Positions 1 through 44,762 of a stretch of DNA of 44,762 nt are shown here, piece by piece (position 1 is the stretch's first letter; every line of letters starts with the position of its first letter). The stretch comes from Candidatus Omnitrophota bacterium (GTDB taxonomy: Bacteria > Omnitrophota > Gorgyraeia > 2-01-FULL-45-10), in the NCBI GenBank assembly GCA_017993955.1, contig JAGOLR010000007.1:1-44762 (forward strand). The letters run 5' to 3'. The translations under genes and the position numbers were made by a program. The notes below the pieces were generated by a model, which was not told where the DNA came from, searched no databases, and was given only the letters and a program-made list of their open reading frames with translations.

Positions 1-3000
1 CTGTATATCTCTTTCCTTTCCGGGTTAAGATCGCTCAAGACCGGTTTATCGACTGATTGGTAAAGTTTCGGGTCGACCCATTCCAATCTCTTCACCGCAT
101 CTATCGGGGCCATCCTGTATCTCTTTACATCCGTGCTCGTTCCGGGATCCAGATTTTCGACCGATATGATACCGCTATGCACAGAGACCGCGCAGTGCCG
201 CAAGGCGACATTTGCCATCTGGTCCGGCGGAACTACGTCGGCATAGACCAAAAGATCCTTCTCGTTATCTAAGCCGGCTCCGGCACCTATATAAGAAGTC
301 TGGCCGGATAACTTTACATAACGGTAAGTCGCATTCGCATCTACCAGAAAATATCCCGACCTTTCGGATTCGGATATAAGTTTCTTCGCCTTATAAGATT
401 CCGGCATATCTTCGTAACGATATATCATGAAAGATATATCCCGGCCCAGGTATATGCCCACAGGCCCCTCATAAGGCATACTGCGGTAGCTATCGCGGAG
501 GTCCAGTCTGTATTCATCTATGGTTCGCATATACATTTTAGGCATCTCGATATCCAGGAAAGATCCCGAGATCTCCAGCGCGCGGCCTATTTCCGGAGAG
601 ATATCGCAATACGCCGGGGTACCGTTCGTCGATTTAAGGTCCTTTACTGTAATCTGGTTACCATCGACTATCACATGCGCATGGTGCCTTGATACTTTGT
701 CGTCTTCTACGATTATACGATTCTCATCCCTGCGTCCGATAGTAACGAGATCTCTTTTTGCCTTATCGAACTGATAAACTATAGTCCAGTTTTTCTCATC
801 CACCAGCAAATAGTCGGTCGCTCGTAATAACGTCATTAGATTTTTAACCGAAGACGGCAGGTGAGACCGGTGGTATATGCCGAATGAGGAGCCTCCAATC
901 CCGAAATGGACCGGCCCGGTATACAAACGCGGTTCGCCGGTATTGGTGTCGTATGCCTTGGTCTTCTGCGGCCTCCAGCCAAGGACGCCTTTACGTAGCG
1001 CCAGTTTAAATATATCTACCGCCCAGTTACCGGCGCTATGCAATATAACTGTAAGGATAAAACTAAGAGATATTGCAGTAGTCACTCCTAAATACGACAG
1101 GACCGCAAAAGATATCACCCCTACTACGGAATAAAGAGACGGTAAAAATATCCTTTGGAAGATGCCTACGCCGGGTATGCCGGTATCTTGTGAGGCATGG
1201 AGCGCTACGAATATGACGCGCGACGCCAGATAGGATATTATGCCAAGGTCGCCTGGGATCAGCGCCAGGAAGAGGAACATTATAAACTCTTCTACCAAAG
1301 GTACATATAGATTCTCGGATAGTTCACGGGATAACCCCAGCCGGTCTATGAAAAATGTTCTAAGGAAGCTGAGATTACCTTTTGACGGCATGACAGGGCT
1401 CATAGATGATACCCCATACGGATTCGCGTTTTTATCTATCACATCCATGAGATCCAATATCGCCTTATTAACTGCCGCATCTGTTCTATATTTAGGGTCT
1501 TTGTTGTAGTCGTATAACGCGGTATGGGCCATAAGGCCGAACCTTCCATCCGCCACTTCATCTAGAGGGCGGCCTCCCTGGGTCAGGAGCCTCATATCCC
1601 AAAGCGCTGCCTGCAAATTTCTGACAGCGGCTTCTATCTCCGGCACCATCGGAGCGATATCGAGAAGCAATATTTGCGCCTGCGGACCTTCTATGGGTTT
1701 AGTAAAATCGATGCCGGCAAGTTGCTGCAATTTAGCTCTTAATTCGTCCGATTGCGCCGGGCGGTATGGAATCTCTTGCGACATTGGAAATAGTTTATTC
1801 GGTGAAGGATATGCTATTGTATTGGCCATATCACGAATAAAAGGACTGTCCCCGCCGGAGGATTTTGCAGGCGCTTTACTCTTATCAGGCTCCGGCTTAA
1901 CTGTCATAACAGGAGAAGGTTTAGCAGCAGGCGAGGCTACTTCTGCATTTTTAGGCAAATTAAAATAAACTGTCAGGATGATAAGCGCTATGGATATTAT
2001 AGCGATCGCAGGCCTTACGGCCTTCCTTAACGTATAAGCTAACCGCATATTCAGATTATACGCGATGAGTCCTAGAACCCTATTAACAGGGTTCTGCAAT
2101 ATTACTAATTTGACCGTAGCCTGCTTTGCGGGACTTAATGGAGCTGATCCTGGGGGTGCGAAGGGCGGGGGAATGCCCCAGATAGTATATGAACCTGGCG
2201 TAACCGGTTTAGCCGGTGCGACAGGAGCCGGCGGTTTAACGCTCGCCGGGACCGAGGAAGATGAAATGCCGTCGGCTCCAGCGGTGGAAGACAGGCCAAG
2301 CCAGTTAATACTGGCGGGATCCGCAAGTATTTCTTGGCGGATATCAAAGGCGATCTTTTTTAAATTCTCCTTCTTCTCCTCAGCTGTCGGGAATTTACCA
2401 TCGTCTAATAATGCCTCCAGGATCTGAGAAGCGTTCCATAACCTGTCGTTAAACTTACCGTTCGGCCTTGCCTCTATACCCAGGCGCCTAGACATGATCT
2501 CTACTATTACCCTGTTGCAATTATAATATATCTGCATGAATGCAAATGGCACCGGCCCTTCGATATAGAGATCCAGTATCTTCATAAGATCGGTGAATGC
2601 GCTGTCAAACTGATCCTCTTCGACCTGCCTTCCATCTTGCATATCGGTGTACCGGAACGGCACCTTTTCCGTGTAATTCCCCGAAGGCCCTTCTGCCGTA
2701 CCGCGCCATATCGAAGCAAGATACGCCAGAGACTCGGTCTCTATCCTGTTCATCCTGCCCCGCGGAGTGGTCGATTCATATATAGTGTGATCCATCTCGT
2801 GTGTGGCAGTGGAGTTCTCTCTGGTCTGCAGTATTTTCGCCAGGATATCCTGGTCCGAGATATCCACGGCGCCGTAATCTACGGTCAATGCCCGGGTTAT
2901 GAGGGCATTTATCCTGTGGGCACCCGTCTGCCGGCCCATTAGCCTCGGGAGCGTCCTACTATACAGGTCCATCTGTATCATATCCGAAACGACGACACCG

Positions 3001-6000
3001 TGTTTCTCGCCCAGATATGTAAACCCGAGCGCTTCTATGTCCTTATTTATCAGATCGATCCTATCTCCCAAATAATAGATGGGCAGCATGCCGACTTCCG
3101 AATATACAAAGCGGCGGCTCTTTATCGTGTAGCTCGTCATCGAAAGGAAAGAACAGTCTATGACCCGCTCGCCGTCTTTTACTTTCCTTGTTATGGATTC
3201 TATCGCTATATGGACATTATTCGTAATGGAATACTCACACTGTCGTATATTGTCGAATAAAGTGCTACCGATACTACCGACATCGGCCGCGGCATCTGCC
3301 AATTGCCCGAAAAGGCTTTTAAATTCATATGCATCCGCGCCAAATACATCCATGCCTAGATCGTCTTTGACCTCTAATGCTGAGATCAATAAATTTTTTA
3401 TCTCGTTAAATCTACGGTCGGCAAGTTCCGCCTGGCCGGCAGTTGAGCCCGCACGCATAGCAAGTGCCTTCTGGGCGGTCACTATAGATAACGCCACAAG
3501 GTACTTGGCCAGGATATCTCTCGAAAATATAACTAATTTTTCATACTCTGTAAGCCCTCCCACTTTAAGGCTATCTATACCGCGTTCCATGGCCTCCAGA
3601 GCCGGCTCATATCCGCTGTCGTTCAATATGTATACTCTTTCGCGCTCCGCCGCTGAACCATATACAGAGTTATGTGGAAATGCTCCTGAAACCTCTACTT
3701 CGGGCTCTTCATTATATCCGTAAGTAGAATCCGATATCTCTGGAGCCGGGCGCTTCTCTCTTTCTACTAGAGTTCCCAGCACTACGGTCTTTTTCGATGA
3801 AACAGCTATAGCGGGTGTGGGTGTTACTGATATGGATACCGCCGATGTAGCCGGCGCAACCGTTATGGCCGGTGTGGGCCTCATAAAATTCTCGGCGGTC
3901 GTGGCAAAATTATCAAAGCCTCCGGTCTTTTTGGTATTCTCTGTCAAATATCTGGCCAATCTTTTTGCTATACCGTTAACCTCATCCCATTCTCTTGTGC
4001 CGGATCCCGCTATGGCAAAGATCGCCTCTCGTATAAAATAGGCTATATCTTTACTCCCCAAGGTAAAACGGTCCCGGTCCGTATTAAAAAGCACCATATC
4101 GCCGGTCTCGAGCTTTGAAGACAATGCCTTAGCTACGGTGCCGCCTTCAAAGACGCTTCCTCTCAAGGCCTCGGCGAGGTCCTCTCCCGTAACGACCAGC
4201 CTGTCATGCCAGACAGGGGTCTTCTTCAGTAAATTAGCTACTTGTTTTGCGCGACCCAGTTCCGGCACTCCGGCCTGGCGGAGGAATTTGTATACGGAGT
4301 TCCTCAGGACTTTAAATTGGAGTAAGTTTTCGGTTGCCTCCCCCGGCTTTTTTAGTTCCAGGGCTTTATAATGCGCGAAAAGATATTCCGCGGCATACTG
4401 TATGACATCTTCTTCCTTGCTGTAATTCGCAAGATAATTTCTAAAGACGATATTTTTCAGGATATAATCGAACCCGTCTTTTGCCAACGTATCTCTGAAT
4501 AAGTCGTAAAAAGCCTTTCTAGCGGATAAATACAGGATGCCGTTCTCATATAACGCCATCGCCTCGGCCGAATCGACTATCTTTATAGCGTCCAACTTTA
4601 AACCCCACATATTGAACATGGTTCGCATACGCTGTGTTTCTCTATGATCCCGGATATAGCCATGATCTTCTATTACGGCACCCGAGGCCACGCTAGATCT
4701 CATGGCATCGGCCTGGATGCCGCGTATCTGCGCGGTCAGCGCTGTGTCGAGATCACCGAAGGCATGCCACTGCAGGGCCCTTAGCAGATAATGCGAGCGC
4801 ATGTTATCGGTAACGCCGAATGCCGGAAGACGCGATAACATGGTATCCAGCTTTTCCGGAGACCGGTTTCGCATATAATTTTCCATCTTTCTTGCAAGAC
4901 CGGGATTATTTTCCAGGACCAGGTGGGCGAGTTCGTGAAAACGCGCTATGGGGTTACTGTATATATCCTTACTAAGCGCCCTTAATGGTATACCGCCGGG
5001 AGCGTCGCGTAATATCGCTATACCTGAGAAGTCTGATACCGACAATGCGCTTCCTTGAGGCAGAACCACTTCTTCTATTATGATATCGTTAAGGCCAGGG
5101 TTGGCCTTCAGGAATTTCCTTATCTCGTCGTCGAGCCATTTTAACTCCGGACGGGTCCTGGCGATCTTCGCGACATTGGCATACCTTTCATCTGGCGGGG
5201 CCCTGCTTCCGCGTATTATAACCTCTTCCTCGCTAAATCTGCCCATTCTTCGCGCCACGGCTATTATCTCTACTTTATTATCTGCTCCAGGAATATCCCG
5301 AATCTCCCTTATTCCCACATAATCGACCTTCCCTATGGAAGAACTTGCCGGCCCAGCCCTATCAGGCGACGAGGAAGGCCTTTCCCAGGAAAGGGCTTTC
5401 TCATGTAACTCAGGTAGCAGTGTTATCAGATCGAGCGCTTTTCTGGCATTGGGTTCAAACGTAGATATGCTCTTAAGCGTGTCGGCTGGCAACCTGAAAA
5501 AATCCGCCATATCAAACATATCATGAGTAACGCTATCCTCTTGGCCGTAATCCCTCATCTTCATGGTGATTATGGCTGGGTCCACATTTCCGACGAACAT
5601 AAGTTGTAGCATCTCTTTTAAGCGTTCTTCATAAGCAAGAGAACTGCGCGCCAAAATCTTCCGTTGCATGGACATATTCTTTTTAATATCCGCGGCGGCC
5701 TTTCTGTCTAAATGTATTTTTATATTATTTCGTACCAGGGACCCGATATCCGCAGCCTCGCCGGCAGAGACAGCGCTAGCCTTGAGGTCTTGTATTATGT
5801 ATTCCCTCATTAAAGCCATAAGGCTTTCGGCAGGCATCAATCCCGTTTTATTAAAAATACTTTCTGGGAAATATTCATCATATGCCCCAAAGACGAAATA
5901 TGCGTTCTTGAGGATGCCTGGATCTTTCAGATGAGAGGCTATCCAATTTATCTCGTCACGCATCACGCTGCCGGCCCTAACCTGCCTTCCGTCTTCAATG

Positions 6001-9000
6001 ATACTGCCATCCCTTAAATCGGAAGGGACGAAAACTATTATCGGTTTACCTGTAGCGATGATGCCATTAAGAAATTTCGCTGTGTGGTCGCTCTCTACGG
6101 GGTCGATTCCCATCTCTGAATAGGCGATATCCCAATCTGCCAATCCGAAAACTTCTGAAAAAGTTCTATACATTTCCCGGAGATTTGTGATCCCTAGGCT
6201 GTACCCGCCCTCCATTCGCCCGATATTTTCCTTTAAAAATTCGCGAAAACTGAAGACGCCGGCAGACCTCTCTCTCAATTCCCTGACTAATTCTTCGACA
6301 TTTGATATGTTTTGCCCTTCAAACGATCTTAACATATCGCTCTTCTCGACCATCTCGAGGATAGCTTTGTCGCCCACATCTTTTGATGCAGCGCGTGTTT
6401 GCATAAGCCCGGCAGCCGCGGTCCCGGCGGTATCCGCCGGTCCGAACGCCGAGCGGCCCAGCTCCCTTTCTCTCCAAAGGCGCTCTAAAACCTTCCTCGC
6501 ATCCTCATCACCCGCGAATTGGGCATCCAGTCCCATGCTCGCTATATGCCGGGTAATGCCGGAATACCCCATCTGTATCCCCACTGCCTCGGCCAATTCA
6601 TGTATAAGAATAGCTTTGGATATAATCGCCGCGTCAGTTTCCGGTAAATTATTTCTCCTTAGATTGCTCTTGATGGCCTCCGGGCTTATGTAGACCGTCT
6701 TGCCATCTCTCGCTCCTTCGGTACTACTGATATCGAACTCCTTACCGAGAGTATCGTCTCTTTTTACAGTAACCTCTATTTTCGTTATGGAGCCGTCTTC
6801 TTTTGTTATATTAAATGAACGCTTTACCGACCCGCGTTCAGGCACGGATAATTCCTCTCTATCATTCTCTGCAATGATCGCCCTCTCAAGGATACCCGCT
6901 TGGCGGTAATCCGCCCCTCCGTGAAATTCTGAAGGGCTGACTCCGAAAAATCCTATCTCCAGCACTCTTTCCGCAAGACCTTCCGGTTTGGACGCTCGAT
7001 ATATTTCCATTAATTCCGATAATGCCGCTTTTAAATCGGCATTTTTTATACGGCTATAAAAAGACGCTGTTTCATATATATCCTTGTACGATGCCGCCCC
7101 ATTCGCGATACGGTTATATACGGGATCCGATAGCGGTACGATCGTCGATTCATTTATTGCATTTAAATTTTTGTTATCCTGAATTTTGGGAAGACCGGCC
7201 TCCGCTACCGACATATCAGGAATGATCAGACTAAAAGTATTTATACCGGCAGCTCCCGTAGCTTTGAAAGCTTCCAATAAATGACCGGCATGTAACGCTC
7301 CGGAGTCTGAGGCTTCGCCCAGTTCAAGCAATGCGTCCGGGATCGCGTCGCCATAACCAAGTCCACCGGGAGCAGCTACAGAAAAGACGTAAGGTAATTG
7401 TTCTCTGGTAGCTCCCGAATTCAGCATCTGCCACAAAACTCCCTCATAATTAAAATCGTAAGAATAGCATGCGCCAGTCATTAACTTTGGCCTGGGAGCG
7501 CCGGGAAACCGTCTATACCTTTCCATAAATGCCTCTGCCAATTCCAGGTCACTTATAAAAACACCGGAACTAAGTGCAATGCCATTTTTCAATCCATGCC
7601 CTCGAAATACTACGGTTAAAGGACCGGGCGAAGCTTTTATGGCCTCTAATGCTTCGCTCTTTTTCGCGCCACCCTGAAACGATCTAATGTCTCTTTCATC
7701 GACACCGTAGCCCACCTCTTCCTTTTTCATTGCATCAACGTCAAACATATTTTCAGCCTCGGGCTCGTGAACTATATTAATAACGGTAATGCCGGGGGCG
7801 AAAAATGGCTCGCCCGCGACAGCATCCCTGGCATCCATAACGCGGCGTATCATATCCTCTATGGCCCTGCCGGATATCTCTATCTTTCTATTCACAAGAT
7901 TATGGTATACGGCCATAGCTATCGAATACCTGACCTGAGGCGTCAAACCCCTATCTTTTACTATCTTGTCCAGATATTCATGTGTATATACTTCATAGTT
8001 AGCCCAAGAATGGGATGAAAGCGGTGAATCTTTTGGAAAAGATGATAATAGCTCTATGAAAGGATCGGGTGCCTTCAGGGTACCTGCGTCCTTATATGAC
8101 CTCAATGCGTCTGAAACCAATCCGTATATTGAGGGTGCGTAGCCTTCATCTAATATAATTTTTTTCATCATCTCAACAAGCGTATCCGTAGATCCGGCAA
8201 TAGAACCATGATCTTCCGCGGCGTTTAAAAGCGGCGCCATTACATGACTTGCGCTATGAGCTTTAAATGCGCCGCTTTCTATATACCCGGCTATACCCGC
8301 TATCACATGCCTGGACAGATCTTCTTTAGCTTTTGAGGTTTCGGCATCTACGGCGGCTATGCCTCCGTATTTCGGGGCCATCTGGTACAAAGCGATAACG
8401 ACATCCAGGAATAGGCCCTCATCGCCCCCTTTCTCGGATAAAAGCTTGAATAAATAATCTACTTGATCCGCGCTTACCAGTTCCTGGTATGTGCCGTCCG
8501 ACAAAATCCGGTACGGATCTGTGGATCTTTTAAAGAGATATCCTATGCTCTTAACTATTAACCTTGCCGTTGAAAGATCCGGTTCCTTTATACCGGACTG
8601 AAATTCTCCTATAAATTTATTCAATTCCCGGATGGCTTCGGGACTAGCCTTGCCTATCTCTATAAGATTCCTGGCCGCGGCATCTCTATCTACAAAAGAT
8701 CGGTTTACGTCAGCCATTATACCAGCCATGCCCGGGATGGCTTCTTGCGCGCCTGCGTAATCGTTTATAGATAAAGAAGATAACGGCGAACTTTGCTCTG
8801 TAGCTGTAGAGGTAATAGAGTATGATGGCGGATTAACTAACCGCGGATTTTTCGGACCCAAATCGTTAAAATAGGTGGCTAGCATAAACACTAATACGCT
8901 TATCCCTATCACGCCGGAGGCCAGGACCCGGAAGAGCGTCTTATTTATCGCGCCGGCATTACCAGGGAGACTCGGGGAGGGCGCCTCAGGGGCTTCCTGC

Positions 9001-12000
9001 GCAATATCAACGCCGGACACAAACGGCGCTATATATCCTCTCTGCTCCTCTGAATTACCGCCGTTGGCCAGCTTTTCGATAAGAAATAAACGTACGCGTT
9101 CTTCCGTCAAGCTGGAAGGTATGCCGCCTGTGGATTCGGGAGTCCCGTAAATATCGCGATAGTCACTCAATAGATCTTCGGAGCATCGCACTATGACGCC
9201 CGCCTGTATTATCCCCAGATTATATGTATACAAAGGCTCGTGCGGATTATCGCCTGATAAGTTCTTTCCCGCCACCTCCTTGGCGTGATCCGCCGCCCTG
9301 CGGTTACGCTCGACAGGGTCTTTGACTTCATCGAATAATTTCATCCCGTAACCTATCAGGCCGTCGGATAACTTCGAAAGGTCGATGCCGGTCTCGCTTA
9401 TGGCCCTTAAATTGGAATATATCTCAGCGGTCGGTATGTCGTATTTAATATACCCGTATTTCAATCTTAAAAAATGCACCAGCTCATGATCCAATATCAG
9501 ATTTAAAGTAGCTTTATCTTTTGCCTCCTCATTAATGTATATGGCATACCCCCAGCGCCTTAGGCTCCATCCGACAGCTCCGCCGGCGTTCCGATCGTAA
9601 AGATACAGCAAGCTTCTTTTGATATCCGCTATTATCTCATCCTGTCTGGCCGGGGTGAGCGCCCGCCCATCGGTATCCGTTATCCTTAAGTTTTTCATTA
9701 ATTCACCTGCCCGTGACGCGGCGATATCTTTTATTTCGCCGCTTACAGGCGTCATCTCTTTGGCTATCCTCATTATAACCAGGTAGACAAAAGGAAGGGC
9801 GGCCCATACCGCCATAATAGGCAAAGCGTAATGCTGTAATAAGCTGACAAAATAGAATGACGATATGATGAGCGGTACGCCGGCCAGATATGATTTTAAA
9901 GCTTTCTTCACGTCAGTCTTATCTATGGCGAAAGTCCCGCCTGCGCGTTCAGGCATAGCCTTTGAAGATCCCCGGAGCCCGTTATACAACCGCTGATTAA
10001 TATCAAACTTAAGCTCCTCTTTGGGCGCGGGATTCATTATTAATTCTATTACGGAAAACGGCAATAATATAACTCCTACGATAGTAAGCTTGATAAAATC
10101 AAGCGCAAAGGGTACTCCCCTTATAAGAAGATAAGGAAGAATCTGCCCCCAAAATAATGCTTCTCCTATAATGTAACCAAGAGTGAGCGAACCTCCAATC
10201 CATATAGTTAAGATAATCACTGCCCCGGCAAAAACCGATGCAGGCCACAATTCAACGTTAGTATAGCTAATCATGGTAGGCAACAGGTAGCCGATGAAAC
10301 CAAGTAGAAATGAGATAGTCGCAACGGGAATTCGAATAAATGCCTCAGTATCTGAAATATTGAATAGTTTGGATAACGGCAATGACTGCTCATTATCTAT
10401 CGGTCTGAATATCTCGTCTTCATAGTTATTGAATCCCTCATCCTCATCGATCTGGGATCCGGCAGATCCAGACCCGGTAACCATGCCGCCCATAAATGGT
10501 AAAGCGGCAAAAAGCGCCGAATGTTGCCCGAAATCTGCGAGATTTATATTCATCATGAGGCCGGCTATGTTAGGTTCGAACCACATGACAATAGGCGCCA
10601 GGATAAGCCCTATGGCGATCGTCGCGCCGAGGACCTGGAAGAGCTTCTTATCTATCGCGCCGGCATTTCCGGGAAGACTCGGCTCAGGCGCGGCGGGGAC
10701 TGAAGCCCTGACATCCATCGCTACCAGATCGCCAACAACGTCTGCGGGTACGGATATGCCGCGCCTGGCCGCTTCTTCGGAAAACCGACGCCGCAATTGA
10801 TCTTCTCTGGCAAAATCGGTCTGGGCCGTGATCATCCTTGCCGACGTAACTTTCACAAAATATAAGGCATCGGCCAGATTGGCGAGTTCGGTTTCATTTA
10901 TAACGGAAATGGTGCTTTTATTCTTAAAATATTCCTTAAGCTTGCTACGGATGGCTTCGACAACCAACGTATCTTCCCGTATAAACCCGTAAACGATATT
11001 ATCCAAGCCGCTGGAGACTGCATTTGCAAAATAAGGAGGTATAGGCGCGGCAGCCCAGAGGTCCGGGCTTTTCTTATCGATCTCGAACAACTCCGGGTCC
11101 ATAGGAACAACCTGCCCGGAATCATTGACGCCGTAATTGGTGTCCGCATTCGGATCGTTGTCTGTAACACCCCTGTCCTTCATGCGGTCGCGCACTTCCG
11201 CATAACCTCTATCGAGACTTTCCTCGGATGCCCCTGTAGCTCTCATGTCTACAAGGCGTGTTATCTTAGGCTGTATGATCACAAAATCGACTGGCGCTCT
11301 TTTGTTTTTAAATTTTACATTTTCCACTACCAATACCGGCATAATCCCACCCAGCTTCTTCATCCCATTTTCATAGCTGTACCGCACTTTATTAAGCACG
11401 CTGTCATCATCGGACGATGGGATTTTTACAATAACCGGGGTGCCGCCAAGTGTAATTTCATAAACATGCATCGTTCTACCGCGGCCTATCATTGCCCTAG
11501 GAAGATCCACGGTCTCCAGCCATTCCCGGACAACCTCCTGTTGCCAGAACTCTACCCGTCTCAATAATGCTTCGGCATAATCGCTATCCAATGCAGCGCC
11601 GGATCTCTGTAATTCCAAAAGTATACGGTCTATGCGCTCACCCCGCGTTTCCGGGTTGGACGAGCCATCATAAGGCACCGCGCTCAAAAATAAACCCGGC
11701 AGATCGATTTTAAATGGAGCGACACGACCTGTCGAACCCATCGCCGGGACCGATTCCGCCGCAGGCGCATCGGGTGCTGCCATAACCGGCGTGGTAACTA
11801 ATGCAAGTGCTTCATATCGCTCGGCACCGGGGCCACGGATGGATGACCACAACATCTGAGCATCTGAGCTAAACGGAAGGTTCGCGGCCAAACGGTCTCG
11901 CATCGCGATAGCCGCCTTATTTTCATCGGCTGCGACATCTGCGGCTTTCCACTGTGGGATATTGGAAACGTAGACTAGCTTCACCGGCGTCCCATGACGC

Positions 12001-15000
12001 GAAAGATAATCTGATATCTCGGGCAGGCTCTTGCCGGTTATGTCACCGCTGGCACTTATGACCCTGTTATTGTTCCAGAGTGCGCGGATATGATCGATCG
12101 ATTCCTGCGTTGAGAACCATGGTTGTAATCTCCCCTTCGAAAGCGCGGCAAATTTTCTTAAATATTCTTGATGTCCCTCGCTTTCAAAAAAGTTAAAATA
12201 ATTTTCCAATACACGTTCGATCAGATGCTCTTTCGATATGCCTTTAGTTATGACCCCCAGCTCATCGTCGTCAGGTCTGATATCAACGATTGAATCGCTC
12301 ACATAATCCTTTATCGCGGCGGTGAGAATACGGACTGTTTCGTTTTCGAGAGTCATGTCATACGGTTTTTTTAGCAGGTAATCGATGACATCCTGGATGG
12401 ACGCATTCTTTAACGCCCACCGCTCCCGGATGCTAACGCGGCGTGACAATATCCGGGCTATTATCTTTATACGGTCTTTCTCTCTCGATATCAGGACCCC
12501 CATAGCCGGATATATGATATCCGTGACCGCTGCATTTATATCCATATTAACGATCTGGCTTGCGTTTGCGGCTGAAGCAAGTGAATCGGTAGCCCCGAGA
12601 CCGACCGAAATAAGAGCCCCGGCGTTATTGACAAGGCTCTCATCCAGCGACGGGTATTTCGCCAGGTCCTCGTTCGTAACCGGGAATACGCCCCCTAGCG
12701 TGGTAAGTCCTTTAATTCCACCGGTTGTGGCATATATATTCAAAATAGTCTCTTCGCGGGTCGACAGTTTTTCCAGTGTCCCATAGTAGGCTCCTATCCA
12801 TCGCGATTCGGGCGGTTGGAACATCCCTCGAACTATACGTTTCAATGGATTTTCTCGATCTGTGGTTTTAGTCACGGGTGCGGGTTGTGTGGGCTGGGTA
12901 AGGTCGGCGAGATCCGAAACATCTTCCGAGCGGCGCATCAGGGATTTCACGTGTTCCGGGTATTTCTTTATCATGGCCCCATTTTTTATCCCGAGGACCA
13001 GACCTTCTATTATCTTTTCTTCTACATCCTCTATGGCCCGCACAGATACCCTGCTGGCCCCAACATCGGCAATCCCCTCGTCAGGGCCCAGCCATTTGCC
13101 TTCTACGAAAGGTAGCGCCTTTTCCACTTCGCTGTCAAATAACGCGGCATCCTTCAGGTTTAAAGCCGCCAGCCCTATATACGCATGCATCAGCTCGTGC
13201 ATGAGGTTATCATTCCAGGCCAATGATACGCTAGCACTAGCTATGGTAGAGAGGATAAATACTCCCGCGGCCATCAACCTTATAAGATCGTATACCCCTC
13301 CGAAATGTAACTGCAGTAATATCACCGCCATGGCCAGAGGAAGAAGGGGCGTAGTCTTGCCCGGTAGATATATATTTACCGAGTCCCCATATTCTCCCAG
13401 TAGAGGCCCCGTCATATAAGGGCTGCGATACAGGAATATAGCCGACATGAACGCCCCTACCGAATCAAACATGCCTTTTGCAAGTTCGGGTATAACGGTA
13501 AAGGCGTTAAGGGTGCGGCGGCTATATTCGTTTATACCTTGGTCGAAACATAATTTTTTAACATGCTCCTCAAACTTCAGGACATCGATGGTATTCTGGC
13601 CGGAAAAATCCGGACGCATTTCATAAAGAATATCCCGCGACCGCTCGACCTCCACTCCCCTTAAAAAGTCTTCATTTACCAGGTAATTACTCAACGTATA
13701 CAGGCTGGATATGCTGAGCCCGTATTCATTTGCCATCTCGTTCATGAATTCGACGTCAAGCCAGAAATCTTCGGCTGCCAGCCCTGCCTCATGGCGCAGT
13801 TCGTGGGCAATGCCGGATATAAATATCGTTCTGGCCAGATCCGGATTATTGGCCTTCAGGGCGCGACCGGCAAGCTCCTGAAAATCCCTGTTTATGCCGA
13901 TGAAGGCGTTGTCTTTGCAGTCTTCAAACATATACCGGGAGGCGTCTTGATCAAGTAGGGCTATAAGGGTTTTCTTAGAGGTGATCTCGGAAATCGGTAT
14001 GCCCCAGCGACCGAGCTGAGATAGGGCCTTTGATAAAAGCGCGCCGACCTCGCCATCAGTAGCAAACCCGAGGGCCTTTCTGATATCACTCAATTCATCC
14101 GCCGTCATCTGGAACGCTTCTATGGCGCGGCCCGACTCATCCACCACCCCGGGTATATTTATACGGGCTGCCTCGGGTCTTGCGAGCTTTTCCGTCTCGG
14201 CGTCTACTTCCCTACGTGTCATGCCGGTCGCGAGTCCCTTTAGCTCGAAGGCTTCGAAATGCATGGGTTCGGAGATGCCCTGGATACCTTGTGGCGCCAG
14301 ACTGCGCATCTGCGCGCTATCAGCCGGCTGTTCTCTCGCGGGGGATCCATCTAAAGATCTTGGTATTACACCTATATAAACCGATTTCATTCTCGATACG
14401 TCTAAAACCCCTGGGAATCTGGCCAGTCTGTCATCATCAGGAGATAACTTACCCGCCTGCACAGCTGCGAAGTATCTCTCCATAATAGCTGGGCCTACCG
14501 CTTGACCTTTGGAAGAAGGCTTTTCAACCGTATCCATGCCTATATAAAGACCGCCGAATTGCTTGGATATAACTGATATCGACTTTATCACCGCCATTGG
14601 AGCTATGCCGCGACCGCGCAGGCTCTGCCCCCCTTCCGGCGCCTTACTATCAAGATAAGATTCTTTGCCTATCGATATGTGTTTAACATAAAGAAAGCGG
14701 TTGGCGTCAAATATCTTGAAATCTATAAGAAACTCGAACATCCCCAATGTAACGGGTTTTGTAAGATCCGTCGTAAGGCTGTCGAGATGCGATCTTATAT
14801 TAGCTGCCGTATCTATAGCTATGCAATACCAGGGTCCGGATCTTTCGGACCTCTCCAGAGCTATAGCTACGAAGTCATTATCGCCGTAATTGCCAAGTTG
14901 CGACACCAATTCCGAACGTAATGTCTGGCCGTCGCCTATGGCGGCTATAACGGGAACATCCCGGTCCCCGTTAAATTTTTTGTATGCCCCCAGCAATAGC

Positions 15001-18000
15001 TTCGGCACAAGCGATCTTAGCTCTTCTAGCGGAATGGCCGTTTGTAATGGGACTACATTCTCTGCCTTCTTAACATCTGTGGCAGCCTCCCGAGGAGGAG
15101 ATCTTAAAGGACTTCTGGCAAGATTTGACATACGCCATTTTGTGAAGAATAATTCACCTAAAGCCCCGATAAGGATAGAGATGGCCGCTGGGAAAATCCC
15201 AAAACTTCCGAATAAAGACACAAAAAGCGCCGCGACACTAATACCGATTGCAAGCGGTGCAGTATAAAGGTATACTGCGGGGGATAAAGGCTTTCTGGCT
15301 ATTATATTTACAGCGGGCGTAGTCCGCCCGACATCCCATCTCTTCGGTATGCGGATGGCCACCTCCCTCACTATCTCAAAACCCGCGGCCTCAAGCATAT
15401 TTCTGTATTGGGCAATGGTCAGATGGACCGACGGAAATTCTAAAGAAACCTCGCCTCGCCTTATCATGTCTAAAAGCGTATCTATATTATCTCCATAATT
15501 TTCATAATCGAAGAAGCTCCCGTCCGAACGCGGCAGGACCATGATGGGCTGACTTCCAGGCATCTCCCCCAAAAGTGTCAGGAGGCTCTGATATTCCGGT
15601 CGTCCTTCCCGCGCAAGGCGTTCCGTAAGTTTACGGCTCACATCATATCGTCTTTGCACAGTCGCTCCATCCGCCTCAAGATCTTCCGGCAGTACAACGG
15701 CAAAATCAAGTAGCGAAAACAGGCCGCCCGGCTTTAAAGAGCTGTAAATGGAATTAAGCACTCTCTTTTGTTTTGCGGGATCCGTTATGGTAGTTAGGGT
15801 CCTGTGAAGAACTGCGGCATCGGCAATATTTTCGGATAACCCCGCGTCTGCGATATCGGCCCTTTTAAACCCAGCCCACGGAGAATCGGAAGAAGCCCCC
15901 GCCGATACGGTGTTATTATCGCTGAGATCCGAAGAGACGGCGACTGAAACCCCCGCCCCCATTATTGGCGCTAAATTGGCTTCAAGGAAAGGGTCCTGGT
16001 CCAGGGCAAGGACGTTTGCCATACCTTCTTCTACAAGGACTTTTTCGTGCTGCCCGCGGCCGGCGCCAAAATCTATTACGAATTGACGTCTACCGGTATC
16101 GCCATATCGCATCCTTAAGCTCTCTATAAGTAATATAGGCGCTGAAGCCATATCTGAAGCCGTAGGTTCGTTAAGCAATACACCTACACCGGGAGTGCCT
16201 CCGGTAGATGGCGAAGAGATGGGCGCTATGGGGGATTTCCCTGTGGCTATCTCGTTACGCAGACCGTCCAAAGATATGATCTCAAATCCCGACGAACCCG
16301 CGGAAAGGCCGTTCACGATATTGCCTTCCGGGCTTATGCCGCGGAATTGCCCCTTACTTGTCTCAACCATTATGCCCTTGCCCTCCCGGGACAGCTGGCG
16401 CCACCTGGCAAGGAGCTCAAAGAGAAGGCGGCTGTCTTTACCGTAGACTTCATAACCCATATCGCTCAATATGCTCGCAATGGCCAGAGAATTGGCCATA
16501 ACGTTCTTAATGTTGCCCACGACTGTACAGGTCTTGCCGGACAGAAGCCTGAAATAAGGGCATTGGTAACCATTATCGTTCCTGAAGTTGGGCATTATGG
16601 AGATATAAGAGACGCCTTCTTTTTTGAACAGTTCGCAGAGGTTCTCGGTATGGAATCCGCCGGTGATCACGATAGCGGCATTTGCGTTCATCGTTGATCG
16701 TTTATCGTTCATTGTTTTTTCTTTTACGATAGACGATGAACGATGAACGATAGACGAACTTATATTCTTAACGAACACCTCATCGCGCTCAAACGAGTAG
16801 TCATAAAACTTCTCTATCTGCGAACGATATTTATCGAGACTGGCGAGGTCTCCGTTAAAGTTCGGGGATATCTTATACTTGGGGGCTTCCTTCTTTATGA
16901 AGTCCATATAATGGCGAATATCGAAATCCGTCCTCTTTTTGACATAATAACTGTAGTCGTCTTTAGTGATGGAGATGTTGAATATATTCTTAAGGAGGGT
17001 CAGGTCCTTGGAAAGACCGCTCAAGGTCTTCTGTATGTCATTCTCGTATAAAGAGACCTTCACCAGCTCCTCCAGCGACGATACCTCATCCATGATCGCG
17101 GATTTTTCTATCGCATCGTACGTGGATATGTAAACGATGAATTTCTGAAGATCGGGATACAGGGCCAGATCCTCGCCAACCGACCGGGCCTTTTTGGTAA
17201 GATAGGAATAAAAATCTTTTTGGGATAAGCGCTCGGCCCTGTACTCTACCGTCTTTGTCACAAGCTCTTCCAGCTCTTTTTGAGACAGGTTCTTCTGGAG
17301 AGCGTCTATCAGCCTTTCGCGCTCGGTGTTGGCGCGCTTGAAATCTATGCCGCTCTCCAAAGCAAGAGACTGGTTCAGGAGTATGATGTTTTTAAATCCT
17401 GACATATCCACGGCGCGTTCACGGGCTTTCGATACAAGATACGAAAGATAGTCCTTAAATTCCAGATTGTTGGCCTTATAGGCAGAGTATTTCATGTCGA
17501 ATTCCAGGAGGGAGGGCGAATATATGTTAGGTTTAAGGCTATTCAAAGTCAGGGAGAGCGACTTCAAGGCGCGGTCTATCTCATCTTTGTTCTTTAGGGA
17601 TTCTCTGTATGTATTAAGGTTGGCCATATACAACTTGGGATCTTCAAGACCATGGAGCACCACCTTGCCGGTATTATTGGACGCGAAATATTCTGCGCCG
17701 CCCACAAGACCTTCTTTGACAAAATAATCTGATACTTGCTCCCGAACGTTCTTGTCTTGGATCTTGGCAAAGATAGACAGATCGTAGTTACCGGCACCCC
17801 CTTCCAGGTTTACCGACTCTATGCCGTATTCTTTATGGAGGTATCCTACTATATCGGCGATCTTGTGCTGCGCGGCATAGTTACAATGGGCGTCCTGGAT
17901 ATGGATCACGACCCGGTCATTGCGAGGGAGCCCCGAAGGGGCGACCGAAGCAATCTCTTTATCGTCTAGAGATTGCTTCGTCGTCGCTCCGCTCCTCCTC

Positions 18001-18299
18001 GCAATGACGGCGGAGGACGACCACGAGTCACGCACCATGCCCAGGTACTCCGGTAATCGGAACGTCTCTACATTAAGTTCTTTAAAAGAAGAACCTGTGC
18101 CGCCAGGCCCCATAGAACCCGCGCGAGTGGGTTCCAAGGGCTCTTTGGCGGCCCAGGCTTTATTATCAAATAATATATCGGTAAACACTATATTAAATAA
18201 AAAGGACCACAAAGTGACAAGACACACCATCACTTTAAGTGGCCCTTTTCGGAACCGTTGTTCCAAGGTTATATGGCTATTAGGTCTCGCGCTTTCCAT
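1..18299 (-). CDS. Giant multi-domain membrane protein with several protease modules (C-terminus outside window)
   Basis: A single frame runs from an ATG at 18299 to the window edge without a stop, at least 6,099 residues. An in-frame TAG lies two codons upstream of the ATG, so the start cannot move far upstream. Codon phase was checked at recognisable motifs (near 17888, 16073, 13805, 13199, 9488, 7598, 6602, 5315, 4937, 2801, 2048, 1292 and 623) and is the same throughout, so this is one gene and not a chain of frames. Residue 1 is at 18299 and residue n at about 18299-3(n-1). Modules are listed as separate entries: signal region, ChaN/Tiki-like, methyltransferase, zincin sites, kinase-like, caspase-like, CPBP and FHA. 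Pro/Ser/Ala-rich linkers (residues about 5337-5403) and hydrophobic hairpins separate them. Such size is known for Omnitrophota, but the overall function is unknown. The soluble modules probably act at the envelope, since the chain begins with an export signal; that is inference. Confidence 0.9.
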   Translation of the reverse strand, partial: MESARPNSHITLEQRFRKGPLKVMVCLVTLWSFLFNIVFTDILFDNKAWAAKEPLEPTRAGSMGPGGTGSSFKELNVETFRLPEYLGMVRDSWSSSAVIARRSGATTKQSLDDKEIASVAPSGLPRNDRVVIHIQDAHCNYAAQHKIADIVGYLHKEYGIESVNLEGGAGNYDLSIFAKIQDKNVREQVSDYFVKEGLVGGAEYFASNNTGKVVLHGLEDPKLYMANLNTYRESLKNKDEIDRALKSLSLTLNSLKPNIYSPSLLEFDMKYSAYKANNLEFKDYLSYLVSKARERAVDMSGFKNIILLNQSLALESGIDFKRANTERERLIDALQKNLSQKELEELVTKTVEYRAERLSQKDFYSYLTKKARSVGEDLALYPDLQKFIVYISTYDAIEKSAIMDEVSSLEELVKVSLYENDIQKTLSGLSKDLTLLKNIFNISITKDDYSYYVKKRTDFDIRHYMDFIKKEAPKYKISPNFNGDLASLDKYRSQIEKFYDYSFERDEVFVKNISSSIVHRSSSIVKEKTMNDKRSTMNANAAIVITGGFHTENLCELFKKEGVSYISIMPNFRNDNGYQCPYFRLLSGKTCTVVGNIKNVMANSLAIASILSDMGYEVYGKDSRLLFELLARWRQLSREGKGIMVETSKGQFRGISPEGNIVNGLSAGSSGFEIISLDGLRNEIATGKSPIAPISSPSTGGTPGVGVLLNEPTASDMASAPILLIESLRMRYGDTGRRQFVIDFGAGRGQHEKVLVEEGMANVLALDQDPFLEANLAPIMGAGVSVAVSSDLSDNNTVSAGASSDSPWAGFKRADIADAGLSENIADAAVLHRTLTTITDPAKQKRVLNSIYSSLKPGGLFSLLDFAVVLPEDLEADGATVQRRYDVSRKLTERLAREGRPEYQSLLTLLGEMPGSQPIMVLPRSDGSFFDYENYGDNIDTLLDMIRRGEVSLEFPSVHLTIAQYRNMLEAAGFEIVREVAIRIPKRWDVGRTTPAVNIIARKPLSPAVYLYTAPLAIGISVAALFVSLFGSFGIFPAAISILIGALGELFFTKWRMSNLARSPLRSPPREAATDVKKAENVVPLQTAIPLEELRSLVPKLLLGAYKKFNGDRDVPVIAAIGDGQTLRSELVSQLGNYGDNDFVAIALERSERSGPWYCIAIDTAANIRSHLDSLTTDLTKPVTLGMFEFLIDFKIFDANRFLYVKHISIGKESYLDSKAPEGGQSLRGRGIAPMAVIKSISVISKQFGGLYIGMDTVEKPSSKGQAVGPAIMERYFAAVQAGKLSPDDDRLARFPGVLDVSRMKSVYIGVIPRSLDGSPAREQPADSAQMRSLAPQGIQGISEPMHFEAFELKGLATGMTRREVDAETEKLARPEAARINIPGVVDESGRAIEAFQMTADELSDIRKALGFATDGEVGALLSKALSQLGRWGIPISEITSKKTLIALLDQDASRYMFEDCKDNAFIGINRDFQELAGRALKANNPDLARTIFISGIAHELRHEAGLAAEDFWLDVEFMNEMANEYGLSISSLYTLSNYLVNEDFLRGVEVERSRDILYEMRPDFSGQNTIDVLKFEEHVKKLCFDQGINEYSRRTLNAFTVIPELAKGMFDSVGAFMSAIFLYRSPYMTGPLLGEYGDSVNIYLPGKTTPLLPLAMAVILLQLHFGGVYDLIRLMAAGVFILSTIASASVSLAWNDNLMHELMHAYIGLAALNLKDAALFDSEVEKALPFVEGKWLGPDEGIADVGASRVSVRAIEDVEEKIIEGLVLGIKNGAMIKKYPEHVKSLMRRSEDVSDLADLTQPTQPAPVTKTTDRENPLKRIVRGMFQPPESRWIGAYYGTLEKLSTREETILNIYATTGGIKGLTTLGGVFPVTNEDLAKYPSLDESLVNNAGALISVGLGATDSLASAANASQIVNMDINAAVTDIIYPAMGVLISREKDRIKIIARILSRRVSIRERWALKNASIQDVIDYLLKKPYDMTLENETVRILTAAIKDYVSDSIVDIRPDDDELGVITKGISKEHLIERVLENYFNFFESEGHQEYLRKFAALSKGRLQPWFSTQESIDHIRALWNNNRVISASGDITGKSLPEISDYLSRHGTPVKLVYVSNIPQWKAADVAADENKAAIAMRDRLAANLPFSSDAQMLWSSIRGPGAERYEALALVTTPVMAAPDAPAAESVPAMGSTGRVAPFKIDLPGLFLSAVPYDGSSNPETRGERIDRILLELQRSGAALDSDYAEALLRRVEFWQQEVVREWLETVDLPRAMIGRGRTMHVYEITLGGTPVIVKIPSSDDDSVLNKVRYSYENGMKKLGGIMPVLVVENVKFKNKRAPVDFVIIQPKITRLVDMRATGASEESLDRGYAEVRDRMKDRGVTDNDPNADTNYGVNDSGQVVPMDPELFEIDKKSPDLWAAAPIPPYFANAVSSGLDNIVYGFIREDTLVVEAIRSKLKEYFKNKSTISVINETELANLADALYFVKVTSARMITAQTDFAREDQLRRRFSEEAARRGISVPADVVGDLVAMDVRASVPAAPEPSLPGNAGAIDKKLFQVLGATIAIGLILAPIVMWFEPNIAGLMMNINLADFGQHSALFAALPFMGGMVTGSGSAGSQIDEDEGFNNYEDEIFRPIDNEQSLPLSKLFNISDTEAFIRIPVATISFLLGFIGYLLPTMISYTNVELWPASVFAGAVIILTIWIGGSLTLGYIIGEALFWGQILPYLLIRGVPFALDFIKLTIVGVILLPFSVIELIMNPAPKEELKFDINQRLYNGLRGSSKAMPERAGGTFAIDKTDVKKALKSYLAGVPLIISSFYFVSLLQHYALPIMAVWAALPFVYLVIMRIAKEMTPVSGEIKDIAASRAGELMKNLRITDTDGRALTPARQDEIIADIKRSLLYLYDRNAGGAVGWSLRRWGYAIYINEEAKDKATLNLILDHELVHFLRLKYGYIKYDIPTAEIYSNLRAISETGIDLSKLSDGLIGYGMKLFDEVKDPVERNRRAADHAKEVAGKNLSGDNPHEPLYTYNLGIIQAGVIVRCSEDLLSDYRDIYGTPESTGGIPSSLTEERVRLFLIEKLANGGNSEEQRGYIAPFVSGVDIAQEAPEAPSPSLPGNAGAINKTLFRVLASGVIGISVLVFMLATYFNDLGPKNPRLVNPPSYSITSTATEQSSPLSSLSINDYAGAQEAIPGMAGIMADVNRSFVDRDAAARNLIEIGKASPEAIRELNKFIGEFQSGIKEPDLSTARLIVKSIGYLFKRSTDPYRILSDGTYQELVSADQVDYLFKLLSEKGGDEGLFLDVVIALYQMAPKYGGIAAVDAETSKAKEDLSRHVIAGIAGYIESGAFKAHSASHVMAPLLNAAEDHGSIAGSTDTLVEMMKKIILDEGYAPSIYGLVSDALRSYKDAGTLKAPDPFIELLSSFPKDSPLSSHSWANYEVYTHEYLDKIVKDRGLTPQVRYSIAMAVYHNLVNRKIEISGRAIEDMIRRVMDARDAVAGEPFFAPGITVINIVHEPEAENMFDVDAMKKEEVGYGVDERDIRSFQGGAKKSEALEAIKASPGPLTVVFRGHGLKNGIALSSGVFISDLELAEAFMERYRRFPGAPRPKLMTGACYSYDFNYEGVLWQMLNSGATREQLPYVFSVAAPGGLGYGDAIPDALLELGEASDSGALHAGHLLEAFKATGAAGINTFSLIIPDMSVAEAGLPKIQDNKNLNAINESTIVPLSDPVYNRIANGAASYKDIYETASFYSRIKNADLKAALSELMEIYRASKPEGLAERVLEIGFFGVSPSEFHGGADYRQAGILERAIIAENDREELSVPERGSVKRSFNITKEDGSITKIEVTVKRDDTLGKEFDISSTEGARDGKTVYISPEAIKSNLRRNNLPETDAAIISKAILIHELAEAVGIQMGYSGITRHIASMGLDAQFAGDEDARKVLERLWRERELGRSAFGPADTAGTAAAGLMQTRAASKDVGDKAILEMVEKSDMLRSFEGQNISNVEELVRELRERSAGVFSFREFLKENIGRMEGGYSLGITNLREMYRTFSEVFGLADWDIAYSEMGIDPVESDHTAKFLNGIIATGKPIIVFVPSDLRDGSIIEDGRQVRAGSVMRDEINWIASHLKDPGILKNAYFVFGAYDEYFPESIFNKTGLMPAESLMALMREYIIQDLKASAVSAGEAADIGSLVRNNIKIHLDRKAAADIKKNMSMQRKILARSSLAYEERLKEMLQLMFVGNVDPAIITMKMRDYGQEDSVTHDMFDMADFFRLPADTLKSISTFEPNARKALDLITLLPELHEKALSWERPSSSPDRAGPASSSIGKVDYVGIREIRDIPGADNKVEIIAVARRMGRFSEEEVIIRGSRAPPDERYANVAKIARTRPELKWLDDEIRKFLKANPGLNDIIIEEVVLPQGSALSVSDFSGIAILRDAPGGIPLRALSKDIYSNPIARFHELAHLVLENNPGLARKMENYMRNRSPEKLDTMLSRLPAFGVTDNMRSHYLLRALQWHAFGDLDTALTAQIRGIQADAMRSSVASGAVIEDHGYIRDHRETQRMRTMFNMWGLKLDAIKIVDSAEAMALYENGILYLSARKAFYDLFRDTLAKDGFDYILKNIVFRNYLANYSKEEDVIQYAAEYLFAHYKALELKKPGEATENLLQFKVLRNSVYKFLRQAGVPELGRAKQVANLLKKTPVWHDRLVVTGEDLAEALRGSVFEGGTVAKALSSKLETGDMVLFNTDRDRFTLGSKDIAYFIREAIFAIAGSGTREWDEVNGIAKRLARYLTENTKKTGGFDNFATTAENFMRPTPAITVAPATSAVSISVTPTPAIAVSSKKTVVLGTLVEREKRPAPEISDSTYGYNEEPEVEVSGAFPHNSVYGSAAERERVYILNDSGYEPALEAMERGIDSLKVGGLTEYEKLVIFSRDILAKYLVALSIVTAQKALAMRAGSTAGQAELADRRFNEIKNLLISALEVKDDLGMDVFGADAYEFKSLFGQLADAAADVGSIGSTLFDNIRQCEYSITNNVHIAIESITRKVKDGERVIDCSFLSMTSYTIKSRRFVYSEVGMLPIYYLGDRIDLINKDIEALGFTYLGEKHGVVVSDMIQMDLYSRTLPRLMGRQTGAHRINALITRALTVDYGAVDISDQDILAKILQTRENSTATHEMDHTIYESTTPRGRMNRIETESLAYLASIWRGTAEGPSGNYTEKVPFRYTDMQDGRQVEEDQFDSAFTDLMKILDLYIEGPVPFAFMQIYYNCNRVIVEIMSRRLGIEARPNGKFNDRLWNASQILEALLDDGKFPTAEEKKENLKKIAFDIRQEILADPASINWLGLSSTAGADGISSSSVPASVKPPAPVAPAKPVTPGSYTIWGIPPPFAPPGSAPLSPAKQATVKLVILQNPVNRVLGLIAYNLNMRLAYTLRKAVRPAIAIISIALIILTVYFNLPKNAEVASPAAKPSPVMTVKPEPDKSKAPAKSSGGDSPFIRDMANTIAYPSPNKLFPMSQEIPYRPAQSDELRAKLQQLAGIDFTKPIEGPQAQILLLDIAPMVPEIEAAVRNLQAALWDMRLLTQGGRPLDEVADGRFGLMAHTALYDYNKDPKYRTDAAVNKAILDLMDVIDKNANPYGVSSMSPVMPSKGNLSFLRTFFIDRLGLSRELSENLYVPLVEEFIMFLFLALIPGDLGIISYLASRVIFVALHASQDTGIPGVGIFQRIFLPSLYSVVGVISFAVLSYLGVTTAISLSFILTVILHSAGNWAVDIFKLALRKGVLGWRPQKTKAYDTNTGEPRLYTGPVHFGIGGSSFGIYHRSHLPSSVKNLMTLLRATDYLLVDEKNWTIVYQFDKAKRDLVTIGRRDENRIIVEDDKVSRHHAHVIVDGNQITVKDLKSTNGTPAYCDISPEIGRALEISGSFLDIEMPKMYMRTIDEYRLDLRDSYRSMPYEGPVGIYLGRDISFMIYRYEDMPESYKAKKLISESERSGYFLVDANATYRYVKLSGQTSYIGAGAGLDNEKDLLVYADVVPPDQMANVALRHCAVSVHSGIISVENLDPGTSTDVKRYRMAPIDAVKRLEWVDPKLYQSVDKPVLSDLNPERKEIY
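100..340 (-). other. Second, degenerate FHA-like domain
   Basis: Residues about 5987-6067 repeat the FHA layout: YIGAGAGLDNEKDL, then NVALRHCAVSVHSG, then VENLDPGTST. The Arg and Asn-Gly positions are weak, so it may be a non-binding FHA fold. The giant protein continues past the window edge after it. Confidence 0.45.
585..820 (-). other. FHA phosphothreonine-binding domain
   Basis: Residues about 5827-5905. The sequence TIGRRDENRII, then SRHHAHVIV (S5870, R5871, H5872, H5873) and STNGT (N5892, G5893) reproduces the conserved Gly-Arg, Ser-x-x-His and Asn-Gly positions of forkhead-associated domains, which bind phosphothreonine peptides. It directly follows the intramembrane protease, suggesting regulated recruitment; that link is inference. 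Confidence 0.85.
1000..1330 (-). other. CPBP-type (CAAX/Abi) intramembrane protease domain
   Basis: Hydrophobic segments carry the three family motifs in order: PLVEEFIMF (E5670 E5671), VIFVALHAS (H5701) and ILHSAGN (H5754, N5758). This matches the EE...H...HxxxN layout of CPBP glutamic intramembrane proteases, which cleave membrane-embedded substrates. An earlier membrane segment (near 1980-2040) precedes it. Confidence 0.7.
2600..3020 (-). other. Zincin-like site E (HEMDH) in the giant protein
   Basis: ENSTATHEMDHTIYES carries H5167, E5168 and H5171. About 17 residues on, RIETESLAYLASIW offers a Glu on a helix as third ligand, the classic gluzincin spacing. The preceding 150 residues contain short strands (FVYSEVGMLPIYYLG) that may form the N-terminal sheet. 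Confidence 0.6.
4780..5340 (-). other. Zincin-like site D (HELAH) in the giant protein
   Basis: Residues about 4320-4507. Strands (KVEIIAVARRMG, DIIIEEVVLPQG, SGIAILRDAPGG) lead to IARFHELAHLVLENNPG with H4455, E4456 and H4459. A mixed alpha/beta domain ending in an HExxH helix is typical of gluzincin folds. A long helical region of unknown function follows (about 4380-4780). Confidence 0.55.
6400..6780 (-). other. Metallopeptidase-like helix with HELAEA (HExxE variant)
   Basis: ISKAILIHELAEAVGIQMGY contains H3900, E3901 and a Glu where the second zincin His is expected. The surrounding layout (preceding Tyr-rich strand, downstream acidic helix) resembles the other zincin sites in this protein. 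It could use an alternative ligand set or be inactive. Confidence 0.35.
7320..7810 (-). other. Caspase-like (clan CD) peptidase module in the giant protein
   Basis: Residues about 3497-3660. A hydrophobic strand ends in VVFRGHGLKNG (His3568, HG motif). A helix follows (SDLELAEAFMERYR), then a second strand and LMTGACYSYDF with Cys3611 after a small residue. Strand-HisGly, helix, strand-AlaCys at this spacing is the signature of caspase, gingipain and CHAT-type peptidases. A helical-repeat stretch precedes it (8000-8700). Confidence 0.6.
8919..8988 (-). repeat. Internal repeat copy 2: Pro-Ser-Leu-Pro-Gly linker plus membrane segment
   Basis: Second copy of the PSLPGNAGAI junction motif seen at 10624-10690, again followed by a hydrophobic segment (VIGISVLVFMLA). 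The two copies flank the polytopic block and HELVH site, as if that module had been added by duplication and shuffling. Confidence 0.75.
9400..10420 (-). other. Polytopic membrane block followed by zincin-like site C (HELVH)
   Basis: About five to seven hydrophobic segments lie between 9760 and 10420 (for example VATISFLLGFIGYLL, LILTIWIGGSLTLGYIIG, VGVILLPFSVIEL and LPIMAVWAALPFVYLVIM). The helix LILDHELVHFLRLKYG (H2938, E2939, H2942) follows. HExxH after a membrane block, with a downstream Asp/Glu-rich helix, resembles a membrane-tethered metallopeptidase module. Confidence 0.55.
10624..10690 (-). repeat. Internal repeat copy 1: Pro-Ser-Leu-Pro-Gly linker plus membrane segment
   Basis: This stretch encodes a PSLPGNAGAI motif followed by a Lys, LF and VL and then a transmembrane segment. 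It is repeated at 8919-8988, 1,707 bp (569 codons) away, with most bases identical. The duplicated unit is the junction between a soluble module and the next membrane anchor. Confidence 0.75.
11050..11550 (-). other. Kinase-like region of the giant protein (tentative)
   Basis: Residues about 2250-2415. A Gly-rich turn (MIGRGRTMHVYEI) is followed by a strand with lysine (TPVIVKIP), a hinge-like strand (VDFVIIQPKI) and, after a helical stretch, DPNADTNYGV and GQVVPMDPELFE. The order glycine loop, Lys, catalytic-loop-like Asn, metal-binding-like Asp mimics protein-kinase or aminoglycoside-phosphotransferase folds. Key residues are not all canonical, so it may be a pseudokinase or unrelated. Confidence 0.35.
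11780..12160 (-). other. Possible second methyltransferase-like module
   Basis: Residues about 2047-2170 include VISASGDITG, a helix with ISDYLSRHG, and a strand VKLVYVSNIPQW. The spacing of an xGDxTG strand, a helix and a YxSNxxxW/Y motif recalls SAM-binding proteins of the LIC_10091 type. This is a motif impression only. Confidence 0.3.
13050..13400 (-). other. Zincin-like site B (HELMH) next to two membrane segments
   Basis: Two hydrophobic segments (PLLPLAMAVILLQL and LMAAGVFILSTIASASV, at about 13220-13380) precede LMHELMHAYIG with H1701, E1702 and H1705. About 35 residues later comes GPDEGIAD, whose Glu is a plausible third zinc ligand. This resembles membrane-associated gluzincins with the active site close to the bilayer. 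Confidence 0.55.
13560..13880 (-). other. Zincin-like site A (HELRHE) in the giant protein
   Basis: A helix ISGIAHELRHEAGL carries H1499-E-L-R-H1503-E, the HExxHE pattern of zinc metallopeptidases. Downstream acidic helices (DFWLDVEFMNE) could give the third ligand. The preceding strand NPDLARTIFIS fits the edge-strand-then-helix layout. Activity cannot be judged from sequence alone. Confidence 0.5.
15145..15280 (-). other. Membrane hairpin following the methyltransferase
   Basis: Residues about 1008-1052 contain two closely spaced hydrophobic segments (LAIGISVAALFVSLFG and FPAAISILIGALGELFF) with a short Gly/Phe turn, followed by basic KWRM. This is the first clear transmembrane pair after the signal region. 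Confidence 0.65.
15345..16136 (-). other. Class I SAM-dependent methyltransferase domain within the giant protein
   Basis: Residues about 722-985. Motif I reads VIDFGAGRG (Asp743 to Gly749). It is followed by an acidic end of strand 2 (LALDQDPF), a strand-4 region (ADAAVLHRTL) and SSLKPGGLFSLLDF, the usual post-II/III motif. The order fits a complete Rossmann-type methyltransferase fold. The substrate is unknown. A SAM enzyme on a chain that begins with an export signal is odd and may be non-catalytic or cytoplasmically oriented. Confidence 0.75.
16575..17912 (-). other. ChaN/Tiki-like region of the giant protein (tentative)
   Basis: Residues about 130-575. The block opens with a beta-strand motif VIHIQDAHCNY (His133, Asp136, His138) followed by an amphipathic helix and ESVNLEGGAG. 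It ends with a hydrophobic strand and ITGGFHT (His550). A start motif with Asp/His and Glu plus a late GGFHT strand is reminiscent of the ChaN/Tiki (TraB-like, EreA-like) superfamily. The middle is a long helical insertion. The assignment rests on motif layout only. Confidence 0.4.
16686..16759 (-). repeat. Imperfect inverted repeat of tandem CGATGAACG-type units inside the giant gene
   Basis: Two arms (16686-16713 and 16726-16759) made of repeating variants of cgttcatcg/cgtttatcg are inverted relative to each other around an A/T-rich loop. In the protein this reads as a low-complexity Ser/Arg/Met stretch (about residues 514-538) immediately before the GGFHT strand. The frame is maintained. 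It looks like a second repeat insertion tolerated within the coding sequence. Confidence 0.65.
17916..18008 (-). repeat. 93-bp palindromic repeat inserted in frame in the giant gene
   Basis: The termini are inverted copies of about 12 bp (GTCATTGCGAGG at one end, its complement at the other). An inner inverted pair (GAAGCAATCTCT / AGAGATTGCTTC) brackets a short loop, so the element can fold into a long hairpin. It is exactly 31 codons and starts on a codon boundary, so it adds residues 98-128 without breaking the frame. Elements with these TCATTGCGAGG-type ends are common intergenic repeats in many bacterial genomes. An in-gene copy recalls the Rickettsia palindromic elements. It sits in the spacer between the export signal and the first folded domain. 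Confidence 0.85.
18165..18299 (-). other. N-terminal signal peptide or signal anchor of the giant protein
   Basis: Residues 1-20 are polar and basic (two Arg and a Lys close to the core). A hydrophobic stretch (residues about 21-40, VMVCLVTLWSFLF) follows, then a small-residue site (KAWAA, about residue 45) that could be cut by signal peptidase. This places the remaining chain outside the cytoplasm, or anchored with the bulk outside. Seen: charge and hydrophobicity pattern. Inferred: export. Confidence 0.6.
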
Positions 18300-18419
18300 A
18301 CGCTAATAGTCTTCACCCATTTTTTGAGGCTTTTGAAATCTTTAAAATAACTACCAAAAATAATAAGCTGCCCGAATATGCCTCAATTTCTACCCGGACA
18401 ACTTACTATCTCGCGCTTT

Positions 18420-18448
18420 AATATAAGTATATCATTTAATTACATCAA
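18420..18448 (-). promoter_or_regulatory. Putative sigma-70-type promoter of the giant gene
   Basis: On the minus strand TTGATG (18443-18448) and TATATT (18420-18425) are separated by 17 bp. An overlapping alternative is TTGCCT with TATACT at 16 bp. The predicted leader is about 115 nt, and its TTGAGGC/GCCTCAA complementary pair could form a stem. No strong Shine-Dalgarno precedes the ATG; GGTGAAG lies about 14 nt upstream. Confidence 0.45.
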
Positions 18449-18464
18449 GGCAAGATTAGCTATT

Positions 18465-18872
18465 CTAGATTTTTGATGTTCTAACAATATGGTATTTTGA
18501 GCTAAGCTTTATATTCTCCGTTATCTTTATATGCGTTTCCTTGGATACTGTAAATACGGCATGCCAAACGTATTTCTTTAATAATATGGGTTTATCGAGC
18601 TTGAATAACTTAAAACTCTCAGGAGATGCTGATTTAGCCAAGGCAATAATAGCATCGCCTTTAAGCGGCTCGAATGTCTCGGGACTATTGTGGCATTCCA
18701 GCCGCTTGATAGCTCTGGATCTCAATATGAGGTAGGCCACTCTCCAACCTTTTGAGCTCTCCCTAAATAATATGCCCCAGCCATTACCATCTTTCTGCGT
18801 CTTGGCCGGCTTAGGGCCGATGATTATCCCGTAAGGCTTTATATTGTCTTCTGTCAGTCTATTTATCTTCAT
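18465..18872 (-). CDS. Ureidoglycolate lyase-like cupin protein
   Basis: 135 residues. The segment RSRAIKRLECHNSPETFEPL followed by DAIIALA and later KYVWHAVF matches the layout of the ureidoglycolate lyase (AllA) cupin family: a conserved His on the first cupin strand, a TxEP/Q-like turn, and a WHxxF strand. The family releases urea or ammonia from ureidoglycolate in purine breakdown, but no other purine-catabolic gene is nearby and many homologues are of unknown role. It is the last gene of the four-gene minus-strand operon, 7 bp after the rRNA methyltransferase. It is followed by the giant gene, which appears to have its own promoter. Confidence 0.65.
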   Translation of the reverse strand: MKINRLTEDNIKPYGIIIGPKPAKTQKDGNGWGILFRESSKGWRVAYLILRSRAIKRLECHNSPETFEPLKGDAIIALAKSASPESFKLFKLDKPILLKKYVWHAVFTVSKETHIKITENIKLSSKYHIVRTSKI

Positions 18873-18879
18873 ATAAATA

Positions 18880-20061
18880 TCAGGAGATTTTAAGGAAATA
18901 TCCTTTCAGGTATTCGGTCTCAGGTATTGTCCTTATTATCGGATGGTCCTCCGCCTGATGGCAACGCTTAATTATGCCGATCTCTCTCTTTGCCTGCGTC
19001 GCGGCCTTTTTTAAAATAGAATTAAATAATTCGTTAGGCATATTATGCGAACAGGAGAAAGTGGCAAGCACGCCTCCCGGATTAAGCGCTTTCATCGCCA
19101 TAAGATTCAGCTCCTCATAACCTTTTGCCGCGGTCTTTATCGACTCTCTTGATTTTAAAAAAGAAGGAGGATCGAGTATCACGATATCGAATTTCTCGCC
19201 GCGCTCACAAATATCTTTCAGTACGGCAAATGCGTCGCCTTCTATAAAATTGACCTTGTCGGCAACGCTATTCAGGGCCGTATTCCTTTCGGCGAGCTCC
19301 AACCACTCCCTTTTTATGTCCACGCCGGTCACATCCGAAGCGCCCGATACGGCCGCGCTCACCGAAAACCCCCCGGTGTAAGAGAATAGGTCCAGGACGC
19401 GCTTACCCTTGCATATGTTCTCAAGCGCCATCCGCGACCTGCGCTGGTCGAGATAAAACCCGGTCTTGTGACCGCGTTCTATATCGACAAGGAATCTCGA
19501 CCTGCCTTCGCGGATCTCTATTATATTTTCACCGGCCTCGCCGCGCCATTTTTTCACATCACGCAAACCCTCGATTTCCCTGTAAGGAGATACGCTCTTT
19601 TCGTAAATGAACGCCGGTTTCAGCACGAACGCTATCGATGAAGTGATATACGGCTCGAGCTTCTCCATGCCGAAAGTAAGGAGCTGGAAGACCGCCGTAT
19701 TCTTATACATATCGACTATAAGCCCCGGGAGGCCGTCGGCTTCGCTGAATACCACCCTGAAAGCGTCGGTGTATTCCAGGATGGGTTTGCGTTTTTCAAA
19801 CGCGTCACGTAATCTGGAAATAAAAAAACCTTCATCGACAGGCTCGTCTTTGAAGGTAAGAAGTCTTATCGTTATCTCCGAATGCGAATTATAATAACCC
19901 CGGCCGATGAATTTATTGTCGCGATCTACTACCGAGATAATATCGCCCGGCTTTATAGATGGATCGATATCTTTGAGAAGCTGGTTACGGAAGATCCAGG
20001 GATGGCCCGGCTTGTGCAGACCCAGCTTACCGCTTCTTAATTTTATCGTTTTTTTGTTCAT
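18880..20061 (-). CDS. rlmI: Class I rRNA methyltransferase, RlmI-like
   Basis: 393 residues, the usual length of the YccW/RlmI family, which makes 5-methylcytosine in 23S rRNA. An N-terminal PUA-type RNA-binding domain (residues about 1-80, HPWIFRNQL and GDIISVVDRDNKFIGRGYYN) precedes a short linker domain and a C-terminal Rossmann methyltransferase. Methyltransferase motifs include GFYLDQRRSR, VLDLFSYTGGFSV (SAM loop), VTGVDIKREWLE, VILDPPSF and FSCSHN, which holds the conserved cysteine. The start overlaps the stop of the preceding epimerase gene by 4 bp, so translation is probably coupled. The exact target cytosine is assigned by family only. Confidence 0.88.
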   Translation of the reverse strand: MNKKTIKLRSGKLGLHKPGHPWIFRNQLLKDIDPSIKPGDIISVVDRDNKFIGRGYYNSHSEITIRLLTFKDEPVDEGFFISRLRDAFEKRKPILEYTDAFRVVFSEADGLPGLIVDMYKNTAVFQLLTFGMEKLEPYITSSIAFVLKPAFIYEKSVSPYREIEGLRDVKKWRGEAGENIIEIREGRSRFLVDIERGHKTGFYLDQRRSRMALENICKGKRVLDLFSYTGGFSVSAAVSGASDVTGVDIKREWLELAERNTALNSVADKVNFIEGDAFAVLKDICERGEKFDIVILDPPSFLKSRESIKTAAKGYEELNLMAMKALNPGGVLATFSCSHNMPNELFNSILKKAATQAKREIGIIKRCHQAEDHPIIRTIPETEYLKGYFLKIS

Positions 20062-20699
20062 TCTAGCCCGATCCTTGCAACTATCAATTCGCCCATATAT
20101 TCCGCCGCTGCTGGAGATCTAAATCCTATTTTTGGATAACCCATCGTCACGGTCTTTTTCGCCTTTACCGCCGTACCTAAGGGTTTGCCTGTATCCGCGT
20201 CGAGACCGCTGGGGACATCGACCGAGATTACATATTTACCGGAGGCGTTGATCGTTTCGATAAGTTTAATATAGAATTCGTCGAGCGGAGGCCGTATACC
20301 TATACCGAATATGGAATCAACAATAAGTTCGGTCTTCGATAAAACGGATGACAATCTTTCTATACCTTCGATATCCGATATTCGGACCGGCTCATGTTTA
20401 AGACAGGTAAGTTTTGCGAGATTGCCTTGAGTCTCATCGGTCATTTCCCGCGGGGTCCCTGCAAGAAATACCCAGACATTCCTGCCGGCCTCTATCAATA
20501 ACCTCGCTATAACAAAACCGTCGCCGCCGTTATTGCCGTAACCGCAGAAGACAGCTATTTCGCCTGACAGTTTTGTCTTAAGAATTTCGTTAAAAACTGC
20601 TCGGCCGGCATTTTCCATGAGACGTATCGCCGGTATGCCGCGCTCTTTTATGGCAGCGCAGTCGATCGCTTTCATCTCGTCGATGGTGACGTATCGCAT
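20058..20699 (-). CDS. nnrE: NAD(P)H-hydrate epimerase (YjeF N-terminal domain)
   Basis: 213 residues from the ATG at 20699. This start has an AAAGGAT Shine-Dalgarno about 9 nt upstream and begins directly with the family N-terminus MRYVTIDEMKAID. A GTG at 20735 would add 12 unconserved residues. The enzyme interconverts R and S forms of damaged, hydrated NAD(P)H so that a dehydratase can repair them. Motifs are RLMENAGRAV, CGYGNNGGDGFVIARLL (nucleotide-binding loop), VDSIFGIGIRPPL and SVDVPSGLDADTG. The C-terminal dehydratase domain often fused to it is absent, so that activity would be encoded elsewhere. It lies between the NUDIX and rlmI genes. Confidence 0.88.
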   Translation of the reverse strand: MRYVTIDEMKAIDCAAIKERGIPAIRLMENAGRAVFNEILKTKLSGEIAVFCGYGNNGGDGFVIARLLIEAGRNVWVFLAGTPREMTDETQGNLAKLTCLKHEPVRISDIEGIERLSSVLSKTELIVDSIFGIGIRPPLDEFYIKLIETINASGKYVISVDVPSGLDADTGKPLGTAVKAKKTVTMGYPKIGFRSPAAAEYMGELIVARIGLE

Positions 20700-20721
20700 C
20701 GGAAAAATCCTTTTGAAAATA

Positions 20722-21222
20722 TCATATCCAACCACACATTGCTAAAGCGGAGATGGTCTTGGCGTCTGTTATCTTGCCTTTTCTGAAAAGGTTTTCCACT
20801 TCCGAGCGATTTAATATCAGGGTTTCTATTACCTCGTCCTTTTCCGGTATATGTTCCACCTTTTTAAGACCCTCGGCCTTGAATATTATTATGCGTTCCG
20901 TAGAATATCCCGGCACCGGCACTATCGAACCGAGTTTTGTAAGTTTAGCGGCAGAATATCCCGTCTCCTCCATTATCTCTCTTGCGGCGCAGGCGCGGGG
21001 AGACTCATTTCTGCCTAAGGTGCCTGCCGGGAACTCATAGATATACTGACCTATAACCGGTCGGAGCTGTCTTAACATTATGACTTCGTCACGGGACAGG
21101 ATAGGCACTATAAGCGCCGCACCCGGATGGCGTATCATCTCAAACGTAGCGGTAAACCCGTGTGGGAGCTTCCGCTTCATCACATATACCTTCAACAATT
21201 TCCCGCTAAACACTCTTCTCAT
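20722..21222 (-). CDS. NUDIX hydrolase, probable ADP-ribose pyrophosphatase
   Basis: 166 residues. The Nudix box is complete: G-x5-E-x7-RE-x-x-EE-x-G in GTLGRNESPRACAAREIMEE. Upstream YEFPAGT and downstream VPGYSTERIIIF are typical of the ADP-ribose pyrophosphatase (NudF-like) branch, which splits ADP-ribose to AMP and ribose-5-phosphate. It is the first gene of an operon that also repairs NAD(P)HX, which suggests nucleotide housekeeping as a shared theme. A purine-rich GGAAGGAAGAG lies 10-20 nt before the ATG. A 10-codon reading frame (MAKGRKSKNL) overlaps the start by ATGA, and could be a leader or chance. Confidence 0.85.
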   Translation of the reverse strand: MRRVFSGKLLKVYVMKRKLPHGFTATFEMIRHPGAALIVPILSRDEVIMLRQLRPVIGQYIYEFPAGTLGRNESPRACAAREIMEETGYSAAKLTKLGSIVPVPGYSTERIIIFKAEGLKKVEHIPEKDEVIETLILNRSEVENLFRKGKITDAKTISALAMCGWI

Positions 21223-21245
21223 AAATTTTTACTCTTCCTTCCTTT

Positions 21246-21416
21246 GGCCATGGGGTAAGGGGGCCTCGCCTAATTTTTCTCTCAAGGATTTTTAGGTTTT
21301 ACTGATTATATATACTTATATCTAGTTCTTATGCTTGTAGCAGCTTTAACAGTCTTTAGGCAATACCTATAATCTTAGAAAAATTTATATGGCCCGACCC
21401 CCATTACCCCATGGCC
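21246..21416. repeat. Inverted repeat pair flanking an A/T-rich spacer
   Basis: ggccatggggtaaggggg (21246-21263) and cccccattaccccatggcc (21398-21416) are near-perfect inverted copies about 135 bp apart. The A/T-rich spacer contains no credible gene. The left copy reaches into the leader of the NUDIX gene. The pair could be the ends of a small non-autonomous element or the base of a long transcript hairpin. Confidence 0.6.
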
Positions 21417-21708
21417 TTCGAAACTTGTAGAAAAGATTTGCTCGCTTCACCAGGAATTTTTTCGCTACTGTCACAGGTGGAACCTTTGGGGTTCCTGAAG
21501 CGACTGTTATTTTTTCGATACCTTATGCCGATCCAGGTTTCACCATCGAAAAAATTTCACAGGGGGCGAGGATGGCTAATCCGAGCCCCCGGCAAGCGGA
21601 AGGAACACCTAAAGGTTACGCCAATGGATGCCAGTGGAAAAATTCCCTTCCTTATTGACTAAGAAGACGAATCGTGTTAATTTATTAAATACGTAAAATT
21701 GCTTTTTC
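21417..21708. other. Gene-free stretch with several hairpins, unassigned
   Basis: No supported protein gene. An 83-codon plus-strand frame beginning at 21411 has no ribosome binding site and begins inside the inverted repeat. The stretch holds compact hairpins: GGAACC/GGTTCC near 21478-21498, tttttcgat/atcgaaaaa arms at 21510-21554, and ggggg/ccccc arms around 21557-21588. The density of stems suggests a structured RNA or a repeat element. No known RNA family was recognised. Confidence 0.35.
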
Positions 21709-21739
21709 GCCGAGATCTCGCACTTCGTTCGAGATCGGC
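21709..21739. repeat. Palindrome with GAGATC arms upstream of tRNA-Phe
   Basis: gccgagatctcg ... cgagatcggc can pair around a CACTTCGTT loop and ends 20 bp before the tRNA. A similar palindrome precedes the tRNA-Ser gene at 29384-29412. Confidence 0.5.
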
Positions 21740-21759
21740 AACAACTTGTTATAGATATT

Positions 21760-21834
21760 GCCGAGGTAGCTCAGTGGTAGAGCGCAGCCCTGAAAAGGCT
21801 GGCGTGGGAAGTTCGATTCTTCTCCTCGGCACCA
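21760..21834 (+). tRNA. tRNA-Phe (anticodon GAA)
   Basis: A full cloverleaf can be drawn. The acceptor stem GCCGAGG pairs with CCTCGGC, D-arm GCTC/GAGC, anticodon stem CAGCC/GGCTG with loop CTGAAAA (anticodon GAA), and T-arm GGAAG-TTCGATT-CTTCT. Discriminator A and an encoded CCA end at 21834. The gene is on the plus strand amid minus-strand operons. Confidence 0.96.
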
Positions 21835-21840
21835 TTTAAT

Positions 21841-21876
21841 AAAATCGTAGGGCGGTATCACTGCCCTACGATTTTT
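21841..21876. terminator. Bidirectional intrinsic terminator between tRNA-Phe and trxB
   Basis: A 13-bp stem aaaatcgtagggc / gccctacgatttt with a 9-nt loop and T-rich flank on both strands. It can end the tRNA-Phe transcript and, in the other direction, the trxB operon. Confidence 0.85.
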
Positions 21877-21897
21877 ATTTATACGAAAGACGCTTGC

Positions 21898-22863
21898 TTA
21901 TTTGGAGCGGCGCCACCCGCATTCGGTCTCCTTGATGCATTCTACATAGGCTTCGGCGTTAAACGCTGCGGTAGCCCCGTCGCCTGCTGCGGTAACGATC
22001 TGCCTCAGAAGCTTCTTCCTCACGTCGCCGCATGCGAATATACCATCTACGGAAGTGTTCATATCTTCATCGGTAAGGACGCAACCGTTATCGTCGGTTT
22101 TAACTATATATTTCACCGGACCGGAATTCGGCTTCAAACCTATCAATACAAAAACAGCGTCAGCGCGTATGGTCTTTTCCTGACCGGTCTTGACGTCGCG
22201 CACCTTCACGCCTTCCACCTTGCTTTTACCCAGGATCTCCACCGGCACTGAATTAAGGCACATGGCTATCTTCTTATTTTCAGCGGCCCTCTCCTGTATT
22301 ATCTTGGTGGCGCGTAATTTATCCCGCCGGTGTACGATAGTGACTTTGTGGGCGAATTTTGTGAGAAATACCGCCTCGCCTATCGCAGTGTCACCGCCAC
22401 CGACGACCACCACCTCTTTGCCGTTACACATGGGGCCGTCACAGGTAGCGCAATATGACACGCCTCTGCCGGTCAGCTCTTTCTCTCCGGGTATATTCAG
22501 TTTATTCCAGTCCGCTCCGGTCGCTATTATGACTGACAGGGCATGGATGTTCTTCCCTCCAGCAAGTTCTACAGTGAAAGGCTCCTTCTCCGTCTTTTTC
22601 TGGACTATACCGCAAACCTCACCGTATTCCAGCTTCAAGCCGCAATGGAGGGCCTGTTTCTGGAAGTGCTCGGCCAGGTCCGGCCCTTTTACACCGTGCG
22701 GGAAACCGGGGTAGTTCTCTATTGTGTCCGCTATCAATATCTGCCCGCCGCACATAAGGCGCTCGATCAGCACAGCCTTCATCCTGGCACGGCATAAATA
22801 AAGTGCCGCCGTAAGGCCCGCGGGGCCGCCGCCTATTATAGCGACATCGTAAATATTTTCCAT
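21898..22863 (-). CDS. trxB: Thioredoxin reductase
   Basis: 321 residues, standard length for the low-molecular-weight bacterial enzyme, which uses NADPH and FAD to reduce thioredoxin. The FAD-binding loop IIGGGPAG is at residues 9-16 and the redox-active CATC at 138-141. The NADPH loop VVVGGGDTA is at 152-160, and the C-terminal FAD motif FACGDVRKK is followed by TAAGDGATAA. All key residues are present. It is the last gene of an operon with metallophosphoesterase, LptF/LptG and a small basic protein. Its start lies 4 bp after the stop of the small gene and lacks a strong Shine-Dalgarno, suggesting translational coupling. Confidence 0.96.
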   Translation of the reverse strand: MENIYDVAIIGGGPAGLTAALYLCRARMKAVLIERLMCGGQILIADTIENYPGFPHGVKGPDLAEHFQKQALHCGLKLEYGEVCGIVQKKTEKEPFTVELAGGKNIHALSVIIATGADWNKLNIPGEKELTGRGVSYCATCDGPMCNGKEVVVVGGGDTAIGEAVFLTKFAHKVTIVHRRDKLRATKIIQERAAENKKIAMCLNSVPVEILGKSKVEGVKVRDVKTGQEKTIRADAVFVLIGLKPNSGPVKYIVKTDDNGCVLTDEDMNTSVDGIFACGDVRKKLLRQIVTAAGDGATAAFNAEAYVECIKETECGWRRSK

Positions 22864-22867
22864 CGCG

Positions 22868-23005
22868 TTATTCGCCCAGTTTTATGTAATAACCGGAGTA
22901 AAAATATTCCCCGACGTTCTGGCCTTTTTTGGTTATACGATTGCGCCTCTTTTTCCTCTTCTCTTTCTGCTTCATCCTGATCTGGCGTTGTTTGGTAAGA
23001 CCCAT
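22868..23005 (-). CDS. Small basic protein of 45 residues
   Basis: The ATG at 23005 has an excellent Shine-Dalgarno (AAAGGAG, about 6 nt upstream). The frame gives 45 residues: a very basic N-terminal half (MGLTKQRQIRMKQKEKRKKR) and a tyrosine-rich C-terminal half (GEYFYSGYYIKLGE). No signal peptide or membrane segment. It sits between the LptF/LptG gene and trxB with 4 bp to the trxB start. The basic half suggests nucleic acid or ribosome binding, which is inference. The family was not recognised. A longer overlapping frame (22836-23108) lacks such a start signal. Confidence 0.7.
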   Translation of the reverse strand: MGLTKQRQIRMKQKEKRKKRRNRITKKGQNVGEYFYSGYYIKLGE

Positions 23006-23032
23006 GCAGTACTCCTTTCTTGGTTTTATTTT

Positions 23033-24127
23033 TTAGCGTCTGCCGGCCTGTATGAATAAGACTAGCCCTATTATGAAAAATACTATGTTGGGTAACGTCA
23101 CTCCCCAAAAAGGCGATACGGCACCCTGCAGGGAAGCCGCGACCCCTCCAAGGAAAGCGCCCCAGTACACCGCGAATATAACCAGGCTTATCCCAAAACC
23201 TATCGACTTCTCGCTCCTGTGCGCTTTTATCCCAAGCGGGATACCTATCAATATGAGAACAAATGAGGCCGCAGACATATTGATCTTCTTATATATCTCC
23301 ACATAAACGGGTCTGGGATCCATCTTCTGGTTTATGAATTTCTTTATCTCGGCGCCGAGTTCCTTCATATTCATCTCGCGCATCTTCTTATCTATCTTCT
23401 CCTTCTTTATTATCTTCGTAAGATCCAGGGACATCGAGTATGTCTTGAAATTCAATTTATAAAAAGTGTCGGGGTCGGTAACGGACGGCTCTTCGCTGGT
23501 ACCGTTATAGAGCTTAAGCTCTACCATGTTCTTTTCCGGAGTCGTATTGATCTCGCCAGATTCGGCTACTATGGTCCTGGTGGGCTTGCCGTCCTGGGGT
23601 TGATATACCCTTATGTTGCGGAATTTATTTCCGTTTATCTCGTGTATAAATATCACGTAATTCTCGAAACCGCGTATGAAAGTGCCTTCTTCGAGCGCGG
23701 CCTCAGGCCTCTTTATACCTATCTCCTTTATTATGCGCCGTGAAGCGAATGAGGCGTTCGGGGATATCTGATCGTTAAGAAAGAAGGCCAAAAAACTGAA
23801 TATTATGCCTATAAGTACTATGGGGGTAGAGATACGGTAAAGCGATATGCCGCTCGCCTTCATGGCAATAAGCTCTCCGTCGCTCGATATCCTGCCGAAA
23901 CTGAGTATTACGCCCGTAAGCGCAGCGACGGGAAGCGTGAAGGCCAAAAGCCACGGCACCAGATAGAGAAAAAGCTTAAGCACCGATATCATATCGATGC
24001 CTTTATTTATTATAAGGTTGGCGAGTTGTATTATGTTGCCGACCAAAAGCACGAAGGTAAATACGACTATGGAAAGCGTAAATGAGTGGAAGAAATCTTT
24101 AAGTATGTAGTCACGGAGTATGCGCAT
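23033..24127 (-). CDS. LptF/LptG family lipopolysaccharide export permease
   Basis: 364 residues, typical for YjgP/YjgQ proteins. These form the membrane part of the LptB2FG ABC transporter, which extracts lipopolysaccharide from the inner membrane. Three N-terminal transmembrane helices include the family stretch LPVAALTGVILSFGRISSDGE with MKASGISLYRI. A periplasmic jellyroll-type domain follows (residues about 130-260) and three C-terminal helices (SAASFVLILIGIPLGIKAHR, then IGFGISLVIFAVYWG, and a last one ending in a basic tail). Whether it is LptF or LptG cannot be decided, and its partner and LptB are not in the window. Start is 3 bp after the stop of the phosphoesterase gene. Confidence 0.9.
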   Translation of the reverse strand: MRILRDYILKDFFHSFTLSIVVFTFVLLVGNIIQLANLIINKGIDMISVLKLFLYLVPWLLAFTLPVAALTGVILSFGRISSDGELIAMKASGISLYRISTPIVLIGIIFSFLAFFLNDQISPNASFASRRIIKEIGIKRPEAALEEGTFIRGFENYVIFIHEINGNKFRNIRVYQPQDGKPTRTIVAESGEINTTPEKNMVELKLYNGTSEEPSVTDPDTFYKLNFKTYSMSLDLTKIIKKEKIDKKMREMNMKELGAEIKKFINQKMDPRPVYVEIYKKINMSAASFVLILIGIPLGIKAHRSEKSIGFGISLVIFAVYWGAFLGGVAASLQGAVSPFWGVTLPNIVFFIIGLVLFIQAGRR

Positions 24128-24130
24128 CGG

Positions 24131-25069
24131 CTAGAATATGACGTCCTTAAAAAAGTAATACAGGTCTTTCCACATATAATAGGTCAGGAATTCCCAGAAA
24201 GGCGGAAATACCTTCCTGACCTCATAGTCCAAATAGTCGCCGTAAACCCTTATAGAAAGATAGTGCAGGTAGCCGCCGTCCCAGGTGGGGGCCCATGGTA
24301 TTATCCCACCGCCGGCGCAGGTTACGTATTTCACCCCTCCGTGTTCAACCTCGTGGAACATATGTTCGTGCCCGGCCAGGACCATGTCTACCTTGTACTT
24401 TTCGCAAAGCTTCATGAATTTATAGGACCATTTACTCAAACCCGGGCGATACCAGGACTGCTGGTAAGAAGATAGCGGTTGCTTATGGACTACTACGAAT
24501 CTATGGGCGTATGGTTCCGATTTTTTTAATTCTTCCTCAAGCCATTTAAACTGCTCGGCAGTGAGGTCATTGGTGCTGTTATCGGCGACTATGAAATAGC
24601 AGTTGCGGTTTGTGAAACTGAACTCTCTCTTGCCTACATATTTGCTGAAAAGTTTGTCATCTTTCGGGAAATCGTCGTCGTGGTTACCTGCGGCGGCTAT
24701 TACGGGGTATTTGATAATAGACCGAAGCCTGTTGAATATCCTGTATTGCCACGGAGTGCCCCTGAAAGTTATATCGCCGCATAGCATCACAAAATCTATA
24801 GGTATCTTATCCTTGAACCGGTCTTCTATATTCATCCTGCCTATCAGTTTAAGCGCGGCGCTGTCGTCGAATATAAGTCCGGCATGGTTATCACTGGTCA
24901 CGATAAATTTAAAATAGCCGCCGTCGTTATTTTTGAGGCGGCTTATGGCCTGATCGTTGGAGTAAGGGGCGGGGTCGCTTTTAAAAAGATAGAGCGCCGT
25001 AACCGGCCACAGCGAATACAGCGTAAGGGCCAGAATAAGAACGGAAAATATTATTAGGAATTTTCGCAT
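24131..25069 (-). CDS. Membrane-anchored calcineurin-like metallophosphoesterase
   Basis: 312 residues. The N-terminal hydrophobic segment (residues about 4-22) looks like a signal anchor, placing the catalytic domain outside the cytoplasm. Metallophosphoesterase motifs are in order: D60-x-H62 (TSDNH), GD at 98-99, GNHD at 128-131, VVHKQPL and GHEH near residue 235. These ligate two metal ions for phosphoester hydrolysis. The close coupling with an LptF/LptG gene suggests an envelope substrate such as a lipid-linked phosphate, but this is inference. First gene of its operon. Confidence 0.85.
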   Translation of the reverse strand: MRKFLIIFSVLILALTLYSLWPVTALYLFKSDPAPYSNDQAISRLKNNDGGYFKFIVTSDNHAGLIFDDSAALKLIGRMNIEDRFKDKIPIDFVMLCGDITFRGTPWQYRIFNRLRSIIKYPVIAAAGNHDDDFPKDDKLFSKYVGKREFSFTNRNCYFIVADNSTNDLTAEQFKWLEEELKKSEPYAHRFVVVHKQPLSSYQQSWYRPGLSKWSYKFMKLCEKYKVDMVLAGHEHMFHEVEHGGVKYVTCAGGGIIPWAPTWDGGYLHYLSIRVYGDYLDYEVRKVFPPFWEFLTYYMWKDLYYFFKDVIF

Positions 25070-25257
25070 CTATAGCCTTCTTTTTTGCATTATACCACAT
25101 TTCGCGCGCCCAGTCTATCGCACATCCGGAGCCGCTCCCGCTAATAGGAGATGCCGCAAATTTGATCTTAGGTCGTTTGGATTAAAAACTTTTAGGAACT
25201 TCTTAGACGGGTGGCTTTGAGATGATTCTGTAAAATGAATTAGATCGGTTTTATATA

Positions 25258-25479
25258 TTAAACCAGCTGGCGGCTTGCCAGATTACCGCGAACGAAATCG
25301 AAACACCTGTTCTTGGGGATCCTGAAGGCGTCTTCATTCATCTTCATCAATATGGATGCCAGAGAACCGGAATAACTCGATATCACTTCATCCTGGATGT
25401 TGCCGCAATTCAGAGTATAATTAAGCTCCTCTTCCAACAACGCCTTTATGATCTGCCTTTCCTTTTCGGTAAAAAACAT
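25258..25479 (-). CDS. Small conserved-looking protein downstream of the LacI-type regulator
   Basis: 73 residues with a strong Shine-Dalgarno (GAGGAGG about 5 nt before the ATG), 14 bp after the regulator's stop, so co-transcribed. The N-terminal half is helical (TEKERQIIKALLEEELNYTL). The centre resembles a spacer-plus-helix (SGSLASILMKMNEDAF). No signal, membrane segment or metal motif is visible. Function not recognised; the pairing with a regulator suggests an accessory role. Confidence 0.7.
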   Translation of the reverse strand: MFFTEKERQIIKALLEEELNYTLNCGNIQDEVISSYSGSLASILMKMNEDAFRIPKNRCFDFVRGNLASRQLV

Positions 25480-25493
25480 GCTGCCTCCTCTCT

Positions 25494-26528
25494 TTATTCC
25501 CTGTATGACGCTACCGAACCTCTCTCTATTATCTTAGCGGTAAAGTAGCGAGTCCCTTTAAAACGCTTTTTAGCCTCCAGAATATTCATAGCCTCTCTTA
25601 CCGCTTCGCCGGCCATATCGTAAATAGGCTGAAGGACGGTGGTAAGCGGAGGATCGGTATACCTGCCGGCGTCTATCCCGTCAAAACCCATGACAGAGAT
25701 GTCCTTCGGGCAGGATATGCCCAGCTTTCTCAGCTCGTTCATGGCTATCATAGCCATAGTATCATTGACAAAAAATAAGGCAGAAGGCGGCTTAGACTTA
25801 CCGCTGAAAAAATACCTAGCGGCGAAAATGGCAGCCTCCTCGCTGAAATCGGTCTGGTAATCCAGACTTTCGTTATGAGATATACCGTTATCTTTTAATG
25901 CCTGGACAAAACCCAGATAACGGTCCTGTGCGTCTTTGACATTGGCCAGACCGCGGACAAAACCTATACGCCGGTGCCCCTTATTTACCAAGTACTGCGT
26001 GGCTTCGTAAGAGCTTTTGAAGTTATCTATTAAAAAACAGTTCGGGTTCTCCTCTTCGCGGTATTGATTTATAACGAGTATGGGTACATCGAGATTGAAT
26101 ATGTTCTTAGCCGATAATCTATGGACTCCCAGGAAATTTACGAGGATAGCGGCGGCGACATCCATCTTTCTTACGGCCTTTTCGATATCAAATCCCCCTT
26201 CCTCGTCTTTTATGACCGACATCACAAGATTGTAATCTGTGCCCGAGACGGCATTCATAGAACCGGCTATCATCTTGCTGTAATAATCGTCGAAAAATAC
26301 CGAAGAGGCTTCCGGACGGAAAAAGACGACTATATTATAGCTACGCCCTGTAGCAAGCGCCTTGGCGGCCGGGCTTGGTATATAGTGCTCGCTCTCTATA
26401 AGTGTCAGGACTTTATCTCTGGTATTCTCTTTTACTAGATGCTGTGTCTGCGGATTTACTGCGCGGGAGACCGTAGCTATTGAAAGGCCTAGTTTATTTG
26501 CTATATGTTTTATGGTGATCTTTTCCAT
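25494..26528 (-). CDS. LacI/GalR family transcriptional regulator
   Basis: 344 residues. The N-terminal helix-turn-helix (ITIKHIANKLGLSIATVSRAVN) and hinge (YIPSPAAKALATGRS) are canonical. A periplasmic-binding-protein-like effector domain follows (NIVVFFRP, FLIDNFKSSYEAT, HRRIGFVRG, SVMGFDGID, TVLQPIYDMA). The effector, probably a sugar, cannot be predicted, and no sugar-use genes are adjacent. Its promoter overlaps a LacI-type palindromic operator, so autorepression is likely. A GAAGGAG lies about 17 nt before the ATG, longer than usual, and no alternative in-frame start fits better. Confidence 0.93.
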   Translation of the reverse strand: MEKITIKHIANKLGLSIATVSRAVNPQTQHLVKENTRDKVLTLIESEHYIPSPAAKALATGRSYNIVVFFRPEASSVFFDDYYSKMIAGSMNAVSGTDYNLVMSVIKDEEGGFDIEKAVRKMDVAAAILVNFLGVHRLSAKNIFNLDVPILVINQYREEENPNCFLIDNFKSSYEATQYLVNKGHRRIGFVRGLANVKDAQDRYLGFVQALKDNGISHNESLDYQTDFSEEAAIFAARYFFSGKSKPPSALFFVNDTMAMIAMNELRKLGISCPKDISVMGFDGIDAGRYTDPPLTTVLQPIYDMAGEAVREAMNILEAKKRFKGTRYFTAKIIERGSVASYRE

Positions 26529-26551
26529 AAAATATTTAAAATGGCTCCTTC

Positions 26552-26565
26552 TGTAAGCGTTTACA
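26552..26565 (-). promoter_or_regulatory. LacI-family operator overlapping the regulator's transcription start
   Basis: The 14-bp palindrome TGTAAACGCTTACA (minus strand) has the central CG and arms typical of LacI/GalR/CcpA-type operators. It abuts the -10 box and covers the expected start of transcription, an arrangement that would block initiation. The natural candidate to bind it is the regulator encoded just downstream. Confidence 0.8.
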
Positions 26566-26593
26566 TTATACCTAATGAAATGCTCGTTGTCAA
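26565..26593 (-). promoter_or_regulatory. Consensus sigma-70 promoter of the LacI-type regulator
   Basis: On the minus strand TTGACA (26588-26593) and TATAAT (26565-26570) are separated by exactly 17 bp, a perfect match to the consensus. The remaining 26594-26870 upstream of the plus-strand gene is A/T-rich and shows no gene. Confidence 0.88.
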
Positions 26594-26870
26594 ATTTATT
26601 TTGGAATATTCCTGACCTTTACTGCTAAAAAGATATGCTTCGGGTTAACCAAAAAAGCATTGAATAAAGTAGCCCTCGCCTATTCATCGCTTAGTTAATT
26701 GTCTCGCTCTAAAATAATATGAAGTGCTATGTCGATTATAATAAATTTACTTACTTGTTAAAAAAATAAAAGTAAGAGTTGCAATATTGCATATAATCCA
26801 TCTACAGGTATACTTGATATAGGGATATTATTAAGAGAATATAAGCTTAAAATCAGTAAAGGGGTCATTT

Positions 26871-28619
26871 ATGAGCCCAATTACGAGAAAAATACAATTT
26901 TTTAACATTATCATGATTGTTATATTGTCTGCACTTAATATGACTTGCAGGAGTGACTTTGCCTATGCTCAGGAAACAGACGAAGATGAAGAAATTATAT
27001 TGACGCTCAGAGGCCGTGAGAACGAGGTAAATGGTCTGATATTAAGAGGCCCGGGCCCAAGAACCGGTTTATTTGCCGATCCATTGCCCGGTAGAAATAT
27101 ATTCGGTTACTACGGAACTTGGAAGAGCCCTATAGATATCGGAAATGACGATGGGTTGCCGGAAATAAAGCCTAACTATACTACATACGAAAAGGACAGG
27201 TTCGGCAGAGAGATCAGAGCGGATACATACACCGGTAGCGGCATTCTGATATCATCAAAAGCCACCACTTATAATAAAGGCGGCAAAATAGCCAAAACAG
27301 TAACTAAAAACGCCGAAGGCGCGATAACCGCCACCACATCCTACGGATATAACACGGAATGGAACAGAACAACAGAAACGATCACGACCTACAAGGGTCT
27401 TGTAAAGGATGTAAAATACACCAACTACATTGACCCTGCCAAGTCTTATCACAGGGAATACACCGGACCAAATCTAACCCAGAGCGATAAATATGATCTC
27501 GCGTCCGGCAGGATGATCTATATATCCATGACTTACAATAGCGAAGGTAAGCTCCTTACCTCTGTCACCAGAGATGCCTCCGGACCGGCCGGGAAGACAA
27601 TATCCAAGACTGAATATGAATATTCGCAGGATGGCCTGACAAAAACAAAGAGCACCGTTACTAAGTACGAATATTATGATGATGGAAGCATAAAGTCCGA
27701 GGATATAAAATATACCGATTCGAAAACCGCCGTTAATTCATACCACAAAAAATACTACTACGATACCGGGAAAACCCTTACCCAGGTAGACACTATAAAA
27801 GGTGCAAGCACAGTCGTATCCACTACGGTATACGGGAAAGACAGAGAGACTACCACCACTTTCAATAATTTGGGTGAGGTCACAGCTATAGAAATAAAGA
27901 GCGCCTCTTCCAGAGAAAAGAGCTACTACACAAACGCCGGAACCCGGCTTACTAGAAAAGACACGCTCGATAGCTCTGGAGCCGTGACTTCATCTGTAAA
28001 GTATTCGTATAATACCCAGGGAGATCTATCCACTGAGGCGCTGACCACTTATACGTATTCTGAGGGCAAACTCGCTTCCGAAAAGACCTTGACGACTAAT
28101 AAGGCCACCGGGGCCATAAGTCAGACAAGGACTTCTTATACTTACGATGCCGAGACCGGCACAAGAAAGACTTCTACGAAGACCACTTATAAGGGTACAA
28201 GCGACACGGTAACAGGAAGCGTCGCAACAAAATATACCGAGGATGGGACTAGGCGCGAAAGCTCGGAGACCAGGGATAAGAACGGCAAAACAGTCTACAC
28301 TTGCACTTATTACAATGACAAAAATAACCGCATAGCCACTAAGACTCTGGTAAAACCGGATAAAGACGGTAATATATATTTCACATACGAGAACGAGTCC
28401 GGAAGCCCTCTGACTCAAGCTTCACCCTATAAGCCGGAAGACCTGACCAAAAGCGCCGTGGCGTCCAATGACCTGTTAGCCGGCACCGCCAGGATGCAGG
28501 TGGAACAGATGCAGGCCCAAACTGCCATACCTGCCGGTATCGGAACAGGCGGTCTTGTTACAAATACCGCTGCGGGAGAAAATCAGGCCCAGCCTACAAA
28601 CAGCGGTAACCCAATATAA
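26871..28619 (+). CDS. Secreted protein with Tyr/Thr-rich YD-like repeats
   Basis: 582 residues. A basic N-terminus and hydrophobic core end in DFAYA-QE, a good signal peptidase I site, so the protein is exported. After an acidic segment and a Gly/Pro-rich stretch, residues about 110-500 are a run of degenerate repeats of the type (T)YNxxGKxxxxVTKDAxG and YYDTGKTLTQVD. They resemble RHS/YD repeats, which form beta shells, but lack an RHS core or toxin domain. The C-terminal 80 residues are Ala/Gln/Gly-rich and likely unstructured. AAAGGGG lies about 8 nt before the ATG. Likely a surface or periplasmic structural protein; function unknown. Confidence 0.75.
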   Translation: MSPITRKIQFFNIIMIVILSALNMTCRSDFAYAQETDEDEEIILTLRGRENEVNGLILRGPGPRTGLFADPLPGRNIFGYYGTWKSPIDIGNDDGLPEIKPNYTTYEKDRFGREIRADTYTGSGILISSKATTYNKGGKIAKTVTKNAEGAITATTSYGYNTEWNRTTETITTYKGLVKDVKYTNYIDPAKSYHREYTGPNLTQSDKYDLASGRMIYISMTYNSEGKLLTSVTRDASGPAGKTISKTEYEYSQDGLTKTKSTVTKYEYYDDGSIKSEDIKYTDSKTAVNSYHKKYYYDTGKTLTQVDTIKGASTVVSTTVYGKDRETTTTFNNLGEVTAIEIKSASSREKSYYTNAGTRLTRKDTLDSSGAVTSSVKYSYNTQGDLSTEALTTYTYSEGKLASEKTLTTNKATGAISQTRTSYTYDAETGTRKTSTKTTYKGTSDTVTGSVATKYTEDGTRRESSETRDKNGKTVYTCTYYNDKNNRIATKTLVKPDKDGNIYFTYENESGSPLTQASPYKPEDLTKSAVASNDLLAGTARMQVEQMQAQTAIPAGIGTGGLVTNTAAGENQAQPTNSGNPI

Positions 28620-28668
28620 TTTTTTATCGTTAACTCGATATTGTAAAACAAACAAAACAGGTTATTTT

Positions 28669-29325
28669 ATGAAAACTTTTTTTATAAAAAAGTTTTTTAT
28701 GTCTCTGGCGGCTATCGGATTAATAATGCCGTCCTTTTTGTTTTGCATAAGAAATACCGAGGCATCCCAAAACACGGTCGAGTTCCGGTTGCTGTTGACC
28801 GCTGAAGAGTCTAAAAGAAGAGGCTGCGACAATGTAAATATAGACGGCAAAAATTTCAATATATGCACCCTCCCCTATCTTGCCGACAGGGATATAGAAA
28901 AACTCGATGTATTTTCTTCCATGAATAACCGCAATAGATACCTGATACGCTTCACATTCAATGAGAACGGCAAGCGAAGGCTGTACAGGCTGATGAAAAA
29001 ATACCGAGCCCGCAAAGTAGCTATATTTATGCGCGGGGAACTGGTGGAGACGACTTCTGTTCTGCCGGCCGTCTTTATGGGCGACAAGGTCGTCATCAGA
29101 TGGTCGGGGAAAGAGAGGGATCTGCGGTCAATAGCCGAATCGATGAACAAAAAACTACCCGATATCCTGGCTCTTTATATAGAAGAGATGGGTAAATACA
29201 ATGAAGCGGCGGCCGACTCATGGGCCGATCTATATGTAAGGGTGAACGACTATGTGGGAGGCAAACAGAAACAATTCCGCAGGGACCAGACGCTTATAGA
29301 AGCCGCGAGAGACGAGCAGGAATAA
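28669..29325 (+). CDS. Exported protein resembling the SecD P1 head domain
   Basis: 218 residues from the ATG at 28669, chosen because the frame upstream (from 28555) overlaps the previous gene and is not signal-like, while here MKTFFIKKFFMSLAAIGLIM is a signal peptide. The mature part has VEFRLLLTAEES and then YLIRFTFNENGKRRLYRL, VAIFMRGELVETTSVL and KVVIRWSG. This strand-helix-strand order resembles the P1 head of SecD/SecF, where a strand-Gly-helix is followed by an AIVLDG-like strand and an ITG-like strand. No membrane helices follow, so it is a stand-alone periplasmic domain. It sits 49 bp after the YD-repeat gene and may be co-expressed. Confidence 0.6.
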   Translation: MKTFFIKKFFMSLAAIGLIMPSFLFCIRNTEASQNTVEFRLLLTAEESKRRGCDNVNIDGKNFNICTLPYLADRDIEKLDVFSSMNNRNRYLIRFTFNENGKRRLYRLMKKYRARKVAIFMRGELVETTSVLPAVFMGDKVVIRWSGKERDLRSIAESMNKKLPDILALYIEEMGKYNEAAADSWADLYVRVNDYVGGKQKQFRRDQTLIEAARDEQE

Positions 29326-29383
29326 ATTTTAAGACAGTCTGATTGAAAATCTGATATAATATTAATCGGCATAGCTTTTTAAA

Positions 29384-29412
29384 GATCTTTCGCTCCTTCG
29401 GAGCTCAAGATC
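29384..29412. repeat. Palindrome with GATCTT arms upstream of tRNA-Ser
   Basis: GATCTT and GCTCC on the left pair with GGAGC and AAGATC on the right around a TTC loop. A second 8-bp inverted pair (ccatttgc / gcaaatgg) follows and its right arm reaches the first bases of the tRNA gene. No T-run follows, so it is not a typical terminator. Similar in style and location to the palindrome before tRNA-Phe. Confidence 0.5.
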
Positions 29413-29440
29413 CATTTGCCATTTGAGATAGCTTGCAAAT

Positions 29441-29533
29441 GGAGAGGTCGCCTAGTGGCCTAGGGCGGCGGTTTGCTAAACCGCTGTACGGTCAAAAGCC
29501 GTACCGAGAGTTCAAATCTCTCCCTCTCCGCCA
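29441..29533 (+). tRNA. tRNA-Ser (anticodon GCT)
   Basis: Acceptor stem GGAGAGG/CCTCTCC, anticodon stem GCGGT/ACCGC with loop TTGCTAA (anticodon GCT), a long class II variable arm (TACGG...CCGTA) and T-arm GAGAG-TTCAAAT-CTCTC. Discriminator G and encoded CCA. The long variable arm confirms serine identity. Confidence 0.96.
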
Positions 29534-29693
29534 TATCTCCTAAGTCTTAGTCAGCATTATAAGGCATGTGAGGAGATTTGAAGCGAGCGAGCGCCGAGCG
29601 GAGCGAGGAAAAGGCCTTTGGCCGACAGCGAGCGAGGGGAGGTTACGCAGGCCCCTCCGGGGCCGTAGTAACCAAATCTCTCCCTCTCCGCCA
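29513..29693. repeat. Direct duplication of the tRNA-Ser 3' end, att-like
   Basis: The last 21 bp of the tRNA-Ser gene (29513-29533) recur exactly at 29673-29693, 160 bp downstream, both followed by T. A tRNA 3' end plus a short direct copy is the classic footprint of tRNA-targeting site-specific integration. The 139 bp between the copies are GC-rich, contain AGCGAGCGAG-type repeats and ggttac/gtaacc and ggagatttg/caaatctctcc inverted pairs, and encode no integrase. Confidence 0.75.
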
Positions 29694-29885
29694 TTCTGCT
29701 TCGCCATTCAATCAGCAAAGCTCGGGTATGGCTTCGCAGAAATTACAACAAGTTGAAAGCAGAATGTCCCTGCGAAGCTCTACCATTGTTTTCGAGTTGG
29801 AGAGCGAAGCAGGACATCTGTCGGCTTAAATAGGTTTTAACTGCGTCTGCCATTCTGCTTCGCAAAATTTTGCATAGAAAATGAC
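29694..29885. other. Gene-free repeat stretch before the radical SAM gene
   Basis: Short frames here overlap repeats and lack start signals. A 15-bp word gccattctgcttcgc occurs at 29690-29704 and again at 29849-29863, offset 159 bp, almost the same as the 160-bp tRNA-end duplication. A gtccctgcgaagctct/agagcgaagcaggac pair adds local symmetry. No clear promoter for the next gene was identified. Confidence 0.5.
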
Positions 29886-31421
29886 ATGAATGTAGTCTTC
29901 GTAAACCCCACCGATAACATATGGGGCCAGGGAGTAAATATACTGGCATCCATTCTCCGCAAAAATAAACACAAAGTCAAAATAGTCTATATACCTTCCA
30001 TCAAAAATAATATCGTTAAGTTCGATCCGGAAGATTGGCTAAGGGAATTTCAAGATACCGGAGCCTATTTAGTCTCTTTCATGTCAAATAGCTTGCCCTG
30101 CGCCATAGAATTTACGAACTTCGTTAAAAGAATACAGCCTGGTACGCCTATAGTATGGGGCGGGATCCATCCTACGGTAATGCCTGAGGATTCCTTGTCA
30201 TATGTCGATCATGTCGGTATGGGTGAGTGCGAGGAGGCCCTTCCGGAATTTTTGGATAGACTTGAGAAAGGTCTCGACGTTTCTTGTATCCGTAATTTCT
30301 GGATCAGAAATCGTGAAGGCAAAATATGCAAAAATCCACTGCGGCCTCCTATAGTTAATCTTGATGATCTGCCACCTAATGAATACACCTGCGATGACAG
30401 ATACCTTATACATATGGGGAAACTCCTTGCTTTAACCCCGGAGCTTCTATCCCACTACTTTGCAGATTACCCGATAGGCAAGACCACGCTCTACACTATG
30501 ACTAGCCGGGGATGCCCGTTTTACTGCTCTTACTGCATAAATGCGAAATTAAACAATCTGTACGGCTCTAATAAGCTACGCAGAAGAGATCTTGAAAAAG
30601 TTATAGACGAAGAGGTGAAGCCCGCCGTGGAGAAATTCCCGTTTTTCCGGGATATGGCGCTTATTGTCGACGATGATTTTTTTATACATGGGCCTCAAGA
30701 GCTGAAAAATTTCGGCAGGATATGGAAGAGGGAGCTATCTATCCCGTTTTCATGCCTTGCCACGCCCGCGTCGATCACAGACGAAAAAACGGCCATTCTG
30801 GTAGATGCCGGACTTAAAATATTAGAGATAGGAATCCAAACGGCTTCGGAGAGAATAAATAGAGAGGTATACAACAGGCATTGTTCTAATAATATGATAA
30901 TCGATAAAATGAAATTGCTTGATAGATATGTAAAGAAAAACGGGCTATCGGTAATATGCGACTTTATAATAGACAACCCTTACGAAACCGATATAGACAT
31001 AAAAAAATCGATAGACCTATACCTGCGCTTCCCGTTCAAAAGCGAGATAAACTTCTTCTCTCTGACCCCTTACCCGGGAACGCCTATACGCGACCGACTT
31101 AAAATGGACGGTTTTATTGGTAATAACTACGAAGAGTTTACGCGGGAATTCTCTCTATCGGTAAATAGAGGTCATAGATACCTGACCTTGCTCTTTCTTA
31201 TGAAAGGTAAGTTCGCCAGATGGATACCGGACACGATAGTCAGATTATTGATGTGGGGACCATTTGTATTTATTGGTAATCTAACCAACGTTTTGATCTT
31301 GACTCCTTTTTTCAGGACTTCTTTGTTTAAGCGCGCGGGTAAAAATATGGCGGCAAAGGGAGCTCTCTTATACGGTCATCTTTTCAAGGATATAGCGAAA
31401 GGGGGACGATCATCCGGCTAA
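29886..31421 (+). CDS. B12-binding domain radical SAM protein
   Basis: 511 residues. The N-terminal Rossmann-like cobalamin-binding domain (VVFVNPTDNIWGQGVNILAS, then VSFMSNSLP, TPIVWGGIHPTVMPE and GMGECEEALPEF) is typical of B12-radical SAM enzymes. The radical SAM core follows with TSRGCPFYCSYC, where C210, C214 and C217 hold the 4Fe-4S cluster, plus VDDDFF, LEIGIQTASERIN and SLTPYPGTPI. The C-terminus has hydrophobic segments that may bind membranes or lipids. Relatives act in lipid, hopanoid and antibiotic methylation and in tail modification; the substrate here is unknown. Its stop interleaves with that of the convergent plsC-type gene. Confidence 0.88.
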   Translation: MNVVFVNPTDNIWGQGVNILASILRKNKHKVKIVYIPSIKNNIVKFDPEDWLREFQDTGAYLVSFMSNSLPCAIEFTNFVKRIQPGTPIVWGGIHPTVMPEDSLSYVDHVGMGECEEALPEFLDRLEKGLDVSCIRNFWIRNREGKICKNPLRPPIVNLDDLPPNEYTCDDRYLIHMGKLLALTPELLSHYFADYPIGKTTLYTMTSRGCPFYCSYCINAKLNNLYGSNKLRRRDLEKVIDEEVKPAVEKFPFFRDMALIVDDDFFIHGPQELKNFGRIWKRELSIPFSCLATPASITDEKTAILVDAGLKILEIGIQTASERINREVYNRHCSNNMIIDKMKLLDRYVKKNGLSVICDFIIDNPYETDIDIKKSIDLYLRFPFKSEINFFSLTPYPGTPIRDRLKMDGFIGNNYEEFTREFSLSVNRGHRYLTLLFLMKGKFARWIPDTIVRLLMWGPFVFIGNLTNVLILTPFFRTSLFKRAGKNMAAKGALLYGHLFKDIAKGGRSSG

Positions 31422-32065
31422 ACATTCGCATCGGCAAGGGAGTTAATCTTTTTCACTATCACATCTGTCACTTTACGCGCACTCTTCGATATTCTGCCTT
31501 CATAATCTAAGCTATCGAATTTCATAGGTTCCCCTATAATTACTTCTATTATAGATCCGGGTCTAATAACGGCAGTTCTGATATTCAACGCAGTGTCAGT
31601 GCCCGATATCCTGACAGGCAACACTTCTAATCCTGTCCATAAAGCCGAAGCGCCCACTCCGGGCTTTGCGCTCTCTATAATCGTATTTTTCACACGTTCT
31701 CCTTGCGGGAAAAATACTACTATTCTTCCCTCTCCAAGCCTCTTTAAAGCTATCCGCATTCCGGAAAAGCCGCCGGCGTCAATGGTCTCTATAAAAGCCA
31801 GGGTGCGCCCCCATAATGGCATCTTGAACTGGCCTGGATTGGTCATGTAACACATATGACGCGGGAATATCGTGCCCAATATATAAGGGTCAAGGTGACC
31901 GACGTGGTTTGATGCTATGATATATGCGTCTTTTTTTGGTATATTATGCCTTCCTTTAACTTTTACCTTAAACAATAAAGCCTTCGAGCCAAAAAAGGTC
32001 GTCAGCCGCAGGAGGTTGTAGACCAGAAACCGGAGACGGCCGGATATTGAATATGTTTTCTTCAT
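31418..32065 (-). CDS. plsC: 1-acyl-sn-glycerol-3-phosphate acyltransferase (PlsC-like)
   Basis: 215 residues from the ATG at 32065; a TTG at 32101 would add 12 unconserved residues. The HX4D catalytic motif is ASNHVGHLDP (His54, Asp59), and the substrate-binding motif is FFPQGER, equivalent to FPEGTR. VLPVRISGTD near the C-terminal half is the usual block IV region. A single N-terminal amphipathic or hydrophobic helix associates it with the inner membrane. It acylates lysophosphatidic acid to phosphatidic acid or a related lipid. It is on the opposite strand to its neighbours, convergent with the B12-radical SAM gene and divergent from the SPASM operon. Confidence 0.87.
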   Translation of the reverse strand: MKKTYSISGRLRFLVYNLLRLTTFFGSKALLFKVKVKGRHNIPKKDAYIIASNHVGHLDPYILGTIFPRHMCYMTNPGQFKMPLWGRTLAFIETIDAGGFSGMRIALKRLGEGRIVVFFPQGERVKNTIIESAKPGVGASALWTGLEVLPVRISGTDTALNIRTAVIRPGSIIEVIIGEPMKFDSLDYEGRISKSARKVTDVIVKKINSLADANV

Positions 32066-32130
32066 ACATTGTAGCTTATCATAACCTTCCGGCGGCAGCA
32101 AAGAAATTTCGCCTCATTTACAAGGCATGA

Positions 32131-32136
32131 TATAAT
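32131..32136 (+). promoter_or_regulatory. TATAAT box immediately upstream of the SPASM radical SAM start
   Basis: A perfect -10 box ends 7 bp before the ATG at 32144, so transcription would begin at or next to the start codon. There is no Shine-Dalgarno. The -35 region is weak. Leaderless translation of this operon is possible. Confidence 0.45.
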
Positions 32137-32143
32137 AAGTTTT

Positions 32144-33262
32144 ATGCATACCGGAAAGACCGCATATCTGGCAAAAAAACGATCCTTGAATCTTGGCAGA
32201 CTACTTCCCACCCTTTTCGATAATTCCTTCGTATTCACAAGCGGCTCGGCGCCCAGGCGAGGTCCGCTCTTCGTGGTCTGGACCGTGACTCCCTATTGTA
32301 ACGCCAGATGTATATTTTGCGATTCCTGGAAACATGGTAAAAATGAAAAACAGGAAAAAGATACCGGCCTAAGCTTCCAAGAGAAAGTGCGTGTAATAAA
32401 GAAGATGTCTGATGCGGGAACATGGTTCCTCAGTTTCTGCGGCGGTGAACCTCTTACATGTCCGGATATAGAGGATCTTGTAAGGACAGCCAAGGCCTGC
32501 GGAATGGTAGTGAATATATCGACCAACGGACTGCTACTCAAAGAAAAGGCCGCGGCATTGCTGGACGCCGGAGTCGATTTCATAACGATAAGCCTTGATA
32601 GCCATGTCGAAGAAGATCATGATAGCGTGAGGGGCCTGGATGGCATCTACAGAAATGTGCAACTCGGCCTCGACTCTTTAAAGGCTTTAAAAAAAGAAGT
32701 ATATATAGAGGTACGGTGCCTCGTAAACAGGCTGAACTGTCTATCCCTGGAAAACATCGCAAGATCTGTGAAAGACAGAGCGGACAGATTATCTCTGAAA
32801 CCAATATACGAAAACTCCGTTTTGGGATACAGGGTTCCTGACTCGATGAAGATAAATCCGGAAGAAGAGCAGCGTATAAGGGAACACTTTGATAGTTTTC
32901 TTAAAAATCACCGGTATCTTGATACCGCATATAACAGGCTTATCCCGGATTTTTTCTTCGGTACACTAAATACAAAAAAAACTTATCGATGCCTTGCGGG
33001 GACTTTCTTTGCGGGTTTGGACCATAAAGGCAGCGTATTCCCCTGCCACGAGATGAATGCCTTGCCAAACACTCCCGCAGGAAACTTGAAAGATTCCGAT
33101 TTTATGGAAATATGGCGCTCCGTTAATTTAACGGATATCAGAAGAAAGTTTAAAAAAGGCCTGGTTTGCGATTGCTGGATGGACCGGTTCCAGCTCAATA
33201 TCGATATCGGGCGTTTACTAAGGCCGGTTGAAATTTTATTTGATACCCTATCGGACAAATGA
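32144..33262 (+). CDS. Radical SAM/SPASM domain protein
   Basis: 372 residues. The core motif is TPYCNARCIFC with C52, C56 and C59 binding the 4Fe-4S cluster. SFCGGEPL and VNISTNGLLL follow, both hallmarks of the SPASM/twitch subfamily. The C-terminal SPASM-like region has CLAGTFFAGLDHKGSVFPC, NLKDSDFMEIW and a late CDCWMD, giving cysteines for an auxiliary cluster. Such enzymes modify peptides, sugars or lipids. First gene of a four-gene operon with an aminotransferase and two glycosyltransferases, so a role in surface glycan or glycolipid maturation is plausible. Confidence 0.9.
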   Translation: MHTGKTAYLAKKRSLNLGRLLPTLFDNSFVFTSGSAPRRGPLFVVWTVTPYCNARCIFCDSWKHGKNEKQEKDTGLSFQEKVRVIKKMSDAGTWFLSFCGGEPLTCPDIEDLVRTAKACGMVVNISTNGLLLKEKAAALLDAGVDFITISLDSHVEEDHDSVRGLDGIYRNVQLGLDSLKALKKEVYIEVRCLVNRLNCLSLENIARSVKDRADRLSLKPIYENSVLGYRVPDSMKINPEEEQRIREHFDSFLKNHRYLDTAYNRLIPDFFFGTLNTKKTYRCLAGTFFAGLDHKGSVFPCHEMNALPNTPAGNLKDSDFMEIWRSVNLTDIRRKFKKGLVCDCWMDRFQLNIDIGRLLRPVEILFDTLSDK

Positions 33263-34467
33263 TACGAAGAAGGCTACCCAGGTTTTATAAAGGCGAGATC
33301 AAAGATATTCTAATATCGCTGATCGACGGCAGTTTCTGCAAAGGCGGCGATATCGGAAAATTCGAAGAAAAGTTTGCTGAATATATAGGAACAGAATTTG
33401 CCCTGACAGTCTCCTCGGGGCGGCAGGCCCTGGATATGATATTGGCTTCTTTTGGCCTGGAAGACGGCGAAGAAGTCATTATGAGCGCCTATACCCTAAA
33501 AAACCTCGTAGATATCATAGAAGGAAGAGGGCTCAAAGCAAGGCTCGTTGACATCGAACCCGGTTCTTTTAATATAGATCCGCTGCTGATAGAAAAGCAT
33601 ATTACGCCAAAGACCAGGGTAATAATAGCCACTCATATTTTTGGCCTTCCATGCGATATGGACAAGATATGTTCCATAGCTAAGAAGCGCGGCATACTGG
33701 TGGTCGAAGACTGCGCTCACGCCTTAGGCTCTGTTTATAAAGGTAAAAAGGCCGGCGCCATAGGAGATGCCGCCTTTTTCAGCCTGGAGACCATAAAGCC
33801 CGTCAATACCTTCGGCGGAGGTGTTATAACTACCAATGACAAAACTACAGCTGAAAAACTGAAAACTATATCGGAGAGATGTCCTTACAGACCCGGCCGC
33901 CTTGCGTTAAAGATACTTTTTTCTTATTTTGAGCATCTGGTCATAATATCGCCCTTGTATATTCTACTGGTAAAGGCCCTGGCCTGGAATAGAACGGGTG
34001 CCTTTATAAAAAATTTTTACCTGGCTTCGCATAAAAGTACAAACGTCAGAAACAGCCGCTTTGCCAATATACAGGCCATATTGGGTTTGAAACAACTCAA
34101 AGATCTTGACGAAAAGAACGCTGCAAGGCGCATCGCCGCCTATACCCTTACTCGCTCTCTTAAGGAAATCGTATGCGCTCAGGAGGGCGATGAAACTCAA
34201 AATAGAACATTTTATTTCTTTGTGGTAAAATTACCGTATCTTAAGGAAAAACTGGAAAGCTTAAGGTATAAACTTCTGAAATACGGCGTTGACGCCGGAA
34301 TACGAAGCGAAATAACGGATGACTGCTCTGCCTATATGGGGATTTCGGATAATTATCCGGTCACGAAAAGTATCTATGCTACATCTATGCAGTTACCTAT
34401 GCATGACGGCCTTCGAAAGAATGATATCGACTTGATCAAAAATGCCGCGGAGGCATCTCTCGCATGA
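33259..34467 (+). CDS. DegT/DnrJ/EryC1/StrS family aminotransferase
   Basis: 402 residues, family-typical. PLP-dependent enzyme that aminates nucleotide-linked keto sugars. The PLP phosphate loop region SSGRQALDMIL, Asp151 in VVEDCAHALG (contacts the pyridine nitrogen) and the Schiff-base Lys180 in FFSLETIKPVNTFGGG are all visible. The start overlaps the stop of the SPASM gene by ATGA, so translation is coupled. The usual dehydratase or epimerase partners for a complete amino-sugar pathway are not in the window. Confidence 0.9.
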   Translation: MIRRRLPRFYKGEIKDILISLIDGSFCKGGDIGKFEEKFAEYIGTEFALTVSSGRQALDMILASFGLEDGEEVIMSAYTLKNLVDIIEGRGLKARLVDIEPGSFNIDPLLIEKHITPKTRVIIATHIFGLPCDMDKICSIAKKRGILVVEDCAHALGSVYKGKKAGAIGDAAFFSLETIKPVNTFGGGVITTNDKTTAEKLKTISERCPYRPGRLALKILFSYFEHLVIISPLYILLVKALAWNRTGAFIKNFYLASHKSTNVRNSRFANIQAILGLKQLKDLDEKNAARRIAAYTLTRSLKEIVCAQEGDETQNRTFYFFVVKLPYLKEKLESLRYKLLKYGVDAGIRSEITDDCSAYMGISDNYPVTKSIYATSMQLPMHDGLRKNDIDLIKNAAEASLA

Positions 34468-36290
34468 CAGAAATCCCACGTTTGAATAATATAATAGCCG
34501 TAATAATCATAATACTACTCGGTTTCGCGGTATACGCTAATTCACTGGCTAACGGATTCGTATATGACGATGAACTGGTAGTTAATAAAAATCCTTTTAT
34601 TTCGTCATTTAAAAATTTAAAGCATCTGTTCACAGGTTATTACTTTGCCGGATCCGGGGAGTTCACATACAGGCCGATGGTAACCCTGACCTATATGATA
34701 GATTCCGGACTTTGGGAATCGAATCCTTTCGGTTACCATCTCACAAATGTCTTCATACATCTGCTTAACGGAGTGCTTTTATACTTCCTTCTTCAGCGGC
34801 TTGTCCCGATGATGACAAAGAATATAGACCCATCCTACACAGCCCTGCTGGGATCTATATTATTTCTTATACACCCGGTGCAAACAGAGGTGGTCAACGG
34901 CATAGGCTTCAGGGAAGATGCCCTCGTAACGGCCTTTATATTCGCTGCGATTATTTTCTACCTTAAAGCCTATGGAACAAATGTGGCGTTAAAAAAGATC
35001 GGCGGTTATCTCGCGTCTATATCATTCTTTGTCCTTTCGCTGTTATCTAAAGAATGGGGTGTCGTGCTTATGGCTGTTATCCCACTAATAGACATATACA
35101 CATCAGACAGCGGATGGAAAAAAAGATTGGTAAAGCAGATACCTTATTATGCCGCCTATGGATTAGTCTTAACTGTTTACATCACATTTTTTTTAGCTAT
35201 GATGCGCGGCCAGGCGATAAAGATAGGGATAAAGACCGACATATCGATCTACCGCGATATAATCCTCGCCGGCAGCCGTTACATAGCGTATTATATAAAA
35301 CTGCTATTCGCGCCATTCGATCTGTCTGTAGAATACCTCTTCCCCAAAGTTTATTCAATATCCGAACCTTCAGTATTCCTCTCCATATTGACAATAATGG
35401 CGATAACATTACTGGTATCCGCAGGTTTTAACAGGAACCGCGTTATGTCATTTTCCGGTGCATGGGTCCTGGCTCTTACGGGTCCTCTGATCCTCTTCCC
35501 ATACCAACCGATAGCAGAAAGGTTCCTATATCTGCCATGTGCGGGATTTTCGCTATTTATTGCGGCATTATTCACGGGATACTATGATAGGCTGAAACAT
35601 AAAAAATGGCCGGTCATCATCCCTTTGGCATTTTTAATAACGTTTTATTGTTCACAGACCGTAACCAGGAACGCCGCATGGAAAGATCCCGCGACTTTTT
35701 GGGAGGACAGATTAAGGCGATCCGTAGGGACTGCGCGGGCATATTCAAGCCTGGGAGATGAATATCTGGCAAAGGGCCTTTTGGATAAAGCCGAATGGGC
35801 TTATAAGAATGCGTTGACGGTAGACGATAGGTATGCTGATGCTCATAATAATCTGGGTAGTCTATACGCAAAGAAAGGATTGACGGATAAAGCTATAGCC
35901 GAATTTGAAAAAGCCCTGGAATTAAAACCCGGGTTCATAGCGTCTCGGTACAATCTTGCTAAGGCGTACGGTCATAAAGGACTTTACGAAAAAGCCCTTA
36001 CAGAATACGACAATATAATAAAGGAACAGCCTTTCCATGCGCCAAGCTATAACAATATGGGAAGTTTATACCTGAAACAGGGTATGAATGAAAAAGCCCT
36101 CGAAAAATTAGAAAAGGCCGTAGAGATAGCTCCGGATCTCATGGAGGCGCATTATAACCTCGGGGTGATTTATTTAAATCTCGGCTTATACGAAAAAGCT
36201 AAACGAGAATTCGAAACTGTCCTCAAACTGAAACCGGGGTATCCTCAGGCATTAAAACATATGGAAGAAATGAAAAGGTCCGGAAGATGA
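34464..36290 (+). CDS. GT-C type membrane glycosyltransferase with C-terminal TPR repeats
   Basis: 608 residues. About ten transmembrane helices occupy residues 10-400. The first loop contains FVYDDELVVNKNP, an Asp-Asp motif like that of GT-C enzymes, and then TYRPMVTLTYMIDS and FGYHLTNVFIHLLNG, typical of TMTC/PMT-like proteins. The last 190 residues hold about five TPR units (for example ADAHNNLGSLYAKKGLTDKA). GT-C enzymes transfer sugars from polyprenyl-phosphate donors on the outer face of the inner membrane; TPRs usually bind partners. ATGA overlaps with both neighbouring genes indicate a tight operon. Confidence 0.83.
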   Translation: MTEIPRLNNIIAVIIIILLGFAVYANSLANGFVYDDELVVNKNPFISSFKNLKHLFTGYYFAGSGEFTYRPMVTLTYMIDSGLWESNPFGYHLTNVFIHLLNGVLLYFLLQRLVPMMTKNIDPSYTALLGSILFLIHPVQTEVVNGIGFREDALVTAFIFAAIIFYLKAYGTNVALKKIGGYLASISFFVLSLLSKEWGVVLMAVIPLIDIYTSDSGWKKRLVKQIPYYAAYGLVLTVYITFFLAMMRGQAIKIGIKTDISIYRDIILAGSRYIAYYIKLLFAPFDLSVEYLFPKVYSISEPSVFLSILTIMAITLLVSAGFNRNRVMSFSGAWVLALTGPLILFPYQPIAERFLYLPCAGFSLFIAALFTGYYDRLKHKKWPVIIPLAFLITFYCSQTVTRNAAWKDPATFWEDRLRRSVGTARAYSSLGDEYLAKGLLDKAEWAYKNALTVDDRYADAHNNLGSLYAKKGLTDKAIAEFEKALELKPGFIASRYNLAKAYGHKGLYEKALTEYDNIIKEQPFHAPSYNNMGSLYLKQGMNEKALEKLEKAVEIAPDLMEAHYNLGVIYLNLGLYEKAKREFETVLKLKPGYPQALKHMEEMKRSGR

Positions 36291-37579
36291 AGCCAAAAAT
36301 GGCCAGATTTATAGACTACTGGGCCGGAAACGTGATATGCCTTGCCGTATCTTCCATCTATAATCTGTCCAAGATATTCCCGCGGAAAAAAAATCCTCCC
36401 CCACCCAAAAACATACTTCTCTTAGAGCTATCCGAGATGGGTTCGGCCATACTCTCTTATCCCGCCATAAAGCTGATAAAAGACAGATACCCGGATGCCC
36501 GGATATATTTCTGGATATTCGATAAGAACGCGGATGGAGTCAGGATACTAGGCATAATACCGGATGAAAGGATAATAACTACCCGAAGCAGTTGTCTGCG
36601 CCTTCTAGTATGGGATACCTTGATGAATATAGTAAAAATCCGTAAAGCCGGCATAGATACGGTGATAGACATGGAACTATTTTCAAGATTTTCAAGTATT
36701 TTAGTATCGGCGGCGGGAGCTTGTCGAAGGGCAGGGTTCCATAGATTCTCGCTTGAAGGCTTGTACAGGGCGGATGTCTACACGCATAAGGTAATGTATA
36801 ACCCCCACGTACATATAAGCAGGAATTTCATAAATCTCGTCAATTCCTTAGGCGAGGAGGGCCGAAGCTGGGCGCTTCCCAGAAGACCCATGGAAGAATG
36901 GCCTTTACGCCTTCCCGCGCCAAAGACCGATTACCAGGCGCAAAAAATGTTACATAATAAACTTATTACGGGTAATAATAGAAGCGTAAAATGTGAAACT
37001 ATAGTGGTAATGAATCCCGGGTTGGATGATGCTCTATCCATCAGGAAATGGCCAATAGAGAATTATGCCGGTCTGGCAAGAAAGCTTTGCGCCGATAAAA
37101 ACGTAGCTATAGTCTTGATCGGTAAGACCCGGCCATCATGTCCGGAATCGCAAATAATAAAAGATATTTTCGACAGGGAGCGGGTTGTAAACATTATAGG
37201 CAAAACAGACGCCGGGGAGCTTTTGGAGCTTTTCCGGATCGCGTCGCTTTTTATAAGCCATGATTCCGGCGCCGTAAGTTTTGCCTCGCTCGTAAATGTA
37301 GAGACGATAGTCCTCTTCGGGCCTGAAACGCCTATAATATATGCCCCTCTCGGTCCCAATACGACCGTAATATACAAAAGATTTGCCTGCAGTCCGTGCC
37401 TTTCCGCCTACAACCACAGGACTTCTTCTTGCCGAGATAACAAGTGCGTCCAGTCTATAACCGTAGAAGAGGTATACGAAAAATCCAAAATCCATCTTCG
37501 TAAAAGCTTAAAAGACACTACAACTCTCTACGGGAAAAGGTCGTTATCTTGTACCAGGTGCTTACACCACGAATTATGA
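36287..37579 (+). CDS. Glycosyltransferase family 9 (heptosyltransferase-like)
   Basis: 430 residues. NILLLELSEMGSAILSYPAIKLIK at the N-terminus and VVMNPGLDDALSIRKWP with SHDSGAVSFASLVNVETIVLFGPETP in the C-terminal half are the two half-sites of GT9 GT-B enzymes, which add heptose or other sugars to lipopolysaccharide core using ADP-sugars. A Cys-rich tail (FACSPCLSAY ... SSCRDNKC) is common in the family. The final residues SCTRCLHHEL are encoded by the left arm of an inverted repeat (37549-37564) and may be a recent 3' extension. Last gene of the operon. Confidence 0.88.
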   Translation: MKPKMARFIDYWAGNVICLAVSSIYNLSKIFPRKKNPPPPKNILLLELSEMGSAILSYPAIKLIKDRYPDARIYFWIFDKNADGVRILGIIPDERIITTRSSCLRLLVWDTLMNIVKIRKAGIDTVIDMELFSRFSSILVSAAGACRRAGFHRFSLEGLYRADVYTHKVMYNPHVHISRNFINLVNSLGEEGRSWALPRRPMEEWPLRLPAPKTDYQAQKMLHNKLITGNNRSVKCETIVVMNPGLDDALSIRKWPIENYAGLARKLCADKNVAIVLIGKTRPSCPESQIIKDIFDRERVVNIIGKTDAGELLELFRIASLFISHDSGAVSFASLVNVETIVLFGPETPIIYAPLGPNTTVIYKRFACSPCLSAYNHRTSSCRDNKCVQSITVEEVYEKSKIHLRKSLKDTTTLYGKRSLSCTRCLHHEL

Positions 37580-37597
37580 CTTTAGCACCTGGTACAA
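37549..37597. terminator. Inverted repeat covering the convergent gene ends, probable bidirectional terminator
   Basis: Arms ttgtaccaggtgctta (37549-37564) and ttagcacctggtacaa (37582-37597) match at 15 of 16 positions. The left arm lies within the 3' end of the GT9 gene and the right arm ends 3 bp before the stop of the opposing gene. Short T-tracts flank it. It may also be a mobile palindromic repeat that landed at the gene ends. Confidence 0.7.
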
Positions 37598-37600
37598 ATT

Positions 37601-40600
37601 TTACTTAATCTCCCCTATCTGCGTTGCCGATTGTCCGCTAGTCAGTCTTGCCGCTCTTTCAGGATGCTCCCCTGTCTCGTCGTATGGGGTGACTACCACT
37701 ACGCCTTCATACACTATAACGGCTGTCTTATATCTTCCCTTCGGGTATTTACGCTTCTTCTTACCTTCTTCGTAATCGGCATCGTCAAAAGTAACCAGTG
37801 TTATTATGGGATTGGGTATAGGGTCGACTATCGGGGGCTCTACCGGCGGATCTACAGGGTTCGACCCGAACCATCTTACTGTGTTACCTAGATTTACCGA
37901 ATTGGCGGGATTGGCCCAGGTGTTGGTAGCCACGCCGTAAGCATTTATCGAATCCCTGACTGCTACGAAAGATACGTTGGAGAAATCACCGCTTACGAGA
38001 TTTAACGTCCACTGGGCACCGCCAGCTCCCTGTATGGTGACATTACCTGCGGCGTTACCGAGTGTCAATATTCCATTAACAGTCTCTGTGGCGCCGCCAT
38101 CAAATTCCAGGGTCTTACCGGCCGTGGTGCAGGTGAGGTCATCGAATGTCGTACCGTGGATGTGGCTTACTTTAGAATTATCATTAAATATGACTTCGCC
38201 TGTTCCTGGATTGAATTGCGCCCCCACGGCATTAGCCGTAAAATCCCCCCCTATGGTTAGGGTGCGGTTTGTGCAATCGAAATCGCCGGAAGCTACCTCG
38301 AAGTTATTGTTCACGTTGATATCTCCTGCCGCCGTAAATATGGTTCCTGCCTGGCCTACCCATAGATTATGATATGTGGTGCTTGTGACGTCCGTAGCGG
38401 CTGCGCCGGCATATGCTACTGTAGATATCCCGGGGGTGAATACGCCGCCGGCCTTTATGACAAAAGGCGTCCCGGCCGCTGTCAGGATCCATACAGGCGC
38501 TCCGGCATCGAGCGTTTGGTTGGATTCTATAGTGAGTAGCCCATCCACCGTTATATTACCTGCGCCTGTCGTGGTGGTAGCGGTAGCCCCTGCTCCGTTA
38601 CCGAAGGTGAGGTTATTGAAGCTCCAGTCATTGCCTCCGCCGAAATTACCGGTGCCATCGAGAATGAACGTTCCGCCGAACATTGTTATGGTGCCGCTAC
38701 CCGTAGCACTGCCGCCATTTACGGTTATATCGTCTGCCGTATTTAGCAGTCCGGTGTTTACGATGAGGTTACCGTTTATCTGGGCGGTGTCTGAAAAAGT
38801 TATAGTATCGGCGCTAACGGTAAGATCGTTGAGAGGAGTGGCGCTGCCTATTTTACCTGTTATAGTGATATCGTGGGTATCCGGAGCGCTTATGGTAAGA
38901 TTACATGCCCCGTCTATCGCCTGACGGAATCCTATGCCGTTACTGTCTGCCTGTATGGTTATATTTGGAGCGGACAGCGTTACGTTGCCTGCCAGGTATA
39001 TAATACCGGTAGCATTGCCATTTGAAATGAGCGAGCCTTTTAATGTTATAAGGCCTGTGGTATTTATATTTATGCCGACAGCCGCAGTGACATCATTAAG
39101 TACGGTGCTACCCCCATCGCTATAGTCCACATCTCCTATTGTAAGAGAATTAACTCCCGTAATGGAACCGATGTCACCGTTAAACTCCACGTTGCCGAAT
39201 GCACCCGGATGAACCAATATGTTTGTTGTATTTAGCACATCGTCATCTATAGTGCCGTTAATTATTATGTCGTCCCCTGCGGCGCCTTTGGTATCTAAAT
39301 TGACCGTAGCTATATTACCAAGAGTAACGTTGCCGTTTATCGTTATCTTGCCCGCTACGGTTGAGTTTAGACCACCATTCAATGTCGTGGCGCCATTATA
39401 GGTTTGCGCGCCGGCAGTAGCAACATTATAAATACTTATGGTATTGCCGGTGCATATTATCGTATTTAAGGGTGTCACTGTACCGATATCATCCGCTATG
39501 GATATATCCGCAATGCCGGAGTTTATAGTAAGAGAGTTATTGCCATTTATAGTTGAGATGAATGTGATGTTATCTGCGGCGGGATTCAAGCCGTTCGTAA
39601 TGACCGATATATTATCCGCCAGAGTGACCGGGCCTGTGACGGTTATGTGGCCTGTGTTATTTGAGCGGATATCGCCGTTTAAAGTGGTGGTGCCGGTATT
39701 TTGTAATACTATATCATTGACCGTAGTAACATCCTCTAACGATATTGTATCTCCACCAGATACCGTAAATACCGCAAGAGGAGTTATTGCACCGATATTG
39801 TCTGATATAGTGATGTCACCGCTTGTCCCGGAGTCTAGCGTAAGCTGCCATCCGCCGTTAATGGTCGAGGTGAAATCGATAGCGGCGCCGGTGACTACGC
39901 CATCATTAGTATTTATATTGGCGTTACCTGCCAGATTTACCGGACCGTTAAAACTTATGGAATCAGCGGATGATTTGAATACAGTAGCTACATTTCCGAC
40001 ATTGATTGCGGCGCCGGAGTAGTTCTGCTCGTTTGCGTTATAGGTGGTGCCGTTTAGGTTCAGATCACCAAGCGCGGTGAAAGCGGCTGTACCGGTCATA
40101 CCTGCGTAACCAGCGCCGCCTATATTGGCGATATCTATATTGGTGCCCGTTATCGTAGCTGATGATATTAGCTTGTCTGAGGCCGGGCCTATGGTTCCCG
40201 CTATAGATACATCGGCGGAACCTGCAGTCAGGGTTATGGAGTTCCCCATCGCAGCCGAATACAGGTTTGATGTCAGGGTAATATCACCGTCATTTAATGC
40301 GTTGTCGGTTGATATAACTATGCCGACGCTAATATATACCGGCCCATCCAGTAATACCGAATTCCCAACCACGTTTGCGGTATAGATATTGCCTGCCAGG
40401 AAGATTTCCGTACCGGCCGATAGAGATACCGAATGTATGTCGTCGGTGCCGTTATTTCCTATACCGCCATTCAAAAGCACCGAACCCGCACCGGCGTTGA
40501 GAGTTACGGCTTCATGTTCGCCTGCGGTACCGTTTATTCTCATAATAGCTATCGTGCCACCGCCTGAATTAACGATAAGATCGGTGTTATTGGTCAGTTT

Positions 40601-41368
40601 TAAAGAAGCGGTAAGAGCCTCAAAGATTATATCGTCGTTAGAAGAAGTAAACGTTGTGGTGCTCCCGGAATTTACAATAATATTATCTCCGGGGCCGTAT
40701 ACTTCATATGACTGGGCATTGGCATTATACACAGTGCCTGAAAACGTAAGCTTGCTAGACGCAATTATATCTATATCACCTGTAACTCCGCCCGAGGCGC
40801 CGCCTATATTACCCAGGGTTATCTCTTTGCCTGTTATGGTGAGCCCGGACAATGCCTTTGTGGCGCCTATAGCGCCGTTAAAAGTTACATCGCCTAACCC
40901 CCCTACGATAGTAAGAGATTCGCTGGTTGCGCCGACGCTACCGTTCGTGGTGCCGTTCACCGTAAGATTGTTGCCGTAAATAGTGATAGTCGGCATCTTG
41001 CTGGCACTGATTACCAGGGCGCCATCTATTGTTAGGGGATTACCTGCTGTCATAGTAAGTTCTATGCTGTTATTGTCCAATGTTACATTATAGAAATCCT
41101 GACCCCCGGATATTATGGTCTGAGCGGCGTCTCCGTTAAATATAACCGTTCCGCTTCCGTTAACAAAAGTACCAGTATTTGTCCAATCGCCGGAGCAGTA
41201 TACGGCGAATCCCTTGGTGTCGAGTTTACCATCAAAATCAAAGACCCCGCCTCTGAATCCTATCTCAATATCGTCGGTCTTTATATCGCTCTGTAATTCA
41301 CCGGCATTACCGACTCCCGCGGCATCGAGGATTATTATATTCCCAAGATTGATATCGCTGTTTGACAC
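37601..41368 (-). CDS. Large repetitive beta-helix surface protein, C-terminal part (frameshifted)
   Basis: 1,255 residues from a GTG at 41368, but the open frame begins just below a TAA at 41393-41395. The reading continues the protein encoded at 41335-44762 if one base is added in the C5 run (G5 on the coding strand) at 41386-41390. The sequence is Gly/Asn/Thr/Ile-rich with repeating 20-25 residue strands (for example DITISDNIG, NSLTIGDVDY), as in filamentous haemagglutinin-type beta helices. Near the C-terminus come IFNDNSKVSHIHG and a Pro-rich hinge (DPPVEPPIVDPIP), then a charged tail (KKKRKYPKGRYK). No autotransporter barrel or sorting motif was seen. No Shine-Dalgarno supports the GTG as a real start. 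Confidence 0.75.
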   Translation of the reverse strand: MSNSDINLGNIIILDAAGVGNAGELQSDIKTDDIEIGFRGGVFDFDGKLDTKGFAVYCSGDWTNTGTFVNGSGTVIFNGDAAQTIISGGQDFYNVTLDNNSIELTMTAGNPLTIDGALVISASKMPTITIYGNNLTVNGTTNGSVGATSESLTIVGGLGDVTFNGAIGATKALSGLTITGKEITLGNIGGASGGVTGDIDIIASSKLTFSGTVYNANAQSYEVYGPGDNIIVNSGSTTTFTSSNDDIIFEALTASLKLTNNTDLIVNSGGGTIAIMRINGTAGEHEAVTLNAGAGSVLLNGGIGNNGTDDIHSVSLSAGTEIFLAGNIYTANVVGNSVLLDGPVYISVGIVISTDNALNDGDITLTSNLYSAAMGNSITLTAGSADVSIAGTIGPASDKLISSATITGTNIDIANIGGAGYAGMTGTAAFTALGDLNLNGTTYNANEQNYSGAAINVGNVATVFKSSADSISFNGPVNLAGNANINTNDGVVTGAAIDFTSTINGGWQLTLDSGTSGDITISDNIGAITPLAVFTVSGGDTISLEDVTTVNDIVLQNTGTTTLNGDIRSNNTGHITVTGPVTLADNISVITNGLNPAADNITFISTINGNNSLTINSGIADISIADDIGTVTPLNTIICTGNTISIYNVATAGAQTYNGATTLNGGLNSTVAGKITINGNVTLGNIATVNLDTKGAAGDDIIINGTIDDDVLNTTNILVHPGAFGNVEFNGDIGSITGVNSLTIGDVDYSDGGSTVLNDVTAAVGININTTGLITLKGSLISNGNATGIIYLAGNVTLSAPNITIQADSNGIGFRQAIDGACNLTISAPDTHDITITGKIGSATPLNDLTVSADTITFSDTAQINGNLIVNTGLLNTADDITVNGGSATGSGTITMFGGTFILDGTGNFGGGNDWSFNNLTFGNGAGATATTTTGAGNITVDGLLTIESNQTLDAGAPVWILTAAGTPFVIKAGGVFTPGISTVAYAGAAATDVTSTTYHNLWVGQAGTIFTAAGDINVNNNFEVASGDFDCTNRTLTIGGDFTANAVGAQFNPGTGEVIFNDNSKVSHIHGTTFDDLTCTTAGKTLEFDGGATETVNGILTLGNAAGNVTIQGAGGAQWTLNLVSGDFSNVSFVAVRDSINAYGVATNTWANPANSVNLGNTVRWFGSNPVDPPVEPPIVDPIPNPIITLVTFDDADYEEGKKKRKYPKGRYKTAVIVYEGVVVVTPYDETGEHPERAARLTSGQSATQIGEIK

Positions 41369-44300
41369 TTTGATATACTGGGTAGCCCCCGGTTAAGAAA
41401 CGCTATAGCGCCGATAGAATCGGGAATAAAGTTAGCAGACGCCCCTATCTCGAAATCTCCATTTATTCCAAGGTACCCTTGCACTATACCCAGATCCATG
41501 TCTCTGTACCAGGGACTTTGAATAAATGTTCCGCCCGATAAGGTAAATTTACCGTCTATTTCTATAGAATGCAGAGTACTGTCTCCCTGATCAAATGTGC
41601 CTCCGGCCATAGTAAATGCCCCCGAAAGGATTATTATAGAGGTACCGGAGAGCGTCACCTGTCCGTTATTCTGGACATATGAGACGGCTAAAATCTCATC
41701 TCGAAAGGCTAGGCCGGCGGCATTATTAATAGCGATAGCTCCTACCGGGGTTCCTGTACCTACAGTGCCGCTCACAGTACCTGCGCCTGTAGTATTTATG
41801 GTAAGATTCCCGGGACCTGTAACCGATGAGAGAACGAGTGGCGTGGCGGCGCCTGCGCCCACTGTAAGTGTTTTGTCAGCGGATACTGTTGCGGCGCCTA
41901 GAGTTATAAGCCCTGTCGAGGCACCGCCTACAATCAAGTTATCCGTCACGCTAAGTCCGGTACCGGCGTCTCCCAATGTTATCACTCCTGTGCCTGCGGC
42001 AGCTATAGTACCGGAAGCGGTTATGGAAGACGGGGCCTCGGCGACGACTCCGCCGTTAAAACTGAATGTCCCGCCTGTCATGGAAAGGGCGCCGGTGTTC
42101 AGGAAGGTGCAGAGATTTGTGATGGTAGTGCTGGCATTTAACGAAAGGGCATAATTTCGGCCATAGGTTGTAAGTGTAGCGGCGGAGACGCCAGTATTGA
42201 ATGTCACAGTGCCTGTCGCGGCGGCATTGTCGCGCTGGAGAGTGAGATTGGCAAAGGCGGATGCCAGGGGCGCTGTTACCGTTATAGTACCTCCGTCCGA
42301 TATTAATTGCAGATTTTTGCTATCACCGAAGAAAGCATCTCCGTTTAATGTTATATTGCCACCTGCGGAATTCAGGGTGCCGGAATTTGTCATTCCCATC
42401 CATGTAAGTTGCAGCGGGTCGCTACTGCCGAGGTTAATATCTGCTCCTGAGGTTGATACGGTACCGGCAAGGGCTATTATCTGATTACCGGTAGCCGTGA
42501 TGCCGTTTGTGAAGTTGGAGACATCGAGCTCTTCATCCCCTATCTCTATAGCACCGACATTGTTAAAGGTGCATTGATTGGTTATGTCTGTTCCGCCGTA
42601 TAGTTTAATGTTATAACCCCCTGCGCCTAAAGTCAGGGTGGTGGCCGTCAGTCTACCGTCAAGAGTAAGCCATTCCGAGCAACCGGACACCGTGAACTGT
42701 GACACGGTTACATCCGACATGAGAGTAGAGTAAGCGCAGTTTGTTATCATTATCGTGCCGTTTGGCAGATTAAATGCGCCTTGCACAAGAAAATCATCGG
42801 TAGTATTGATATTTATCGTTGAATTGCCCACTCCGGCAAGACTGGCTAATCCTATAGAATCGCCCCCGCCGTTACCGAGGTTCAGCGTTGCGCCGTCTGC
42901 GATATTGGCATAGCCGATTACTATATCATCGTTACCACTAGTAGTTATGGTAGAATCTGCGGTTATATTTACTGTTCTTAACGTAGTGCCGTCATAACCT
43001 ATCCATAGGCGATTACCGCCCGCCGTTATCGTGCCCGCGATATTTACTGATGGTTGCGCGCCTGTTCTTAAGTCATTACCGAAATTAGTGGTATCGTCCT
43101 TATCGTCTCCAATGGTCAGGGTGCCGGTATTTAAAAACGTGCAACCGTTGTCTATATCGCCTCCGGCATTAAGTGCCAAGGCATAATTCTGTACCGTTGT
43201 TGCAAGATCGTTAACACTCAATGTGCCGTTAAATATCATACTGCCGGTGGAATTGGCGTTATCATCGTGGAGGTAAAGCGTTGTAACCCCTGATACAGCC
43301 CCGCTTACAGTGGTAGTGCCGTTACGGGACATAAGTGTCAGTTCATTATTGCCACCGGTCATTGAGGCAATATTTATAGCCGCACCTGTAGCACTGCCGC
43401 CGTTATTTGAGCTGTCTATTGTAGAATCGCTTGTCAGCGTAGCCGCCCCCAGGTCTATCTGCTGTCCGGCAGTCCTTACGGTGCCGCCTATATTGGTGCC
43501 TCCGGCACAGGCAGTGGTAGAAAGCCCGCCCGTAAAGATCAATGTGTCCCCGCCGTTACCTAGGGTGATACTGCCGGTATTTAAGAAGTTGGTGTCTGAA
43601 TCGATGATAGTCATGCCGTAAAAATTTATACCATATCCTGCGGCGGCAGTCGTGAGAGTATTAAATGTAACGGTGCTGCCATCGATAAAAGTGACGGCGC
43701 CCATCGCGGCGGCGTCCTGAAGAGTCAGTGTATAACTATTACTTTGATCATCGATATCGCCTATCAATATAGCACCTGATCCTGACTTCAATGTCGCGTC
43801 ACCGATCAAAAATACTACACTGCTATCATCGGTCTTTCCCAGAGTCATCGTGGTATTGGTAGTTGCAACTGTGCCGATTATACACACCTGACCGGCTGTC
43901 GCGGTAACGCCTCCCGTAAAGACGGACTCGTCGCTAACACTACTTCCAAACCAGGTAAGACTATTATTAAAAGCGACATAAGTGTCAATAGTGTTAGAAC
44001 TGCCATTCAAGCTTACAGCGTAAGAACCCGAAGATATAGAAAGACCATTTATATTGATATTATCCTGAAATACTATATTACCGTCTGATGAAATTTCAGT
44101 TAGAGTGAGAGTGTAAGAATTGATTCCGTCCGTAAGAGCATCTGTGAATTGAACAACGCCTGAACCAAATCTTAACTCTGTATTGGCGGTTATGGTGATA
44201 TTCCCGCCATCGGTATTAAAAAAGAGGTCGCCGGTTTCCGAAGTAGCTATTATGCCGGCCAGTGACAGATTGGAGCAATTTATAGTATTCGCACCTGCTG

Positions 44301-44762
44301 TAAACATGATTGAGTCAGTATCCTGATCTCCGATGGCTAGGGAGCCTGTGTTATAGAAGGTAACGCCATTCGTTATAGTCCCTCCGCCGTTAAGCTGGAT
44401 CGAGTAGCCGCGTTCTACCGTTGTAAGCGTTGAAACGCTTAGGCTGCCGTTAAATATCATACTACCGGTAGAATTGGCATTATCATCATGGAGAGTTAAT
44501 GTAGTTACCCCCGATACTGCGCCTGATACAGTAGTAGTTCCTGTGCGGGATCTTAATGTCAAGGCGTTGTTGCCGCCAGTTATTGAAGATATGTTTATGG
44601 CAGCCCCTGCAGCGCTTCCGCCGTTATTCGAGCTATCTACAGTAGAAGATCCTGTAAGGGTGATTGCCCCTAGGTCTATCTGCTGGCCTGCGGTCCTTAC
44701 AGTGCCGCCTATATTGGTACCTCCGGCACAGGCTGTAGTAGAAAGGCCTCCCGTAAAGGTCA
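41335..44762 (-). CDS. Large repetitive beta-helix surface protein, middle part (5' end outside window)
   Basis: The frame is open from the window edge to a TAA near 41335, at least 1,142 residues. It encodes repeated modules such as TTVSGAVSGVTTLTLHDD, GSMIFNG, TFYNTGSLAIGD and FTGGLSTTACAGGT. These are glycine- and threonine-rich strands of a right-handed beta helix, typical of large adhesins and filamentous surface proteins. The last 17 residues (after FLNRG) are out of register with the pattern. A +1 base in the G5 run rejoins it to the downstream frame, so the two pieces are almost certainly one gene of more than 2,390 codons. The N-terminus with any secretion signal lies outside. Confidence 0.8.
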   Translation of the reverse strand, partial: TFTGGLSTTACAGGTNIGGTVRTAGQQIDLGAITLTGSSTVDSSNNGGSAAGAAINISSITGGNNALTLRSRTGTTTVSGAVSGVTTLTLHDDNANSTGSMIFNGSLSVSTLTTVERGYSIQLNGGGTITNGVTFYNTGSLAIGDQDTDSIMFTAGANTINCSNLSLAGIIATSETGDLFFNTDGGNITITANTELRFGSGVVQFTDALTDGINSYTLTLTEISSDGNIVFQDNININGLSISSGSYAVSLNGSSNTIDTYVAFNNSLTWFGSSVSDESVFTGGVTATAGQVCIIGTVATTNTTMTLGKTDDSSVVFLIGDATLKSGSGAILIGDIDDQSNSYTLTLQDAAAMGAVTFIDGSTVTFNTLTTAAAGYGINFYGMTIIDSDTNFLNTGSITLGNGGDTLIFTGGLSTTACAGGTNIGGTVRTAGQQIDLGAATLTSDSTIDSSNNGGSATGAAINIASMTGGNNELTLMSRNGTTTVSGAVSGVTTLYLHDDNANSTGSMIFNGTLSVNDLATTVQNYALALNAGGDIDNGCTFLNTGTLTIGDDKDDTTNFGNDLRTGAQPSVNIAGTITAGGNRLWIGYDGTTLRTVNITADSTITTSGNDDIVIGYANIADGATLNLGNGGGDSIGLASLAGVGNSTININTTDDFLVQGAFNLPNGTIMITNCAYSTLMSDVTVSQFTVSGCSEWLTLDGRLTATTLTLGAGGYNIKLYGGTDITNQCTFNNVGAIEIGDEELDVSNFTNGITATGNQIIALAGTVSTSGADINLGSSDPLQLTWMGMTNSGTLNSAGGNITLNGDAFFGDSKNLQLISDGGTITVTAPLASAFANLTLQRDNAAATGTVTFNTGVSAATLTTYGRNYALSLNASTTITNLCTFLNTGALSMTGGTFSFNGGVVAEAPSSITASGTIAAAGTGVITLGDAGTGLSVTDNLIVGGASTGLITLGAATVSADKTLTVGAGAATPLVLSSVTGPGNLTINTTGAGTVSGTVGTGTPVGAIAINNAAGLAFRDEILAVSYVQNNGQVTLSGTSIIILSGAFTMAGGTFDQGDSTLHSIEIDGKFTLSGGTFIQSPWYRDMDLGIVQGYLGINGDFEIGASANFIPDSIGAIAFLNRGLPSISKCQTAISILGI
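43225..43541 (-). repeat. Internal module of the surface protein, copy 2
   Basis: About 317 bp that closely resemble 44446-44762, offset 1,221 bp (407 codons). Differences are mostly at third codon positions, which suggests duplication followed by selection for the protein sequence. The encoded module includes GTTTVSGAVSGVTTL and STTACAGGTNIGGTVRTAGQ. Confidence 0.75.
44446..44762 (-). repeat. Internal module of the surface protein, copy 1 (cut by window edge)
   Basis: Counterpart of 43225-43541; the repeat continues beyond the window, so more copies may exist upstream in the gene. Confidence 0.75.

What the first reader, a model, noticed from the sequence alone, without database searches (positions are those of the whole stretch)
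1..18299. A single open frame of more than 6,099 codons that strings together at least four classes of protease modules
The frame combines an export signal, a ChaN/Tiki-like region, a methyltransferase, five HExxH sites and one HExxE site, a caspase-like His/Cys pair, a CPBP intramembrane protease and FHA domains, with membrane hairpins between them. Giant genes are known in Omnitrophota, but I know of no described function for this combination. A membrane-threaded multi-protease could be a self-processing polyprotein, a predation or host-contact machine, or an envelope remodelling scaffold.
Basis: partly seen in the sequence, partly recalled or inferred. Interest (0 to 1): 0.88.

Follow-up and report, generated by a model that had tools for sequence, protein, structure and literature searches.

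The report
Omnitrophota giant mosaic enzyme protein
An uncultured Omnitrophota bacterium carries a single gene for an exported protein of probably about 8,600 amino acids that strings together many swappable enzyme-like parts between a fixed front end and a fixed tail, a layout shared by many otherwise unalike giant proteins of this phylum.

Summary
The 6,099-codon frame is real and runs off its contig. Its continuation was found: contig C17 of the same genome starts in the same FHA repeat, in frame, and ends at a stop. The joined protein is 8,597 aa; gene order in a relative supports the join. It belongs to an Omnitrophota family with a signal peptide, a ~500-aa Tiki/EreA/ChaN-like head, a poorly conserved middle, and a conserved ~40-residue tail ending at the stop codon. 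The head occurs in 78 of 117 sampled genomes of the phylum, on frames up to 35,113 codons. Middle modules are shuffled between giants, and HExxH motifs are enriched (50 seen, 2.8 expected). FHA, methyltransferase and histidine-kinase ATPase modules are types that normally work in cytosol. The caspase-like His/Cys pair and CPBP-like motifs are conserved in homologues, but no protease fold was confirmed. Best reading: an exported mosaic multi-enzyme protein that works like a multi-effector toxin against other cells. The architecture is strongly supported; delivery, activity and self-processing are inferred. Giant Omnitrophota ORFs were already published; the shared head and tail are, as far as I could search, new.

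The parts
3..18299 (-). Giant open frame, residues 1-6099; runs off the contig. Likely continuation: contig C17 (locus L034) 2-7504 (+), joined length 8,597 aa
   Evidence: no stop; 9-base overlap, frame kept; FHA repeat register crosses the junction; synteny
18150..18299 (-). Signal peptide-like N-terminus, residues 1-50, ending in AWA; relatives end in 'DIAWA'-type sequences
   Evidence: sequence; hydrophobic peak 21-39; N-termini of relatives. No signal-peptide program run
16440..17942 (-). Tiki/EreA/ChaN-like head, residues 120-620; invariant D136-x-H138, E166, H550
   Evidence: A2 alignment of 39 heads; AlphaFold pLDDT 86; weak Foldseek hits to 3b55/2rad, EreC, HopBA1; PF04187 weak in 2/39; motif of RRSP in PMC6254334
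15690..16097 (-). SAM-dependent methyltransferase module, residues 735-870
   Evidence: Pfam PF08241 E 9.2e-6, PF13489 E 2.2e-5
13653..14144 (-). HELRH module, residues 1386-1549 (motif 1499-1503); HExxHE kept in most homologues with an upstream FED..N.FIGIN motif
13185..13199 (-). HELMH motif, residues 1701-1705; no homologue found
11943..12638 (-). DUF7790-like region, residues 1888-2119
   Evidence: Pfam PF25046 E 2.4e-14; homologue in L138
9474..9488 (-). HELVH motif, residues 2938-2942; no homologue found
8868..9020 (-). Second copy of a linker plus membrane-helix repeat (SLPGNAGAI..); first copy at 10578-10733
   Evidence: 42-44% identity between the two copies
10578..10733 (-). First copy of the linker plus membrane-helix repeat
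7185..7841 (-). Caspase-like (clan CD-like) module, residues 3487-3705; GHG (H3568) and [AS]C (C3611) conserved in two homologues
   Evidence: no Pfam match
6414..6707 (-). HELAE module, residues 3865-3962; HExxE kept in one of two homologues
5679..6374 (-). Recurring unnamed module, residues 3976-4207
   Evidence: homologues in three other genomes
4686..5348 (-). HELAH module, residues 4318-4538; HE plus HYxxR invariant in 7 copies, fifth motif position His or Glu in most
   Evidence: A5; AlphaFold pLDDT 77; no significant PDB fold match
2706..3617 (-). HEMDH module, residues 4895-5198; HExxH and a downstream Glu kept in the homologue L202
948..1394 (-). CPBP-like membrane module, residues 5636-5784; EE, H, HxxxN conserved, Arg of EExxxR absent
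   Evidence: no Pfam match
615..782 (-). FHA domain 1, residues 5840-5895
   Evidence: Pfam PF00498 E 3.2e-12
156..473 (-). FHA-like unit 2, residues 5943-6048; unit 3 lies on C17
   Evidence: unit 3 Pfam E 1.5e-8
18880..20061 (-). Conserved neighbour gene (RlmI-like 23S rRNA methyltransferase by eye), just upstream of the giant
   Evidence: adjacent in relative G015 to the homologue of the gene that follows the giant on C17

Best explanation
This is one member of a phylum-wide family of exported mosaic proteins in Omnitrophota. A signal peptide sends the chain across the inner membrane. A Tiki/EreA/ChaN-like hydrolase head and a short C-terminal tail that ends at the stop codon are the constant bookends, and I infer that they serve export, anchoring or maturation. 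Between them lies a fast-changing set of modules (HExxH metal-site modules, a caspase-like module, a CPBP-like membrane module, methyltransferase, FHA, histidine-kinase ATPase, a possible XopAK-like deamidase). I infer that these act on other cells, prey or host, as the cargo of a multi-effector protein. The gene is 25.8 kb and encodes about 8,597 aa. Shown: open frame, likely continuation, bookends, module shuffling, conservation of catalytic-type residues. Inferred: delivery into other cells, enzymatic activity, and any self-cleavage.
For: Continuation: 9-base in-frame overlap, FHA unit crossing the junction (score 114, shuffled maximum 51), C17 end matching a tail model made without it (E 0.03) and 39% identical over 243 aa to the end of a 2,473-aa head-bearing frame in CP070780, and synteny. 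Head: 30 of 38 genomes, 78 of 117 genomes of the phylum with up to about 20 copies each; all 79 named loci are Omnitrophota. Tail: 43 of 52 head-bearing frames with a natural stop, and 25 of 33 not used in building the model. Variable middle: only 6 of 38 genomes match residues 3001-5999. Shuffling. HExxH enrichment 50 against 2.8. Cytosol-type modules. Giant ORFs in these host-dependent bacteria, with peptides of one raised in attached cells: PMC10066038.
Against: No delivery system, target or activity is shown. Protease folds are not confirmed: no profile match and no PDB match for the modelled HELAH module. FHA, methyltransferase and kinase-type modules could also act in the producer if that part stays in its cytosol; topology is unknown with about 15 hydrophobic stretches. 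The tail is short and its leave-one-out recognition is uneven (14 of 26 rank first).
Confidence: 0.5

Rival explanations
1. The protein is a membrane-threaded scaffold that remodels or quality-controls the producer's own envelope, with its proteolytic and FHA modules serving signalling and turnover.
For: Signal peptide, about 15 hydrophobic stretches and a CPBP-like membrane module; FHA and histidine-kinase ATPase modules are typical of a cell's own signalling.
Against: Housekeeping scaffolds are usually conserved; here the middle is almost unmatched even among genomes of the same taxonomic family, and this locus has no giant in relative G015.
Confidence: 0.2
2. Self-processing polyprotein: the caspase-like or head domain cuts the chain into many free enzymes after export, as in MARTX toxins. 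This can be true together with the best explanation.
For: Conserved His/Cys pair in a clan CD-like context; the head lies near the Tiki family, which includes endopeptidases; single-module forms exist, e.g. a 1,115-aa protein with signal peptide, caspase-like module and tail.
Against: No cleavage sites or conserved linkers were found other than one linker repeat; homologues of the caspase-like module were found in only two other genomes.
Confidence: 0.3
3. Giant adhesin or coat protein, as proposed for Velamenicoccus, in which enzyme-like modules are mostly decayed and act as spacers.
For: Published proposals for Omnitrophota giants (PMC10066038); some catalytic-type residues are lost in some copies (HEVAV, HEIRY; CPBP Arg absent).
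Against: Few adhesion or repeat domains were found, and most metal-site and His/Cys residues are kept at 25-40% identity.
Confidence: 0.15
4. Assembly artefact or chance open frame.
For: The frame lies at a contig end and has few annotated domains.
Against: 6,099 codons without a stop at 48% GC, named domains in frame along it, many similar frames in independent assemblies.
Confidence: 0.01

Closest known systems
Giant ORFs of Omnitrophota (Seymour et al. 2023, PMC10066038)
   Same: Same phylum, ORFs over 20 kb, several membrane helices, few annotated domains, poor overall conservation.
   Different: That paper, in the passages read, reports no shared head or tail and stresses adhesins; here a conserved Tiki-like head and C-terminal tail bracket enzyme-like modules.
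Tiki/EreA/ChaN superfamily (Sanchez-Pulido and Ponting 2013, cited in PMC6254334)
   Same: Invariant D-x-H, E and H in the order of the 2His/2Glu motif E-x-H, E, H; Foldseek's top hit and several of its first twenty are members.
   Different: First acidic residue is Asp, not Glu; a large helical insertion between the strands; Pfam profile match below threshold.
MARTX toxins
   Same: Very long secreted protein with several effector-type enzymes; known MARTX carry an autoprocessing cysteine protease, and some a Tiki-family domain (RRSP).
   Different: No RTX repeats found; Sec-type signal peptide; the Tiki-like domain is at the N-terminus; no delivery shown.
Polymorphic toxins
   Same: Conserved trafficking end, swappable effector modules shuffled between proteins.
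   Different: Variable part is in the middle with a conserved C-terminal tail; several effector-type modules per chain; immunity genes not looked for.
PEP-CTERM and similar C-terminal sorting signals
   Same: Short conserved C-terminal signature on unrelated exported proteins.
   Different: No PEP motif, no membrane helix or basic end; no sorting-signal family among the 25 best NCBIfam families shown for the C17 part.

Membership tests
Omnitrophota giant ORFs | ORF over 20 kb in an Omnitrophota genome | tested here: met
   18.3 kb in the window, 25.8 kb joined; all 79 named relatives of the head are Omnitrophota
Omnitrophota giant ORFs | Several predicted membrane helices | tested here: met
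   about 15 hydrophobic regions by hydropathy in the joined protein
Tiki/EreA/ChaN superfamily | 2His/2Glu active-site motif (E-x-H, E, H) | tested here: inconclusive
   D-x-H, E and H invariant in 39 sequences; Asp in place of the first Glu (motif)
Tiki/EreA/ChaN superfamily | Core parallel beta-sheet fold | tested here: inconclusive
   confident model; best PDB hits are from the superfamily but E 0.12 or worse and low TM-scores
Tiki/EreA/ChaN superfamily | Pfam PF04187 above gathering score | tested here: not met
   no match for the window protein; 2 of 39 members match weakly, best E 0.006
MARTX toxins | RTX repeats at both ends | tested here: not met
   no RTX family in Pfam or NCBIfam scans of window and C17 parts
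MARTX toxins | Autoprocessing cysteine protease | tested here: inconclusive
   caspase-like His/Cys conserved; no profile match; activity untested
Polymorphic toxins | Conserved N-terminal trafficking part with variable effector part | tested here: met
   (conserved head and variable remainder; that the head serves trafficking is inferred)
Polymorphic toxins | Immunity gene next to the toxin gene | not tested
   next gene on C17 (8124-10007) has homologues but was not examined as an immunity gene
HExxH metallopeptidases (zincins) | HExxH motif with a third ligand | tested here: inconclusive
   HE plus HYxxR invariant in 7 copies of the HELAH module; HEMDH with downstream Glu kept
HExxH metallopeptidases (zincins) | Known zincin fold | tested here: inconclusive
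   HELAH module only: no significant PDB match for a pLDDT 77 model built from 7 sequences; other HExxH modules not modelled
CPBP intramembrane proteases | EExxxR, FxxxH, HxxxN/B motifs | tested here: not met
   EE, H and HxxxN conserved, Arg missing in all copies; no CPBP family match in Pfam

The most novel reading that the evidence does not exclude
Omnitrophota carry a dedicated export and maturation route that recognises the Tiki-like head and the C-terminal tail, and uses it to deliver mosaic multi-enzyme polyproteins, up to 35,000 residues long, into prey or host cells.
Probability: 0.25. Interest if true: 0.92.

Novelty: new variant of a known kind. Interest (0 to 1): 0.74.

Why it matters
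Omnitrophota giants are published as poorly conserved ORFs of unknown role. A head found across the phylum, and a tail found on most head-bearing frames examined, give a way to collect, classify and test them. If the inferred role holds, they would be among the largest multi-effector proteins known and a direct handle on how these abundant, uncultured, host-dependent bacteria attack or live on other cells.

Tried and rejected
The full protein was too long for one PDB or genome search, so it was cut. A combined four-module alignment (A4) put fragments in wrong places and was dropped. PADLOC gave no defence-system match. Foldseek against viral structures gave no significant match. PDB sequence searches with the head profile and the HELAH profile gave nothing useful. 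Chance open frame and assembly artefact were rejected. Annotation of CP070780 was not available in the collections.

Full report
1. The observation. Window 3-18299 on the minus strand is one open frame of 6,099 codons without a stop. It runs off the start of contig G000:C30. It holds five HExxH and one HExxE motif; shuffled sequences of the same composition give 0.06 HExxH on average and never more than 2. Pfam finds a methyltransferase, DUF7790 and an FHA domain; NCBIfam and the PDB add only FHA and a weak methyltransferase.

2. Where the gene ends. Contig C17 of the same genome begins with an open frame of 2,500 codons. The last nine bases of the window frame equal the first nine bases of C17, and the frame is kept. 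The first residues of C17 complete an FHA unit that aligns across the junction with the preceding unit (score 114 against a shuffled maximum of 51). The joined protein is 8,597 aa. Two independent checks agree. First, the end of C17 matches the family's tail model built without it and is 39% identical over 243 residues to the end of a head-bearing 2,473-aa frame in CP070780. Second, in relative G015 the gene just upstream of the giant and the gene just downstream on C17 are neighbours, with 488 bases between them and no giant. The giant therefore sits in an otherwise conserved gene order, as a gain here or a loss there.

3. The family. The head (about 500 residues) is found in 30 of 38 genomes searched first, own included, and in 78 of 117 genomes sampled over the phylum, with up to about 20 copies per genome, on frames from about 500 to 35,113 codons. 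The 79 named loci are all Omnitrophota. Residues 3001-5999 match only 6 of 38 genomes, own included. The C-termini share a short signature (hydrophobic strand, P-[IV]-[DN], a helix, and a last pair such as SL, AL, AA, SV). Of 52 head-bearing frames with a natural stop, 43 match the tail model; of 33 that were not used in building it, 25 match. Leave-one-out ranks 14 of 26 training tails first, C17 included, so the signal is real but weak for divergent members. 47 of 52 end in [ASKNT][ALV], against 9 of 101 other frames; that pattern was chosen after seeing the ends. Whether the tail is as widespread in the phylum as the head was not tested.

4. The head. AlphaFold with 39 sequences gives pLDDT 86. 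Foldseek hits are not significant, but rank 1 (3b55), ranks 7 and 14 (2rad), 19 (EreC 6xcq) and 20 (HopBA1 5t09) are members of the Tiki/EreA/ChaN superfamily (3b55 and 5t09 are named as such in PMC6254334). Invariant D136-x-H138, E166 and H550 follow the order of the 2His/2Glu motif of RRSP, a MARTX effector of this superfamily. I file it as Tiki-like, membership likely but not proven.

5. The middle. Modules recur in other giants in other contexts: HELRH in several giants, caspase-like in two other genomes, HELAH in several, CPBP-like in several, and from C17 the HEIQE, HEAVH and C-terminal modules. Key residues are mostly kept. Over 166,798 residues after the head in this family there are 50 HExxH against 2.8 expected. 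The C17 part adds a histidine-kinase ATPase, a third FHA, a weak XopAK-like match (E 5.5e-5) and a Tat-like signal in mid-protein. A paralogue on C110 carries PPDK_N and PEP-utiliser domains; relatives carry Pkinase, GNAT, SpoIIE, M48 and metallophosphatase domains. Proteases as folds are unproven: the HELAH model finds no PDB match.

6. Mechanism. A signal peptide on a chain with enzymes that need ATP, SAM or phosphoproteins is most simply explained if the cargo ends up in another cell's cytosol. That, together with shuffling and the host-dependent life of the phylum (PMC10066038), points to a multi-effector protein. Delivery, activity and cleavage are inferred, not shown.

7. Novelty. Giant Omnitrophota ORFs are published, including proposals of predation and adhesion (PMC10066038). 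I found no report of the shared head and tail in the papers searched; preprints are not held, and a preprint on giant genes of predatory bacteria that I recall could not be checked.

Noticed in passing
G000:C108 (L036, L037): Three giants in a row on one contig: head-bearing frames of 1,891 and 5,635 aa and a frame of about 6,622 aa with a tail-like end.
   Followed up: partly
L034:8124-10007 and giants G015:C13, G000:C108: Parts of the ordinary-sized gene that follows the giant on C17 also occur inside other giants, as if neighbours are captured as modules.
   Followed up: no
L034 about 3960-4040 and L054 3487-4329: A Tat-like signal (TRRDFLKG) lies in mid-protein before the HEAVH module, with a weaker match at the same place in a homologue from another genus.
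   Followed up: partly
G239:C37:183525-184973 and G229:C88: Head-bearing frames of 35,113 and 23,964 codons in genomes of the same phylum outside this class.
   Followed up: no
G216:C111, G151:C3, G213:C66, G028:C3:46421: Stand-alone heads of about 520-550 aa without cargo.
   Followed up: no
L238, L241, L074: Tail-bearing giants or a 1,115-aa tail protein also sit next to the same NUDIX/RlmI-like gene block in G003, G002 and G007: a possible insertion hotspot.
   Followed up: partly
L035 9397-11445: A 683-aa protein with a methyltransferase domain and the tail lies right after a head-bearing giant on C110.
   Followed up: no
window 37601-44760: Two long minus-strand frames (1,255 and at least 1,141 aa) that were not examined.
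   Followed up: no
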